Shown one piece after another: positions 1 to 64,000 of a stretch of DNA of 64,000 nucleotides. Origin of the DNA: Blepharisma japonicum. Lineage: Eukaryota > Ciliophora > Heterotrichea > Heterotrichida > Blepharismidae. Where the stretch lies: contig CATKHK010000051.1 of NCBI GenBank assembly GCA_949751835.1, positions 272,478 through 336,477 of the forward strand, given 5' to 3'. Position 1 is the first letter of the stretch. Each line of letters begins with the position of its first letter. The notes below the pieces were generated by a model, which saw nothing but the letters and a program-made list of their open reading frames with translations, searched no databases and was not told the DNA's origin. A program made the translations under genes and the position numbers.

Positions 1-405
1 CGCCGCATTTCTCGAGAAGAATCAATAAAAATATTCAACGATTTAAAATCAACTGCTGAAAAAATCCAGATTGACCTCAGCTTAAAGCACTATGAATGCC
101 GAAAATACAATAAAAATCTAGGCTCATGCTATCCAGAAGAGTATATTTTGCTTATAGACTCAAATTATCTGATTTTAGCTACCCCATTAAATGAAGAAAC
201 AGGAATTGTTGTCGAAAAAAAACATATAAAAGACCTTCAAAAAATCACTTCTATCAAAAATTCTCCTAAAACCCTCACATTTTCATTTTTTGAGCAGAAA
301 AAGAAATCTTTTACAATGAAGTCTAAAAAAGAAGCAAAAGCCGTTATAAAGCAGCTGACAGGCGTCTATAACTTGTTCAAGCAGACTAAAAATGTGGAAT
401 CATAA
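1..405 (+). CDS. C-terminal end of an unidentified protein (5' truncated)
   Basis: An open frame runs from the first base of the window to a TAA at 403-405, about 134 residues, so the gene begins outside the window. The visible part has a charged helix-like stretch followed by a beta-rich segment (EEYILLIDSNYLILATPL, then LTFSFFEQKKKSFTMKSK) and a closing basic helix. This resembles a small PH-like fold, and the 'YLILATPL..ETGIVV' run is faintly reminiscent of the C-terminus of CLEC16A-type endosomal proteins; that comparison is from memory and weak. It lies 50 bp upstream of the CAF1 gene on the same strand. No TGA codon or intron is needed. Function should be taken as unknown. Confidence 0.6.
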   Translation, partial: RRISREESIKIFNDLKSTAEKIQIDLSLKHYECRKYNKNLGSCYPEEYILLIDSNYLILATPLNEETGIVVEKKHIKDLQKITSIKNSPKTLTFSFFEQKKKSFTMKSKKEAKAVIKQLTGVYNLFKQTKNVES

Positions 406-455
406 TAAATTTTTATGAAAATGAAATAATTTAAATTTCATTAATAATTAAAATA

Positions 456-1334
456 ATGTCTGTGTTGAATCCAAGTACTCCCGCATTTGAGCCTTTTGCA
501 TGGAATTTCTCATCGGTCGACACTAACATAAAAAATAAGATAAAAAACGTCTGGCATCACAATCTGAAAGAAGAAATTTTAGAGATTTCGAGACTGCTGG
601 AGAATTATCCTTATATTGCAATGGATACTGAATTTCCAGGCATCATTGTGAGGGCTCAAGGTGAGCTTAGAGATACACAGTATCAGACAATTCGGCATAA
701 TGTTGATAGATTGAAGCTCATCCAGGTGGGAATTACACTGTCAGATATTAATGGGAATTATCCTCCAGATACTTGTACTTGGCAATTTAACATGAAATTT
801 GACTTAGAAACTGATACTTATTCAAGTGATTCTATACAATTACTAAAAAATTCAGGCTTTGATTTTGAAAAGCATGCTCAAGATGGGATTGATCCTCAAG
901 ACTTCGCTGAGCTTTTCACAGTTTCTGGGCTATGTCTTAACGAGGATATAACTTACATTACATTTCACTGTGGCTATGATTTTGCCTATCTTCTTAAAAG
1001 CTTAACTTGTCAGAAACTCCCTGAATCCCAAACAGAATTTTATAAAAAACTTTTATTGTATTTCCCAGCATTTTTTGATTTAAAATACATGGTAAGAGGA
1101 ATTGATAGATTTCGAGGAGGCTTAAATAGAATAGCTGAAGAGCTTGGGATTAAAAGAATTGGTAGAATGCATCAAGCTGGTAGTGATAGTATGGTAACTC
1201 TAGAAGCATTTTTTGGGGTAAAAAACGCATGCTTTCCTGAACCAATTTCTATAGAGGATCATGAAAATGTGATATGTGGGCTAAATGAAAATAATCAGAT
1301 CAGAGAAACTGAATATATTAGCCAATATCCTTAA
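456..1334 (+). CDS. CAF1/CNOT7/POP2-family deadenylase
   Basis: This 292-residue protein is a DEDDh 3'-5' exonuclease of the CAF1 family, the poly(A)-shortening subunit of the CCR4-NOT complex. The catalytic residues are all visible: D57 and E59 in AMDTEFPG, D175 in HCGYDFAYLL, and H239 plus D244 in MHQAGSDS. Other family signatures are NVWHHNLKEEI near residue 31, the RHNVDRLKLIQVG stretch around 80-92, and FRGGLNRIAEELGIKRIG at about 219-236. Length matches the catalytic domain of animal and yeast homologues (about 285 residues), with no long extensions. The ATG at 456 follows an AT-rich leader. The gene is uninterrupted and uses only TGG for Trp, so it reads through under either code. Expected role is cytoplasmic mRNA decay (established for the family). 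Confidence 0.96.
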   Translation: MSVLNPSTPAFEPFAWNFSSVDTNIKNKIKNVWHHNLKEEILEISRLLENYPYIAMDTEFPGIIVRAQGELRDTQYQTIRHNVDRLKLIQVGITLSDINGNYPPDTCTWQFNMKFDLETDTYSSDSIQLLKNSGFDFEKHAQDGIDPQDFAELFTVSGLCLNEDITYITFHCGYDFAYLLKSLTCQKLPESQTEFYKKLLLYFPAFFDLKYMVRGIDRFRGGLNRIAEELGIKRIGRMHQAGSDSMVTLEAFFGVKNACFPEPISIEDHENVICGLNENNQIRETEYISQYP

Positions 1335-1353
1335 TTAATTAAATTTAGCAAAA

Positions 1354-2634
1354 TTATATTTTTTGTTGATATTTGGGTGAGACAAGAGAAAAAAGTCCTT
1401 TTGAAGCTTTTGGGTCTTGAGCTTTATTCTGTGACGCAACTGTTTGCAATGTAAAATGGGGCTTTGTCAATGCATTAGCCTTTACACCTGAGTTTTTCCT
1501 TTTTTCAGATCTTGATGAAACACTAGGCTCCCTTCTATCCATATTGATAATTCACAGATCTTTTAGAGAAGTAACCTCATCTAGTCTCTTTGGCTCTGAA
1601 TAATACGGATCTTTTGCATTTTCCCAAAATCTTTCTTCCTCATCATTAGGTAGCTGAGGTGTAGAAAATGTTTTTTCAAAAGGCCTTGGGACTTTGATTC
1701 TATATATTTTTTACCCTAATTTTGTTTTTAGCTCAGAAATTTCTTTATCTTTTCCTTGCATTTGGTTTCTCATTTTCTCTAATTCTAAGTTTTGTTTTTT
1801 AAAAATTTCTTCATATTGTTTTACCTTGCCTTCAAGGTCTCTGATAATTGACCGGTATTCAAACTCAGCTTCAATATTTGAAAAATCTTGGTTTTTTGAT
1901 GTACTTTCGCTTGGCCAGATATCAGAATCCATCATATCTGAGGTTTTTTGGAAGCGAGATTTATGAGAACGGCTTGAAGGAGTCGGAGAATCTGATTGCG
2001 TTGGGCTGGGGTATCTTTCAGAATTTTTTGAAGATTTTTTTTCTTGTGAAGAAATAGCTGATTTTTGTAAAGTTTTTACGGATAAATTGGAATTTTCTTG
2101 GAGTTTTATGTGGGTTTTTGAGTTTTCTTTTTCTGTTATTTGGGAGATTGACTTATTGTTGGTGATGTTTGCCCCTTTTTTAAATTTTGAGCTTGAGATT
2201 GAAGATTCTTCTTTTTGGCTATTTTGCCTAATATGATTTTGCGAAATTTCTATTTTTGATTCTTTTGAAACAGATTCTGTGAGTTTATTTTCACTATTTT
2301 CTCGACTGATTTTTGGATTTTCTTGCAAATCTTCAATTTTTTGATTTTCCTTCAGAGTCTCAATCTCATTACTTTCTTTATTTTCATTTATTCCTTGATT
2401 TTTTATATTCTCTTCTTCCTTTATAGCATTTTCTTGCACTATCGAAGGATTTTCTTTTTGATCAGTTAATTTATTATTCGAGCCTTCTTCTTTGAATTGG
2501 CTTGATTCTATTACCTGCTCAGGTGGCAAAGGATTGTTGATATTTTGCTCTTGATCTAGAATTTCTTTAGGGTTCCCTTCATCTTTAGGAGCTTCTGCAT
2601 TGTTTGCTTGACCCATGTTTAAATGTTCAGACAT
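1354..2634 (-). CDS. Acidic Ser/Glu/Asn-rich protein with coiled coil, one 15-nt intron
   Basis: Two exons, 2634-1715 and 1699-1354, are joined by removing a 15-nt intron at 1700-1714; both length (920 + 346 nt) and frame close perfectly, giving about 421 residues. Without splicing the frame hits TAA at the intron. One TGA (near 1553) is read as Trp in SLKDLW. The first 220 residues are low-complexity, rich in E, N, S, K and Q. Residues about 255-306 (EYRSIIRDLEGKVKQYEEIF onward) form a heptad-like coiled coil. The second exon has a more ordered acidic patch (DEEERFWENAKDPYYS) and a basic Ser-rich tail. No family is recognised. It is convergent with the CAF1 gene, 19 bp apart. Confidence 0.75.
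1700..1714 (-). other. 15-nt intron
   Basis: GTAAAAAATATATAG on the minus strand. Removing it restores the frame of the coiled-coil protein across an in-frame TAA. A stands at intron position 10. Confidence 0.88.
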
Positions 2635-3056
2635 TACAACATTGTTTTAGTAAAAAAATTATCTAATAAAATTGTCAAATTATTTATCTATAATATACAA
2701 ACTTGATAATAAAAAACTATTCTTGAAAATTTAAGTTTAATAAGTATCATTAATACTAAATAAGTAAAAAGAATAATTGCAAATAACTTATTATTTTAAT
2801 TTTAATATAAATCATTCATTATATATGGTAAAAATCATGCATTAACCTGGATATTCTTTTAATAACAAATATTATATAATGCTTTTAACGACTGGCTACT
2901 TTCATTCGTAATCAATTTTATTAGACAGGTGGAAGTGTGAAGATTCTCAAGGAATTTAACGCAAATTCCTAGCACATAACTTGTGCACATTCCTATAATC
3001 AAAAATATATTAGAAGTTCTATAAAGGATTAAGCTAAAATTAATTTATAATAAATA
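2635..3056. other. Gene-free spacer
   Basis: AT-rich sequence upstream of the minus-strand coiled-coil gene. No open frame with TGA read as Trp, no RNA gene and no convincing repeat was seen. Confidence 0.5.
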
Positions 3057-3600
3057 TGCTTGGCCTCTCAGAAATAAGTGATGAAAATAACCCTAAACTA
3101 GCCAATCCAAATGATTGAAAATTCCTGCAGCCAATAACAGCTTAACGATGATCCAATCATTATTCAGAGTCTATCAAACTTGCAAATGATTTAATTTGAT
3201 GAAAATAAAAGAATCACTCTTAATTGATTTTTCTTTATTCAAAAATCATTTTTCAGCCTATATCCATACTCTAATACTAGGTCATTTGGGAAAATGCAGA
3301 GTGCATTAAGTGGATGAAATAGCAAGTAATTTTTGAACTGGACCAGTCACTGTAGATTTTATACATTTTTATTATGGAGAAATAGATGAACAAAAGGTCC
3401 CATGACTGTGGGGTTTTAATTTCATTTAACTGCATCTATGAAAGCCAATTTTCTCATGGAAAGTTTAATGGGAAAGGAAGAATGATTGATATTAAGAATG
3501 GGTTTTATGATAAAGATTGGTAGTTAGGCCAAAAACATGGAAATGGGGCCATGCTTATAGAAGCCAAGAATTTATTCACAAGTTCATCAGCATTTCTAGT
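3057..3600 (+). pseudogene. Decayed MORN-repeat gene
   Basis: Plus-strand fragments look like MORN repeats but are cut by several TAA/TAG stops and frame changes. The clearest piece, near 3435-3560, reads FSHGKFNGKGRMI, then NGFYDKDW, a TAG, then LGQKHGNGAML, matching the G-x-F-x-x-G-K-x-x-G-x-G-x-[ML] rhythm of MORN units. A second piece upstream reads TGPVTVDFIHFYYGEIDEQK with another change of frame after it. The leading ATG at 3057 opens a short run that stops at TAA within about 80 bp. Read through with either code it cannot yield a full protein, so a degenerate gene is the best reading. It sits just outside the globin array, on the opposite strand. Confidence 0.5.
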
Positions 3601-4226
3601 GCCCGAATGGCTCCGCCTGACTTGTTTTAGGCTATGTCATACCTTAATTGCTCCAAGGGCATCTATCCACTATCGGCTGTATTAGGGTTTTTTCTGAAAA
3701 TATGATTATATGGTAAATTCTGTAAAATTTTGCTGAATAAAATGGCGTAAATTGCGAAAATCTTAGTAATTTTTTGAGTTTTTTTATGCAAAAAGCCTTC
3801 TGAATTTTATGATCGTTGTGTTCTCTAGCACCATCGGTATCATATATCAGCCAGTAAGTAATTAATGACGAAAATAAGTGATGCTATAATGATTCACAAT
3901 TACAATATTCAATTTATATTTTAATTACTATTATTAAAATTAATACATTCAATTAATGTTGGTGTAAGCTACAGGTGCGACACTAGTTACACCTTTTAAA
4001 ATTCAAATATCAGCCTGAGTAGAGAAATTCTCTCATAAAACCTAAATAAAAGGGAAATATTCTTTTCAACTTCTTAGTAGAACTGAAAGAGATCAAAGGC
4101 GAGATGAAGATCTTTAAGACTAGAAGCATTGCAAAAATACTTTGTGCTGAAAGATCCGAAAAAGAAAAAATGAAAATTAATATTAGTAAAGAATTAGATT
4201 ATCATGAGTTTTTATTTATAAAAATA
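3601..4226. other. Gene-free spacer before the array
   Basis: No supportable gene. It contains a moderately GC-richer patch at about 3600-3690 and AT-rich sequence after it. It forms the 3' boundary of the minus-strand globin-fusion array. Confidence 0.45.
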
Positions 4227-6236
4227 TTAATATTTGATATTTGTCGTCTTGCAAATTAAGCATTTCATTGAATTAATTTGCGACATCATAGCTTGAAAGT
4301 CTTGCAAACAAATTTTATTTTGTAAGACCCTACCGAAAATATCTGAAAAAGTATCAAATTCTCTCTCTGTAATCCCCAAATGCTGATGAGATGCTCTGAT
4401 TTTTCTTCTTAATTCTAAGCCAGCTTGCCCGTTGAATATACTAAATAGCCCATCCACGATCATAGTAAAATTTTCTAATTTTGTATCCTCAAAGCGATAG
4501 CCTATTATATCATTTTCTAGTATTTCATCATATAGAGAAGCTATAAATTCATGCCAGAAATTGTCTCCATATTTCGTAATTAAGCTTTCATTTTTTAAGC
4601 CTGATAATTTTGAATTGAACTTCATTGTGTCATAATTACTGATGATTTTATTGAAATGTTTTCTTGTTGGTGATTCATTTTTTCTATTTGATGCAGAATA
4701 CTCAAGACATTCTGATTTATTTAAATAGCTGCAAATGTTAGGACACTCAATCTTTCTTTGCTTAAAAATGGTGTCATAGGTTTTAATGCTTTGCTCTTTA
4801 AAGTTTGCTGCTCAATGTATATGTTGTAAATTATTAGCATCTATTTTACTATCCCTCGTGTGAGTTTCTTTTTCTATAGGCCCACTTCTTAAATGAACTG
4901 AGTTGCTTCTAACTCTAAAAGGCAATTTTTGAGAGCTGCATATTTTTTCATGGTGGTCACTAATATCGGAATCTTCGTTAGTAGTATTTTCTAAATTTTC
5001 TTCTATATTAAGTTCAGCAATTTGATGTTTTTTGCCATTTTTTAAATTTTCTAGAGAATATCTCCTCTTTGCCCATTCATTATTATTGACTTTTAAATCA
5101 ATTTTTTCTAACGTGGTCCATTCTTGAATATCTAAAAAAATTCAATTTTTATCTGCATTTTGCATAAAATCAACAACAAGCCCTTTAATTGGTTTCCCTT
5201 TAAATTCGGAATTGTTGAGAAATGAGAGCAGCTGGTTTGTCATTTTTTCTATTTCTGGAATATTAATTTTACTTTGGATTGCAAAACAACTATTCTCATT
5301 TTTAGTATGGACTGTAAAGGTTTCAAAGCTTTTTGGCTCATTTGAGCCTGAACAAAAATATTTTTGGTTTAAGTCATTTGGTATTGCTTCTTCTGAGTTG
5401 TTTAAAGATAATCTATTAGATTCATGATCTAATGGACATCTCAATAAAGCCGATTTATTGGGTGTTTTAATTATAGGAGACTTCTCTACTCTCTTGCTTG
5501 TATAAGGGTTGTTAATTGACTTCGAAGTCTTGAGCATTAGATTAGTATACCTAAATTCTGTCACTTGAGGCTTCGATTTTTTTGCTTTATATTTATATCT
5601 TTTTGTATTAATATTTGAAGGTTTTTCTTGGAATTTCAAGAGATTTATAATAGAAAAATACTTGAAATTTTCGTTTTGTTTTCAGACAACTCTTGTGACT
5701 GATGCTGGATTCGGAGGCTTAATAAATTGCTGAATCATTGCAGAGTGATTTGAAGAGTTCCAAAGTGTTTTTGCTTCAGCAATAGATGATAGAGAAATTG
5801 ATTGACTATCGTCTTTATAATAAAATAAAGGAGTATCGCTAGATTGCTCAAAATTATCAAAAAATTCATCGGCATGGCATTTCTTTGAGATAACTCTTTT
5901 ATCTATATTAGTTTTGATTAAATAAGGTCTTGGAGCGTTTTCGACCTTTATAAGCGTGATTGGTATGTTTAACTTGATATTATCGGTCTCTGAAATTCCG
6001 ATTAAATGAAACAGCGTTTTGATTTTTTTCTGTTCAGTCAATTTTGGCAGCAAAGAATTTAATTTTTTTATATAAGAATTGTGCCTAGGATCTGAATAAC
6101 TTGCATTTGAGTCGCAAATAATCTGATTCTTTGGAGTTGGAGAAATTAGTGAAGGCTTTAATAAGTTATTTTCCTTTATCGATGAAGAGGAATTTTGAAC
6201 ATAAATTCTTTTATTTTGCGTTTTTGGTAGTTCCAT
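4227..6236 (-). CDS. Globin-fusion protein, array copy 1
   Basis: 669 residues from ATG at 6236 to TAA at 4227-4229, continuous once three TGA codons are read as Trp (RVVW near 5680, DKNW near 5140, HIHW near 4817); the globin FW here uses TGG. The N-terminal domain lacks the usual leading 'IPxILxxLK' helix and starts MELPKTQNKR. It keeps NIPITLIKVE, MIQQFIKPPNPASVTRVVW, KSINNPYTSKR, ENSCFAIQSKINIPEIEKM and DKNWIFLDIQEW. The globin domain runs from about residue 555, with B10-type Tyr in SLYDEI, the long form of the E helix (LENFTMIVDG) and candidate proximal His617 in RASH. Helix G/H is slightly altered (LQNKICLQDF) and the protein ends KCLICKTTNIKY. It is the last copy of the array, 123 bp from copy 2. 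Confidence 0.88.
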
Positions 6237-6359
6237 TATTTTTTTATATAATCAAAATGTTTATATCATAAATTATCTTAATCAAAATTTTGTCAGATAT
6301 TATTATTTACAAATTTCTATTTATTAATTCATTTTCACAGAATTTCTATTAAACATCTG

Positions 6360-8369
6360 CTATTTCGAATGCGAATGATTACATACAAGCCATTTCATAG
6401 ACCGTATTTGAGATACCATAACTTGAATATCTTGGATCTCCATTGTGTTATCTATAAGACTCCTTTCAAAAATATCTGCAAAACAATCAAATTCTTTTTC
6501 AGAAATTCCCAATTTTTTGTGAGCTCCTCTTACCCTTCTTCTAAATTCTAAATTAACTTGTCCATTAAGAACCCTAAACAAGCCATCTATAATCATTGTA
6601 AAATTTTCCAATTTTGTATCTTTGAAGCGTTTATTTAATAAATCACTGCTGAGAATATTATGAAAAAGGCAAATTATAAATTCATTTCAGAAACTGTTTC
6701 CGTACTTTAGAATTAAGCTTTCATTTCTTAAATGAGATAGTTTTGAGTTAAACTTGATAGCATCAAATTGATTAATTATATTTGTATAGTGATTTCTAAT
6801 TGATGTTTCATTATGTGATGATGATAAATGTGGGTTTTTACAATGGTCAGCAAAATGGACTGAATTTATTTTTCTCGTCTTAAAAATCGTGCTATAGGAT
6901 TGAATGCTTTGCTCTTTAAGATTTACTAAAAGATGACTAGCACTTTGGCTTTGATTTTTGAGGTTGTTAACTTTCTGAGTTACTTTGCAGTATCTTTCTG
7001 CTATGTCTTTTTCATTGAAGTCATCTTTTTGAACAGAAACTGCTTTTTTTCTTATCCTAAAAGGAAGTTTATTTTTTTCACTGATAGTTTCTTCTTTTTC
7101 AAGCTGAGGGATCTCATTTATTTCTATATCAGGCTCATTTTCTGATTCCTCATATACACTATCTCTGGAATGATCTACAGAATGGCTTCTCTCTGAAAAT
7201 TTCATGGCCTTTCCTTTTTCTCTGCATTCAACTGCAGATTTATCAGTCGTAATTCATTCCTGTAAATCCAAGAAAATTCATTTTTTATCTACATTTTGTA
7301 CAAAATCAAGAACAACACCTTTAATAATCCTATCTTTGAATACAGAATTATTAAAAAAAGAAACAAGTTGATTCGCCATTGTGTCAATTTCTTGTATTTT
7401 AATTTTGCTTTGGACTGCAAAGCAGCTGTTTGTATTTTTAGTTTGGACAAAAAAGCTTTCAAATTCTTTTGGCTCAGCAAATTCATTAATTATATTTTCA
7501 TTTTCCTGATCTGCTAATTCCATAAATGACCTTGAAAGTAAAGATCTTGAAGCTTTAGCTGTAGAATTTCCAGAAAAATTGCAAAATGTTTGGGCTAAGT
7601 TCTTTGGTTTATTCGATTTTTTCTGAATTTGCATTTTATAAGGGTTGTTTATAGACTTAGATGTTTTTTGTATAAAATCAGTATATTTAAAGTTATATAA
7701 TTGGGAATATGACCTATTTCTTTTTATCTGTGATTGAGGCTTTATTGTAGAGTCTTCAGGTTTTTCATGAAATTTAAGAAGATTTATAATTAAAAAATAT
7801 TTTGTTTTGGCATTTTGTTTTCACAGAATTCTGGTAATAGACACTGGATTTGATGAAGGCTTAATAAATTGTTGGATCATTGCTGACTGGTTTGATGAAT
7901 TTCAGAGTGCTTTAGCTTTGGCTATTGAAAATAAGACTTCAGAATGATTTTGGGCTTTATAGTAAAACAAAGGGCCATCTTCTGCCGATTTAAACAAATT
8001 AAAAAATTCTTCATCAGCACATGGCTTTGAAATTATTTTTCCGTTTTTCTTTGTATGAATTAAAAATGATACTGGCATTTTATCTAGTCGCAACAGAGTA
8101 AGTGGAATATTTAGCCTTAAATTGTTGTCTGAGTCATAATTATTGATTAAATGAGAAAATACATTGAATTTTTGATGCTCTGGAAGTTTTGGTAGCAAAA
8201 AGTTAAGTTTTTTTATAAAAGAATTTTGCATAAGCTCTGTATGGAGTCCGCTTATAACAGTTGCTTTGTTTTTCAAAACTGATAAATTTCATGAAGACCT
8301 ACTTAATCGGTGATCTTTAGCAAATTCAGATAAATTTTGATGATTTTCGAAATATTCTTGTCTGTCCAT
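6360..8369 (-). CDS. Globin-fusion protein, array copy 2
   Basis: 669 residues from ATG at 8369. Six TGA codons are read as Trp: RSSW, ALW, RILW, KKW, QEW and the globin FW, each falling where a paralogue has Trp. It shares exact length and the PPN/PSSN-type 'QQFIKP' stretch with copy 1, so the two form a sister pair. Motifs seen are NIPLTLLRLD, KSINNPYKMQ, NSCFAVQSKIKIQEID, IKGVVLDFVQNVDKKW and LPFRIRKK. The globin domain begins LKYGNSFWNEF and has Phe rather than Tyr at the putative B10 site (CLFHNI), the long E helix (MENFTMIIDG) and His617 in RGAH. The tail reads MKWLVCNHSHSK, with Trp (TGG) replacing the first Cys of the usual CLIC. Gap to copy 3 is 139 bp. Confidence 0.88.
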
Positions 8370-8387
8370 TATTTACAAAAGAAGACA

Positions 8388-8508
8388 TAACAAATGTAAT
8401 TACTCATAAATATTTACAAATTAACAAGTTGGGAATTTCCAACTCCAATAGGCACTTTTAGAATATTATTTTAATAAATTTATGAATTAAAAATTTAATT
8501 CTTATACA
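8388..8508. other. Array spacer (copies 2-3)
   Basis: Short AT-rich spacer with no feature seen. It is typical of the tightest spacers of the array. Confidence 0.3.
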
Positions 8509-10530
8509 TTACCTGCATATCAAGCATTTCATCGATTTTATCTGCATCATTATTGCATGCTTGTCTTCTTCTTCAACCTGGAACTCTGCCAGTGTTTTTT
8601 CAAAAAGATCTGAATAAGCATTAAATTCGTTTTCATTTATTCCTCTATTTAAATGCGCCCCTCTTACTTTTCTTCTAAATTCCAAGCTTACATTTCCATT
8701 AAAAATTTTAAACATTCCTGTCACTATCATTTCAAAATTGTCTAAATTGCAGCTTTTGAAGTAAGAATAAAGCTGCTCACTGCCCAAAACTTTATTATAA
8801 AGTGACAGAATAAAATTATTTCAAAATTGGTCTCCTCCATATTTTTCAACTAAATTTTGCCTTTTAAGTTTGGCTATATGGGCATTTTGGGTCATTTCAT
8901 CAAAGTTTTCAATAATCCCAGAAAGATGCTTTTGAGTCATATGGTGGCACTTGTCGTCCCAAAGGGATTCAGAGATTTGGAGGCGTTTTTTGCCGACTGG
9001 AGTATTAGGAAGAGGGGTCATATCATTAAATTGTGTATAAGAGGAGCTACTGAGGTAGTTGTGAGGGCTTTCGGCTTGGATAAAAGTTGTGGATGATGCT
9101 CTTAGAAGTTTTTTACTTGAGATTATTTGGTCAACTTTTTGATTTACTTCAGCACATCTTTGAAGCAGCTCTTTTTCATCAGAAATATGTGGTTTTTCTT
9201 TAATGGTGATTGATGGTTTTAATTTGACAGAAAAGGTTTTTTGCCTTTTTATTATGTCTTTTGGTGCCTCTTCAGATTTAATTTCTTCATCTTCAAAATT
9301 TGATACTTTCTTATTGCATATAAGCGATCTGCTTCTCCGCGGCTTATTTATTCTTGGCATCATTATTTTTTTCTTCTCAATTTCATCGGCCAAATATTCT
9401 TTACAATCCAGCAAAAACCAATTATTGTTTCTATTTTGAAGAAAATCCAGCACAATTGCTTTTAGACTATGCTGAAATATTTCATTATTTAAAAACTGCA
9501 CAACTTGATTAACCATATTTTCTATTTCAGGAATTTTCACTAGGCTTTCTATTGCATAACAGCTTTCTGAGTCTTTAGTTGTTACTATAAATTCTTTATA
9601 TGCTCCTTCTCCAATTATTTTTGATAGTTCTTCAGTAAGGCTACACTGTTTAGCCTCCCTGGAAAATATTGAAGGAGAAGACGCTCGATTTAATCCTTGT
9701 TTAGGGAGCTCTGAAAATGAAGCATTTTTTGAGTTTTTATTTTTAATTGGAGTTTTAGCGACTTTGTAAGGATTGTTGACTGATTGGGATGAAGGGAGCA
9801 TCATATCTCTGTACCTGAATTCCGATACATTAGTTGAGGAAATTGATCTTTTATGCACAAGTTTTTGCTGTTTTGGGGAAATTTTTTTTAGTTTCTTTTC
9901 TTTTTTGGCTTTATTTACGATATTGAAATATTTATTTTTTAGACCAAGCCTTCATAAAACTCTTGTAAAAGAAATAGTGCTTGATCGCCCTTGGATATAT
10001 TGTTGCATAAATGCATTCGTTTCAGAAGGATTTCATATTTTCAATGCACTGTCAATTGTAAATACTGCGACTGTATCTTGGCCAGGACTTTTAAAACAGA
10101 ATAATGGGCATTCTGAATCGTTTTTTTCTTGTGTCAGATTAAAAAAGTCTTCGCTTGTGCAAGGCTTTGAGTGTATTTGGCCATCCTTTTTTGTATGAAT
10201 AATGCATGAGGCTTCTTCAAGCTTAATTAGAGTAGTTGGGACGCAGACGTTAATTTTGACTTTATTTGAAAATTTTGCGAATAAAGAAAATAAGTTGAGC
10301 CTTGGGCTGAATTCAGATTTTGGAACCAAGTTGTTTAGTTTAGATATATAGCAATTTTGACTGCTATCAGGGCATAGCTTGTTACCAAAGTTCGATCCTC
10401 TTATGCCAGTTTTTTTAGAAAAGTCATGAATAAAATTAATTATATCTTCCCTTATATGAGTAATCTCATCTCTCTCAATTGTGCTTTGATGATAGTCTTT
10501 AAGATGCTGAAGGATTATTGGTACTTCCAT
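8509..10530 (-). CDS. Globin-fusion protein, array copy 3
   Basis: 673 residues from ATG at 10530 (MEVPIILQHLKDYHQS, the canonical leading helix). Three TGA codons give LKIW, RVLW and QFW. The N-terminal domain shows CVPTTLIKLE and SECPLFCFK; SVNNPYKV and the 'DSCYAIES-like' ESCYAIESLVKIPEIENM follow, then FLQNRNNNWFLLDCKEYL. The 'FKEQSIKAY' motif is absent, replaced by unrelated sequence around SSTTFIQAES. The globin domain starts LVEKYGGDQFW near residue 567, has Tyr in SLYNKV, the long E helix (LDNFEMIVTG), His626 in RGAH and an unusual N-R-G after it, and ends exactly at MKCLICR. Both neighbours are on the same strand; 266 bp separates it from copy 4. Confidence 0.88.
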
Positions 10531-10796
10531 TATTTATTACTGACTTTTTGATCAATAAATCATAAGCCTTATCACTTTTAATTTTAAGCAAATTCATATA
10601 AAAACTTATTATACATTTCTATCCTACGCTTCACTGCATATTCCTTAGATACATGATCAACCAATCCACATATTTATTGGTTCAGTTTTATTTTTTTGTA
10701 GTCTTAAAATAAGATTATTTTTCTAATCAGAAATAATCTTAATTACAGAATTTTTATATTTTGATTAATTAAATAGAATTTCTCAGTTTTAAAAAG

Positions 10797-12773
10797 TTAT
10801 TTGCATATTAAGCACTTCATGGATCTGATTTGCGACATAATCATTTGCCGATCGTCCTCTTCGATATGGAACTCTTTTAGAGTGCTTTCAAAAATGTCAG
10901 AATAAGCATCAAATTCTTTTTCACAAATTTTTAAATACTGATGGGCAGATCTTACGGCTCTCCTAAATTCTAGCGTCGCATTTCCATTGAAAACTTTAAG
11001 CATTCCTCTAATAATCATATTTAAATTTGAAGTGCTGAAATACTTACACAATAATTCGCTTTCTATTACTTTTTTGTATAATGACATAATAAATTGATTC
11101 CAAAATTCGTCTCCTCCATAGTGGTGTATTAAATCTTTTCTTTTAACTTTGATTAATTCACATTGGACCTTCATCTCGTCTAAATTATTATTTGTCTCTA
11201 ATAGATGCCTTTGAGCATGGTCATTTACTTTATAAGATAATAAAGCATTTTTAGTATTTTCTAGATTAGGTTTTTGTTTAAAAATTGGACAGGATATTAA
11301 AAATTCGTCATTACGGTTCATATCTTTTTGATAAGTGTAGGTATTCTGATTGAATCTCATTTGGTAGGCTTTAATGCTTTCTTCTTTGAAATTTACAAAA
11401 TTTAGATGCCTGCCTGGCTTCAGACTGGTTAAATAGTCAATTTTTTGGCTCAGCTTATTACATCTTTCAAATAAATCTTTTTCGGTGCTGGCTATTATTC
11501 CTCGATTTACGTAAGGATTTTGTTTCATTCTGAAAGGTAAAGTTGCTGCAGTGGGAGTTTTGCATCTTATTGACTCTAAAGGTATTAAATCTTGGATACC
11601 TTCTGATAGTGATCTTTTATTGTGTGGAGGAGAGATAATTTTTGGCTCTGATTCGCTATTGCAATTATCTGTTAGGGGACTATCTTGGGTTGAATATTCT
11701 TTGCAATCTAAAAATACTCATTTTCCATCCTTATTGTAAATAAAATCTGCAATCAAGCTTTTTAATTTTTCATCTTTACAAAAATGGATATTTAGGAAAG
11801 CTACAATTTGATCAACCATATCGTCAATTTCTCGAATTTCTGACTTATTTTCAGTTACCAAATATTCTTCCTGTGATGTGGTATTCACAATATAATTTAA
11901 AGCCATTTTACAAGGAGTTAATGATTTAGATCTATTTTCAGCTATATTTTCACTTGGTCATTTATTTTCTTTCAGAAAAACACTTGATGACCGTATATCT
12001 TTATTCCTTGCTTTTTGCTCTGTATAAACATGGGCTGCAATATTTTGAGATTTTATAGTTTTAAGTGTTATATGAGAATATCTGAATTTAGGAAAATAAT
12101 GATTTTTGTCAATATTATGTTTAGAAGCTTGAGAAATCTTTTTCTTATTTTCAGCCACTTTTGTGTTTTGTGTTAATTTACTCGTTATACAAAAATATTT
12201 ATTTTCTTTTCCTTTTCTTCAAAGAACTCTAGTTATAGATGGTTCAATAGAATAGCCATTTACAAATTTTTGTAATAGAATTGGCTCATTTCTTGATTTT
12301 CCTCAAACTTTTTCTGCAGCTTCAATTGAATAAAATAATTGGATATCCTTATTTGGTGACTTAATACAATAAATAGGATTTTTTTCTTGAGTATTATTTT
12401 GGTTAATTGAAAAAAAATCCTTTTGATAACAATTTCTAGTATAAATACGCCCATTTTTCTTTGTTCATATAATATAGTTAGCCTCGCTTTTGTCGTCTTT
12501 TATCATACTGGTAGGAATGTTTATATAAAACTTCCCTAAGTTTGAGTATAGCATAAATAAGCTAAAAATATCAAGGCTGCTTTCTTTAGACCGTGCTGGC
12601 AGTAAATTATTGATTGCTGGAGAAGAAAGATTATTGAAGGATTTGAAAGAGCTGAGAGAAGATTTAAATTGATTAGGATATGAAGGATTTTGAAAACTGG
12701 AGGAAATTTTGTTTGGGCTTTCTGGTTTTACAGTCTTTTTTGAGGTGTTAGGAGATGATAATATAAGATCCAT
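10797..12773 (-). CDS. Globin-fusion protein, array copy 4
   Basis: 658 residues from ATG at 12773 (MDLILSSPNTSKK; no leading helix). Five TGA codons give NYIIW, KVW, RVLW, NKWP and DGKW, joining five separate open segments into one frame. NIPTSMIKDD replaces the usual PTTLIR, and the S-I-N-N-P motif has diverged to KSQNIAAHVY; NFKEESIKAYQ is kept. The middle domain reads VFLDCKEYS after the TGA Trp. The globin domain starts HHYGGDEFWNQF, has Tyr in SLYKKV, the short E helix (SNLNMIIRG, three residues missing relative to copies 1-3) and His611 in RSAH, and ends MKCLICK. The 496-bp spacer to copy 5 is featureless. It is the first copy from the left with the short helix form. Confidence 0.86.
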
Positions 12774-13269
12774 TCTTTGTAGTAATTTTTAATATTATAA
12801 GTAAATTAATTAATTGAATAATTTCAGATTTCAATGACGCTAATAAATTGAAGATAATATGATTTTATAACAATGGCTCTTGATTATAGGTTATAAAATC
12901 CTAATTCTTAAAATATGAAAAATGTTTAAGAAAGAAAAGGAAGAAATGCTTGTTAGTAGCAATTTTCTTTAAAAATTTTGGATATTATTATAAATTTTTA
13001 AATTATTAATGATTAGTTTAGAAGGTAAAAAAGTCTATGGAAATACTTCTTTTTCCAGATTCAGTTTTTTTTAAAGACGTTTTACTTAAAATTATTTTAT
13101 AAGAAATTCAGTTTTTCTTAAATTTATTAAAATCTATAATTTCCTTCTGGAAATCTATATATAAATTTAAGTTATGACATCTGATGTATAGCATGATCCT
13201 CTGTTAAAGTATATTAAATTATTAATAAAATTTATTGATGATTTTTAATAACGCATAAAATATCGAGCT
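12774..13269. other. Array spacer (copies 4-5)
   Basis: 496 bp of AT-rich sequence. No open frame of note on either strand and no repeat was seen. Confidence 0.4.
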
Positions 13270-15354
13270 TTATCTTGAAATAAGCCCTTTCATAGATTTT
13301 AATTGAACTATAATTAGATCTCTATCTTCTTCAGACACATTAAAATCGTTCATATTGCTAATAAAAATTTCAGCAAAAAGGTTAAACTCGCTTTCCGCAA
13401 TTTTAAGTTTTAAATTCAAATGGACTGCCCTAATCTTCCTTCTGAACTCAAGATTTACATTTCCAGAAAAAAATCTAAACATTCCTTTAATAATTTTTTC
13501 AAAATTCTCCAAAATCGTAGCTTTAAAATATTTATTAAGAATTTCATTTGCTAGAACTTTTTGATATAAAGATAATAAAAATTGGTTCCAAAAATCTATT
13601 CCCCCATATTTTTCAACCAAATTTTCTTGTCTGTATTTTGATACTTTTGCACATGTAACCATTTCGTCAAAGTTGTTAACTATATTTACGAAATGTTTTC
13701 TAACATGGGAAAAGCTGGGCTCTTTCCAAAGGATATTATTTCTTGTTTCTTGATTAGGATTTTTATTTGCTCTTAAAAGAGAAGAAAACTGAAAGCCACT
13801 AATAGCTTTATTACTAATGGTGCTACTCTCTTTTCGGTTTAATTTTTTGATGCGTATTGCTTGGCTAGCTTTAACAGCTTCTGAGAATTTTTTAACTGAT
13901 TTTAATTCTTGAAACTCTTCGGTTATATTAATTTTAAATAAGGATTTATCAGTTTTCTTTTTTAAGGACGAGCTTCTTTTGGTGTTTATTATTTGGGTAT
14001 CATTGATATTTGAATTAGATTCACTCTCCCTGATAAAACTCTCTCCGACTGGTGTCTGCAGTGCACTAAAAGATTGCGATTTTTCTATTCTTAGCATTTG
14101 CTTCTTAACTTTTACTGGGTCTGGGTACAAATATGGACTTATTTCAATTGAATGCTCTCTATAATCCAATATTATCCAATCCTTTTTAAAATCTTGCATA
14201 AAATCAATCACGATTCCTTTAAGTTGATTTTGATTATTAAAAATAAAAGTATTTAAAAAAATTACGATTTGATTCATAATTTTTTCAATTTCTGGGATGG
14301 TTCTGTAGCTCTCAGTTGCAAAGCAACTCTCAAGATTTTTGGTGATTACAAAATAATGCTTAGACTCCTCCTCTTTAAAAACTTTGGACAGTACACTTGT
14401 TTGTGCCAATATTTCATTGTTGAAAATATCTATATCAGTTTCTTCATAGGATTTCATTGTTTTCAAATCGTTCTTTTGTGGGAGACAAGTTAAAGAATGA
14501 GATCTATTATTTCTGATTTTTGAAATATCCATTGGCTTAGTGCCAATGGATGGAAGCTGGCTGGATATTTGATTTATCTTGTGATATGGAACGTCGAGGG
14601 TATCAGATTTATTTTTTATATCTGAAAATTCTTGCCAGCTACAATAGCTCCTTTGCTCTTTGAATTCATATTCAGAAGAATCTAATTGTAATAAATCTGG
14701 AAAATTTTTTGATGGATTTCGATTTTTTATGTGGTACTTATTTTTATTATTAATAATAAAATACTTGCTTTTCATATTTTTTCTCCACAATATTCTCACA
14801 ATTGTGGCAGGATTTGATTGGTTTTTTACAAAGTATTGTATAAAAGAGCCACATTCAGCTTTTTCTCAGGCTGAAATTGCAGCCTCTTGAGAAAATAAAG
14901 CTTTGATGCATTGATTCTTTTGCTTTAAGCAGAACACAGGGAAATTTTCATTACTCCCTTCAAGAATGCCAAAAAACTCTTGATTATCAGATTTCTTTGA
15001 ACACACAAATCCATAATCATCTGTATAAATTAAATATGGTTTCATATCTAAGTCATTTATTTTTAGGAGAGTTGTTGGAATATTAATTTTGAATTTTAAA
15101 TCATCAGCGTGAGTTGCGAGTAGACAATAAAAATCCAGTTTATCTTGCGTTTTAGGAAAGAAGTGATTTATCCTGTTGATGTATTCATTATGAACTAGTT
15201 CAGGGATTTTTGACTTCGATTTAATTCCACGCAGAAGCCCTTTTTGAAAGGAGTCGAGTATAAAATTGTCGAGGTCTTCTTGATATTTGGATATTTCTTT
15301 CAAAAAATGCTCGTTTTTTAGCTCTTTAAGAATTGCTGGAATTTCCATCTTCAT
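13270..15354 (-). CDS. Globin-fusion protein, array copy 5 (divergent member)
   Basis: 694 residues from ATG at 15354 (MKMEIPAILKELKNEH). Only one TGA codon, in ISAW near 14864; RILW and the globin DFW use TGG. NIPTTLLKIN and ATIVRILW are kept, but S-I-N-N-P and FKEQSIKAY are absent. The middle domain is clear (ESCFATESYRTIPEIEKI, then LKGIVIDFMQDFKKDW). The globin domain starts VEKYGGIDFWNQF, with Tyr in SLYQKV and the long E helix (LENFEKIIKG). His645 lies in RAVH, followed by a slightly longer loop (LNLKLKIAESEF) than other copies. The C-terminal CLIC is lost: the protein ends MKGLISR. These differences mark it as the most divergent intact copy. Confidence 0.87.
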
Positions 15355-15892
15355 ATCAGATAATTTGTGAATTAATGGATAGTTAAAAATTTAGAGAATG
15401 GATATCTAAATTTTAAGATTTTTGTCTAGCCATGGAGTGCAAATTATTAAAAATTATTAAGAATAGGCTATTGGCTTTCTTTATTCAGTGTAAAAATGTA
15501 TTTTATTAAAAATTTAATTATGATTTAGGATTATTAAGTGTGTGGTAGATAACCGACGTCATCCTTGTGCTGGCGCAATTGAAAAGAATTTCTTAAATAG
15601 AAGCCATATTTTGAAAGCAGGGTGAGTTTCATGATTTTCTAGTTAATAAAGAGAATAGAGGTTTAAAATTATTTTCTCATAATTAATTAATTATATAATA
15701 ATAATTTTATCTAATTTGGATGCAAAATTAATTATGTTTTTGAGGTAAACTAAATAAGCTAATCTCTAATGCTGTTAATGCCATTCCTATTGCCAGAGAT
15801 ATATTGCTTTCTAGCCATCATTAGAAAAATTATCTGGTATTTAAGCTTAAATATTGCAGTATAATTAAATATAATAAAACTCTAATAATCAT
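15355..15892. other. Array spacer (copies 5-6)
   Basis: 538 bp without a gene. A plus-strand open run at about 15515-15640 with ordinary codon use (includes HPCAGAIEKNFLN) has no ATG and ends at TAA; it may be a gene scrap. Confidence 0.4.
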
Positions 15893-17953
15893 CTAATTTA
15901 ATTTACATACCAAGCACATCATAGATCGAATTTGTGACATAATGCACACTTTATCATCTTCTTCAATTTTGAATTCGCTAAACGTTTCTTCAAATTTATC
16001 TAGAAAAAGATAAAAAGCTTCCTTAGATATTCCAATGCTTTGATGAGCGTTTCTAATCGATCTCCTAAATTCAATATTTGAATTTCCGCTAAAAATTTGG
16101 TGAAATCCTGAATAAATCATTTTTTGGCAAGAATTTTTGAAATATTCACTTAATTTCTTGTTTGAAATAAACTTCCTATAGAGTGAAATAACAAATTTAT
16201 CTCAAAAATTATCCCCACCATATTTTGAGATAAAGTTTTTATTGAGAGAAATATTTTTTGAATTTATTTTCATCTCATCATAAATTTCTGCGATATCTGA
16301 ATAGCACTTTTTGGCATAAATATGGCTTTCGTCGTTTCATAATGGCTTATTTTTGTGCTTTAATAAATCTTGATTATCATGACTTTGTAAGAAAGGACAA
16401 TTTTTATGGGACTTCTCTTCTTTTATGTCAGCCTTTATTAAGCAAGGATTTGTGTCATTTTTTAGACATTTTGTGTCTATATTTCAATCTTTATGCAGAA
16501 TAAAATCATTGTAAGTATGAATGCTTTGCTCTTTAATATCATTATTTGATAAAGAAGGCAGATGATTTTTTTCAATTATTTTATCAATTTTGTTAGATAA
16601 AAGTGTACATCTTTTAAATAACTCTTTTTCTGAAGACTTTGGTGCTTCAGCTATTGCAGAGACTTTAACCATTTTAGTAGATTCCTTAAATTTTCTTATC
16701 TCTAAACCTTTTATTGAGAAATTTTCACGAATTTGACGATAATTACAGTTAGTTGTAGATTTATCATCCAGTAAGCTAAGATTTATCTCAGGAGAGCTCT
16801 TAACCCTCACGTGGAAACATTTTGGATTTTTATCCAATATAGTATTGCTTTTCTTTATGGTTGAGCACTCTTTGCAATCAAGAATATATCATTTATTTTC
16901 TTTTCCTTGTATAAAGTCAAGAACAATTCCAGAAACTTCTTCGTTAATAAATACACAATGATTTAAAAAAATTACTAGCCGAGTAACCATTTCTTCAATT
17001 TCTGGAACTTTCATTTTGGATTCAAAAGAAAAGTAATCATCAGATTTTTCTGTATTTAAAATTAATTTCTGATAATTTTCTGCATCATCTTCTAAAGCAC
17101 CTAACGAATAACTTTTATTTGCAAACTTGACTTTATTGCATTTTTTTATTTTGCTTTCATTTAGTGATGAGTCCAAAATAAGAGATTTCCTCTTTTCTCT
17201 TATTTTAAAAGGGTTATTAATAGACTGTGACGATTTTTGTAATAAATCTGTATATTTAAACGTCGATAACTCATTAAACGATGAATTTCTTCGTTGGTAT
17301 TTGATATTTTTTGAATTTATTTTTGAGTTGATTTTTTGGTGATTATCGATTTTATTTCTTTTGATGATCATAAAGTACTTAATATTTTTTCCTTGGATTC
17401 AAAGAGCTCGAGTAATGGAAATTTGGTTAGTTTTACAATGAATAAATTCTTGAATTATATCATAATCGTCTTTAATTGATTGAGCATCTTCTGAGCCATG
17501 CAATGATATGGTGCCTTTATGTGAATTTTTATAGCAAAACAGAGGGGTTTCTTTATCAAATTTATGCCGAAAAAAATCTTGTTCACAGCTTTCTTTGATG
17601 CAAACTTTTCCCGAAGAATTTGTTTGTATTAAATATGGATTCAAACAGTCTTTAACCTTTAAAAGTGTAACTGGGATATTGAGAACAAGACTAGTATTTT
17701 TAAAATTCTTAAAAATTGACTCAAAAATGTTCAATTTTCAGCTATTTGAGTATTTTGGCAATAAAGAATTTATCTTCTCAGCTGACTTTTCAGCATGCTG
17801 GCTTTTGCTAATGGAATTTTTGGAATTGAAGATAGTTAATCCATGGCTATACATAAGCCTTAAATAATTTACTTTAAGTTCACTGTTATCAATTTCACCT
17901 ATAACATTCTGATGAGAGGTTTTAAGATGCTCAATGAACGCTGTGCTTTCCAT
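15893..17953 (-). CDS. Globin-fusion protein, array copy 6
   Basis: 686 residues with the start set at ATG 17953 (MESTAFIEHLKTSHQN), which aligns with the leading helix of copies 3 and 8; the frame is also open for ten codons upstream (Met at 17983). Six TGA codons give NSW, RALW, NKW, KDW, PLW and the globin NFW. Motifs are NIPVTLLKVK, TPLFCYK, QSINNPFKI, KVPEIEEMVTRL, SGIVLDFIQGKENKW and DIKEQSIHTYN. The globin domain starts SKYGGDNFWDKF, has Tyr in SLYRKF, an irregular short E helix (NSCQKMIYSG) and His637 in RNAH, and ends MMCLVCKLN. The region before the globin is rich in K and N. Spacer to copy 7 is 265 bp. Confidence 0.86.
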
Positions 17954-18218
17954 ATTTATAAAATATCTACCTAGTTCAACCAAAACAGAAAAAAATTAAT
18001 TCCTTTAAAATTTTTATTGTTTTTATATCTTTACGCTATATTTTTCAATAATTAAGCTCTAAGTGTGCAAAAAAAAAATTTATTCAATTCAATCAAGGCT
18101 TTAAGCCCATATTTTCTAGTAAAGCATTAATTATAATTAAAAATTAATTTTTATCTAGAAAATTTTAAATAAATATATTTTTAATACAGGCAATTAGAAT
18201 TCATATTATTAATCTATT

Positions 18219-20219
18219 TTACTTGCAAATAAGACATTTCATCGACCGTATCTGAGTCATTATGACTTGCTTATCACCTTCTTCAATATCAAACTCTATC
18301 AAGGTGCTCAAAAATAACTCCGCATACAAATTAAATTCCGCTTCCAACACCAGCATATTCTGGTGTGCTGTTTTTACGCTCCTTCTGAACTCTAAAGTGG
18401 CGCATCCATTAAATATCTTAAACATCCCACAAATGATCATTTTTAGATCAGAGTTCTGGAAATGCTTTGACAAGCAGCTATTTTCCATTACTTTCTTATA
18501 CAAAGACTTTATAAACTGGGTCCAGAATTCATCGCCTCCATACTTTTTTACCAAATTTTGGCTTTTTACTTTAGATAATTCTGTATTCATCTTCATTTCA
18601 TCGATTTTTCCTACAGCGTCAAGTATATGTTTTCTGCTTAAATCCCAAGAAGTTGTATTTCCAAAATTAATTGAGCCACTATAAGTGCGGTTCCTAAGAT
18701 AAGGGCAATGCAAGCCATTTGAAGAATTATTGGTTGGGTGTTGTCTGTCCAATTTTGGAAGATTTTTAGCATGGAATTTTGACTGATATGTCTGAATGCT
18801 GGATTCGCTGAAATTTGTATGCATTGTTTTTACGACAGGAGATAAGTTTAAGTTCATAATATGTTCCAACTTTGCGTTTACTTTATTTCATTTTTCTAAA
18901 AAAGCTTCTTCAGAGTTGGTTATAGATCGCCTTAATTGTCGAGAAACATTGCGGATTTTGAACGGCAATTCAGAAACTAGTTCACTTTGGTCCTTTTTTT
19001 GGCATTCAACTGGCTCAGTTTCAACATCTTTTTCTTCTGGGGCTTTTTCTTCTCTACTGGCGCTTTCTTCGAACGACTGGCTTCGATTTTTTTCTATAAT
19101 AACCAGTTTTGGTTTGTTTTTTACATTGTTTTCTCTTGAAGTTGACGAACTTATAGTGACATCTTTGCAGTCAATCAAAATTCATTTTTTATCATTATCT
19201 CTGATAAAATCAGCAATAATTCCTTTTACGCTTTCTTCTCGAAAAATATTTTCATTTAAAAAAGCTACGATTTCTGACATCATAGCTTCAATTTCAGGGT
19301 GTTTTATAAAGTTTTCAACCACAAAGATATTGTCACAATCTTTAGTGTTTATGATAAAATCTTTGTTGGTTTCTTTAATCATACTTATAAGATTTTTTGA
19401 ATTTTCTTTAATTGGGAGAGTTTTAGCTTCCATAGGTTTATATCTTCGCTTCTCAGGAGAAGCTGAAATCGGAATCATTTTATAAGGATTATTGATTGAT
19501 TTTGAAGTCTGTAATATCATAGTCATATATTTAAATTCATTTACTTGGGTTTTACATTTGCTTTTACTATTGCTGCGGACATTTTGAGGAGCTTTTTCTC
19601 TTGAATTTTTATTAATTTTGCTTCGATTGATTATATTAAAATACTTGCAATTTCTGCCTAGTCTCCATAATACTCTATTTATGCATGATGGATATGAGCG
19701 GCATTTTATGAAAGTCTGTAGGCAAGAAGCTGTTTCATCTGATTCAAAAGCAGATTCTGCGTTTTCTTTTGAGTAAATAGGCACAGCTTCTTTTTCTGGA
19801 TTTTTATAAAAGTACAAAGGAATTTCATTTGACATTTGTTTGGGCGTTAAATTTAAAAACTCAGGCAGTTGGCAGGGTTTGGATATGACTTGTCCATTTT
19901 TCTTGGTTTGAACTAAGAATGAAGATTCACTATTGGCTATTCTTACAAGCGTCGCTGGAACATTAACATTGAAATTGGTTATATTTGAATATTGAGCTAA
20001 TAAACTAAAAATATCAATTCTTTGGCTGTTTTTCAGCCTCGGCAGAAAATTTTGCTTTTTTCTGAATTGGGTGAAATTAAGATCACTATCTGTTGTAAGC
20101 TTTTCTAGGTTTTCAGCAGACAAACAGTTTTGCAAGACTGAATGGTCACACGGCTCTTCCTTTTTAGTAGGAAGATTCAGACTTTCTTTTAAAGCGGCTT
20201 GCATATATCGAATATCCAT
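18219..20219 (-). CDS. Globin-fusion protein, array copy 7
   Basis: 666 residues from ATG at 20219 (MDIRYMQAALKESLNL). Two TGA codons, DKKW near 19180 and EKW near 18886. The N-terminal domain has NVPATLVRIA, SSFLVQTKKNGQVISKPC, PLYFYK and SCINRVLWRLG (TGG). KSINNPYKM follows, then EAMMSEIVAFL and VKGIIADFIRD. A basic/acidic linker (EEKAPEEKDVETEP) precedes LPFKIR, and NFSESSIQTYQ stands for FKEQSIKAY. The globin domain starts KKYGGDEFWTQF, with Tyr in SLYKKV, the short E helix (SDLKMIICG) and His619 in KTAH, and ends exactly MKCLICK. Spacer to copy 8 is 433 bp. Confidence 0.88.
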
Positions 20220-20652
20220 TTTATTAGATTTATTGGAGTTTCAGGTAATAGTGTAAGATTAGATGCACTTATCAATAAGAGAAAAGGCAAAAATAAATTT
20301 TATTTTTTAAGCTGGTTTTGGTATGAAAGCTAGATTTTATATCCTATCGAATAATATTAGATTTGCGATAATTTAGCTAAAGAATTATCTAGAATTAAGC
20401 TGTTGAAAAATCTAAATCTCTCCCTATTTCTTCTTGTGGTAAATATTTGAAACCTATTTCTTAAGGACTAATAATGAAAAAGTTATTAAATTATAAGAAT
20501 ATCTCTAATCAATGTCTTATGGATATAATCCCAATAAATTTAAGCAGATTTATTTATAACGAAAATTTTATATTTCCCATATTATATTAAATAATATATT
20601 AAAGTTCAACTTAAAAAACACCACTTTTATTAGCGATTTATTTTATTAGATA
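20220..20652. other. Array spacer (copies 7-8)
   Basis: 433 bp, AT-rich. A 38-codon plus-strand frame from an ATG near 20474 to TAA is probably chance. Nothing else seen. Confidence 0.4.
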
Positions 20653-22746
20653 TTATAACTGCCTACAAATAAGACTTTTCATCGATCTTATTTGAGAAGC
20701 AATAATTCGCTTATCAACTTCTTGAATATTAAATTCCTCAAGTGTCTTAAAAAATAGTTCAGTATATGTATCAAATTCTGTTTCATTGATTCCCATATTA
20801 TGATGGACAGCTCTGATTTTTCTTCTTAAATCCATCCCAACATTTCCACTAAAAACCTTGAAAATTCCTGTATGGATTCTTTCAAAATCTTTAAGTTTTG
20901 AGTCCTTAAAATATTTTCCAAGAGCGTCACAGCATAATATTTTATTATATAACGACAAAATAAATTCATCTCAAAACTGATTGCCGCCATATTTCTGAAC
21001 TAAATCTTTTATCCCTGCTTTCGACATTTGGATTTTTGAAACAATTTCATCAAAGTGATCCACTGTTTCACAAAGTGTTTTATTAGAGCATACATATTGT
21101 TGATCAGCTCACAATGAATCTATTGATTTATTAGTTCTTCTTCTTTTCCCTGCACGGATTTGATATGGTGGGGTATTTTTCACATCATTACATGATTGTG
21201 AAAAATTGTTGTTACTGAAAGGGTAACTGTGAAAACCTTCATTAGGAGGGTTAAATGAAAAATTTGGTTTTTTATTTGAAATTATTTTGTTGACTTTTTC
21301 GTACAAGTTGTTATATCTTTCAACTAGATCTTTTTCATTACATATGTTTTGGGGAGCTAAGCAAGGTTTTGTTCTTATTTTAAATGGGAGAATTTCTTCT
21401 TTTTTTAATTCTTCAGGTCCGTTATCGCTTTCTTTTTCTCTTCTTTCAGTTTCTTCTGATTTTTTATTAGATGATTCATCAACTGATCTCGCTCGTCTTG
21501 ATTTTACAATTTTGGTTGTTTGCTTTCTTATGATATTGGCCTCAATAGGAAGCTTATAATCAATGAAATATTCTTTGCAGTCCAATAAAAACCAGTTTTT
21601 ACTTTGATCTTGTATAAAGTCTAATACAATCCCTCCAAGGGCTTGCTGGCAAAATAAGTTGGTGTTTAAAAAATTTACGATTTCCTCAGTCATTTTTTCA
21701 ATTGAGGCAATTTTTGTGTTACTTTCAACAGCATAACAGCTGTCAGGTTCTTTTGTATTAACAAGGAATTCTCGGCCTTTGGCTTTGCTGAGAATTTTTT
21801 TGTCAGTTAGGGGAGAATTGTCTTGGGGATTAAAATTTTCTTCTGCTAAAAAAGATGCAGAGCATGAAATGCTGGTTGACTCTTTTGTTTCCTGGGTTGT
21901 TTTGGATAAATCAGCACTGGAATTTGTAAATTTCTGCTTAAGTGTATCAGTGACTCTTGATTTCAGCTTATAAGGGTTATTCACTGACTGGGAAAGTGGT
22001 TGCATCATATTCATGTATTTAAAATCGCATAAATTCGAATACGATTTGTTCCTTTTCATTGATTTTTTTTTATTTTTCTGTAATGCCTTTACAGATCTTG
22101 CACGGACTTTGGAGCGATTCACAATTGTATAATATTTTGCTTTTGCACATTTTTTTCACACAATTCTTGTTATAGACAAAGGATTACATTTGCAATGAAT
22201 AAAGCATTGCAAAAATGAATTATTTTCTTTTATTTTCCATATTTCTTTAGCATCTTCTACTGAAAACAAAGGCGAAACGTCTTTTTCTGCTGATTTATAA
22301 CAAATTGATGGGTAGCAAGGATCCGTTTTCTTTAAGAGGCACTCAAAAAACTTATTTTCTATATTTTGGTTTGACTGCGTTTCAAGATAACCTTCGCTTT
22401 TTGTTCGCAATAAAACAGGAAAAGAAGAGTCATCTATTCTCAAAAGTGTTATTGGGACATTGATATTAAGCTTTACTTTGTTAGAATACTTAGCAAAAAG
22501 CTGGAAAATATTAAATCTGTTGCATTGTGATGATTTCGGAAACAAATTATTTAATTTGTGTACATATGTATTTTGGGCATTATCTTGAAAAATGTTATGA
22601 TTTGGCTGAATAGCTTTAAATAACCCATTCTGTAGAGATGTATTAATTAGAGACCTGATATCTTGCCTGAAATTAATAATCTCATTTCTAGCCTGTGCAT
22701 TTTGATGAATATCTTTTAAATGTTCTAATATTTTTGGGATATCCAT
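20653..22746 (-). CDS. Globin-fusion protein, array copy 8
   Basis: 697 residues, among the longest, from ATG at 22746 (MDIPKILEHLKDIHQN). Three TGA codons give RIVW, DSLW and the globin QFW. NVPITLLRID, SLFSVEDAKEIW (TGG) and NPLSITRIVW mark the N-terminal domain; QSVNNPYKL, then DSCYAVESNTKIASIEKM and LGGIVLDFIQDQSKNW the middle. The linker is strongly charged (RREKESDNGPEELKKEE) before LPFKIRTKP. FKEQSIKAY is not kept. The globin domain starts QKYGGNQFWDEF, with Tyr in SLYNKI, the long E helix (LKDFERIHTG) and His648 in RAVH, followed by a second His, and ends MKSLICRQL, so the first Cys of CLIC is Ser. Confidence 0.88.
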
Positions 22747-23088
22747 TTATGTTCTAATTATAGCTTAAATACATTCCACCTCTTCTGATATAAAAAAATA
22801 AAAATTAGCATTTAGAAGATTGAAATGATTATCTTCAAATATAATATATATATAAATTATCCACGACGAGTGATTAGTCCTTCTCCTGACTGATGATCTT
22901 ATAAATATCCAGTTGTGGTTTTTGCATATGGAGTTGTCCAAGTGTCAGGATAGCCTTGATAAGTCACCTTGAAGGATTCCACCAGCAGCTAACGCTAAGG
23001 AACTCATGATACCAAGATATGGGACTTTAAATCCAATAATTAATTAATCTAATTCCTATATAATTAAATTATTAAATGAAGATGAAAA
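22747..23088. other. Array spacer (copies 8-9) with a possible gene scrap
   Basis: 342 bp. On the minus strand at about 22857-23023, two adjacent frames read like fragments of a membrane or surface protein (MSSLALAAGGIL, then YQGYPDTWTTPYAKTTTGYL and DHQSGEGLITRRG) but are broken by a frame change and a TAA. No intact gene can be built. Confidence 0.35.
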
Positions 23089-25143
23089 TTAGATAAGTCT
23101 GCTGCTATTTTTCCCTCTACAAATCAGTCATTTCATAGACTTGATTTGAGTCATTATTATATGTCTGTCTTCTTCTTTTATACCGTGCTCACACAGAGTG
23201 CTTTCAAAAATCTCAGTGTACATATTAAATTCTTTTTCAGTTATTCCCATAGATTCATGGGTTATTTTTATTCGCCTTCTGAAATCAAGGGTTGCGCATC
23301 CGTTAAATAATTTAAACATCCCGTTAAATATTGTCTGCAAGTTATAATGCTGGAAAAATTTTGTCAATGGGCCACATACTGTGATTTTTTTATATAATGA
23401 AGATATAAAATGGCTTCAAAACACATCTCCTCCATAAGACTGAACTAAATTTCTGCTTTTGACTTTTAAAAGCTCAGTGTTCATATTCATTTCGTCAATT
23501 TTATCGATTACCTCTGTAAAGCATTTATTGATGTGGTCATTATATTTGTCATCCCATAATGAATTTGAAGTATTATGGGTTAAAACAGGTAATTCTTGTT
23601 CAGTCTTTTCTTCTTCTATTAAATTATTATCAGGGATTTCAGAAATAGACTCACTTTTAGGATTATGTCTGGCTTGATAGGCTTTGATACTTTGCTCCTC
23701 TACATCAGCAAATCTTGCAATTGGCGACGGCTTTAAGTTGACAGCATGGTCTATTTTTTGAGAAGCTATATTCCATCTTTCAAAAAAATCAGATTCAGGC
23801 GATTTATGAGAATAGCTTGAAGGAGAATTTAAATTAAATGGGCATTTTTGCATATTACTTGGAGTTAAACTCATACGTAAAGGCCTATTTAAATCATTTT
23901 GTGGAGAATTGATCAAGTAAGGATTTTGTGTATCAGGGATGCTATTAATTTGTATATTCAAGTTAAAATTTCTTCCTGGATCTTTAGATTTCACTAATTC
24001 CATATATGAAATTGACCTCCTCTGAGTAGATTTCATGGCTAAATCCCCTCTTTTTGCAGCTTTCAATTCAGGAAGCATTTTTTGTTGCAAAATAATTTCT
24101 TTGCAATCCAAAAATATCCATTTTTTATCTTTGTCACATATAAAATCAAGCAGCATTTCACTAAGCTCTCCATTTCTATACATATTATCACATAAAAATT
24201 TCGTCACTTTATTAACCATAATTTCTACCTCGGCGACCTTCATTGTATCCTCAATAACAGTTACACTATTTATTTCTCTAGGATTTACAATAGGATTATT
24301 TGCATTACTAGCAACACTAATAATAGACGATTCTTCACATATACTTTTTTCTTCATAAAAAGTTGGGTGTGTTAAAGATTTTTGGGAATCAAAATGCTCG
24401 CTTTTTGTTTTTTGCTTTTCTAAGGCTTCTTTTACTTTGAAAGGGTTGTTAATTGATTTTGATGTTCTGAAAATCATGTCTGTGTATTTAAATTTGCCTC
24501 CCATAGTTAGGCTTCTTTTTTTTGTGGTTGCTAAAGCCATTGGGTGAGGTTTTTTGACGGTCATTTCTCTTTGTTTGAAACTATATTTTACTCTGTTTGA
24601 AATGAGGAAAAATTTGCTTTTCAATCCAACTCGCCAATGAACACGAATAATTGAGGATGGTTTAGACCTGGATTGAATAAAATGCTGGCTTCGGGCTGTG
24701 GTGTCATTATTTGAATTTCAAAGAGATTCAGCGCTTTCTCTAGAATAGAGAAAAATAGTTTCGTTGCCTAAAGTTTTGTAGCAGTATACTGGGCTTTCGT
24801 TATCATTTTTTGTATTAATTATATTAAAAAATTCAGTCTCTGAACAAGCTTTAGAAGTTATAACACCATATTTATTGTTTTGAAGCAAATAAGGCTGCCC
24901 AGTCGTACTTAGTCTTATTAGAGTTATAGGAATATTGACACATAAATTATTTGATTTAGCATATGTTGCAAAAATTCTGTAAGGATCGAATTGCTGGCCA
25001 TTATACAGTTTTGGGAGAGAATTAAATTCCCTTCGGTTTGTAAAATAGTCATTTACTTTTTGTTGTGGGGTTGGAGTTGCATTGGTGGGGATTTCAATTG
25101 AGGTGCTTCCAAGTGAATCGATTACAATTCCGGTTTCTTCCAT
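23089..25143 (-). CDS. Globin-fusion protein, array copy 9
   Basis: 684 residues from ATG at 25143 (MEETGIVIDSLGSTS). Three TGA codons: ESLW near 24716, the globin VFW near 23414, and MKW near 23128. The last one matters for the 3' end, because the true stop is TAA at 23089-23091, giving the tail MKWLICRGKNSSRLI. Motifs are NIPITLIRLS, PVYCYK, SSIIRVHW (TGG), KSINNPFKV, DKKWIFLDCKE and DVEEQSIKAYQ. The middle domain has an unusual VEDTMKVAEVEIM in place of 'CFaVEs'. The globin domain starts QSYGGDVFWSHF, with Tyr in SLYKKI, the short E helix (YNLQTIFNG) and His629 in KITH. Start and domain details group it with copies 10-12. Confidence 0.87.
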
Positions 25144-25592
25144 GTAATAATTATAATTTTTTAATCTTTAAAATTATTAAAATTATAGTCTGTAAATGAG
25201 AGTGATTTTTATTATGCAATTTATGAATATATCTATCAGTAATATAGAAACAAAATATGCCAGGAATAGCCACAAAAATATTAAATAAGTAATGAGAAAT
25301 TATAAAAAGAAAAATTTATTGTGTTTTAAATGCGAAGGATTATTAGAGAAAGCATAGCAATATATTAATAAAATCTTTTATGCTTAAGAAAAATATTTCA
25401 AAATTTACAAGGTCGTTTGAGCTGCTACATTTTGAATTATTTATAAAAAAGTCATTGATCTATTTTGAAACTTATAAATGGCTTTATAATAATTTTTATA
25501 ATTTTTAAATCCATTTAACCCTCTTAAACTTTATAATTTTTTACTAATTTACTATCAAATGCTAAATTAAACTCAGTTTATTTTAGAACAAT
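25144..25592. other. Array spacer (copies 9-10)
   Basis: 449 bp of AT-rich sequence. Nothing supportable seen on either strand. Confidence 0.4.
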
Positions 25593-27554
25593 TTATGGGA
25601 AAGATTGTCTACAAATTAAGCATTTCATAGACTTAATTTGATTCATAATTGATTGTCTATCTTCTGACTCGATTTTGAATGCTTTTAAAGTATCCTCAAA
25701 TATAGTGGTATACAAGAAAAAATCTTTTTCTGAGATTCCCATAAATTCGTGGGCTGCTTTGATTTTTCTACGGAATTCCAATGTGGCACATCCGTTGAAC
25801 AATTTTAGCATCCCGCCAATAATCATTACAAAATTAGTATTTTTGAAGTATTTTTTAAGAGACTCATGGGACATCACTTGATCATACAGCTGGTTTATAA
25901 ATCGATACCAAAACTCATCGCCTCCATATTTCTTTACTAAATTCCTTCTTTTTATTCTCAAAAGTTCTGTATTCATATTCATTTCATCAATTTTCCCAAT
26001 AATATCTAAAAAGCATCGATTAATATATTCATTTGATTTATCATTCCACAAAGAATTAGCTTCAGAAGATTTATAAGGGCATTGACTTTTGGAAGTTTCA
26101 GAACACTCTTGGTCGCTTTCATTAGTCTCTACGTTCTGATTTGTAGTATAAAACCTGTTTTGATAAGCTTTTATACTCTGCTCCTTTAAGTTCATTGTTC
26201 TTACATTTTGTGGCTGTAGTTTAATAATATTGTCTAATTTTTGGTTAACTTTGTTAAATCTTTCCATAAATTCGTTTTCTATTACATTGTGAGATCGCTG
26301 ATACAGCTTAGGACTTTCTGAAGCGGATTTTCACTTATCTTCGTCAGTTGTTTCTCTTTGATCATCTACTGGTATATCATTACTTAACATTGGCTCAGGA
26401 TTCATAATTTTTTGGGTTCCTCCAAAAGACATTGTTCTTCTTTTTGACAGTGGCTCCAACTCACTTCTTTTTTTAATCAAAGAGTCTGACGGTGACCTGC
26501 TGAAGGCTGAGTATTCTCTGCAATCCAAAAACACCCATTTTTTCCTTCTATCCTGAATAAAATCAATAATAATTTCTTTCAACTCCGAGCCTTTAAAGAA
26601 ATTTCCATTAAGAAATGCAATTATTTGCTGGACCATACTTTCGATCTCTATAACTTTTGTGCTTTCTTCGATTACGAAAAAACTGTCAGGGGCCTTTGTA
26701 TTAACTATAGGGTTTGAGCCATCCTCATTAGATGGAAAGTTATCTAAGCCTTTAGGGCTTTCTAAAAGTGCTAAAAATCTGTTCTCATTAGTATCTATGT
26801 TCGACATTCTTGAGAATTTCTTTTTTTTGGCTGTTTTTGAAAGTGGATTTGTATTAAAAGGGTTATTAATGGACTTTGACGTTTTTGATATCAAATCTGA
26901 CCATTTAAAGTCTCCAACAATAGTCATGCTTCGTTTTTTCTTATTAGCGGCTGGTGTTTGCGATTTTTTCATATTAGCGCTTGAGTTACATTTAGGGTTT
27001 TCCCTATTTATTATAGCAAAATGTTGGCTTTTTGACCCGATTTTCCAATAAACACGAGTAATCGCAGCATTTTTCGTCTGGCAAGCAGTAAAATGCTGCA
27101 TCATACATACAGGTTCAGTCGATTGTCTCCAGACCTCTTCAGCACTTTCTTTTGAATGCAGAAAAACAGTATCTGTATTAGGGATTTTATAGCAATATAA
27201 AGGAATATCCTGTGAGATCTTCTCAGGGCTTAATAAAAAGAATTCTTGGTCGAGGCATAGCCGAGACATAACTGTCCCATTTTTATTGCTTTGTACAAGG
27301 AAAGGGTAATTAGAGTCTTCAATACGGATTAATGTTGTGGGGACGTTGATGTTTAAAAGGTTACTATTGGCATAGACTGCTAACAGCTTAAATAAACTAA
27401 GCTGTTGGCTGTTTAAGATTTTTGGTAATACAACATGAGGTCTTTTCATTGGGCTGTATTCAAGATGCTTTATGCTGGCATCGATTGATAATCTCATTGA
27501 TCTTCGGGATAAAGATGACTCGCTTACAGATGCCATAAGTTTCGTATCTCCCAT
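25593..27554 (-). CDS. Globin-fusion protein, array copy 10
   Basis: 653 residues from ATG at 27554 (MGDTKLMASVSESSLS). Only one TGA codon (EDKW near 26329) is used; EVW, RVYW, KKW and EFW are TGG, so the copy is almost readable with the standard code. Motifs are NVPTTLIRIE, SRLCLDQEFFLLSPE, PLYCYK, AAITRVYWKIG, KSINNPFNT, LKEIIIDFIQDRRKKW, VFLDCREYS and NLKEQSIKAYQ. The globin domain starts KKYGGDEFWYRF, with Tyr in QLYDQV, the short E helix (TNFVMIIGG) and His602 in KAAH, and ends MKCLICRQSFP. The linker before it holds a conserved NMNTELLRIK helix shared with copies 9, 11 and 12. Confidence 0.88.
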
Positions 27555-27959
27555 TTCGAATTTATTTTAAGGTTTTAATTAGCTTTCAATAACCATTTAT
27601 TGTTAAACTGAATTACAATTAATAGATAATTATTAAGGTAAATTTATTTGATATTATCATATATTGTATATTTTTGAAAATTATATTATTTATGGGTTAT
27701 GCATACTCTTGAAACTTTTTAGGTCACTAAAAACAAGAATTTACTTAAATTGAAATGGTGAATTTAATAATATGTAAAATTATGATATCAAGTTTGGAGA
27801 ATTATATAGACTGACTTACCAATATACTAAAATTAGCTATTTTATCAATCAGACTATATTTTTCATGTCTTTAGATAATAAGTTTTAGGCTTTGGCTTAT
27901 AAATTAATTTCTAAAAGAAATCTATAATAAAAATCTTATATCAAAAATAATAATTTACT
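27555..27959. other. Array spacer (copies 10-11)
   Basis: 405 bp of AT-rich sequence; nothing seen. Confidence 0.4.
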
Positions 27960-29897
27960 TTATGAATTCCCTGCATGAAACTGGCATATCAAGCATCTCA
28001 TCGACCTGATCTGCGCCATTATCACTCTTTTATCCCCTTCTTCAATTTTGAACTCATTCAATGTACTTTCAAAAAAATCCGAATACACGTTAAACTCCTT
28101 TTCACTAATCCCCATATTTTGATGTGCTGCCTTTATTCTTCTCCTAAACTCCAGCGTGGCACACCCATTAAAAACCTTAAACATTCCTACAATTATCATA
28201 TCCAAGTTTCTCCCATTGAAAAAAGTATGGAGATTTGACTCTTTCGACATTATTTTTTTATATAAAGACCGTATAAATTGATTCCAAAAATCATCGCCAC
28301 CATATTTTCCTACCAAATTTTGATGCTTTACCTTAAGAAGCTCAGTATTCATATTCATTTCGTCAATTCTGCCTATGACGTCTGCGAAGCATTTATGGAT
28401 GTGGAGGTTGTCGTCGTTTTTTCATAAAGAATTTGAAGTAGGCTGAGGGGTGTTGGAGACTAAAGGATTTATGATATGCTCTGCTTCTAGGTTTGGGGTG
28501 GCTGGCTCTATTATTGTACCTTGTCTTGCATAATACCTTGCTTGGTAAGATTTGATGCTTTGCTCTTTGTCATCTTTTATATAGGAAGGTTTTAAGTTTA
28601 CAATTTTTCCTAATTTTTCGTTAACTTTGTGTCACCTATCAAATAAATCTTGCTCGTTGTTGCTTGCAGGGTTAGGAGCAGGGATCGGAGATGATCGAAT
28701 CATAAAAGCGCAAGGATGGCTGTGCTCAGAATGGGCTAAGACTAGTGGACTAACCTTGGTTTCTGGTCTTAAAATACTTTTCAGTATGTTTATATCGCCA
28801 TTAGAGTTTGTTCGCCTCTTAATTTTCGATTTCTTGCCATTTTCACATGGAGTTTTACTTCTCCCTGCAGAAACTTCTTTGCAATCAAGCAAAACTCATT
28901 TCTGTTGTCTACAAAGAATAAAATCCAAAATAATCCCATTTACCTCTTCTTCTTTATATACATTTGAATTTAAAAATAAAATCACTTGGTCTATGAGCAT
29001 ATCTAGCTCAGCTCCTTTGGTAGAGTCTTCCAAAACTAGTATATTTTCTGGTATTTTAGGATTTACAATCAAATTATTTTGATCGTGCAAATGAAAATCT
29101 TTGAGGTCTGAGTGCCTTTCTTCTTGAATTTTAGTTGCCGTCATTAATCTATCAGATCTTGTTTTTTCTCTTCTTAGAGTTCTAGAAGGCATCGCAATTT
29201 TAAATGGATTATTAATCGATCTCGATGTCTGATGTAGCATATCTGTATATTTAAAGTCTCCTAATAAACTTAAGCTTTTTTTCCTTTGATACAAGCTAGG
29301 TGTGGCAGGGGCCTTTTTAGGGCTTTCACTCATACTATTGGCAATATGAATTCTATTTATTATTGTAAAATATTTTGATTTCATCCCTGATCTTCATAAA
29401 ACCCTTATTATCGATCTCGGATTTGACTGGCACTCTACAAAATTTTGCATCATAGCTGTTGGATCCTTAGCAGAATTTCAAAAATTTTCTGCATTCTCTT
29501 TAGAGTTAAACATAATGCTATCTTTATTAGGAGATTTATACAAATAACCACGCCCTTCACAATTTTTGGTCTTATATTTGAAAATAAAAAAATCATTGTC
29601 TTTGCATTGTCTTGAACAAAGAATTCCATTATTTTTTGTTCTTAATAAATAAGGAACTGGCAATTCTTCTGATTTTATAAGTGTAGTAGGCAAATTAATG
29701 TTAAATTCTCCTGAATTTGCGTATAATGCAAAGAGAGTAAAAATATTGATGGGCTTACCATTTGTAAGCTTTGGGAGCATGTTGAAATTTCTGGTAGCAT
29801 GGTCTCCTGGGTTTTGATGAATATTTGTGGAACTTCTTAGCGAGGTTCTACTGATTGGAGTTGTGGTTAGCTCTGAACAGAGTTTAAGTTCTTCCAT
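27960..29897 (-). CDS. Globin-fusion protein, array copy 11
   Basis: 645 residues, the shortest copy, from ATG at 29897 (MEELKLCSELTTTP). Five TGA codons give ENFW, RVLW, QQKW, DRW and SLW. Motifs are NLPTTLIKSE, LLRTKNNGILCSRQC, GYLYKSP, RSIIRVLW, RSINNPFKI, VNGIILDFILCRQQKW and DKEQSIKSYQ. The middle domain has LVLEDSTKGAELDML in place of the Cys-containing form. The globin domain starts GKYGGDDFWNQF, with Tyr in SLYKKI, the short E helix (RNLDMIIVG) and His592 in KAAH, and ends MRCLICQFHAGNS. The N-terminal domain is most like that of copy 12 (both 'LPTTLIKSE/IPTTLIKSE', 'YLYKS'). Confidence 0.88.
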
Positions 29898-30299
29898 CTA
29901 TATTGGGTGATAAAATATTTGTATCAAAAAACATGGCTACAATTCTTAATAAATCTATTCAGTATTTTTATAAAACTCTCTATTTATTATGGGATTTTTT
30001 GGTCCTTGTCTAAATATAGATTATATTAAGCATCTATATTATTAATGGTAAAGATTTGATCAACTGTATAAATGTTTTTGCAGGCCAATAATTCATAGAA
30101 ATTAATATTGTATCTTATAATATTTTATTACAATTTTCCTATCTCCTTCAAATATTTCCATAAAAATTCAAAATCCAGCTACTTTTCTATATTATCAGTA
30201 TTATTATAAACATTTTTTTATGATCCATTTAACCTCAAAATCCTCAATAATTTTCCAAAAACCTTTAACTTCCATGAATTAAATTTATACATAATCTAT
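29898..30299. other. Array spacer (copies 11-12)
   Basis: 402 bp of AT-rich sequence; nothing seen. Confidence 0.4.
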
Positions 30300-32261
30300 T
30301 TAAATTACTGTATGTCTGCAAATTAAACATTTCATCGACCTAATCTGTGACATAATTATCTGCTTATCCCTCTCATCAACCTCAAATTCATCAAGAGCAT
30401 CTTCAAATATCTTTACATACAATAAAAAATTATTTTCACTAATCCCTAACGACGTATGAGAAGACCTGACATTTCTCCTGAACTCCAATGTGGCGCATCC
30501 ATTAAAAATTTTAAACATCCCGTCTACTATCATTTTCATATTTGGGCATTTAAAATAGCTTTTCAATGACTCATAAGTTAGCACTTTTTGGTATAAAGAC
30601 CCTATAAATCGATTTCAAAACTCATCTCCGCCGTATTTGCCGACAAGATTGTGACTTTTTACCTTTAAAAGCTCAGTGTTCATCTTCATTTCGTCTAAAT
30701 GATTGATTCCGTCTGATATAAGCTTTCTAGTGTGGTCAAGAATTTTGTCGTTAAATACAGCATTTGTGGTGGACTCTTGTTTGGTGATAGATGGGGTTTC
30801 AGCTGTTGAAGGTTCTGTTTTTGGCTGGGAGGAGTTAAATGAGTAATTTTCAAGCTGGTATCTGTTTTGATAAGCCTTGATGCTTTGCTCTTTTAAATTG
30901 ACATCTTTTAAGTAGCTCATAGGATTTAGGCTTGCTATTTGTTCTAGTTTCTCATTGACTTTGCTACATCTTTCGAATAATTCTTTTTCTGAGCAGTTTA
31001 TTTTGGCTTGAGTAAGTTTATTGCGAGTAGTCCGAATTCGGAATGGGAGTTTAATTTTATCATCAACGACGGAATGGCGCTTTTCTTGCTCGATGAAATC
31101 AATTTCTGAACTCATAGGAGAATCTGGCTTACTTTGATATAGTTTTAATGTGACAGAAGACTTGCTCCTTCGCTTCGGAGGCAATTTTACATCATTTTTT
31201 GAAAAATCAGAGATTTCTGCAGGCAGTTTACTATTTAAACTAATTTCTTTACAATTGAGAAATACTCATTTATTTTCTTTATCATTTAAAAATTCAAAAA
31301 TAGCTCCTTTCAGCTCTTCTTCTTTAAAAACGTGTGCATTTAAAAAATATACGATTTCGTTGATCATTAATTCTATTTCAGTGACTTTATTTTTGCTTTC
31401 GATAACAATAAAGCCTTCTGGATCATTTATATTGATAATTTGGTTTTTCTTTTTAAGCATTGCTGCTGATGAGTCTTCTGATCTTGATTTTTTAGGTAAT
31501 TGTGCTTCATCTATATTTGTTTCTGACAATGAAACTTTCGGTCTTTCTTTTAGGTTCGATTTCGGTAGAGGATTTACTTTGAAAGGATTATTTATAGATT
31601 TCGAAGTCCTAGAAATCATATCAGTATACCTAAAGTCAATGCTCTGGGACACATTTTTCTTTCTTTTAAAAGATGATGCAGGACAAGTTACTCTTTTTTG
31701 AGTATCTCTCAATCTAATTATAGGCTTGTCACAACTAATTATGTTATAATACTTAGAGGCCATCCCTAGCCTCCATAATACCCTTGTTATAGAAACTGGG
31801 TTAGAAATGCATTCTACATGGCACTGCATCATCCCTGATAAATCTTTGGAAGACTTCCAAAAATCCTCTGCGCTTGCTTTCGATCGAAAAACAATGCTTT
31901 CCCGGAACAAGGACTTGTATAAGTAAATTTGTGCTTCTGGGTTTTTATTTTTGTGACTGAAAACAAAAAACTCATTGTGGCTGCATGACCGGCAGTGAAG
32001 CATACCATTGCTTTTGGTCCTGAGTAAACAGTGGTTTGGGAGGTCTTCAGACTTAATGAGAGTGGTGGGGATATTTACATTGAAATTTCCAGAGTTGGAG
32101 TAGAGGGCAAAGAAGTTATAGATATTGATAGGTTTTCCATTAAATAGCTTTGGGAGGGAGTTGAGGCCTTTTTTAGGAGTTTCTACGAATTTTTGGGGTG
32201 TAACCACGTTTGTGGTTTTATGGGAATTATGATCTGGGCTGGATTTTAGCTCTTCTTGCAT
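30300..32261 (-). CDS. Globin-fusion protein, array copy 12
   Basis: 653 residues from ATG at 32261 (MQEELKSSPDHNSH). Two TGA codons, ENKW near 31263 and the globin EFW near 30613. Motifs are NIPTTLIKSE, CLLRTKSNGMLHCRSC, IYLYKSL, VSITRVLWRLG (TGG), KSINNPFKV, LKGAIFEFLNDKENKW, LPFRIRTT and NLKEQSIKAYQ. 'DFIQ' has become 'EFLN', an uncommon change in this family. The globin domain starts GKYGGDEFWNRF, with Tyr in SLYQKV, the short E helix (PNMKMIVDG) and His602 in RSSH, and ends MKCLICRHTVI. It is the last of the block of short-helix copies 9-12; an 1121-bp gap with a small plus-strand gene follows. Confidence 0.88.
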
Positions 32262-33000
32262 CAAGCTTTCAGTAAAATTATGTCTAAGCCACGAAAGATG
32301 GCTCTAAGATTGGCTTAATAAAGTTTAATTTATATGTGAAAATTTTATAAAAAAATACGATCAAAGTATGCAATACTGATCGAAAAAATGCAGCAATTGG
32401 GAGAATTTATATGTGCTACTTATCGGTATTCTGCAATTTTTTTTAGTTTATTATTTGTAAAAAAGATGAATAGGAGATAGTTTTAAAGATCTTAAAAAAG
32501 AAACTTTTATTATTAATACCTAATAAATAAAAATTATAAGCAAATAGTTATTAATTACTATTGTTTTAGCTATTGACGCTTATATTATTGATAGAAGAAT
32601 TTCACAAAATTTTTATTGTCAGATCTGATATTTACTATCGGTTTATTTATAATAAAGTTCTTATTGCCAATTATAACTTACTTCTTATATAAATTAGATT
32701 ATAATAGAAGATAGGAAGTATATTTCCCAATTTAAGGAACAACAATTCTGAAGTGTTATATATGGATTAGCGTTGCAAAGCTGACTTGAGTTCATGAATC
32801 TTCAGTTCCTAAAAGAGATAAACTTCTTGATCCAAGCTATTCTGATGGAATTGGTCAGCTTAAGTTGGTGCCTTAAATTTTTTAAGTTGAATGGTTTAAA
32901 TTTCATAATAATTTCCAAACAATTTTTAATTATCAAAAAATATGATTTGAATTTATATAAAGAGTAAATATCAGCCATTTTAATAAGTTTTCTGATTAAA
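32262..33000. other. Enlarged array spacer upstream of the MGCC gene
   Basis: Serves as the common upstream region of copy 12 (minus) and the small MGCC gene (plus). A plus-strand open run at about 32757-32874 (AKLTWVHESSVPKRDK, then DPSYSDGIGQLKLVP) has gene-like codons and one TGA, but no ATG and a TAA just before it. It may be a gene remnant. Confidence 0.35.
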
Positions 33001-33306
33001 ATGGGCTGCTGTCATGGGATGTCTCTTGATAAAAGTGAGCTTTTAATGAACAATAGCACAGACACCATATGTGATAACGCTGCAAAAGCATTAGCTTTTA
33101 GCTCAACTGAAACGAAATCAAAAATTAATAGCAGCATAGATTGAATTTCAAACCCTTACCATAACTTAAGATTCTCTACTTTTTCAAATCAATCAAGGGT
33201 TTCTGACACAGTAAATATTGAAATTGTTGATTTGCCACTGCCCAGAGAATCTAGTATAGGAGTTAATCATACCCAATCTGAGAATAAAAATTATTATGTG
33301 TCATAA
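33001..33306 (+). CDS. Small MGCC-start protein, candidate lipid-anchored
   Basis: A 101-residue frame from ATG at 33001 to TAA at 33304-33306 on the plus strand, inside the otherwise minus-strand globin array. One TGA is read as Trp (SSIDWISNPYHN). It begins MGCCHGMSLDK: Gly2 followed by Cys3-Cys4 is the classic context for N-myristoylation plus palmitoylation, known in other eukaryotes, so membrane anchoring is a reasonable inference. The rest is Ser/Asn-rich and without a recognised domain, with a mildly hydrophobic IEIVDLPLP stretch. Codon use is gene-like, not the A/T-runs of the spacers. It is convergent with copy 13 (77 bp apart). A chance frame cannot be fully excluded at this length. 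Confidence 0.6.
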
Positions 33307-33382
33307 TATAAAATTTACCAGTGCTTATTTTTGTATTTTAAATAAATATTTATAATAAATACACTTAATATATTCAATAAAC

Positions 33383-35437
33383 TTAAGAAGTTCCTTGCTT
33401 GCATATTAAAGTTTTTAATGACTTGATTTGCGCCATCATGATACCTTTATCATGCTCATTTACTTGAAATTCTAGTAGTGTATTTTCATAAATATCGCTG
33501 AAATTATAAAATTCTTTTTCAGAAAGCCCTAAAGATTGATGAGCAGCTCTTACTCTTCTTCTAAACTTAAGACTAATTGTCCCGTTAAATAAACTAAACA
33601 TCCCAGACACAATCATTGTAAAATTTTCAAGTTTTGCGCCTTTAAAATACTTGTTAAGAAGTTCATTTTCAAGAATTTTATTATATAGTGACAATATGAA
33701 TTGGTCCCAAAATGGCTTTCCGCCATATTTTTCTACTAAATTTTCGTTTTTTACTTTTGTCGCCTGTGAGTTTAAGTTCATTTCATCTAAATTGTCAATA
33801 ACAGCATTAATATGATTTTTTGCATAATTGTCAACTATGACAGAAAACGATGGATTTTTTAATTTTGCGGAATTATCAAGTGTAGACTTATTGATAAGAG
33901 GGTTTTTGCTTCTTGATAAATTGAATGGACATGACATAGGGCTGGATCCTGCTACATAGAATGGGCACTTTTTGGTTTCATTTGAGATTGGATTCAGGTT
34001 AATTTCAGTTTCTTTATTGACGATTTTATCTGGCTTTTCGTTTAATTTAGAGTATTTTTCAAAAAAATCATTTTCAGGAATTTCAGCTAAAGGTATAAGT
34101 TTATTTGATTTATTTCTGTATTTTCCTGCCAAAGAGCTTTTGGATTCTATAACTTTTCTGCTTGATTCTAGCTCTGGAACTTCGTTAATTGACTCTTCTG
34201 TTTTAATATTGCTTAGATCGACTGACATTGTTCTTTGCTTTCTAAAGCATTTATTTTTAGGTTCATTTGTCTTGAGGGGTTCAAATCTGCTTAAATTTGT
34301 ATTTAAACCATTTGAAAATTCTTTACATTTTAGTAAAAACCATTTTTTGTCTCTGTTTTGTATAAAATCAAGGACGATTCCCTTGATATTATCCTCTTTA
34401 AAAAGATATCTATTCAAAAATTCAATAATTTGGGTCGTCATTGCATTGATTTCAGGAAACTGTCCTTTGGTTTCAACAACGAAGCAATTTTCAACTTTTT
34501 TGGAGTTGACCAAGAAATCATTGCTGTTATCTTTATTTAATTGCCCAAATAAAGTATTTTTTGTCTCTTTTGGAGGATTAATACTGGCATAAAATTCTTC
34601 AGGAGTACTATGAGAAAATGACTGCGATCTTTTTCTTTGTTTTGGCATTGAGACTGGCTCTTTTTCACTTTTTAATGGAAAAGGATTGTTTATAGATTGA
34701 GAGGTCTTTTTCAGCAATGTTCTGTAGTCAAAAGTAGAAAATCTCCTCTTTTGAGTGTATCCAGGATCAACAGCTATTGGCTTAGCTTCACTTTTCACTA
34801 CTCGTTTGATTTTTTTATGATTAATAATAGAGAAATATTTTGTTTTAGCTCCATCTACCCACAAGACTCTTAAAATTGATGGAGGATTTGACAAACTCTG
34901 TATACAATGCTGCATTTTTGCAGGCTCTTTTGAAGAATTTCAAACAGTTTTTGCAGAATCGTTTGTATAAATAAGATCTCCTTCTTTATTCACGGCTTTA
35001 TAGACATAGATAGGGGTGTTTTCGCCATTTTCAAGAAATCTTTCAATTTCTATATTAAAATACTCTTCCTCATTGCAAGGTCTGGCAATTACTTTTCCAT
35101 TTTTTATAGTCTGGACTAAAAATGAAACAGGCAAATTTCCATTTCTGATAATGGTAGTAGGAATATTAACATTAAGACTACCTGTATCTGAATACTTTAT
35201 AAAAGTATCGAAAATATCCAATTTTCTTTGATTAGAATTATTTGACAGTAAACTATTGAATTTCTTGGTGTTATTTATTTTTAAGTACTCAGAATTGCTT
35301 CTGAGACCTTTAAAATGGGTATTTGACGATTCCTTTATCAAAGAAATAATATCTTCTCTGGTATTTTTAATTTCTTCATGTTCAAAAGCTTTTTGATGAA
35401 GAAAATTCAATTTCTCAAGCTTGGCTGGTAAGTCCAT
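33383..35437 (-). CDS. Globin-fusion protein, array copy 13
   Basis: 684 residues from ATG at 35437 (MDLPAKLEKLNFLHQK). One TGA codon (KTVW near 34938). Domain positions serve as a guide for the family: N-terminal domain to about residue 205 with NIPTTIIRNG, RVLW at 190-193 and KYFSIIN at 199-205; QSINNPF at about 247-253; middle domain about 307-374 (ENCFVVETK, then IKGIVLDFIQNRDKKW); globin 570-684. The globin begins EKYGGKPFWDQF with Tyr in SLYNKI, the long E helix (LENFTMIVSG) and His633 in RAAH. The tail is LKTLICKQGTS, with Thr in place of the first Cys. FKEQSIKAY is missing; instead CPF repeats occur (KKCPF, MSCPFNLSR). Very close to copy 14. Confidence 0.9.
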
Positions 35438-36902
35438 TATTATTATAAAAGAAAAAGCAATATAAAAAAAAGTGTTGTATGTGCTGAATATTTAATTCTT
35501 TAAAGATTTTACCTTGCATTAATTGTTGAAAATTAATAATCTATGGTAATTGGAATTACTTGCTGAAGTTTATTATTTATAAATAAATCAATTATCAATT
35601 TATAAATTTCATTTGGAAAATAATTTTATATCAGATAATGCCTACATTTGAGAATTGAGTCAATTATTGGATTTTTAATTTAATCATCATTAATTTCTGG
35701 TAAAGCTTAAATAAATTCCGATAGTATTTAATATCGATATCTGATGCTATTAAATTAAGATATAATTTAAAAAAAATATTAATATGAATTTTGCATATAA
35801 TTTACTACCAAAAATAACTTCAAAAAGTAATAGAATTTTTATTATTAAAAATATAGCATAATGACACTTTTTATATTAAATAGGATAAATAAATGATCTA
35901 TGCACAAGACGATTTTATTTGAAACAAGAGCAATAAATTCTATCCCATTAGATTTATATACGATTTTGCATAAGCAATAACTAGAGAAGAAAACAATTCA
36001 TTTTTCGCTTTGGCGAAATTTTCAGTTTATTGTTTTATAAAATAATGGGCATGATATAAGGATGGAGCCTCTACTATTGAACGTGCATTTTTAAGCTTCT
36101 GTAGAATTTGAATTTAGATTTTTTCCACCTTCTTTATTATAATCTTATCTGAGGCTATCATGAAGCACTTTTTCAGGAATTTCAGTATATAATCCTGATA
36201 GAGAGTTTTGTGATTTGATAATCCTTTTGCTTAATCTTGCCCTGGACCCATTAATAGACTCTTCTACTTTAAATAATAACTACTAGACATATTTATTTTC
36301 TTCTAAAACACATTTTTTTGGTTTTAGGTATCATAAGAAGTCCAAATCTTCTTTAATTTTGTATTTAAACTATTTTTAATTACTTTGCATTTCAGCAAAT
36401 ATTATTTTTAGTAAATCAATATTATAAAAAAGTGTTAAATATATATGATGATGGTAAAATTAGTAAAAATAATTTTTATGATGAATAAACTTGAGAGGAA
36501 ATAAATCTGCTAGATTTATGGGTATTGCCTAATGATAATGCTATATGATAGCACAACATTTTCTGAGGAAATTCGATAGATTTTTTTTTGATATAGACAT
36601 TTGACCTATAACCATTAAGTTTCAACTAAGCGGCACACTATTTAGAGAATTTCGAAAATGTTCACATTATTAAAGTGAACGATTGCACCCTAGATTTCTG
36701 CTCTATAAATAAATTCACTTTAATATTTTTTCCAGAAAAGATTTCTTTTGAAGACGATTAGGGAGAATATTAATTATAAGCTATGTGATAAATTAAAAGT
36801 AAATTTGATGAGAAACGTTTTATTAGTTTAAAAAATCTTCAATAAATGAAGTATTTTCACTTAAAATTTTATTTTTAATATATTTATTTATCCAATTAAA
36901 AC
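35438..36902. other. Largest array spacer (copies 13-14)
   Basis: 1465 bp with no intact gene. It contains the decayed copy described separately (36043-36425). The flanks are very AT-rich and show nothing else that can be supported. Confidence 0.45.
36043..36425 (-). pseudogene. Decayed globin-fusion copy (relic)
   Basis: This stretch aligns along its whole length with the linker and end of the middle domain of copies 13 and 14 (corresponding to about 33925-34350 in copy 13), in the same orientation. Shared landmarks are the 'catgac/atgata...' CPFNLSR-coding segment, the 'tttttcaggaatttcag' segment (PEND-coding in copy 13), 'attaatagactcttct' and 'ttgtatttaaac'. It carries multiple stops and indels in every frame, and the globin, INNP and N-terminal parts cannot be recognised. 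Gene spacing fits a full copy having once filled the 1465-bp gap. It is therefore a dead member of the copy 13/14 lineage. Confidence 0.75.
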
Positions 36903-38939
36903 CTAAGGAGTTGCTTGCTTACATATTAAAGTTTTCAATGACTTGATTTGTGCCATCATAATGCTTTTATCAAGATCCTTTATTTGAAATTCTATCAGTG
37001 TATTTTCATAAATATCGCTGAAACGATTAAACTCTATTTCGGAAAGCTCCAAGGGTTGATGAGCAGCTCTTATTCTTCTTCTGAACTTAGGATCAATTAT
37101 GCCGTTAAATAAATAAAACATCCCAGAAACAATCATTGTGAAATTTTCAAGCTTTGCACATTTAAAATATTTGATGAGAGAATTATTTTCGAGAATTTTA
37201 TTGCAAAGTGAAAAAATGAATTTGTCCCAGAATGGCTTACCACCGTATTTTTCTACTAAATTTTCATTTTTGACTTTTATCGCCTTTGTGTTTAGATTCA
37301 TTTCGTCTAAATTATCAGCAACGGCATTCATATGATTTTTTACATAAGTATCAACTATGGTAGAAAACATAGGAATTTTTGCTTTTGTAGCATTACCATT
37401 TTCAGTTGTAGGCTTATTTATAAGGGGATTTTTTCTTCTCGATAAATTAAATAAGCATGACACAGGGCTGCCGTCTGCTGTATAAAATGGGCACTTTTGA
37501 GCTTCTATAGGAATTGAATTCAGATTCCTTTCACCTCCTTTATTTGAAATTTTATCTAGTCTTTCGCTTAATTTAGCGCATTTATCTTTTTCAGGTATTT
37601 CAGCTAAAGGTATAAATCTGGGGTTGGATTTATTTCTATATAACTCAACTAAAGAGTTTTTATCTATTGTAACTCTTTTGCTCAAATCTTGTTCTTGAGT
37701 TTCAGCAATAGATTCTTCTCCTTTTGAATTATCCAGGCTGCGATATGCACATCTATGTCTCCTAAAACATGTGTTTCTTGTTTCAGCCATCTTAATAGGT
37801 TGACATCTTCTTAAATTTGTATTCAAACTATTTGTAAATTCTTGGCACTCGAGTAAAAATCATTTTTTATCTCTGCTTTGTATAAAATCAAGGACGATTC
37901 CTTTCACATTATCTTCTTTAAAAGGATATTTATTTAAAAATTCAATGACTTGGAGAGTCATTGCGTTGATTTCAGGAAATTGCCCTTTGGTTTCAACAAC
38001 AAAACATTTATCAGGGTTTTTTGAGTTTACAAAAAAATCATGATTGCTGTCTTTATTTAATTGAGTAAATAAATTATTATTTGTCTCTTTGGGGGGATTA
38101 ATACTAGCATAAAATTCTTCAGGTGTACTATAAGAAAATGACTTTGATCTCCCTTTTGGCATTAAGACTAGCTCTTTTTCGCTTTTTAATGGAAAAGGAT
38201 TGTTTATAGATTGAGAGGATTTATTGAGCAGTGTCCTATAATCAAAAGCAGAGAATCTTCTCTTTTGAGTATTACCAGAATCCACAATTACAGGTTTTGG
38301 CTCAGTTTTCACTTTTCGTTTGAGTTTTTTATGATTAATAATAGAAAAATATTTTGTTTTGGTTCCATCTAGCCACAAAACCCTTACAATTGATGCAGGA
38401 TTTGAAAAACTCAGAATACAATGCTGCATTTTTGCAGGCTCTTTTGAAGAATTTCAAACATTTTTTGCGGACTCTTTTGAGTATATAGGATCTCCTTCTT
38501 TATTTAAAGTTTTATAAACATAGAGCGGGGCATTTTCTTCATATTCAGTTTCTATATTAAAATATTCCTCCTCGTTGCACGGCCTAGTAGTTACTTTTCC
38601 AGTTTTGGTAGTCTTGACTAAAAATGTAACAGGTCCATTTCTGACAATTGTAGTAGGAATATTAATATCAAAGCTATCCACCTCTGAATATTTTACAAAA
38701 GTATCGAAAATATCTAATTTTCGCTGGTTTGAATTGCTTGATAGCAAACTATTGAACTTCTTAGCATACTTTCTTTTCAGAAAGTTAGAATTGCCTACTA
38801 AACCATTAATAAGAGCCTTTTTTGAAGATTCATTAATCAAGGAAACAATATCATCTCTCGTGTTTTTAATTTCTTCTTGCTCGAAGGTTTTTTGGCGAAT
38901 AAAATTCAATTTTGTAAGTTTAGCTGGTAAGTCGGTCAT
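36903..38939 (-). CDS. Globin-fusion protein, array copy 14
   Basis: 678 residues from ATG at 38939 (MTDLPAKLTKLNFIRQ). Two TGA codons, KNVW near 38452 and DKKW near 37858. It is the closest relative of copy 13: NIPTTIVRNG, MQHCILSFSNPASIVRVLW, QSINNPFPL, PEEFYASINPPKE, KGQFPEINAM and VKGIVLDFIQSRDKKW all match with few changes, and the linker has the same CPF motifs. The globin domain starts EKYGGKPFWDKF but has Cys instead of Tyr at the putative B10 position (SLCNKI), the long E helix (LENFTMIVSG), His627 in RAAH followed by QPLE rather than QSLG, and the tail LKTLICKQATP. The B10 change could alter ligand binding if the haem assignment holds. Confidence 0.9.
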
Positions 38940-39512
38940 TATTATAAAACTAAAATAAATAAAAAAAAGTTGAAAGATTTAAAAATTATCTGTATATATT
39001 AATGGGGAAGAATTATATTTTATATTTTGATTTATTGCTAGATTTCTTTCGCAAAATAAATGTTTTTGAAATTTGATTTGTATTAAGGAAATTTCTTCAA
39101 TAAAGGCGCTTGAGTAGAACTAATATTTTTAGAGCTAATATTGGTATAAGAGTGCTAATTCTAGAGTTATGCTGCTATAAAAAATGAATTCTGATGATAA
39201 TAGTGCTTCTAGATCAATTTTTGTAAATAATGGCATCATATTTTGATTATTAGCGGTTACTGTCAAAAAACTGTTAAAGTACTTAGGATAAATATGGAAT
39301 TATAAATTCTCTAGGAAACGAAAATTTTATCATAAAGAAGCATTTAGACTCATTATGGTAAATTTCTTGATAAACAGCCTTGCTATGAATTCACTCACTA
39401 TAAACTCCTTTAGTGGAACAATTTATCAACATTCTTTTTCAATTTTAATTTTATTTTATCCACAAAAGCATCTTAAATTTATTTTAATCATCTATATAAA
39501 TTTTCAATATAT
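38940..39512. other. Array spacer (copies 14-15)
   Basis: 573 bp, AT-rich. A 35-codon plus-strand frame from ATG near 39184 (MNSDDNSASRSIF, with one TGA and a hydrophobic end) is too short to call. Confidence 0.35.
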
Positions 39513-41540
39513 TTATATTCCTCTTGTTACTAAACATTTTAGAGATTTGACTTGGGACATCATAAGCTGCCTATCTACATCTTCAATCTGAAATTCATAC
39601 AAAGTGCTTTCAAAAGTGTCAGAGTAGCTTTCAAATTCACGATCAGTAATTCCCAAATTATGGTGTGATGACCTTATATTCCTTCTAAACTCCAGATTTA
39701 CCATTCCATTAAAAATTGCAAACATCCCATGCATAATCATCCCAAAAGTCTCTAATTTTGTTTTCTTAAAATACTTCGTCAATCCATCATTTGCCAGAAT
39801 TTTATTATAAAGTGACAAAATAAACTGATTTCAGAATTGCTCTCCGCCGTATTTTTCGCTTAAATTTTTATTTACCTGGGACAATTTTGTGTTAAATTTG
39901 GCTTCATCAAGGCTGTCTGCCACATTTTTTAAGTGTTTTCGGATACATTGATGATTTTTGTCACTATTTAAAGAATCTTTAATAAATGATGCATTTTCGA
40001 TTTTTAAGGTATTATTAAGTGGGCATTCATAGAGATCTGACGGAGGAATTGGAGACAGAAATGGTCTGAAATTGTACCGCATTTTGTAAGCTTGAATACT
40101 TTGCTCTTTAAAATCAAGCGCACATAGGCTTGTAGAATGCGTGTGGTTCACAATTCTGTCAATTCTTTCATTTACTTTGTGAATTCTATCGATAATATCT
40201 TTTTCTTGGATTTCTGGCTTGTAGTAATCTTTTGATCTTGATCTGATTCTAAAAGGCAAATCATAAGCTTTTTCTTTTTCATCAGATTCGGTAAAGCTTG
40301 TCTCTGATAATCTATTGGACGAGCCGATCCTATTTTTGGAATTTTGGGGCAAATCACAGGATTTTTGCCTTCTGGATGATAATGGGGAAGATTTTCTGTC
40401 AGCGATTTTATTAAATTCTAAGCCCAATTTATTAGAGAATGCATATTCTTTGCAATCAATTAACACCCAGTTTTTATCTTTATCTTGGATAAAATCAAGC
40501 ACTATTCCTTTTATTCCGTCCTCTTTAAATACTTTGGTATTTAAAAAAGCGATTATTTCTGAGACCATTTTTTCGAGTTCTGGGAATTTTCCTTTTGTTT
40601 CTGCTCCTATACAACTTTCAGTTTTTTTTGTATTTACTATAAACTCATTTGATAAAAAACTGTCAGAGAAACTTTGAAGATTTTCTTTTGTTAATAGAGG
40701 AATATCTTTATTTTGTATTTCATCCTTTTCTCCATGAATGTCATTAATATCGGCCAGATCAGTAGTGCTTGAATAATTTGGTGGCTTATTAGCAATTATT
40801 GATTTTGATAATTTTATAAATGTATTGTTGGAGCAGCGAAAATCTGAAGTTGGACGGTAAATTTTTCTCGTCAGTTTTTTAGGAGTAGAATCTGTTGATT
40901 CTGCTTTAATTCTTGCTTGAAAAGAACGGTTTAAAATTGTAAAAAATTTGAGGTTGCAGCCGATTTTTCATAAAACTCGAGTTATAGAAGCTGGATTTGT
41001 GAAGCTTTGCACATAATATTGCATCATTGCAGGCTTTCTGGCTGATTTTCATATTGTTTGAGCACTTTCAATTGATTTCAATGCTATGATTTCTTTATTC
41101 TCTACTTTATAGCAGAAAATTGGGCTAAAATCATCAATTTTCTTCACATTGATCTTAAAGAATTCATTGTCTATGCAGGGTCGAGAAATAATAGCTCCAT
41201 TTTTTAAAGTTTTCATCAAAAATGGAACTGATATATTTTCTACCCTCAGTATTGTCGTTGGAATATTTACAAAAACTCTTATTGAGTCTAGGTGTTTAGC
41301 AAATAAGCTAAAAAGATCTAGTTTTTGGCGTTTTGCTGTTTTTGGAAGCAAATTATTAAGCTTTTGAAGAAAAAGATCTTGCACGTATTCTTCTTTATTC
41401 TTGGTTTTATCAAAAATCCCTTGATGCACTGAGTCGTCTATGAGTGTATTGGAGTCTTGTTTGAAATTTTGAATTTCATCTCTTTCACTGACTCTGTGAT
41501 GATAATCCTTAAGGTCTTGTAGTATAACTGGGATGTCCAT
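39513..41540 (-). CDS. Globin-fusion protein, array copy 15
   Basis: 675 residues from ATG at 41540 (MDIPVILQDLKDYHHR). Three TGA codons give QTIW near 41046, RVLW near 40970 and the globin QFW near 39829. NIPTTILRVE, PFLMKTLKNGAIISRPC and SPIFCYK mark the N-terminal domain. S-I-N-N-P has diverged to KSIIANKPPNY. The middle domain has ESCIGAETKGKFPELEKM and IKGIVLDFIQDKDKNW; LPFRIRSRS and DFKEQSIQAYK follow. The globin domain starts EKYGGEQFWNQF, with Tyr in SLYNKI, the long E helix (LETFGMIMHG) and His626 in RSSH followed by a second His. The tail is LKCLVTRGI, so the second Cys of CLIC is lost. Confidence 0.88.
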
Positions 41541-42150
41541 GATATATTTCTAACAAAATTCTTTTTTTTAAGAATTACATAATTTTCGTAATAATTTATT
41601 GTTTACATAAGGGATTAACTGTTATCGGTAAATAATGAAGGCATTTGCAACAAAAACGTATTCTAGAAATAAAAAGAAGTCTATAAAAATGTGAATTTTT
41701 TGCTTTCAACAATATTTTTGCTAAATCATTAATTTAAAAACATTTTTTATCTGAATACCTTATACTGGAAAATAAAGATTGCAACCTATTTTTATTAATA
41801 TTTAAAACTCTTTTTAATATCATTCTCAACAATTAGAGAAAGCTAAAGCAGCGAATATATTTAATTCAAAGGTATTTTAATTTAATTTCTTAACTTTTCT
41901 CATATGAGACCTTCTCGTCAGAAATAAAATACTTTATAATTTTTAAAATTTCAATAATTAAAATCAATAATAACTTGTTTTCCTAAAAACTCATGATAAA
42001 GGTTATATATCTTAAATATATTTCTTAAATAAATTTATTTTAATAATTATATCTCTGCTTTCCAGTAGTTTTAAAGAATTATTTTTAAATGAAAATTCAC
42101 TTTAAAGCATCACATTTATTATTTGAGACTGCTTATTATAAATCACTTAT
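41541..42150. other. Array spacer (copies 15-16)
   Basis: 610 bp of AT-rich sequence with short homopolymer runs; nothing supportable seen. Confidence 0.4.
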
Positions 42151-44303
42151 TTACTGTCTTACTATTAAGCACTTCATGGATTTAATTTGGGACATGATAA
42201 CAGCTTTATCATCCTCCTCAATCAAAAACTCTTCCAAAGTTTTTTCAAAAATATCTGAGTACGAATCAAATTCCTGCTCATTTACCGTATAATTTGCATG
42301 AACCGCCCTAACTCTTCTTCGAAACTGCATATTAATATCAGAGTTAAATACTTTATACATGCTTGTGACTATCATTTCAAAGTTTTCTAATTGTGTGCAT
42401 TTGAAATGTTTATTTAGCATTTTATCTGCTAAAATTTGTCCATATAATGATAAAATAAAATGCTGCCAAAAATCTTCGCCTCCGTATTTTCCAACTAAAT
42501 CTTGTTCTTTTATTTTAGAAATTTTTATTTTTTTGGAAAGGGAGTCAAAACTGTCAACTGTGGCTGTAAGATGTCGTCGACTGCATCTATAGACTTCATT
42601 ATCAAATGCAGGCTTGTTCATGATTAATGATGGATTTTGTGCTTGCTCTGGAGAGCTTGGAGATTGATGTGCTGGGCTAGTTAATGAATTTTTTATAATA
42701 TTTAGAGGCATTGTACCTGATTTTAAAAGATTTTTATAAGCTTCAATACTTTGCTCTTTGAAATCAAATAGAGGCAGTATTTTGGATGGCCTATAATCTG
42801 AAAGTTTTGTCGCTTTTTCAACAATTTTGTTGTATCTTTCTATAATTGAGCTTTCATTTGGGCTGGAATCTTCAATAGGTTTGGATTTTGACCTAATATG
42901 GAATTTTGGTATTAAAATTGATGATTTTTAAGCTATTCTTCTTTGTAAAGCATTTTTACTACTAGTCTGAAAGAGATAATGCGACATATATAATCTATTA
43001 CATTTTCATTCTCATTTTCATCTATAATTACACTTTGAGCTGTTAGTAGTCGGTCTTCAACATTTGTTTCCATTATTGTTTCTGGCTGAAGAGTCATTTT
43101 TTTTGGGGAGTCTCTTTTTGAGTACAAAGGACATGCTGAATGTGCTCTTTCTATTTTATCAGGAGAAAAATATTGCTGAGAATCATTTAAAAGCAGCTCT
43201 TTGACATCTAAAAAAATCCAATTTTTCTGCTTATCCTGTATAAAATCCATAACGATTCCTTTAATAGTGTTTTCTTTGAAAATATATGAGCTTAAAAAGT
43301 TTTTTACTTGTTTAAGCATTCCGTCTACTTCTTCAATTGGTCCACGCTTTTCCATGACCCAACATTTTCCAATCATTTTGGTAGAAATTATATGCTGCTC
43401 ATTATTATCTGGAGAAGGTGAGCTATCAGCAAGTCTTTTTGTATCAAAAGAGTCATTTTTTCGCAAAAATTCTTGAGATCTTTTTTTCGGGATTTTTTTG
43501 TCATCAAAGCTTAAATTAAGCTTAAAAGGGTTATTTATGGAAAAAGAAGTTTTGAGTAGATAATTTGTGAATCGAAATTCTGGGGGACGAGAAGAAGATT
43601 TGGTACGCTTTGGCTGCTTTTTGATAGGAATCAATTTATTTACTTTGCTCAAGTGAGAATCATTTCTGCTTACAATACTGAAATATTTTATTTTTTGGGA
43701 AGATTTTCATAGTACTCTTAAAATAGAAATAGGCTTAGAGCTGCATCGAATAAAGCGCTGGATTCTTCTGGGGCGATTTCGTGAGGCGATCCAATTATCT
43801 TCTGCTTTGTGAATGGAATTTAAAACGATTGACCGATTTGGGTGAGATTTGAAACAAAAAAGGGGAGAGTCATCAGAGTGTTCTCGGTATAGTGAAAAAA
43901 ATTTTTGTTCTGCGCAGGGAATTCCCGAAATTTTCCCATGCTTGTCAGTTCAAAGCTTGTAGCTTGTAGGTAAATCTTCTCCAGCTATCAATGTATCTGG
44001 GATTCTAAGAGATATGCAATTTTCATGCCAATGCCTAGCAAGTTCCAAATATATATCAATCTGTCTAGGCTTTCCTCCACTTTTACCAAGTAAGCAATTG
44101 AGTTTTTCAATGAAAACATCATGATTTTTTTGGGATTCAAGACCTTTCCTAAACCTTAGCCTTAATCCTTTATTTGGAGACTCATCAATAAGTTTCAGCA
44201 GATGTGCGCGATGTATTTTATCATCTTCATTTGCATCATTATGATGAAAAGTCTGCTTAGAGCTTACTCTGATTTGGTTTAATATATGGGGAACATTAAT
44301 CAT
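42151..44303 (-). CDS. Globin-fusion protein, array copy 16, reading frame broken
   Basis: First copy of the array. The N-terminal and middle domains run in one frame from ATG at 44303 (MINVPHILNQIRVSS) to a TAG at 42933: RIPDTLIAGE, two TGA-coded Trp (YKLW, RVLW), FSINNPFKL, IKGIVMDFIQDKQKNW, IFLDVKELL. The 'ILIPKFHIRSKSK' (LPFRIR equivalent), DFKEQSIEAYK and globin domain lie in another frame after it, ending at 42151. The two frames differ by 2 nt modulo 3. No 15- or 16-nt GT..AG intron bridges them, since a TAA in the second frame sits just before ILIPKF. The globin itself looks intact: GKYGGEDFWQHF, Tyr in SLYGQI, long E helix (LENFEMIVTS), His in RAVH, tail MKCLIVRQ. A recent frameshift or a sequence error explains it. 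Confidence 0.75.
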
Positions 44304-44552
44304 TACTGCAATTTTTTGTTACCAAATCAGAATAATTGCAAGCATCATCAAATTTACTGTAGATTTATTCAGTATAAATTATCAATATTTATATTACTCT
44401 ATGAGCCACCTCACCCCTTTACTACATTTTTTAATTCAGTATGCCGATTAGCATATCATTTTAAATTTTCACCAGCTAATAAATAATTTTCCTTATTATT
44501 TATTAATTAAATATTCAAAAACTTTGCTGAAAAATTTTCTTGTTTTATTTTT

Positions 44553-46370
44553 CTATTTTAATTCAAAATCTCTGACAGGACTTGAAAGATCACAGTTTTC
44601 AACGATTGCATTTGGAGTTGCGACTCCAGCAGACCTCGGTGAATTAAATTCTTCACTAGTTAATGTTTCTCCTACTTCACTATCTCCATATTGAGAATCA
44701 CTTACTCGTGAAGAAGTCCTTGACATATGAATTTCATCAAGTCATAAAGGAACTTTTAATTTCTCAGTTTCCTCTTTTTCGGATTCGAAATTAATATCAA
44801 GCGTGACCTATGTTATTTTTACCATTAATTGATCAATAATCTCACTTGAAAGCTTATAATGGCTAGCGTATCTTAGTACTAGCTGCGCTGCGTAATCAAC
44901 GTCAACTTTAAAATTGACCATAATATGCCCATAAGAAACTAATTGGCAAAACACAATATTTTTTATTCTCTGCTGGGTATCTTCAGCGTTTTCCATTTTT
45001 GTAGCTTCAAGCTCTTCTTGGTTTTTGACTTCTTCATCGATTGAAGTTTGTATAACTTTATTTCAAAATTCAAGATTGGACCAGATTTTGTGGTTTAATA
45101 TAAAATTTTGTAAATACTGCCTGTTAGAATCTGAATTATCAGTTTCTTTGTAAAAAGTCTGTGATAAAATAATGCAGCTTTTCCCAATCTGACTATCCTG
45201 AAAACGGTCACACTAAATAATTCTTACCTCATTAAGCACTGATCTCAATAATAGCCCAATCTGGTTAAACCCTCCTTCCGTAATTGCAAAAATCCCATTA
45301 TTTCTTCTTTGATTCAGACAATAAGACCACAGTTTCCTCCCAAATGAGTCTTTTATAATATTATTGAAATGATTGTAGTCTTCTGAGGTCAATACATCTC
45401 CCTGCCATGCTTTCTGTATTATAGAGTCCATTTCTCCTCTCAGCATTTCTTCAATTGCATTTTGTGTTGCTTGCTCGTCATAGCCCTCCTCAAAAGCAGG
45501 TAAATCAATTAATGGAGGATTTGTGCCAAGGTTTTTAAAAGCATGGTGCTGCCCTTCATAAGGCTCAAAATCTACGCTTTCTTTTGTGTAATTTAAGTCA
45601 AAGTGGAATATTTTGCTTAAATCGATCTGCATATCTACTTTATCCATAGTTGTTTTTATTGAGTCCAGCTCAGTAAAGCTGGTTTGGTTGTAAATTAATT
45701 CATAATTGAGGAGCTTGTAAACTAGCTCTTTTTTGGTTTCAAGCCGTTGCCTTTCATGACTCCTGTAAATTTCGATTAATGTTTTGACGTTTTCAGTGTA
45801 TTGGTCATAATATCTGTTTAGGCTTTCGACACTTTCTAAATAATTTTTTAAGTTTGAATCCACTTCTCTCTTACAAATTACGAGTTTTTGTACAATTTTT
45901 TCTACTTTACCTTGGCTTCTTTGCTGCTCCATTTGAAAAGTAAGCTGCTCATAATCACTGCAAGCTTTAGCATATCTTTCTTTGGTTGTTTCATTCCTCT
46001 CAATTAAATTTTCTTTCTCCTTTTCCAAAATCTGCCCTTCAGCATGTGTCTTTTTTATATTTAGTGCTTGAGTTTTTAATAACTCCCCGTAGGGCTCTGC
46101 TATTTGTTTTCTTATATTTTCCGCAAATATTTTTGCCTGCTTTGCCCTTTCGAGGCTTTCTAATTTAATAGCACTAAGAACATCTGATAAACTCCCATGA
46201 TTTATCAAGAAATACGAGTGGTTTCCTATCCTTTCCAGTCCTTTTGCATAAAATTCTTCATGCATTGCTCGTTCTCTTAGCAGCTGTATGAAATCTTCAC
46301 CTGCCCTTCTCCTTTGTAATGAATGCTGATGCATAATTTCAAAACAGTCAAAAATGCTTTTTGATGACAT
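44553..46370 (-). CDS. F-BAR protein with KIAA0513/SBF2-like domain, two 15-nt introns
   Basis: Three exons, 46370-45228, 45212-44823 and 44807-44553, give 595 residues; each exon is a whole number of codons. Residues 1 to about 260 are an F-BAR (FCH) domain: IMHQHSLQRRRAGEDFIQLL, ERAMHEEFYAKGLERIG, then long charged helices. F-BAR dimers bind and bend membranes (family knowledge). Residues about 310-450, spanning the first splice site, match the domain shared by KIAA0513 and myotubularin-related SBF proteins: KLWSYCLNQRRNNGIF, LLLRSVLNECDRFQDSQ, SQTFYKE, LNHKIWSNLEFW (TGA Trp). The C-terminal 90 residues are acidic and Ser-rich. The shared transcription-start region with the secreted protein gene upstream is 321 bp and divergent. 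Expected site of action is the endocytic or actin-linked membrane. Confidence 0.88.
44808..44822 (-). other. 15-nt intron
   Basis: GTAAAAATAACATAG on the minus strand, between exons 2 and 3 of the F-BAR gene. Without removal the frame ends at its TAG. A at position 10. Confidence 0.88.
45213..45227 (-). other. 15-nt intron
   Basis: GTAAGAATTATTTAG on the minus strand, between exons 1 and 2 of the F-BAR gene; splicing restores LNECDRFQD, a conserved stretch of the SBF2/KIAA0513-like domain. A at position 10. Confidence 0.92.
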
Positions 46371-46691
46371 TTATTATTAATCTCAGCTAAATTATGCAGA
46401 TTGAATCATATGAGAAAACCTATAAATCTTAATTTATTAGGATTTCAACTGATAAGAGATTTAACTTTTTCAACAGCTAAAAGCAAAATGCAATCTTAAA
46501 TCGTCATGTTTATCTATAAATTGATTAAAATAAGTTTTCATTATTTTAAGTGTTTTAGTAATACAATATTAATTAAAATCATGAAATTTTTCAAAGAAAT
46601 TTCGCAATTTTTCCTTTAATTTTGCCACATTCAAGATTATCCTCATTATATAGGGCATTTTTACAATTAAACAGAGTTTTGAATAATAAAT
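46371..46691. other. Divergent intergenic region
   Basis: 321 bp between the divergent F-BAR and secreted-protein genes. It must hold both promoters, but no specific motif stands out from the AT-rich background. Confidence 0.4.
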
Positions 46692-47162
46692 ATGCTGAAA
46701 GTTACTATTGCTTTGCTTATATGTGGAGTTTTTGGATTTTGGGGATCTTCAGATACAGGCAGCGACGTATCTTTGCATATGCCCCACGTCATTAAAAGCA
46801 TCCTCGAGGAGCAAGGCATTTCAGCAGTTGAAGCTAAATTAATAGCACAGTCATATTTAGCTAAAAATGAAGGAATGGACTTCAAGAAGCTCGAAAATTC
46901 AATACTAACTGGAGACTTGTTTAAATATATAGATGAATGGAGAAAAGGGCTGTTTTCTGAAATTTTCCCTCAAGAATCCAAAGAATTGCTGAAAAGAATG
47001 AAGATGCTGCCATTTTCATATGAGTATTACCAAGCAATCACAGCTTCGTTTGATGATTGCATGGACAAGAAGCCTAAAGACGAGGATAAAGCCAAAATAA
47101 AGGTGTCACATGATGAGATTGAGGAATGCCCAGTTTTGGTGAATTTCCCTTATACATTTTAA
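46692..47162 (+). CDS. Small putative secreted protein
   Basis: 156 residues from ATG at 46692. The first 17 residues (MLKVTIALLICGVFGFW) form a signal-peptide-like hydrophobic segment after one Lys, with a small-residue cleavage region (GSSDTGS) behind. The mature part is helical and charged (about 135 residues), with two Cys (FDDCMDKK and IEECPVL) that could pair. There is no transmembrane segment after the signal and no recognised domain. Single exon, no TGA. The gene is divergent from the F-BAR gene. Export to the secretory pathway is inferred from the N-terminus only; function unknown. Confidence 0.75.
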   Translation: MLKVTIALLICGVFGFWGSSDTGSDVSLHMPHVIKSILEEQGISAVEAKLIAQSYLAKNEGMDFKKLENSILTGDLFKYIDEWRKGLFSEIFPQESKELLKRMKMLPFSYEYYQAITASFDDCMDKKPKDEDKAKIKVSHDEIEECPVLVNFPYTF

Positions 47163-47883
47163 TAGTCTAATTAATAGGACAAAATCAATTATCAATAGGT
47201 TAAAATCAATTTACAATAGCTAGAAATTTTCTTTAATAGACAATTGTTATTTGCTATTAATTTTATATTTTTTGATTAAAAATAGGATGATTTGAAAAAT
47301 GGACATTATACAGTTTTCTTTATTAGTGAGCAGTCACCGATAGATATTTGAAAAATGTAGAATCTGCGAGGAGACTATTGATTTCTGGAACTAAATTGAT
47401 TTAGAGAAATAAAGTGTTTATTAAGGAGTATTATTTTAGACACTAAATGCGATTTAGAGCTTTTTGATTGGTTTTGATGAGATAGATAATGAAACATCAA
47501 GTATAGAGCATAATTTTTTAAGTCTGTTTAAATTTTTTTATTAATAGTTATTACGTTAATGCACCCTGTTGAGTGCACAATTTTTTCTTTTATGAAGAGC
47601 TTGTTTTTATTCAAAATATTTTTAAACTCACTCAGTGGTTTTTCTCAACAAAGTGCGATTTTTCCAAGGTTTACTCTCTGACAGATGGAAAGTAGGCATA
47701 ATTAGTTATCAAAATATGAAAAACCGCTTGTATTTTGTTTAAAAGCGACTTAATTAAACCAATTTTAATCTTTTAAACTCAAAAAGTTTGATATTCATAA
47801 TTAATATAAAAAGAATGGCGTAAATCCAAGAACTAGCTGTTATAAAGATTTGTCTTAGAGAAAAGTTTTAAGTAATAGTAAAT
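47163..47883. other. Gene-free spacer
   Basis: 721 bp. A short plus-strand run near 47350-47397 (IFEKCRICEETIDFWN) looks like a zinc-ribbon scrap but has stops on both sides. A small inverted repeat, TGCAC...GTGCA, occurs at about 47561-47579. Nothing firmer. Confidence 0.35.
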
Positions 47884-49413
47884 ATGGACTATAGCCTAGA
47901 TGAAAGCTCAATAGAAGTTCTCAAAAAAGTGTTTGCATGGAGTGATTTCGATGGTGACGGCTTAGTTAGGTAAAAACTACTCAGTCGAGAAGATTTGAAA
48001 ATGTCAAGCGGTCTTGAAAAAGATGAAGAAGTCGAAGCTTTATTTCTTGCTTTAAAAGAATCATCTGGCTGCAGCAAATTTAGCAGCAGTATTACTTTTG
48101 AAGAATTCTGTAAAGGAATTATTGATCTCCCTTTCATGCTGGAACAATTTAAACAAGATTTTGAGGCCACCCCAAAGCATTTCAAACCTTTATATGACGA
48201 AATGAGCTTCGATTCCTACGATTCTAATCGGCAAGCAAAAGACCACAGCTCCTATAAAATTTCTGAAGGCGCAGGCCTTGATACCATGCTATTTTTCTTT
48301 GATGGCCTACAAGACACAATTTTTAATTTCAATAAAGCTTTGAGAGGGTCCTTTTCTCCTTCCTCAGAAAAAACTGCTGATGATTTACTTGATATTTTGT
48401 CCGCTATGATAAATCGGCTTCAAAATAAGGCTCATCAAGATAATTTATCCCTTCTAAAAGATGTATCATCAGGCTGTGCAAGACTTTTTAGACTGATGAA
48501 AGAAGTAATCCAATATTACGCCGACTCTATGAAAGAGCTGAAAAATAGGCTAAATGAGTCATTGCTAGTGAATGATTCTTTTAAACAGAGATGCAATAGG
48601 CTGGAAGAGTCAAATAATAAATTAATTAAGCAGCTTGACAGATTAGAGCATGAAACCAAAGAAACAAGGATCGCCCATAGTGAAGCTTTGGCACAGCAAC
48701 AAATGCTTCAGTACCAGCTTAAAAAAGCTGAAAATTCTGAAGTTGACGCTTTAAACCAAATATCCTCAATCCAAGACACTATCTTGATCAAAGAAGACGC
48801 AATTGCACAGCTAGAAAAAGAAGTGAGGAGGCTAAACAGTATAAAAAAAATCCAAGAAATGAGAGGGACACTAGGAAGGACTCCACAAGACATCAAAAGA
48901 ATCCAAGTCCAAAAGCAAGAAAACAGGCAAAGTGTCCCTACGTCTTTTAGATTTATAGACCCCGAACAGAATGGAAGAGCTACCTCAGGAGAAACAATTT
49001 TAGATTTTAGGATTCAAGCATTGTCTCACCAATTGAAAATTAAAGACGAAATTATTCAGAAAAATGAGCAGGAAATTAAAAAAGCAAATATTAATGAAAC
49101 GGTTATGATGCAGGAAATTGGGCATTTAAAGACACAAATTTCGAATTTATTGATAAGATTGAAAGAAGAACAGCTGAATAATCAGCTTAATAAGACGACA
49201 GAAGAAGGAGAAGCGGTTATAAGTGACCGAAGCCTTTTTGAAGAAATTGCGGTGCTTGAAGAGAGGAATGATAGTGTAAAAGAGGGAAAAAATAAGAAGG
49301 TGGCTTCGTTTGATAGGAGTACGCAAACACAATTTATTAGTGAAATTGAATTGATTAACAAGAATAGGAACCAGAAAGCAGATAAAAGGTCAGATTGTTG
49401 GCTGTGTTTTTAA
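47884..49413 (+). CDS. EF-hand coiled-coil protein, Rab11-FIP3/4-like layout
   Basis: Two exons, 47884-47969 and 47985-49413, give 504 residues. Splicing a 15-nt intron completes a canonical EF-hand loop at residues 21-32 (DFDGDGLVSRED: Asp at 1, 3, 5, Gly at 6, Asp at 12), which the unspliced frame would break. A second, degenerate EF-hand follows (SSSITFEEFCKGI). From about residue 180 to 440 the protein is long coiled coil (LEESNNKLIKQLDRLEHE, then AIAQLEKEVRRLNSIKK). It ends SDCWLCF, which is not a CaaX box because the Cys are at -5 and -2. EF-hand plus long coiled coil resembles Rab11-FIP3/4 effectors, but no Rab-binding C-terminus is obvious, so the resemblance is of layout only. Confidence 0.85.
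47970..47984 (+). other. 15-nt intron
   Basis: GTAAAAACTACTCAG; the only one of the seven ending in CAG rather than TAG. It splits the EF-hand loop of the coiled-coil gene. A at position 10. Confidence 0.92.
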
Positions 49414-49874
49414 TTTATAAATTAATGTTCTTGCATTAATAATCCTGGTCTTATTTAAATCCAACAAGTTTTAGTATTAATATAATTTCAATAAGCAGTA
49501 GATACCAAGGGGAAAAAATTATTTTTAAAAATAATATAATTGATATATTTTTTTCTATCTAATTGTGTGTTTAGCATGTTCAAAATTTATTTAAATAAAA
49601 ACATTTTTTATTCTAGAAATTAAATTAAAATTTTCATATTATCAAATTCGAACTCTTAAAGCTAGTAAATATAAAAATTTAAACAAAAATACTCTTGAAT
49701 AATTCTTTTATAAACTTCTTTTAGTTTTTCAGAAATAAAAATTCTTGAATTAATATTATAATTTTTATATTAAAATTATACTTATTATCGAGCCTAAAGG
49801 ATTGCTGCTTTGATATGTTAACAAATTTTATTAATATAAATTTGAAAGCATTGATGTTCTCTAATATAATAAAA
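49414..49874. other. Gene-free spacer
   Basis: 461 bp of very AT-rich sequence; nothing seen besides the leader of the next gene. Confidence 0.4.
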
Positions 49875-51356
49875 ATGGAAAAAGTAGCCCATAAAGGAGT
49901 TGCTCTCAGCAATATTGATAAGATCATAACTGATGCATGAAATGTAAAACCATCGCCTCCATCAAGTCCTCTACTTAGCACAAAATCGCAATCGTATATT
50001 CGAATATATACCGCAAGTTCCAGATCAATGAGAAAAGATATCAATGAATCTGAAAAGCTTACTCAGGCTACGCTATTCACAGGCAGAATTCGAAGAAATA
50101 CATTTAACATCAAAGAATTCCAAAAACAAGAAAAAAATCCCCACGAGCGTATTCTCCTGGAGCATAAATTTTCCGAAACTCAAAGAAATCTTTTTCAAGC
50201 GAAAAGTGATATGCTAGATATAAAGCGAGACATTTCTACTTATGAATACGAATTTTGCAATAAAGCATCAATAAGTTTGAAGCTCACAAAAATAAGTACC
50301 TCTACATCTGGACTACCAAGCGTTATTGACAACCTCCAAAATTTTCACTTGGAAACCTCAACTTATTTAGATTTATTAAAATCTAAATTTTCTCAAATCC
50401 ATCAATTATCAAGCATTTCTCCTAAAAAAATTACTAAAGACTACACGAAGGAAAACATGAGTATAAGAATCACTAATAATTACCACAAGCTCTTTTTAGC
50501 ATATCAAGGCTTTATAAACCTTTCAAGTCTTCGTTGTGGTATTCAAATATTAACTAATTCTTTGTACACATCAGTGACTGCTATTGCTTTACTCCCATCA
50601 GGACAGTCATTAAGGACAGTAATAGATAAAAAATTGATTGTATCAAATGTTTCAAATTTAAAGAAAGTTATATTAACTAATATAACACCTAAGCTGTTTT
50701 TATCGTGCAGCAGAGATGAATTGTTTTTAAATTGGAATGAAGAATATGGAAGTTCATTTTTTACAATCATTACCAACGTCAAAGGATACCCTAAAACAGT
50801 TACATTACTACTTAGAGACAATGATAAGAAAGGGTTTAATGTAGTTTATGGAGAAAGTGAGCTTCATATTAGCTACTCCCGAATACAATCAAAACCATTA
50901 GAACTTGCTACACTAAACGAAATAAAACAAAAACTTTTTAAGCATCTTTACTTTGACATAAAAGCAGGGCACTTACAATGGATTGACCATATTAACTATA
51001 TTTTTGACAAAAAAGAAAAAAATTCTTTATTTATGGACTTAGACTACATATATGAAGTCCTTGGCATAAAACTTTTCCACTTTAACTCCTTTTTCATGTA
51101 CGAGCTAGGCGAAACTGATTTTAAAATAGAAATTTGGGTCTACAAAGAGCACGCAATGCTAAAAATTTTCAAGAATTTACAGCTGGTAGGCCAAGCTGAA
51201 TCTGGGTCTTCCAATTACAAATTCGTCACGAGCCTACAAATCCTTGACATAATTTCCAGCCCAGTAACCTTATCAAAATCCCTTGAATTTCGTCAATATC
51301 TAAAAAATCTTGAAGAAGAAATAAGCAGAAATGAGCAGGCTCCAAAACTAATATAG
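49875..51356 (+). CDS. Hypothetical protein
   Basis: 493 residues when read from ATG at 49875 through a TGA Trp (ITDAWNVKPS) into the longer downstream frame; starting at the internal Met at 50028 would drop 51 residues with gene-like composition, so the upstream ATG is preferred. The first 150 residues are polar with helical stretches and a possible coiled coil (LFQAKSDMLDIKRDIS). Residues about 190-460 are a mixed alpha/beta region with regular hydrophobic strands (KVILTNITPKLFLS, SSFFTIITNVKGYPKTVTLL) that could be two or three beta-sandwich or C2-like modules, but no family is recognised. The end is helical and acidic. It is convergent with the glutaredoxin genes. Confidence 0.8.
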
Positions 51357-51405
51357 TTGTATGTACCAATATAAATATAATACTTAATTTATTTATTTTT
51401 TTCCT

Positions 51406-51765
51406 TTAAGCTTTGTGGTCATAAGGGATTTTTGCATCCCCCAGCAATTTGAAAAAATTCCCTGAGGAGACTGCTTCTAATAAATCAACGAGACCTCCAA
51501 AGTATTGACCTTTGATAAAAATACTGGGGAGAGTAGTGACTTTAGTGAGATCTTTTAAGGCATTAGCAAAGGTATCCCCATCACTGAGGTCATCCAGCTC
51601 TACTACTGCAGGGTCAACTTTCATATCTTTTAGTGTCTCAATTGCCTGCTTGCAGATAGGATCAGTGCTTTTTACATATAACAGGACAGGATTTGCATTT
51701 ATTTGTGTGAGAATTAGCTTTTGATGAGCAGGATTTGAGCAGAAAAATCTTGCTAAATATTTCAT
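51406..51765 (-). CDS. Glutaredoxin-like protein with altered DPIC active site
   Basis: 119 residues from Met at 51765 (MKYLARFFCSNPAHQK); the frame is open 19 codons further to 51822, but the 51765 start aligns residue for residue with its neighbour paralogue. It has the glutaredoxin thioredoxin fold pattern: PVLLYVKSTDPICKQA (active-site region), TTLPSIFIKGQYFGG (TVP-loop equivalent with the cis-Pro) and a C-terminal helix. The canonical C-P-Y-C is D-P-I-C: the nucleophilic N-terminal Cys is replaced by Asp and only the resolving-type Cys remains. Classical dithiol or monothiol (CGFS) chemistry is therefore not expected. The N-terminus is basic and aromatic, compatible with a mitochondrial presequence. 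Tandem with the next gene. Confidence 0.85.
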   Translation of the reverse strand: MKYLARFFCSNPAHQKLILTQINANPVLLYVKSTDPICKQAIETLKDMKVDPAVVELDDLSDGDTFANALKDLTKVTTLPSIFIKGQYFGGLVDLLEAVSSGNFFKLLGDAKIPYDHKA

Positions 51766-51916
51766 CAGAATGGTATTTATTAATTTTATGGAGAAAACAT
51801 TGATAAAAGCTGAAATTTGCACAAGTCGATTTTTGGAATAGAAAAAATTTTTAATTGATTCATTGATAATTAGACTAGAAATAATTTATCTAGAAATAAT
51901 AAAAATATGCTGCTCA

Positions 51917-52279
51917 TTATTTTATGTCCTTAAATTCTACGTTGTTTTCTTTCAGCCTTTCTTGTACAGCTCCAGATGACAAACCTTCACTTAAATCATC
52001 ATAGCCTCCTATATGAAATCCGCCAATAAAAATATTTGGGACTGTATTCTGCATTGTCAGCTCTTTCAAAGCACTTTTCATTGAATCTCCTTCTTTTTCT
52101 TTATCAACCTCAATAACTTTTGGCTCAACCTGCATAACCTTTAGTGTTGCCTTTGCTTCCATACAATAAGGACATGACGTTTTCGAAAACATCACTACAG
52201 GGCTAGATTTGATGAGCCTCAGCACCATTTGAGTATGCTCTGAGGTATGAGCAAAATACCTAAAAAGCGTTTGAATCAT
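51917..52279 (-). CDS. Dithiol glutaredoxin (CPYC)
   Basis: 120 residues from Met at 52279 (MIQTLFRYFAHTSEHT). Motifs are textbook: VVMFSKTSCPYCMEAK, with the CPYC redox site that reduces glutathione mixed disulphides; TVPNIFIGGFHIGG, with the cis-Pro glutathione-binding loop and the GG turn; and VKVIEVDKEKEGD before it. An upstream Met at 52339 would put the start inside the ammonium transporter gene on the other strand (ATG at 52332), so 52279 is preferred and leaves a 52-bp divergent gap. The N-terminus could direct it to mitochondria. It is the intact partner of the DPIC paralogue 151 bp downstream, with which it shares about the same length and loop structure. Confidence 0.92.
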   Translation of the reverse strand: MIQTLFRYFAHTSEHTQMVLRLIKSSPVVMFSKTSCPYCMEAKATLKVMQVEPKVIEVDKEKEGDSMKSALKELTMQNTVPNIFIGGFHIGGYDDLSEGLSSGAVQERLKENNVEFKDIK

Positions 52280-52331
52280 TATAACTATTTGAAATCCATT
52301 ATCCTGGTTTAAATCGTAGCCATAATATTTA

Positions 52332-53609
52332 ATGTCCACGGCCGATATTAACTGCCCTCTAACTTGGCAAGGAGTAGGAGATATTACAATTTTCCTAGGA
52401 CTTGTAAGATATATTTAGGTTGGTCTTACATTAATGGAGCATGGCCTTGTCCGAGAAGGTTTCAGCAGCCATCTTCTTCTTAAAAATTGGCTTCAGTTCT
52501 CAGTAGGTATAGTGGCCTGATGACTGTTAGGCTATGGTTTTGCCTTTGGAAACGTCCCAAACAGTGAATTTATTGGAAAAAAGAATTTTGGAGGTGAAAA
52601 TTGGCTACAAGAAAGAGATCATAACCACGGTGCTTGTGCTTCATTTTTCGCATTGTGCGGATTTTTTGTTTTATTTGTGATCAATGGAGCTATAAGTGAA
52701 AGAACCAAATATCATGTTTATCAATGGTACGCCTGGTGGGTTATGCTATTTGCTTGGCCTGTTGTAGTAGCTTGGTCATGGGGAAGAGGATGGCTTGATT
52801 CAGAGCTTGATAAACCGCTTATTGATATTGGTGGCGCTATAAATGTTCACCTTTTTGCAGGTGCTTTTGGACTAATTGGAGCAATTTTCCTTGGTCCAAG
52901 AATTAAAAGATATAATTCTTCTCCTGGTGATTTTCATATGAAATTACCAGTCGCTTATATTCTTGGAGCTACTTTAGTAATTTTAGGTATATTTGGGCTT
53001 AACCAGTCTTTGAGCCCTGATGGCGTTTCAAGAGGTTTGTCAGCAGTCAACACTTGGATTTGTGCAGGAGTTTCTTCTATAGTCTCTCTTAAGCTCCTTA
53101 CAATATTTTCAACCGATATTCATACTCATTTAATAGCAATTTATCAAGGATTCATTGCAGGAATGATTGCAGTCTCAAATTCAGCTTACAATACTACACC
53201 TTGGCAAGCTGGATTATTAGGCCTTATTAGTGGGATCTTTTTTGCCCTTGGATTTTATTTCTGCAAGTGAAATAAAATTGACGATGTTTTAAATGTCACA
53301 GCAACGTTCTTTTTCCCTGGAATTTTGGGAGGAATTTTGCCTGGGTTTATTACTGATGATAATGGGTGCTTTTGGCAAGGGATTTCAGGACACACTTTGG
53401 CGACTCAAGTTGTGGGAGTTATTGTAGTTACGGGATGGTCAATGACTTGGGCTGCAATTTTGTTTGGGTCGATGAAAATTTTCGGAGCGTTTAGATTGGA
53501 AGAAGAGCTGGAGGTGTCAAAACTTAATACTTGTGAAATCAAACAGACAGGATGGAAGCTGCCTGGGGAACATAAAGGAAAAAATAATGCATTGGAAAAT
53601 CAATCTTAA
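52332..53609 (+). CDS. Ammonium transporter (Amt/MEP/Rh family), one intron
   Basis: Exons 52332-52403 and 52419-53609 give 420 residues and some ten to eleven membrane helices. The first exon encodes MSTADINCPLTWQGVGDITI; splicing yields FLGLVGLTLMEHGLV. Family marks are FSSHLLLKNWLQFSVGIVAWWLLGYGFAFG, the IDIGGAINVHLFAGAFGL helix holding the first pore His, GPRIKRY after it, and DNGCFWQGISGHTLATQ near the end. Trp-Trp of VAWWLL is encoded by TGA-TGA, and FCKW uses another TGA. The second pore His, normally in '[VQ][HL]HG.GG', is missing: the aligned stretch is DVLNVTATFFPGILGG, with Phe or Thr there. Transport of ammonium across membranes is the family role; whether this one transports is open. 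A short cytoplasmic tail ends KNNALENQS. Confidence 0.93.
52404..52418 (+). other. 15-nt intron
   Basis: GTAAGATATATTTAG; removal joins the first and second parts of transmembrane helix 1 of the ammonium transporter. A at position 10. Confidence 0.92.
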
Positions 53610-54306
53610 GTTAAATAATATTCGTAAGAATTATAGAAAATAAATTAGCTAGAGATTATAGAGCATTATTGGAGTAAAATTTGAATTTAAAGGTAATTTA
53701 AGAACTATATTTAGTTCTAATAATGCTAAATAAAATTTAATTTATTTTTATAGTAGCTACTATTGGCACCATATATATCTTAGCTTTACTTTTAAAAGTT
53801 TTTTATTAATAGCAAGCATAAAACATTCTTATTACTGATTATTAAGATTCTGCATTAAAAGTAAATAATTTCAATTAACCCTATAAAGTATTACTTAATA
53901 TAATTATACTTTTTCATTTATTAAATATAAATTTAATCTTTTCTTCGCACTCAGAAAATCATTTTAAATACCTATTTATTTTTAGATATCAAAATCACCC
54001 TTAAAGGTTTATAATATTTGTGATAAATATTAGTTTATCATCAAAGGCTAATAATTTTTGATAAAACTCACTCAATACTACATAAATAAACAATTTTAAA
54101 GAAGATAAATAATCAAGATAATTTTTATATTTCAAAATATATTTATTAGTAAAAATTGCCTTCATAATGCTTTAGCTTCTAAAGTCATATATTTCGAAGT
54201 ATCCAAAAATTTTGCAATCTTAAATTTTATTGGCGGATTTGTATCCATATCCAAAATTAAGAAAATATAAAAGGCGCTTAGCAAACTATAAATTATAAAC
54301 TAATAA
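53610..54306. other. Gene-free spacer upstream of H2A
   Basis: 697 bp of very AT-rich sequence; no gene seen. The last part is the H2A leader with a TATA-like string. Confidence 0.4.
54265..54275 (+). promoter_or_regulatory. TATA-like element upstream of H2A
   Basis: ATATAAAAGGC lies about 40 bp before the H2A ATG. It stands out because it is followed by a GC patch in otherwise AT-rich DNA, but TATA strings are common by chance here. Confidence 0.3.
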
Positions 54307-54720
54307 ATGTCAACAGTCGGAAAAGGAAAAGGAAGCAGAGGAAAGGCAGCAAGCGCAACTAAGACCTCAAGATCCCAAAAAGCAGGTCTTCAATTCCCAG
54401 TTGGTCGTATTTCAAGATTCATGAAACACGGAAAATACGCAGAAAGAGTAGGAGCAGGAGCACCAGTTTATCTTGCAGCAGTTCTTGAATACTTAGCTGC
54501 TGAAGTCTTAGAACTTGCAGGAAATGCAGCAAAAGACTACAAGAAAACTAGGATTGTTCCAAGACACATTCAATTAGCAATCAGAAACGACGAAGAACTA
54601 AACAGACTTATGTCAAACGCAATTATTGCTAGCGGCGGTGCAGTTCCATTCATCCATCAAGCTTTATTGCCTGCACCTGGAAAGGACGAGAAAGAAGGAG
54701 GAGCGACCCAAGAACTATAA
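54307..54720 (+). CDS. Histone H2A, H2A.X-like (TQEL tail)
   Basis: 137 residues, intronless. The histone fold is intact: [20 protein letters not shown], the acidic patch stretch ([20 protein letters not shown]), [20 protein letters not shown] and NKLL-equivalent [14 protein letters not shown]. The N-tail is Lys/Gly/Ser-rich. The C-terminus ends GATQEL, fitting the [ST]-Q-[ED]-hydrophobic end that PIKK kinases phosphorylate in H2A.X, with Thr instead of the usual Ser. The length and lack of a docking-domain change argue against H2A.Z or macroH2A. No TGA codons. It forms dimers with H2B in the nucleosome; the tail suggests a DNA-damage-signalling H2A as in other protists where the major H2A is the X form. 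Confidence 0.96.
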
Positions 54721-54793
54721 TGATAACTTAATTATTTGAATTCCCCCAATTTCTATCTTTAAAACAATAATATCAATTTCAAGATCTTCTCTA

Positions 54794-55036
54794 TGAAATA
54801 AAATTTTGTAAAATTAATAAAGTAAAACTGGCTTATAAATCTTGGTATGCATGTAGATTTTTTCCCTCAGATTTGAACTATCTAATAAAATTTTACAAAA
54901 TCATTATTATTTTGAGATGAAGTTCATTTAGTAATGAGCTAATATATTACAAACTGAAATTTTTCCTTGTATACCTTTTTATGCTTATGTAGACTACAAT
55001 CGAATCTAACTTGCTCTTGGCTATTATTTATCATAC
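54794..55036 (+). repeat. Direct repeat, copy A
   Basis: A non-coding segment of about 243 bp that recurs at 55913-56177 in the same orientation. Both copies begin 'tgaaataaaattttgtaaaa' and end 'gctattatttatcatac', with several matched blocks in between (for example 'aactggcttataaat'). The two copies flank the four-helix membrane protein gene at 55152-55802. Confidence 0.7.
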
Positions 55037-55151
55037 ACCTATATTTTCTTAATATTTATTATAGGCTTATATTTTTTAATATAAATCATTTAATAATAGA
55101 TCCCAATTAAGTAATTAAATATTACCTTTAGTTTTTAAGCGTGGCTTTCTT

Positions 55152-55802
55152 CTATGCCAACTTCTTATCTGTTTCCTTTGCGCTGTCAGCCTCTGCTTTA
55201 GCCTCGCGCTGTGCCTTCTCAAGTTCATTCATACTCTCTAGCAATATTTTTTCCATTTGTTCTATGTTATCATCTAGTTTGCTTATACCGAAAAGAACTC
55301 TTCCAACAGTTAGACATAAGAAGCATACAATGCAGAAAGCTAAGGTAACGACCACATAGTCAATAATTAGTAATATCAAGGTTAAAACCCAGCCATAATA
55401 AAACTCATCATAGCAGGTATCGCTACCAAACTCATATATGCTCCCAGTGATTATCCACCCCAGATAAAAAATCCCTCCTCCTAAATAAAGATAGTCAAAG
55501 AGGAATTTTCTGAATTTTTCACCAAGTGACCTTCATAGGGATAAAATCCATAATATAAAAAGAAAAACATTTAAAATTGCCTTGATAATGAGCCAATCTC
55601 TATTTAGAAATTACCTTATAGGCTCATCACAAGAGCCATCATCAATTTCTAAAACAATTACAGTTGCGACTACCTTAATAAAAAATACAGATGAAAGATT
55701 GATTATCAAAGTAAAAATGATGTTTATAAGCAGAGAGGATTTGCCTAACTGCTCTTTGGTTTTGGCTCTTCTTAGCTGGAACTTTGAATACTTGGCTTCC
55801 AT
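55152..55802 (-). CDS. Four-helix membrane protein with charged C-terminus, one intron
   Basis: Exons 55802-55615 and 55599-55152 give 211 residues. Four hydrophobic segments are seen: about residues 24-52, 64-83, 98-117 and 134-163, with a TGA-coded Trp (LSLW) after the second. The loops between helices 1-2 and 3-4 each carry a Cys in an acidic setting (DDGSCDEP and GSDTCYDE), so a disulphide between them is plausible. The C-terminal 40 residues are cytoplasm-like helix rich in K, E and A (NELEKAQREAKAEADSAK). The layout resembles small tetraspan proteins but no family motif is present. It lies between two copies of a non-coding repeat and near two other four-helix genes on the same strand. 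Confidence 0.85.
55600..55614 (-). other. 15-nt intron
   Basis: GTAATTTCTAAATAG on the minus strand; splicing joins the two halves of the four-helix protein (PIRDWLIIK). A at position 10. Confidence 0.9.
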
Positions 55803-55912
55803 ATTTTTATAATAAAAATGATCCTCCTAATAATTTATGTTCCTTAATAAGCTGTGCAAAATATGATTTTTTAAATATCTAAATAAGCTTTGTCTAGTTT
55901 TATGTAAATTGC
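55803..55912. other. Leader region
   Basis: Short AT-rich stretch upstream of the minus-strand four-helix gene; nothing specific seen. Confidence 0.3.
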
Positions 55913-56177
55913 TGAAATAAAATTTTGTAAAATTAATTAAGTAAAACTAAAAATTTTAAGCTAAAACTGGCTTATAAATATATGCATATGTGAATAAATT
56001 TTCTCCTTCAGAATTGAAATTAAATGAATAAAATTTTGCAAAATACTTATTATTTGGGATTAGGTGAGATTAATTTAATTATAAGCAGTATGAACTGAAA
56101 TTGCTTCTTGGAAACCTTTAAATGCTTATATAGGCTAAAATCGTACTTAGCTTGCTCTGGGCTATTATTTATCATAC
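55913..56177 (+). repeat. Direct repeat, copy B
   Basis: Diverged second copy of the segment at 54794-55036, about 265 bp, with a small insertion after the first block. No coding capacity is conserved between the two copies. Confidence 0.7.
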
Positions 56178-56695
56178 TTTTTGGATTTTCTTATTTAAAA
56201 TTTACAGCCAATCCTCGATTTATTAGAGTAAATATTCTTCTGCTACTAAGTCAATTTTATTTTGATTTTATGATGTCTAATTTATGGTTTGAAAATAGAT
56301 ATAATTTATAGATTTATCCTATCTTTGAGATATTTCTTTAACTCATTGTTATTTAATACTCAAACCACAACTTTGCTTTATTTAAATGAAGATTCATGGA
56401 AATTTTTCTTTGTACTTGCTAAATAGATTATAGACTTGATCTTCTTTTTAATTTCTCAGTCAACTTTTACTGCAACAAACTGAGGGCAAAACTGCATAAA
56501 AACTAATAGCAATCACTCCTCATAGAAGTCTAACTTATTTCATCGACAAAATATGTCATAGTCATTCCATGATCATTTTAAATCAACATCCTAGAAATAT
56601 TCAAAAGGGATAGATGGGCTATATCATAAAATTAATTATTTTAATATTTAAATTTAGAAAATTAAACATATCATCAATAGATTAATTAAAAATTC
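56178..56695. other. Gene-free spacer
   Basis: About 520 bp downstream of the next gene, AT-rich. A plus-strand frame (KFTANPRFIRVNILLLLSQ near 56200-56270) has no ATG and is not conserved in repeat copy A; judged chance. Confidence 0.4.
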
Positions 56696-57271
56696 TTATT
56701 TTAAGCTAATTCATTCCCTTTTATTTTCTGTTTTCTCTTGGCTATTATGCTCATTCTCCACTTCTTCTTTTTCAGAATTTTCCTTTGGAGTTTCTATTTT
56801 AACTCCATATAACATCAATTCTTGCTCTCTAATCTTGAAATATTTATAATTCAAACTATTTCTATAGCATAAAGCAAAAATAAGACACATAAGTATCAGT
56901 CCGCAAGCTGCCAGCATTGAAAATCTGACTGCATCTGCGTATTCTTCTCCAAAAATATTGGAATAATTTGTATAAAATATTATCACTATAGTGAACCCAA
57001 GCTCGCCTAGAAAACTAAAACTCAAAAGTAAAATGTAGAAGTCGACGCATTTTCGAGATTTTCTGGTTAAATGAGAAATCAAGACTATTATATTGATATA
57101 AATACCTAAAATAATGTATCCTCCATCATACCATTCAAAATTTCCAGCCTCAAGACATATTCCAATACCAGCTCCAATATTTGCAAATCCAACAATTAAA
57201 AGGTAAAGACTTGAACTTCTAAGCAAGCAATATATGCATTTATTTCCTCCAGATCTTTTAGATGTTTTCAT
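56696..57271 (-). CDS. Four-helix membrane protein, tandem paralogue 1
   Basis: 191 residues from ATG at 57271. The frame should be read through a TGA near 56713 (KREWISLK) to TAA at 56696-56698; the paralogue next door ends at a comparable point. Hydrophobic helices are at about residues 22-40, 50-70, 77-100 and 117-137 (SMLAACGLILMCLIFALCY). The N-terminus is basic with a KCIYCLLR Cys pair; the loop after helix 3 is short (TNYSNIFGEEYADAV), unlike the large loop of true tetraspanins. The C-terminal 45 residues are Glu/Lys-rich. About two thirds of positions match the gene at 57546-58124. Function unknown. Confidence 0.87.
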
Positions 57272-57545
57272 TTTAGCAAATTGAGTTTATTATCAAATAT
57301 TCATATAAAAGATAAAAAACATACAAATCTAATGGCTTAATAAAGAAAATAGCAAAATATTTTCATCATTAATTAGGTATTTTAATCCCATTTAAAGAAG
57401 CCTTAAAATGCACTGAGTGTATTACCAGGGAAAATACAAGTTTATTATTCTTAAGTTAAATTATAAATACCCTATTCTTATATAAATTACTTAATATTTT
57501 AAATTTAGAAATCAAACGCATCATCAAAGACTATTTAAAAAAGTC
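57272..57545. other. Spacer duplicated with the paralogue pair
   Basis: The block 'acaaatctaatggctt...tattttaatcccatttaaagaa' upstream of paralogue 1 recurs upstream of paralogue 2 (about 58195-58290), so the duplication included the upstream DNA. Confidence 0.6.
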
Positions 57546-58124
57546 TTATTTTATAAGATAACTCACTTCTTTTTTATCTTTCTTTTCTCTTAGCTTTTCA
57601 TACTTATTTTCCATCTCTTGCTTTTTAATATCTGTTTTTGGAGTTTCTATTTTTGCTCCATATAACAATAATTCTTGTTCTTTGATCTTGAAATAGCTAT
57701 AATTCAAACTATTTCGATAGCATAAAGCAAAAATAAGACACACAAGTATAAGCCCACAAGCAGCTAGCATTGAGTATCTGACTGCATCCGCGTAATCTTC
57801 TCCAAGCACATTAGAATAATCTGTATAAAATATGATCCCTAATGTGAACCCGAGCTCACCTAGAAAACTAAAACTCAAAAGTAAAATGTAGAAGGAGATG
57901 CAGTTTCGAGATTTTCTGGTTAAATGAGAAATTAAGACAAGTGCTGTGATTAAAACTCCCAAAATAATGTATCCTCCATTATACCACGTAAAATTTCCAG
58001 CTTGAGCACATACTGCAATGCCCGCTCCAATATTTGCGAATCCAACAATTAAAAGGCAAAGACTTGTACTTCTAAGCAAGCAATATAGACATTGATTCCC
58101 TTCGGCACTTTTAGGAATTTTCAT
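57546..58124 (-). CDS. Four-helix membrane protein, tandem paralogue 2
   Basis: 192 residues from ATG at 58124. Same four helices as its neighbour, with the shared signatures LIVGFANIGAGI, YIILG, LTRKSR, FYILLLSFSFLGELGFT, EDYADAVRYSMLAACGLIL and YRNSLNYSYFKI. The basic N-terminus has QCLYCLLR. The tail is Lys/Glu-rich (KKQEMENKYEKLREKKDKK). It ends SYLIK with TAA, without the TGA of paralogue 1. High match extends into the upstream region, so the duplication is fairly recent. Not recognised as any named family; a plasma or vacuolar membrane protein is all that can be said. Confidence 0.88.
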   Translation of the reverse strand: MKIPKSAEGNQCLYCLLRSTSLCLLIVGFANIGAGIAVCAQAGNFTWYNGGYIILGVLITALVLISHLTRKSRNCISFYILLLSFSFLGELGFTLGIIFYTDYSNVLGEDYADAVRYSMLAACGLILVCLIFALCYRNSLNYSYFKIKEQELLLYGAKIETPKTDIKKQEMENKYEKLREKKDKKEVSYLIK

Positions 58125-58363
58125 TTGAGTAATTTGATTTTATTATCAGATTATAATCCATTTCCATCTATGCAATGAATATTCATAAAAAGCAGATAAA
58201 AAATATACAAATCTAATGGCTTTTATAAAGAAAAATTCTTTAATATTTTCATCATTAATTTGATATTTTAATCCCATTTAAAGAATTCTAGCAATAAACT
58301 TGCTGCCTGACCAGGGAAAAATGCAAAAATGGCCCATTTAGTTTATCATGCCTCTATAATAAA

Positions 58364-58699
58364 ATGTTGTGTACCTTGATTCATTTAGCACAGCTCACAA
58401 TCTGCTGGGTATACCCAATATCCCAAACAGTCCACGCATTTGAGACCAGAAATTATTCCCTATTTTGGATTTCCTATTGGTTTATCTTTGGGGTCTTAAA
58501 CTATTTAGAGTCGACCTTCCTTTTCTGGCTTGCTCCGTAAAGATTATATAGATTTTGCTTTTACCAAATAATAAGATCACTGTTCTGCTTGTGGATGCTT
58601 CATCCAGACTACAAAGGAGCTGAATTCATTGAAGAAACATTTTTCCCAGTGGCTTATGAGCAATTGAAAGGGATTGTGTCCATGACACCTTTGGGGTAA
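58364..58699 (+). CDS. REEP/HVA22/Yop1-family protein, one intron
   Basis: Exons 58364-58536 and 58552-58699 give 106 residues. Neither exon alone is long, so the gene is easy to miss. The protein has the TB2/DP1/HVA22 pattern: YPISQTVHAFETRNYSLFW (family 'YPaY.S.kAie..d....WL.YW'), SYWFIFGVLNYLESTF, then after the splice APFCFYQIIRSLFCLWMLHP and YKGAEFIEETFFPV (family 'p...GA..lY...v.P'). Two long hydrophobic hairpins wedge into the endoplasmic reticulum membrane and shape tubules (family knowledge). The ATG at 58364 gives a short N-terminus typical of small protist members. It is divergent from the minus-strand four-helix gene, 239 bp apart. Confidence 0.88.
58537..58551 (+). other. 15-nt intron
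   Basis: GTAAAGATTATATAG; removal restores the second hydrophobic hairpin of the REEP-like protein. A at position 10. Confidence 0.92.
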
Positions 58700-58883
58700 A
58701 TTTCATGTAGGAAATATCTGGAAGAGGCTAAATAGATTAAATAACGAATATTTGAATAAATGATCTTAAGTTATAAAATGATAAATATAAAAATTATTTA
58801 TTCGCAACTTTATTAATTAGATACTTATAGAGAGTGCTTAAAATTATTATAGAATTTTTGATATTTAAAAATAAGATTAATAA

Positions 58884-60536
58884 TTAATATCTACTTCCTC
58901 TATAATTGTATTTTGGATATGGATCGGAAAAAGTAGGCTGACCAAGCTCAAGATTGTCAAGGTTCATTAATTTTGCTTCAAGATCAACTGGACGTGCTTG
59001 CTCCACAGGTGCTGATTGAAAACTGGTGAAATCCATGGCGGATCTTGGGTTAGCTTTCAACTGAGACATAGTAGGTCCTTGGCCTTCTTGCAAATTCAAG
59101 TTCATTTTGACACTTGGGGTTTGGCTTTGCCCTTGTCCTCCTTGGTGCTGAATATCAGTTTGGTTTGTCCATACATCGGCTGGAATTGTAGGGGTTCCCC
59201 ATGAGTTATTTTGCCATGCAGGGTTTTGTTTAGCAGGCTGATTAGCAGGAACAGCAACCCCAGCCCACACATTTTCATTATGGCTTGGAGGGACTCTTGG
59301 GTTTCCCCACTCAGGCTTTATTTCAGCGGGTCTTGAATATGAAGGAGGGTTATTAGGAAATGGCGGAGGTATATTAGAGTATGGAGGATTTGATGGAGGG
59401 ATGTTAGTATATGAAGGAGGATTTGATGGAGGGATATTAGTATATGATGGAGGATTTGAGACAGGAATATTGGGGAATGATGGAGGAGATTGTTTAGTAT
59501 ATACTGGTGGCTGTCCCCATAGGTCTGAAGATTGTGTAGGCTTTGGTTCTTGACTTGGCTGATTTCATGTAGGTGGAGTATTTGCAGGAGGCTGGCTCAA
59601 TAATGTTTCTAAGTTTACCTGTGGCTGCTGTGGTGGAAACGCATTAAAAGGCTCAGGCGCTTTCTGTACTGCAGGCTGACTCCAAATATCTGCCGGCCTC
59701 TGTACAGGCTGGTTCCAAGCAGGTTCTGGAATTGCTGTATTTCTTACTGTAACATTTGCAAATAAATTCCCACCTGGTGGCGGATTAATTTTGCCTGGCT
59801 GCGATAATACTTTATTATTAGTCACCGGTTTTACTGCAGGTGCAGAAAAAATATCGATTTTAGGCTGCTCATTCCTGACAGGCACAGGTTCTTCAATTTG
59901 TTCTCCTAAATTACTATTTAACTGTCCTCCATACTCTTGTTGCTGTTGTTCTTGTGTATCTCTTCTCTTTTCTGGATAAGGATCATAAGACCCTCCTCTT
60001 CCATAATAGTCATCATCATATGTTTTATTACTGATTGAATAAGTTGGATATCTGCCTGCATCGCTTGACATACCTGAAAATTTGTCCCTGAGCTTTTTAG
60101 CTTTTTCCCTTTCCTCATCAAGGTACTTGTGATCAGCAATTAATTGATTGATATATTTACTTTTGTCTCTTACACCACTGCCACGTTCTTCTCCACCATC
60201 TCTATACGAAAAATCTTGAAGCAGTCTAATTTTAAACCCTTCGTCTCTGATTTCGTTCATGCAGGAGTTTGAGCCGAATTTTAACAAATGTTCTATTAAG
60301 TTCAAGGCTTTGTATATCCTTCTCCACTCTTTTGGGGGTGATCTGAGATATTCCCATGTGCATCTCATGATTACAGTCCTTTCTTCAGGGTTGTATGTTT
60401 TTTCTGCTATTTCGTGAAGAAGGGTGTTAGATGTCCCATAGTTTTCATCACTGCATACTTCAGCAATCATGCGCTCTAAAGGGGTTTTTGTAACACGATC
60501 TCGGAGACCAAGTGCTATCTTTTTTAGGGAATCCAT
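58884..60536 (-). CDS. Epsin-type ENTH-domain protein
   Basis: 550 residues from ATG at 60536, joined by one TGA Trp (PPTWNQPSQ near 59564). Residues 1 to about 150 are an ENTH domain: VTKTPLERMIAEVCSDENYG, LLHEIAEKTYNPEERTVIM, EWRRIYKALNLIEHLLKFGS and LLQDFSYRDGG. ENTH domains bind phosphoinositides and help form clathrin coats (family knowledge). The remaining 400 residues are a Pro/Asn/Gln-rich disordered tail with repeated D-x-W-type short motifs (PADIWSQ, SDLWGQ, ADVWTNQ, also NVWAG) that may act as adaptor- or clathrin-binding sites, and a tandem run of P-S-Y-T-N-I-P-S-N-P units at about 59350-59480. No NPF motif or ubiquitin-interacting motif was noticed. Confidence 0.93.
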
Positions 60537-60746
60537 TTTATTATTATGCTAGCTGTTAATAAGTGTTAGATCAGAACAGGAAAAATACTGGATAAATTGC
60601 AACAAATAAATAATAGCATATAGGGGCTGAACTATTATTAATGTTCGCCAATGCCTGATGCATTTTCTAAATATAATTAATTTATAGTTGTTAATTATAT
60701 TTTGTAAACGATATAAGAAGATCCTTTAGAAATAAAGGCTTTCTTC
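60537..60746. other. Spacer
   Basis: AT-rich, upstream of the epsin gene; nothing seen. Confidence 0.35.
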
Positions 60747-61274
60747 TTAATAAGTTTTTTTCTTAAAGAAAATCTGTAAACAAGGTAGATCAGAACCACA
60801 AATGTGGATACTTGGATTCAATAAATGTGAATTTAATGTGAAAAGTTCTATTTTTTGTTCTGATAATTTGAAAAGTTCTAATTCCTGCTCTGAGTGTTCA
60901 ATTTCATGATTTAATTTAGAGTTTCTCAAATTTTGGGATGTTGGCAGCCAGCTGACAAATCTATTATTATTTTGAACAAATTAGGATTTCTTATTTTTCC
61001 AATTATCCCCTTTAGATTCTTTATTAGACAAACTAATAATACTCCGATTGGAACGAGACTCTTTTGTTTTTTCTTCATTTAATTCATATAAGCGTTTTGG
61101 AGTTTCAGCATCTTTAGATAATAGTGACGACTGAAGTAAATGCTCGCATTGATCTTTGGCACATTTATCTATATTATATTCTGTTCCAGTATGGAAGCAT
61201 TGATAATTTAATCTTGACACAATTGTTATATTTGTCTCAGCCTGAAGTGGAAACTGCAAGATTTGGAAGCACAA
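60747..61274 (-). pseudogene. Possible gene remnant, no start and one internal TAA
   Basis: Two minus-strand segments lie in the same frame, separated by one TAA near 60981: an upper part (NITIVSRLNYQCFHTGTEYN, DKCAKDQCEHLLQSS, Lys/Glu-rich end) and a lower part (NRFVSWLPTSQNL, HEIEHSEQELELFKLSEQK). Neither has an ATG, the upper part is bounded by a TAA, and no 15-nt intron removes the internal stop. Codon use is gene-like, so a recently dead gene is more likely than chance, but evidence is thin. Function unknown. Confidence 0.35.
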
Positions 61275-61783
61275 ATATTAGGTAAGCAGAAATAAAAGCC
61301 TCCTTTGTCTTATATTTTAATATCGCAATTTAATGTTTCTCCATTTAAGCAATAAAATCACCTTAATAATTAATTAAATTTTATCTTTAATTTCTCTTTA
61401 AATTTAATATCTCTTATTTTACTATTTATTTCTCTATTAGCACCTAACAAAATATAAATCATATTTTGCTTATTGAATACTAAGTCTTTATATATAAATA
61501 AGAAAGCAAATTTTGATTATTATTTGCCTATCAAAAAATTTTAAAATTATAAAAAATAAGCTTGCAATGATCAATTTAAGCTAAGAAAGCTAAATCTGTA
61601 AATTTTTCTCATAAACAACAGTAGAAAAAAGAAATTTTTCAATTTCTGATTCAATCCTTTTTATCAATTAGTTAAACCCTACATAAATATGATCAAAATT
61701 TTATTGGATAGGAAAAATAGGAATAAAAAATAAATTATGGACCATTGATATTAAGCTAATTTTATCCACAGATTAATAAAATT
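61275..61783. other. Gene-free spacer
   Basis: 509 bp of very AT-rich sequence before the VWA gene; no feature seen. Confidence 0.4.
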
Positions 61784-63592
61784 ATGAATTCCAACTTTTC
61801 AAATTCATCAACAACGACGCCTCAAGGGACCAGCCCAAGTCAGAATACAACTAACTCCATATTTCCTCAAACTCAGCCTTTACCTCACCCATATATTCAT
61901 AATCCTCCTCCTCCTTATATTTCCACTCCATATCCTTGGGGTAATCCAAGTATAAATCCATGTATCAGCAATGTTAACACAATCCCATACCCCTATTTTC
62001 CAAACCCTTACTATCCAGCCTTAATAAATCCATTAGTAAACCCTCTTTATAATCCTATCCCTGTTGGCTTCGTTCCTCCTGCATTTCCAGGACTAATTCT
62101 AAATCCTCGTCCTCCTATGCGCCTTAATGGTCCTCCATCAGCTTATAATCCTCATCTTCCTTTAAAGCGTTCTCGAGAGATATCAAATTTTGACGATGAT
62201 GAAGAACTTGAAACCTCTCAGTCTCCATCAGAAGAAGCCAAAGCTGAAGAAACTCCTCTTATAGCATCCCTCAATTTCCTATTCAATTACATAGAACTAA
62301 AAAACGCAGCCCAAGAAGTCCCATGCACTCTTTCACTTCAAGGGATGGACATTTCACTTGATGAAATCCAGAAAAACCGTCAAGGGATTGACCTAGTCTG
62401 TGTCATTGACAACAGTGGGAGCATGGTTGGAGAAAAAATAAAGCTTGTAAAAGAGACTTTGGAGTTTTTGCTGACGATTTTAGATAGGAGAGATAGGATG
62501 AGTGTATGTGTTTTTAATAATTCTGGGAAGAGATTGACAAAATTAGTAACCCTTAATGATAAAGGGAAATCTATAATTTCAAAAGCTGTTTTTGGAATTA
62601 AGGCTAATGGAGGGACTAATATAACTTCTGGGATGCAGCTTGCTTATAATGTACTTGGCAGTAGAAGATTTACAAATCAGATTACATCTATTATGCTTCT
62701 AACAGATGGGCTTGATAATGAAACTGGCTCTGTATCAATGAGAATTAAAGAGGTTTCTGATTCTTTTCAGTTTAAAAACCCTGTAATTGTTCATACTTTT
62801 GGGTACGGAAAAGGCCACGATGCTTTACTAATGCAAAATATCGCAAAAAATAATAAAGGAAATTTCTATTTCGTAGAAGTCCCTAAAAGTATTCCAGACG
62901 CTTTCGCAAACTGCCTTGGAGAGCTCGTATCTCTTATAGCAGACAATATAACAGTAAAGCTTGAAACTCAGGTTTGTGCTGTCCCATTTACCCTTTCTAA
63001 AGTTTATTCAGAAAATGGCGACAGGGATTTTACAATGCCTCCAGTTTTTGCAGGTAGTAAAAAAGACACGGTATTTATGCTTAGATTTGATTTAAATGAC
63101 GCAAAAGTTAATGCTACAATCCGCCCGATAAAGGCAAAAATAAGTTATGAAACCAAAAATAAAGAAAAAAGGTATTTAGAATGCGAATTAGAAGTAAATG
63201 TAGTCGAAGATGGAAAAGATGAAATTGAGATCAATGAAGACGTAATGGTCAATTTTTATAGAGCCAAAGGTGCAGAAATGTTGAGGGCTATTTCAAGACT
63301 TGCTGAAGCAAGAAGACTAGATGAAGCCAAAAGATTAGCAGAAGCTGGGGCTCAGGAACTAGGAAACTCTATTGTAAAGCAAAACCCAGTGGTAGCTTCG
63401 TTGATTAAAGATTTAGATGACGCAAAAGCAAGGGTCGCTTCAACTCAAGCATGGGAAATGGGAGGAAGAGCACAGGTATGTTCATTGTTTGGGAATTACC
63501 AAAACCAAAGTGCAGCTAGTAATACTATGGTGTTTCAAAACTGTCAGCAGGCAGCTTTTTCCTCTCAAGCTTCAAACTACTTTAAACGCTAA
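61784..63592 (+). CDS. VWA-domain protein with Pro/Tyr-rich N-terminus
   Basis: 602 residues, intronless, no TGA. Residues 1-125 are Pro, Asn and Tyr-rich and probably disordered (PHPYIHNPPPPYIS). A basic/acidic stretch follows (LKRSREISNFDDDEELE, a possible nuclear signal). The von Willebrand A domain spans about residues 200-385 with an intact metal-binding MIDAS: DNSGS at 209-213, Thr in GGTNITSG and Asp in LLTDGLDN. After it come a beta-rich region (about 390-480, like the Vint-type domain following VWA in plant and protist proteins) and a helical part rich in E, A and R (LAEARRLDEAKRLAEAG). The RING finger that accompanies this layout in plant WAV3 proteins is absent. A Mg-dependent protein-binding role is inferred. 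Confidence 0.9.
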   Translation: MNSNFSNSSTTTPQGTSPSQNTTNSIFPQTQPLPHPYIHNPPPPYISTPYPWGNPSINPCISNVNTIPYPYFPNPYYPALINPLVNPLYNPIPVGFVPPAFPGLILNPRPPMRLNGPPSAYNPHLPLKRSREISNFDDDEELETSQSPSEEAKAEETPLIASLNFLFNYIELKNAAQEVPCTLSLQGMDISLDEIQKNRQGIDLVCVIDNSGSMVGEKIKLVKETLEFLLTILDRRDRMSVCVFNNSGKRLTKLVTLNDKGKSIISKAVFGIKANGGTNITSGMQLAYNVLGSRRFTNQITSIMLLTDGLDNETGSVSMRIKEVSDSFQFKNPVIVHTFGYGKGHDALLMQNIAKNNKGNFYFVEVPKSIPDAFANCLGELVSLIADNITVKLETQVCAVPFTLSKVYSENGDRDFTMPPVFAGSKKDTVFMLRFDLNDAKVNATIRPIKAKISYETKNKEKRYLECELEVNVVEDGKDEIEINEDVMVNFYRAKGAEMLRAISRLAEARRLDEAKRLAEAGAQELGNSIVKQNPVVASLIKDLDDAKARVASTQAWEMGGRAQVCSLFGNYQNQSAASNTMVFQNCQQAAFSSQASNYFKR

Positions 63593-63615
63593 TATTAAGA
63601 AATTTTAAATTAAAC

Positions 63616-64000
63616 ATGTCTCATTTTTATCAAATTGCATTGCTAGGCACTGGAGGGGTAGGGAAAAGCGATTTAACACATCGCTTTACACAAAATAGGT
63701 TTGAAGACTGCTATGATCCCACTATAGAAGACCAATATACTAAAAATTTAGAGTTGGATGGAAAAGCGGTTAAATTAGAAATTCTTGATACTGCAGGTCA
63801 AGAAGAGTTTTCAAATCAGATTAATGTGTATTTAGAACAAAGAGATGCATTTTTATTAGTTTACTCAATAACAGATATATATTCATTAGAATATGTTAAA
63901 AAGCTATGTCAAATGATTTTGGAGAAGAAAAAGGACATTCTGATCATGATTATAGGAAATAAAGTAGATTTGGACAAAAATCGAAGAGTCAAAATAGAAG
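63616..64000 (+). CDS. Ras-family small GTPase (3' truncated by window end)
   Basis: The first 128 residues of a Ras-superfamily GTPase, starting at ATG 63616 only 23 bp after the VWA stop, and still open at the window edge. G1 is GTGGVGKSDLT, the effector/switch I region YDPTIEDQYTKNLELDG, G3 is DTAGQEEF, and G4 is GNKVDL. The YDPTIED switch I is that of the Ras/Rap/Ral branch rather than Rab, Rho or Arf, so it is best called Ras/Rap-like. The Gln of DTAGQ (Ras Q61 position) is present, so it should hydrolyse GTP. The C-terminal prenylation site lies outside the window. Confidence 0.92.
   Translation, partial: MSHFYQIALLGTGGVGKSDLTHRFTQNRFEDCYDPTIEDQYTKNLELDGKAVKLEILDTAGQEEFSNQINVYLEQRDAFLLVYSITDIYSLEYVKKLCQMILEKKKDILIMIIGNKVDLDKNRRVKIE

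Follow-up and report, generated by a model that had tools for sequence, protein, structure and literature searches.

Results

Gene content of the array

The window is a stretch of 64,000 nucleotides of Blepharisma japonicum DNA, and between positions 4227 and 41540 it carries 15 intact genes in tandem on the minus strand (Table 1). Each is an ATG-to-stop frame of 645-697 amino acids when TGA is read as tryptophan, and each ends at a TAA or TAG stop of its own; under the standard code 1-6 TGA codons interrupt every one of the 15 frames. One domain order runs through all intact copies (mean column identity 41% in the 15-sequence alignment): an ATP-grasp-like domain, a long linker that is disordered and in part helical, and a C-terminal truncated globin. 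The original prediction of conserved domain order and separate stops was therefore borne out in the 15 intact copies, with TGA as tryptophan. It had counted 16 copies, and the sixteenth proved to be disrupted, with both halves present. In copy 16 the frame of the N-terminal part ends at the stop 42935-42933, the globin part follows in another frame whose last stop lies at 42930, and the His of the globin part is retained. An intron of 14-20 nt was considered at this place and rejected, as none of four GT-AG candidates (42900-43150) joins the two frames.

Table 1. Positions in the window of the array genes and of the domains of copy 15, with partners on C34 (reciprocal best unless noted) and in B. 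stoltei.
Feature	Position (strand)	Length (aa) or residues	C34 partner	B. stoltei pair	Remarks
Copy 1	4227..6236 (-)	669	no reciprocal best	P0004	
Copy 2	6360..8369 (-)	669	no reciprocal best		
Copy 3	8509..10530 (-)	673	C34:242619		colinear
Copy 4	10797..12773 (-)	658	C34:240368		
Copy 5	13270..15354 (-)	694	C34:237600		
Copy 6	15893..17953 (-)	686	C34:234641	P0015	
Copy 7	18219..20219 (-)	666	C34:232162		
Copy 8	20653..22746 (-)	697	C34:229643		
Copy 9	23089..25143 (-)	684	C34:227444		
Copy 10	25593..27554 (-)	653	C34:225105		
Copy 11	27960..29897 (-)	645	C34:220396		second predicted structure
Copy 12	30300..32261 (-)	653	C34:112050 (dispersed); second, array neighbour C34:217779	P0013	
Copy 13	33383..35437 (-)	684	C34:215151	P0001 (nearest)	87% identical to P0001
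Copy 14	36903..38939 (-)	678	no reciprocal best	P0002	72% identical to copy 13
Copy 15	39513..41540 (-)	675	C34:212830	P0006	first predicted structure
Copy 15, ATP-grasp-like domain, first part	40926..41342 (-)	67-205			pLDDT blocks mostly 84-95, one 68
Copy 15, ATP-grasp-like domain, second part	40440..40643 (-)	300-367			past the disordered insert; pLDDT blocks 83-96
Copy 15, globin	39519..39869 (-)	558-674			pLDDT blocks 61-93, most >80
Copy 16 (disrupted)	42151..44303 (-)				N-part frame 42933-44303; globin part 42151 to about 42927, other frame

The C-terminal domain

Profile comparison by hhalign matched the C-terminus of the family to eight single-domain globins of the same genome with a probability of 99.4 over 112 columns. 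The globin profile score of 121.8 exceeds the maximum of 58.1 reached in 40 block-shuffles, and the match is thus not due to chance. A Tetrahymena group-1 globin was matched at E 0.0023 and, by phmmer, at E 0.002. In both predicted structures (copies 11 and 15) the fold agrees with that of truncated globins of solved structure, and Foldseek gave a probability of 1.00 for the predicted globin domain against THB1/THB4; the structural Z value alone is indecisive for helical domains. The profile and structure check proposed for this domain thus found a globin at both levels, and since the profile and the two predicted structures agree on a truncated globin, the original assignment stands.

The general Pfam globin model matched weakly: PF01152 picked up 5 of the array's 15 intact members at E<=1, the strongest at E 0.0045, and its curated cut-off was reached by none. 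Together with the indecisive Z value, this is what could be said for a helical domain mistaken for a globin. Against such a mistake stand the hhalign result with its shuffle control, the phmmer match to Tetrahymena, the Foldseek match, and a relative elsewhere in the family (L032) that passes the PF01152 cut-off when matched as a domain in six-frame translation (24.6 bits; its whole protein, at 19.1 bits, falls below). We regard a non-globin as extremely improbable; the C-terminal domain is almost certainly a truncated (2-on-2) globin. Two other relatives differ in this domain. L040 has a C-terminus in which hhalign detects no globin; in L039, the tree position of which is unsure, hhalign detects one at 95.2 against the family and 97.3 against the single-domain globins.

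Pocket residues were tabulated for 56 family sequences, namely 41 of the 53 or so gene places in this genome and 15 B. stoltei proteins; eleven other places and the broken copy 16 lie outside the tables. The proximal His F8 is present in all 56, CD1 is Phe in 55 and Tyr in one, and Tyr B10 occurs in 50. All 56 have Arg or Lys where Tetrahymena has K67. An aromatic residue 13 positions after F8 is likewise present in 56/56, compared with 5 of the 8 single-domain globins from this genome. Position E7 is Phe in 37 sequences, Leu in 10, Gln in 4, Met in 4 and Val in one, gap placement affecting this assignment in the subset of the family that lacks three residues before helix E. Position E11 is Val or Ile in 40/56. 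In the eight single-domain globins, E7 aligns with Val, Thr or Ile, and E11 is Gln or Asn in 7. The domain had been called group-I-like: Tyr B10 and the Tetrahymena group-1 match agree with this, but the mostly nonpolar E7/E11 of the family depart from the polar pair that accompanies Tyr B10 in Tetrahymena.

These residues make it likely that the family globin binds haem. A globin that had lost haem, and that gave a docking protein just a helical module for protein-protein contacts, would suit the mostly nonpolar E7/E11, the deletion that a subset of the family shows ahead of helix E and the weak general Pfam match. It sits poorly with the invariance of His F8, of an aromatic CD1 and of the basic residue at the K67 position, and with the globin being the most conserved of the three parts compared (mean pairwise identity 51%, versus 34% for the N-terminal part and 23% for the linker). 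We consider a haem-less structural family improbable.

The N-terminal part

Two unrecognised domains had been described ahead of the globin. The models of copies 11 and 15 instead give one ATP-grasp/TTL-like domain, split by a disordered insert of about 90 residues, and two separate N-terminal domains were rejected on that ground. Going by the models, this part very probably has an ATP-grasp fold that has degenerated and that resembles tubulin tyrosine ligase (TTL). By sequence the hhalign comparison with TTL gave P 0.044, above all 40 shuffles, yet a probability of only 1.2, which is a weak match, and Pfam TTL matched none of the 15 array members. The motifs E-x-N and KF[DS]xR, which we take to be catalytic in TTL, have nearly vanished: E-x-N is found in 4/56 family sequences and K[FW][DS]xR in 1/56, versus 12/12 for both among the TTLs of the same genome. 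A plain TTL reading was rejected on the near absence of the ligase motifs and the weak profile.

Could the N-terminal part still be an active ATP-grasp ligase, or a nucleotide-binding switch gated by the globin? The fold is retained at high confidence in both models, and K145 (53/56), Q174, R188 and D/E349 (56/56 each) are conserved, as such an activity would ask. The loss of both motifs, set against their presence in every TTL of the same genome, speaks against it, and we hold it to be quite improbable.

Ranked above TTL in both models, the best structural matches were doublet-microtubule chains of Leishmania and Trypanosoma (9e78 and 9y6s chain 5K, 9e5c chain 7c), at 10-17% identity. These chains are probably the outer-dynein-arm docking subunit DC4 (dDC4), a subunit that binds the DC1/DC2 coiled coil on doublets; the name is drawn from PMC7617938.

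Pfam matches outside the globin (PAS_3, iron permease, CHU_C, SIN1) were weak and scattered, each in 1-2 of the 15 members, and were set aside. SIN1 matched one array member at E 0.0003, and the further weak Pfam matches were all under the cut-off. An NCBIfam scan returned five families, each matched in a single array member.

Family size, duplication and selection

Merging the hit lists by hand placed the family at about 53 places in this genome, and the array holds under a third of them. A second array, on C34, is colinear with the one described here and shares 11 reciprocal-best pairs with it, which indicates duplication en bloc. Three of the 15 intact copies (1, 2 and 14) lack a reciprocal-best partner on C34, and the partner of copy 12 lies outside the array. 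Protein searches listed 5, 2 and 13 matches out of at least 8000, 236 and 2052 candidates scored. Outside this genome the matches listed come only from B. stoltei, with at least 15 different family proteins among them; other heterotrichs may carry the family too.

In the 51-row tree, which leaves aside five C34 genes, 12 of the 15 B. stoltei proteins examined form a supported (starred) one-to-one pair with one gene here; P0001 falls closest to copy 13, at an open fork, and among these rows no single partner emerges for P0011 or P0014. Duplication of the array as a whole thus predates the separation from B. stoltei. Because the remaining 14 intact copies share 28-72% identity with copy 13, and because the 12 B. 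stoltei proteins sit in supported single-copy pairs, the copies have not been homogenised. The dN/dS ratio was 0.06-0.28 in 11 of 16 pairs (dS often >1.7 in these 11); in the remaining 5 pairs synonymous sites are saturated. Wherever it could be measured, selection is purifying.

Discussion

Proposed explanation

The computations show how the genes are built, the two folds, the residues of the haem pocket, the loss of the ligase motifs, purifying selection wherever measurable, the colinear arrays and the B. stoltei pairs. We propose that all of the approximately 53 gene places could go back to a single event in which a truncated globin was joined to the C-terminal side of a degenerate ATP-grasp domain. 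The ATP-grasp part, its ligase signatures lost, would serve to dock the protein on microtubule structures of the axoneme or the cortex, and the docked globin would bind haem and report or buffer O2, NO or redox state for the machinery to which it is attached. Common chemistry would come from the globin, and a copy-specific address from the N-terminal part with the linker. Copy-specific roles are indicated by a large family with old, individually conserved copies. Association of the family with microtubules or cilia seems to us only slightly short of an even call, and regulation by gas or redox state at these structures is possible, on balance doubtful. Overall, we tentatively favour the reading that the proteins are adaptors that carry haem and dock on cilia or on microtubules of the cortex. 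The fullest form of this reading, in which a docking pseudo-ligase became a haem protein kept in some fifty position-specific versions that read O2, NO or redox on cilia or cortical microtubules, as address-coded docking subunits and no soluble sensor pool, is distinctly unlikely. The excerpts of Tetrahymena dynein and doublet papers that were covered contain no ATP-grasp or globin docking subunit.

The proteins might instead be soluble haem enzymes (NO dioxygenases, nitrite reductases or peroxidases), with the dead ATP-grasp domain as an oligomerisation or substrate-binding scaffold and the many copies meeting a need for dosage when O2 is low or NO causes stress. In the sections of PMC4106858 covered, truncated globins figure mostly in the chemistry of O2 and NO, and in those of PMC7082302 the terminal extensions of Chlamydomonas THB11 alter oligomer state and nitrite reduction. 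High globin gene numbers also occur in part of Paramecium, P. bursaria having 2 and other species 21-46 (PMC6474222, in extract), and Tyr B10 is present in most of our sequences. Dosage, however, predicts similar copies, which the divergence from copy 13 contradicts, as do the single-copy B. stoltei pairs with their lack of homogenisation; in addition, other residues mostly stand where Tetrahymena has the Gln E7/E11 of its O2-stabilising network. We judge soluble enzymes unlikely.

If true, docked haem adaptors would join truncated haemoglobins, the role of which in ciliates is unsettled, with axonemal ATP-grasp pseudoenzymes, two subjects usually studied apart. The family would be a concrete molecular candidate for a link through which oxygen or NO could affect how a ciliate swims or contracts. 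It is also an example of an entire tandem array duplicated en bloc and afterwards retained largely gene by gene.

Comparison with known systems

In the parts of the Blepharisma genome papers covered, the sole globin mentioned is a 'bacteria-like globin' with constitutive expression (PMC9942806), which could not be assigned to a particular gene. Searches of open PMC papers turned up no record of a fusion of a globin with a TTL-like domain. The original prediction held that a large tandem family of fusions would be new. Truncated-globin fusions are known as a kind, with kinase, nitrate reductase and monooxygenase partners (PMC7082302, with Hade 2017 among its references). Those multidomain truncated haemoglobins likewise join a truncated globin to other domains; the partner domain differs in the Blepharisma family, which, with its tandem arrays, occurs only in Blepharisma among the matches listed.

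Truncated haemoglobins of ciliates had also been taken to be mostly single-domain. Ciliates already have a multidomain globin in androglobin (about 180 kDa), a protein shared with animals that is placed in Tetrahymena motile cilia in the portion of PMC8175508 covered and carrying a permuted globin and a calpain-like domain in that of PMC13331133. Identity with androglobin was rejected: helix order in our family is normal (96 ungapped columns), and the 15 members have no calpain Pfam match at E<=1. Globin-coupled sensors and flavohaemoglobins, in which an N-terminal 3-on-3 globin precedes an output or FAD domain, were likewise set aside; the family globin is C-terminal and truncated, and no FAD or known output family common to the 15 members was matched by Pfam at E<=1.

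With group-I truncated haemoglobins (Tetrahymena trHb 3aq5, Chlamydomonas THB1/THB4 and the single-domain globins of the same genome) the family shares the fold, a GG motif near the start, Tyr B10, Phe CD1 and His F8, and it aligns with 3aq5 over 96 ungapped columns. It differs in that its globin is the C-terminal domain of a protein of 645-697 amino acids, and in that the O2-stabilising Gln E7/Gln E11 of Tetrahymena have become mostly nonpolar. With TTL, RimK and synapsin it shares the ATP-grasp fold in both models; the disordered insert, the globin fusion and the near loss of the ligase motifs set it apart from TTL. The closest structure in both models remains the trypanosomatid doublet-microtubule ATP-grasp-like chain, related by fold only. 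The word globin has 0 occurrences in the dDC4 paper (PMC7617938), which describes, in the sections covered, few paralogues that occupy different places along the axoneme.

Results

The window forms the end of contig C51, in a genome of 45.2 Mb on 224 contigs, and no telomere repeat was seen by eye in its last 160 bases (63841-64000). Read with the standard code, the minus strand of the array gave fragments only; with TGA read as tryptophan, positions 4227 to 41540 hold 15 frames of 645-697 codons, all of which open with ATG and close with their own TAA or TAG stop. The halves of copy 16 are broken apart, the first-half frame stopping at 42935 and the second-half frame having its last stop at 42930, and none of four candidate short introns rejoined them.

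Features of the window and of related loci (C, contig; L, fetched locus)
Feature	Position	Strand	Remark
CAF1 ribonuclease domain	456-1331	+	Pfam
Copy 16	42151-44303	-	both halves present, in separate frames
F-BAR-like protein	45216-46370	-	slightly below Pfam cut-off
Flanking gene	46692-47162	+	relative beside C34 array, 69% DNA identity over 485 columns
Ammonium transporter	52434-53606	+	PF00909
ENTH-domain protein	58887-60536	-	Pfam
VWA-domain protein	61784-63589	+	Pfam
L039	C87:56500-61500, 2084-3766		divergent relative, same N-terminal domain, recognisable globin at end
L040	C64:207500-211500, 1609-3441		divergent relative, same N-terminal domain, helix-like end
L001-L004	C44:210224-215412		three single-domain truncated globins in tandem

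Hand-merged hit lists of two own-genome searches gave 53 family places, 16 on C51, 16 on C34 and 21 elsewhere; apart from copy 16, one further place is partial. Decayed copies with similar remnants, each interrupted by several TAA/TAG stops, lie on C97, C170 and C222 (L041, L042, L043), and family fragments occur elsewhere, for example on C13 and C49; the matched part of the C49 fragment (L045) has no TAA/TAG stop. Globin domains from a sample of 20 members group in a single clade (97/97 support), which fits a single origin of the fusion. No globin was detectable in the C-terminal region of L040, and L039 and L040 possibly represent a branch that predates the fusion or is losing the globin.

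The C34 array holds 14 genes in the same order as on C51. Eleven array-to-array reciprocal-best pairs were found (identity 45-67%); the reciprocal best of copy 12 is a dispersed gene, C34:112050, its array neighbour ranking second, and copies 1, 2 and 14 have no such partner on C34. The duplicated block extends past the array, since a relative of the flanking gene adjoins the C34 array too. Among the matches listed, the nearest named proteins come from Blepharisma stoltei, with at least 15 family proteins, and the closest tree rows are 77-95% identical (four compared in detail). In the tree, twelve of these 15 pair one-to-one, with full support, with a B. japonicum gene; the proteins paired with C51 copies lie on one B. 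stoltei contig (1,138,721 bases), the proteins paired with C34 copies on another (510,329 bases). Colinear arrays, supported pairs and the two-contig split together argue that the whole array was duplicated en bloc ahead of the species split, the copies retaining their identity. Computable dS values came from 11 of 16 pairs, several of those near saturation, and gave dN/dS ratios of 0.06-0.28. Two further small clusters, C21:108904-113176 and C36:33341-39979, are related to each other, carry genes on both strands and are apparently another duplicated block.

Haem-pocket residues were counted in 56 family sequences (15 from the array, 26 others of the same genome and 15 from B. stoltei), with helix positions named after the Tetrahymena numbering. 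His F8 is present in all 56, as is Tyr or Phe 13 residues further on; at CD1, 55 have Phe and one has Tyr, and at B10, 50 have Tyr, four Phe and two Cys. The Tetrahymena globin has Gln at both E7 and E11, whereas the fusion family is mostly nonpolar there (E7: Phe 37, Leu 10, Gln 4, Met 4, Val 1; E11: Val or Ile in 40). Three residues ahead of helix E are missing in a subset. From these residues the fusion globin is predicted as likely to bind haem, with a mostly nonpolar distal side. The E7 change is not specific to the fusion, since Val, Thr or Ile aligns at E7 in the eight single-domain globins of the same genome as well; unlike the family, seven of them carry Gln or Asn at E11, and five have Phe 13 residues past F8. 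Five of the eight lie outside the C44 cluster. The KYGGDPFW start of the array globins recurs in two single-domain globins (C20, C56), and in one on C6 the proximal His is replaced by Phe.

In the N-terminal ATP-grasp/TTL-like domain, Q174, R188, W191, F350 and W358 are invariant (56/56), and position 349 is always acidic (51 D, 5 E). The E-x-N past the conserved Trp occurs in four of 56 members versus 12 of 12 tubulin tyrosine ligases (TTLs) fetched from the same genome, and K[FW][DS]xR in one of 56 versus KF[DS]xR in all 12. Profile comparison with these TTLs was weak (probability 1.2, P = 0.044) and higher than in 40 of 40 shuffles. Judged by its motifs, the domain looks catalytically dead.

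Discussion

Mean pairwise identities among 43 sequences (globin 51%, N-terminal domain 34%, linker 23%) suggest that the globin would supply a chemistry common to all copies, with copy-specific addressing in the remainder. The dead ligase fold may dock on axonemal or cortical microtubules, as suggested by its closest kin, which sit on doublet microtubules, and the globin would offer a haem site for O2, NO or redox. Haem uptake, localisation and sensing are all putative. Androglobin in Tetrahymena cilia is a precedent there for a multidomain globin (PMC8175508).

Fusions of truncated globins to kinase or nitrate reductase domains have already been described (PMC7082302), and Paramecium species, P. 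bursaria excepted, have 21-46 globin genes (PMC6474222). Of the 15 B. stoltei members among the matches listed, three bear a UniRef name with globin or globin profile, so automatic annotation had picked up the domain in a few. Searches of open PMC papers gave no report of a globin and ATP-grasp/TTL-like fusion. The Blepharisma fusion is a multidomain truncated globin of new form, and its putative microtubule link is unexpected and testable.
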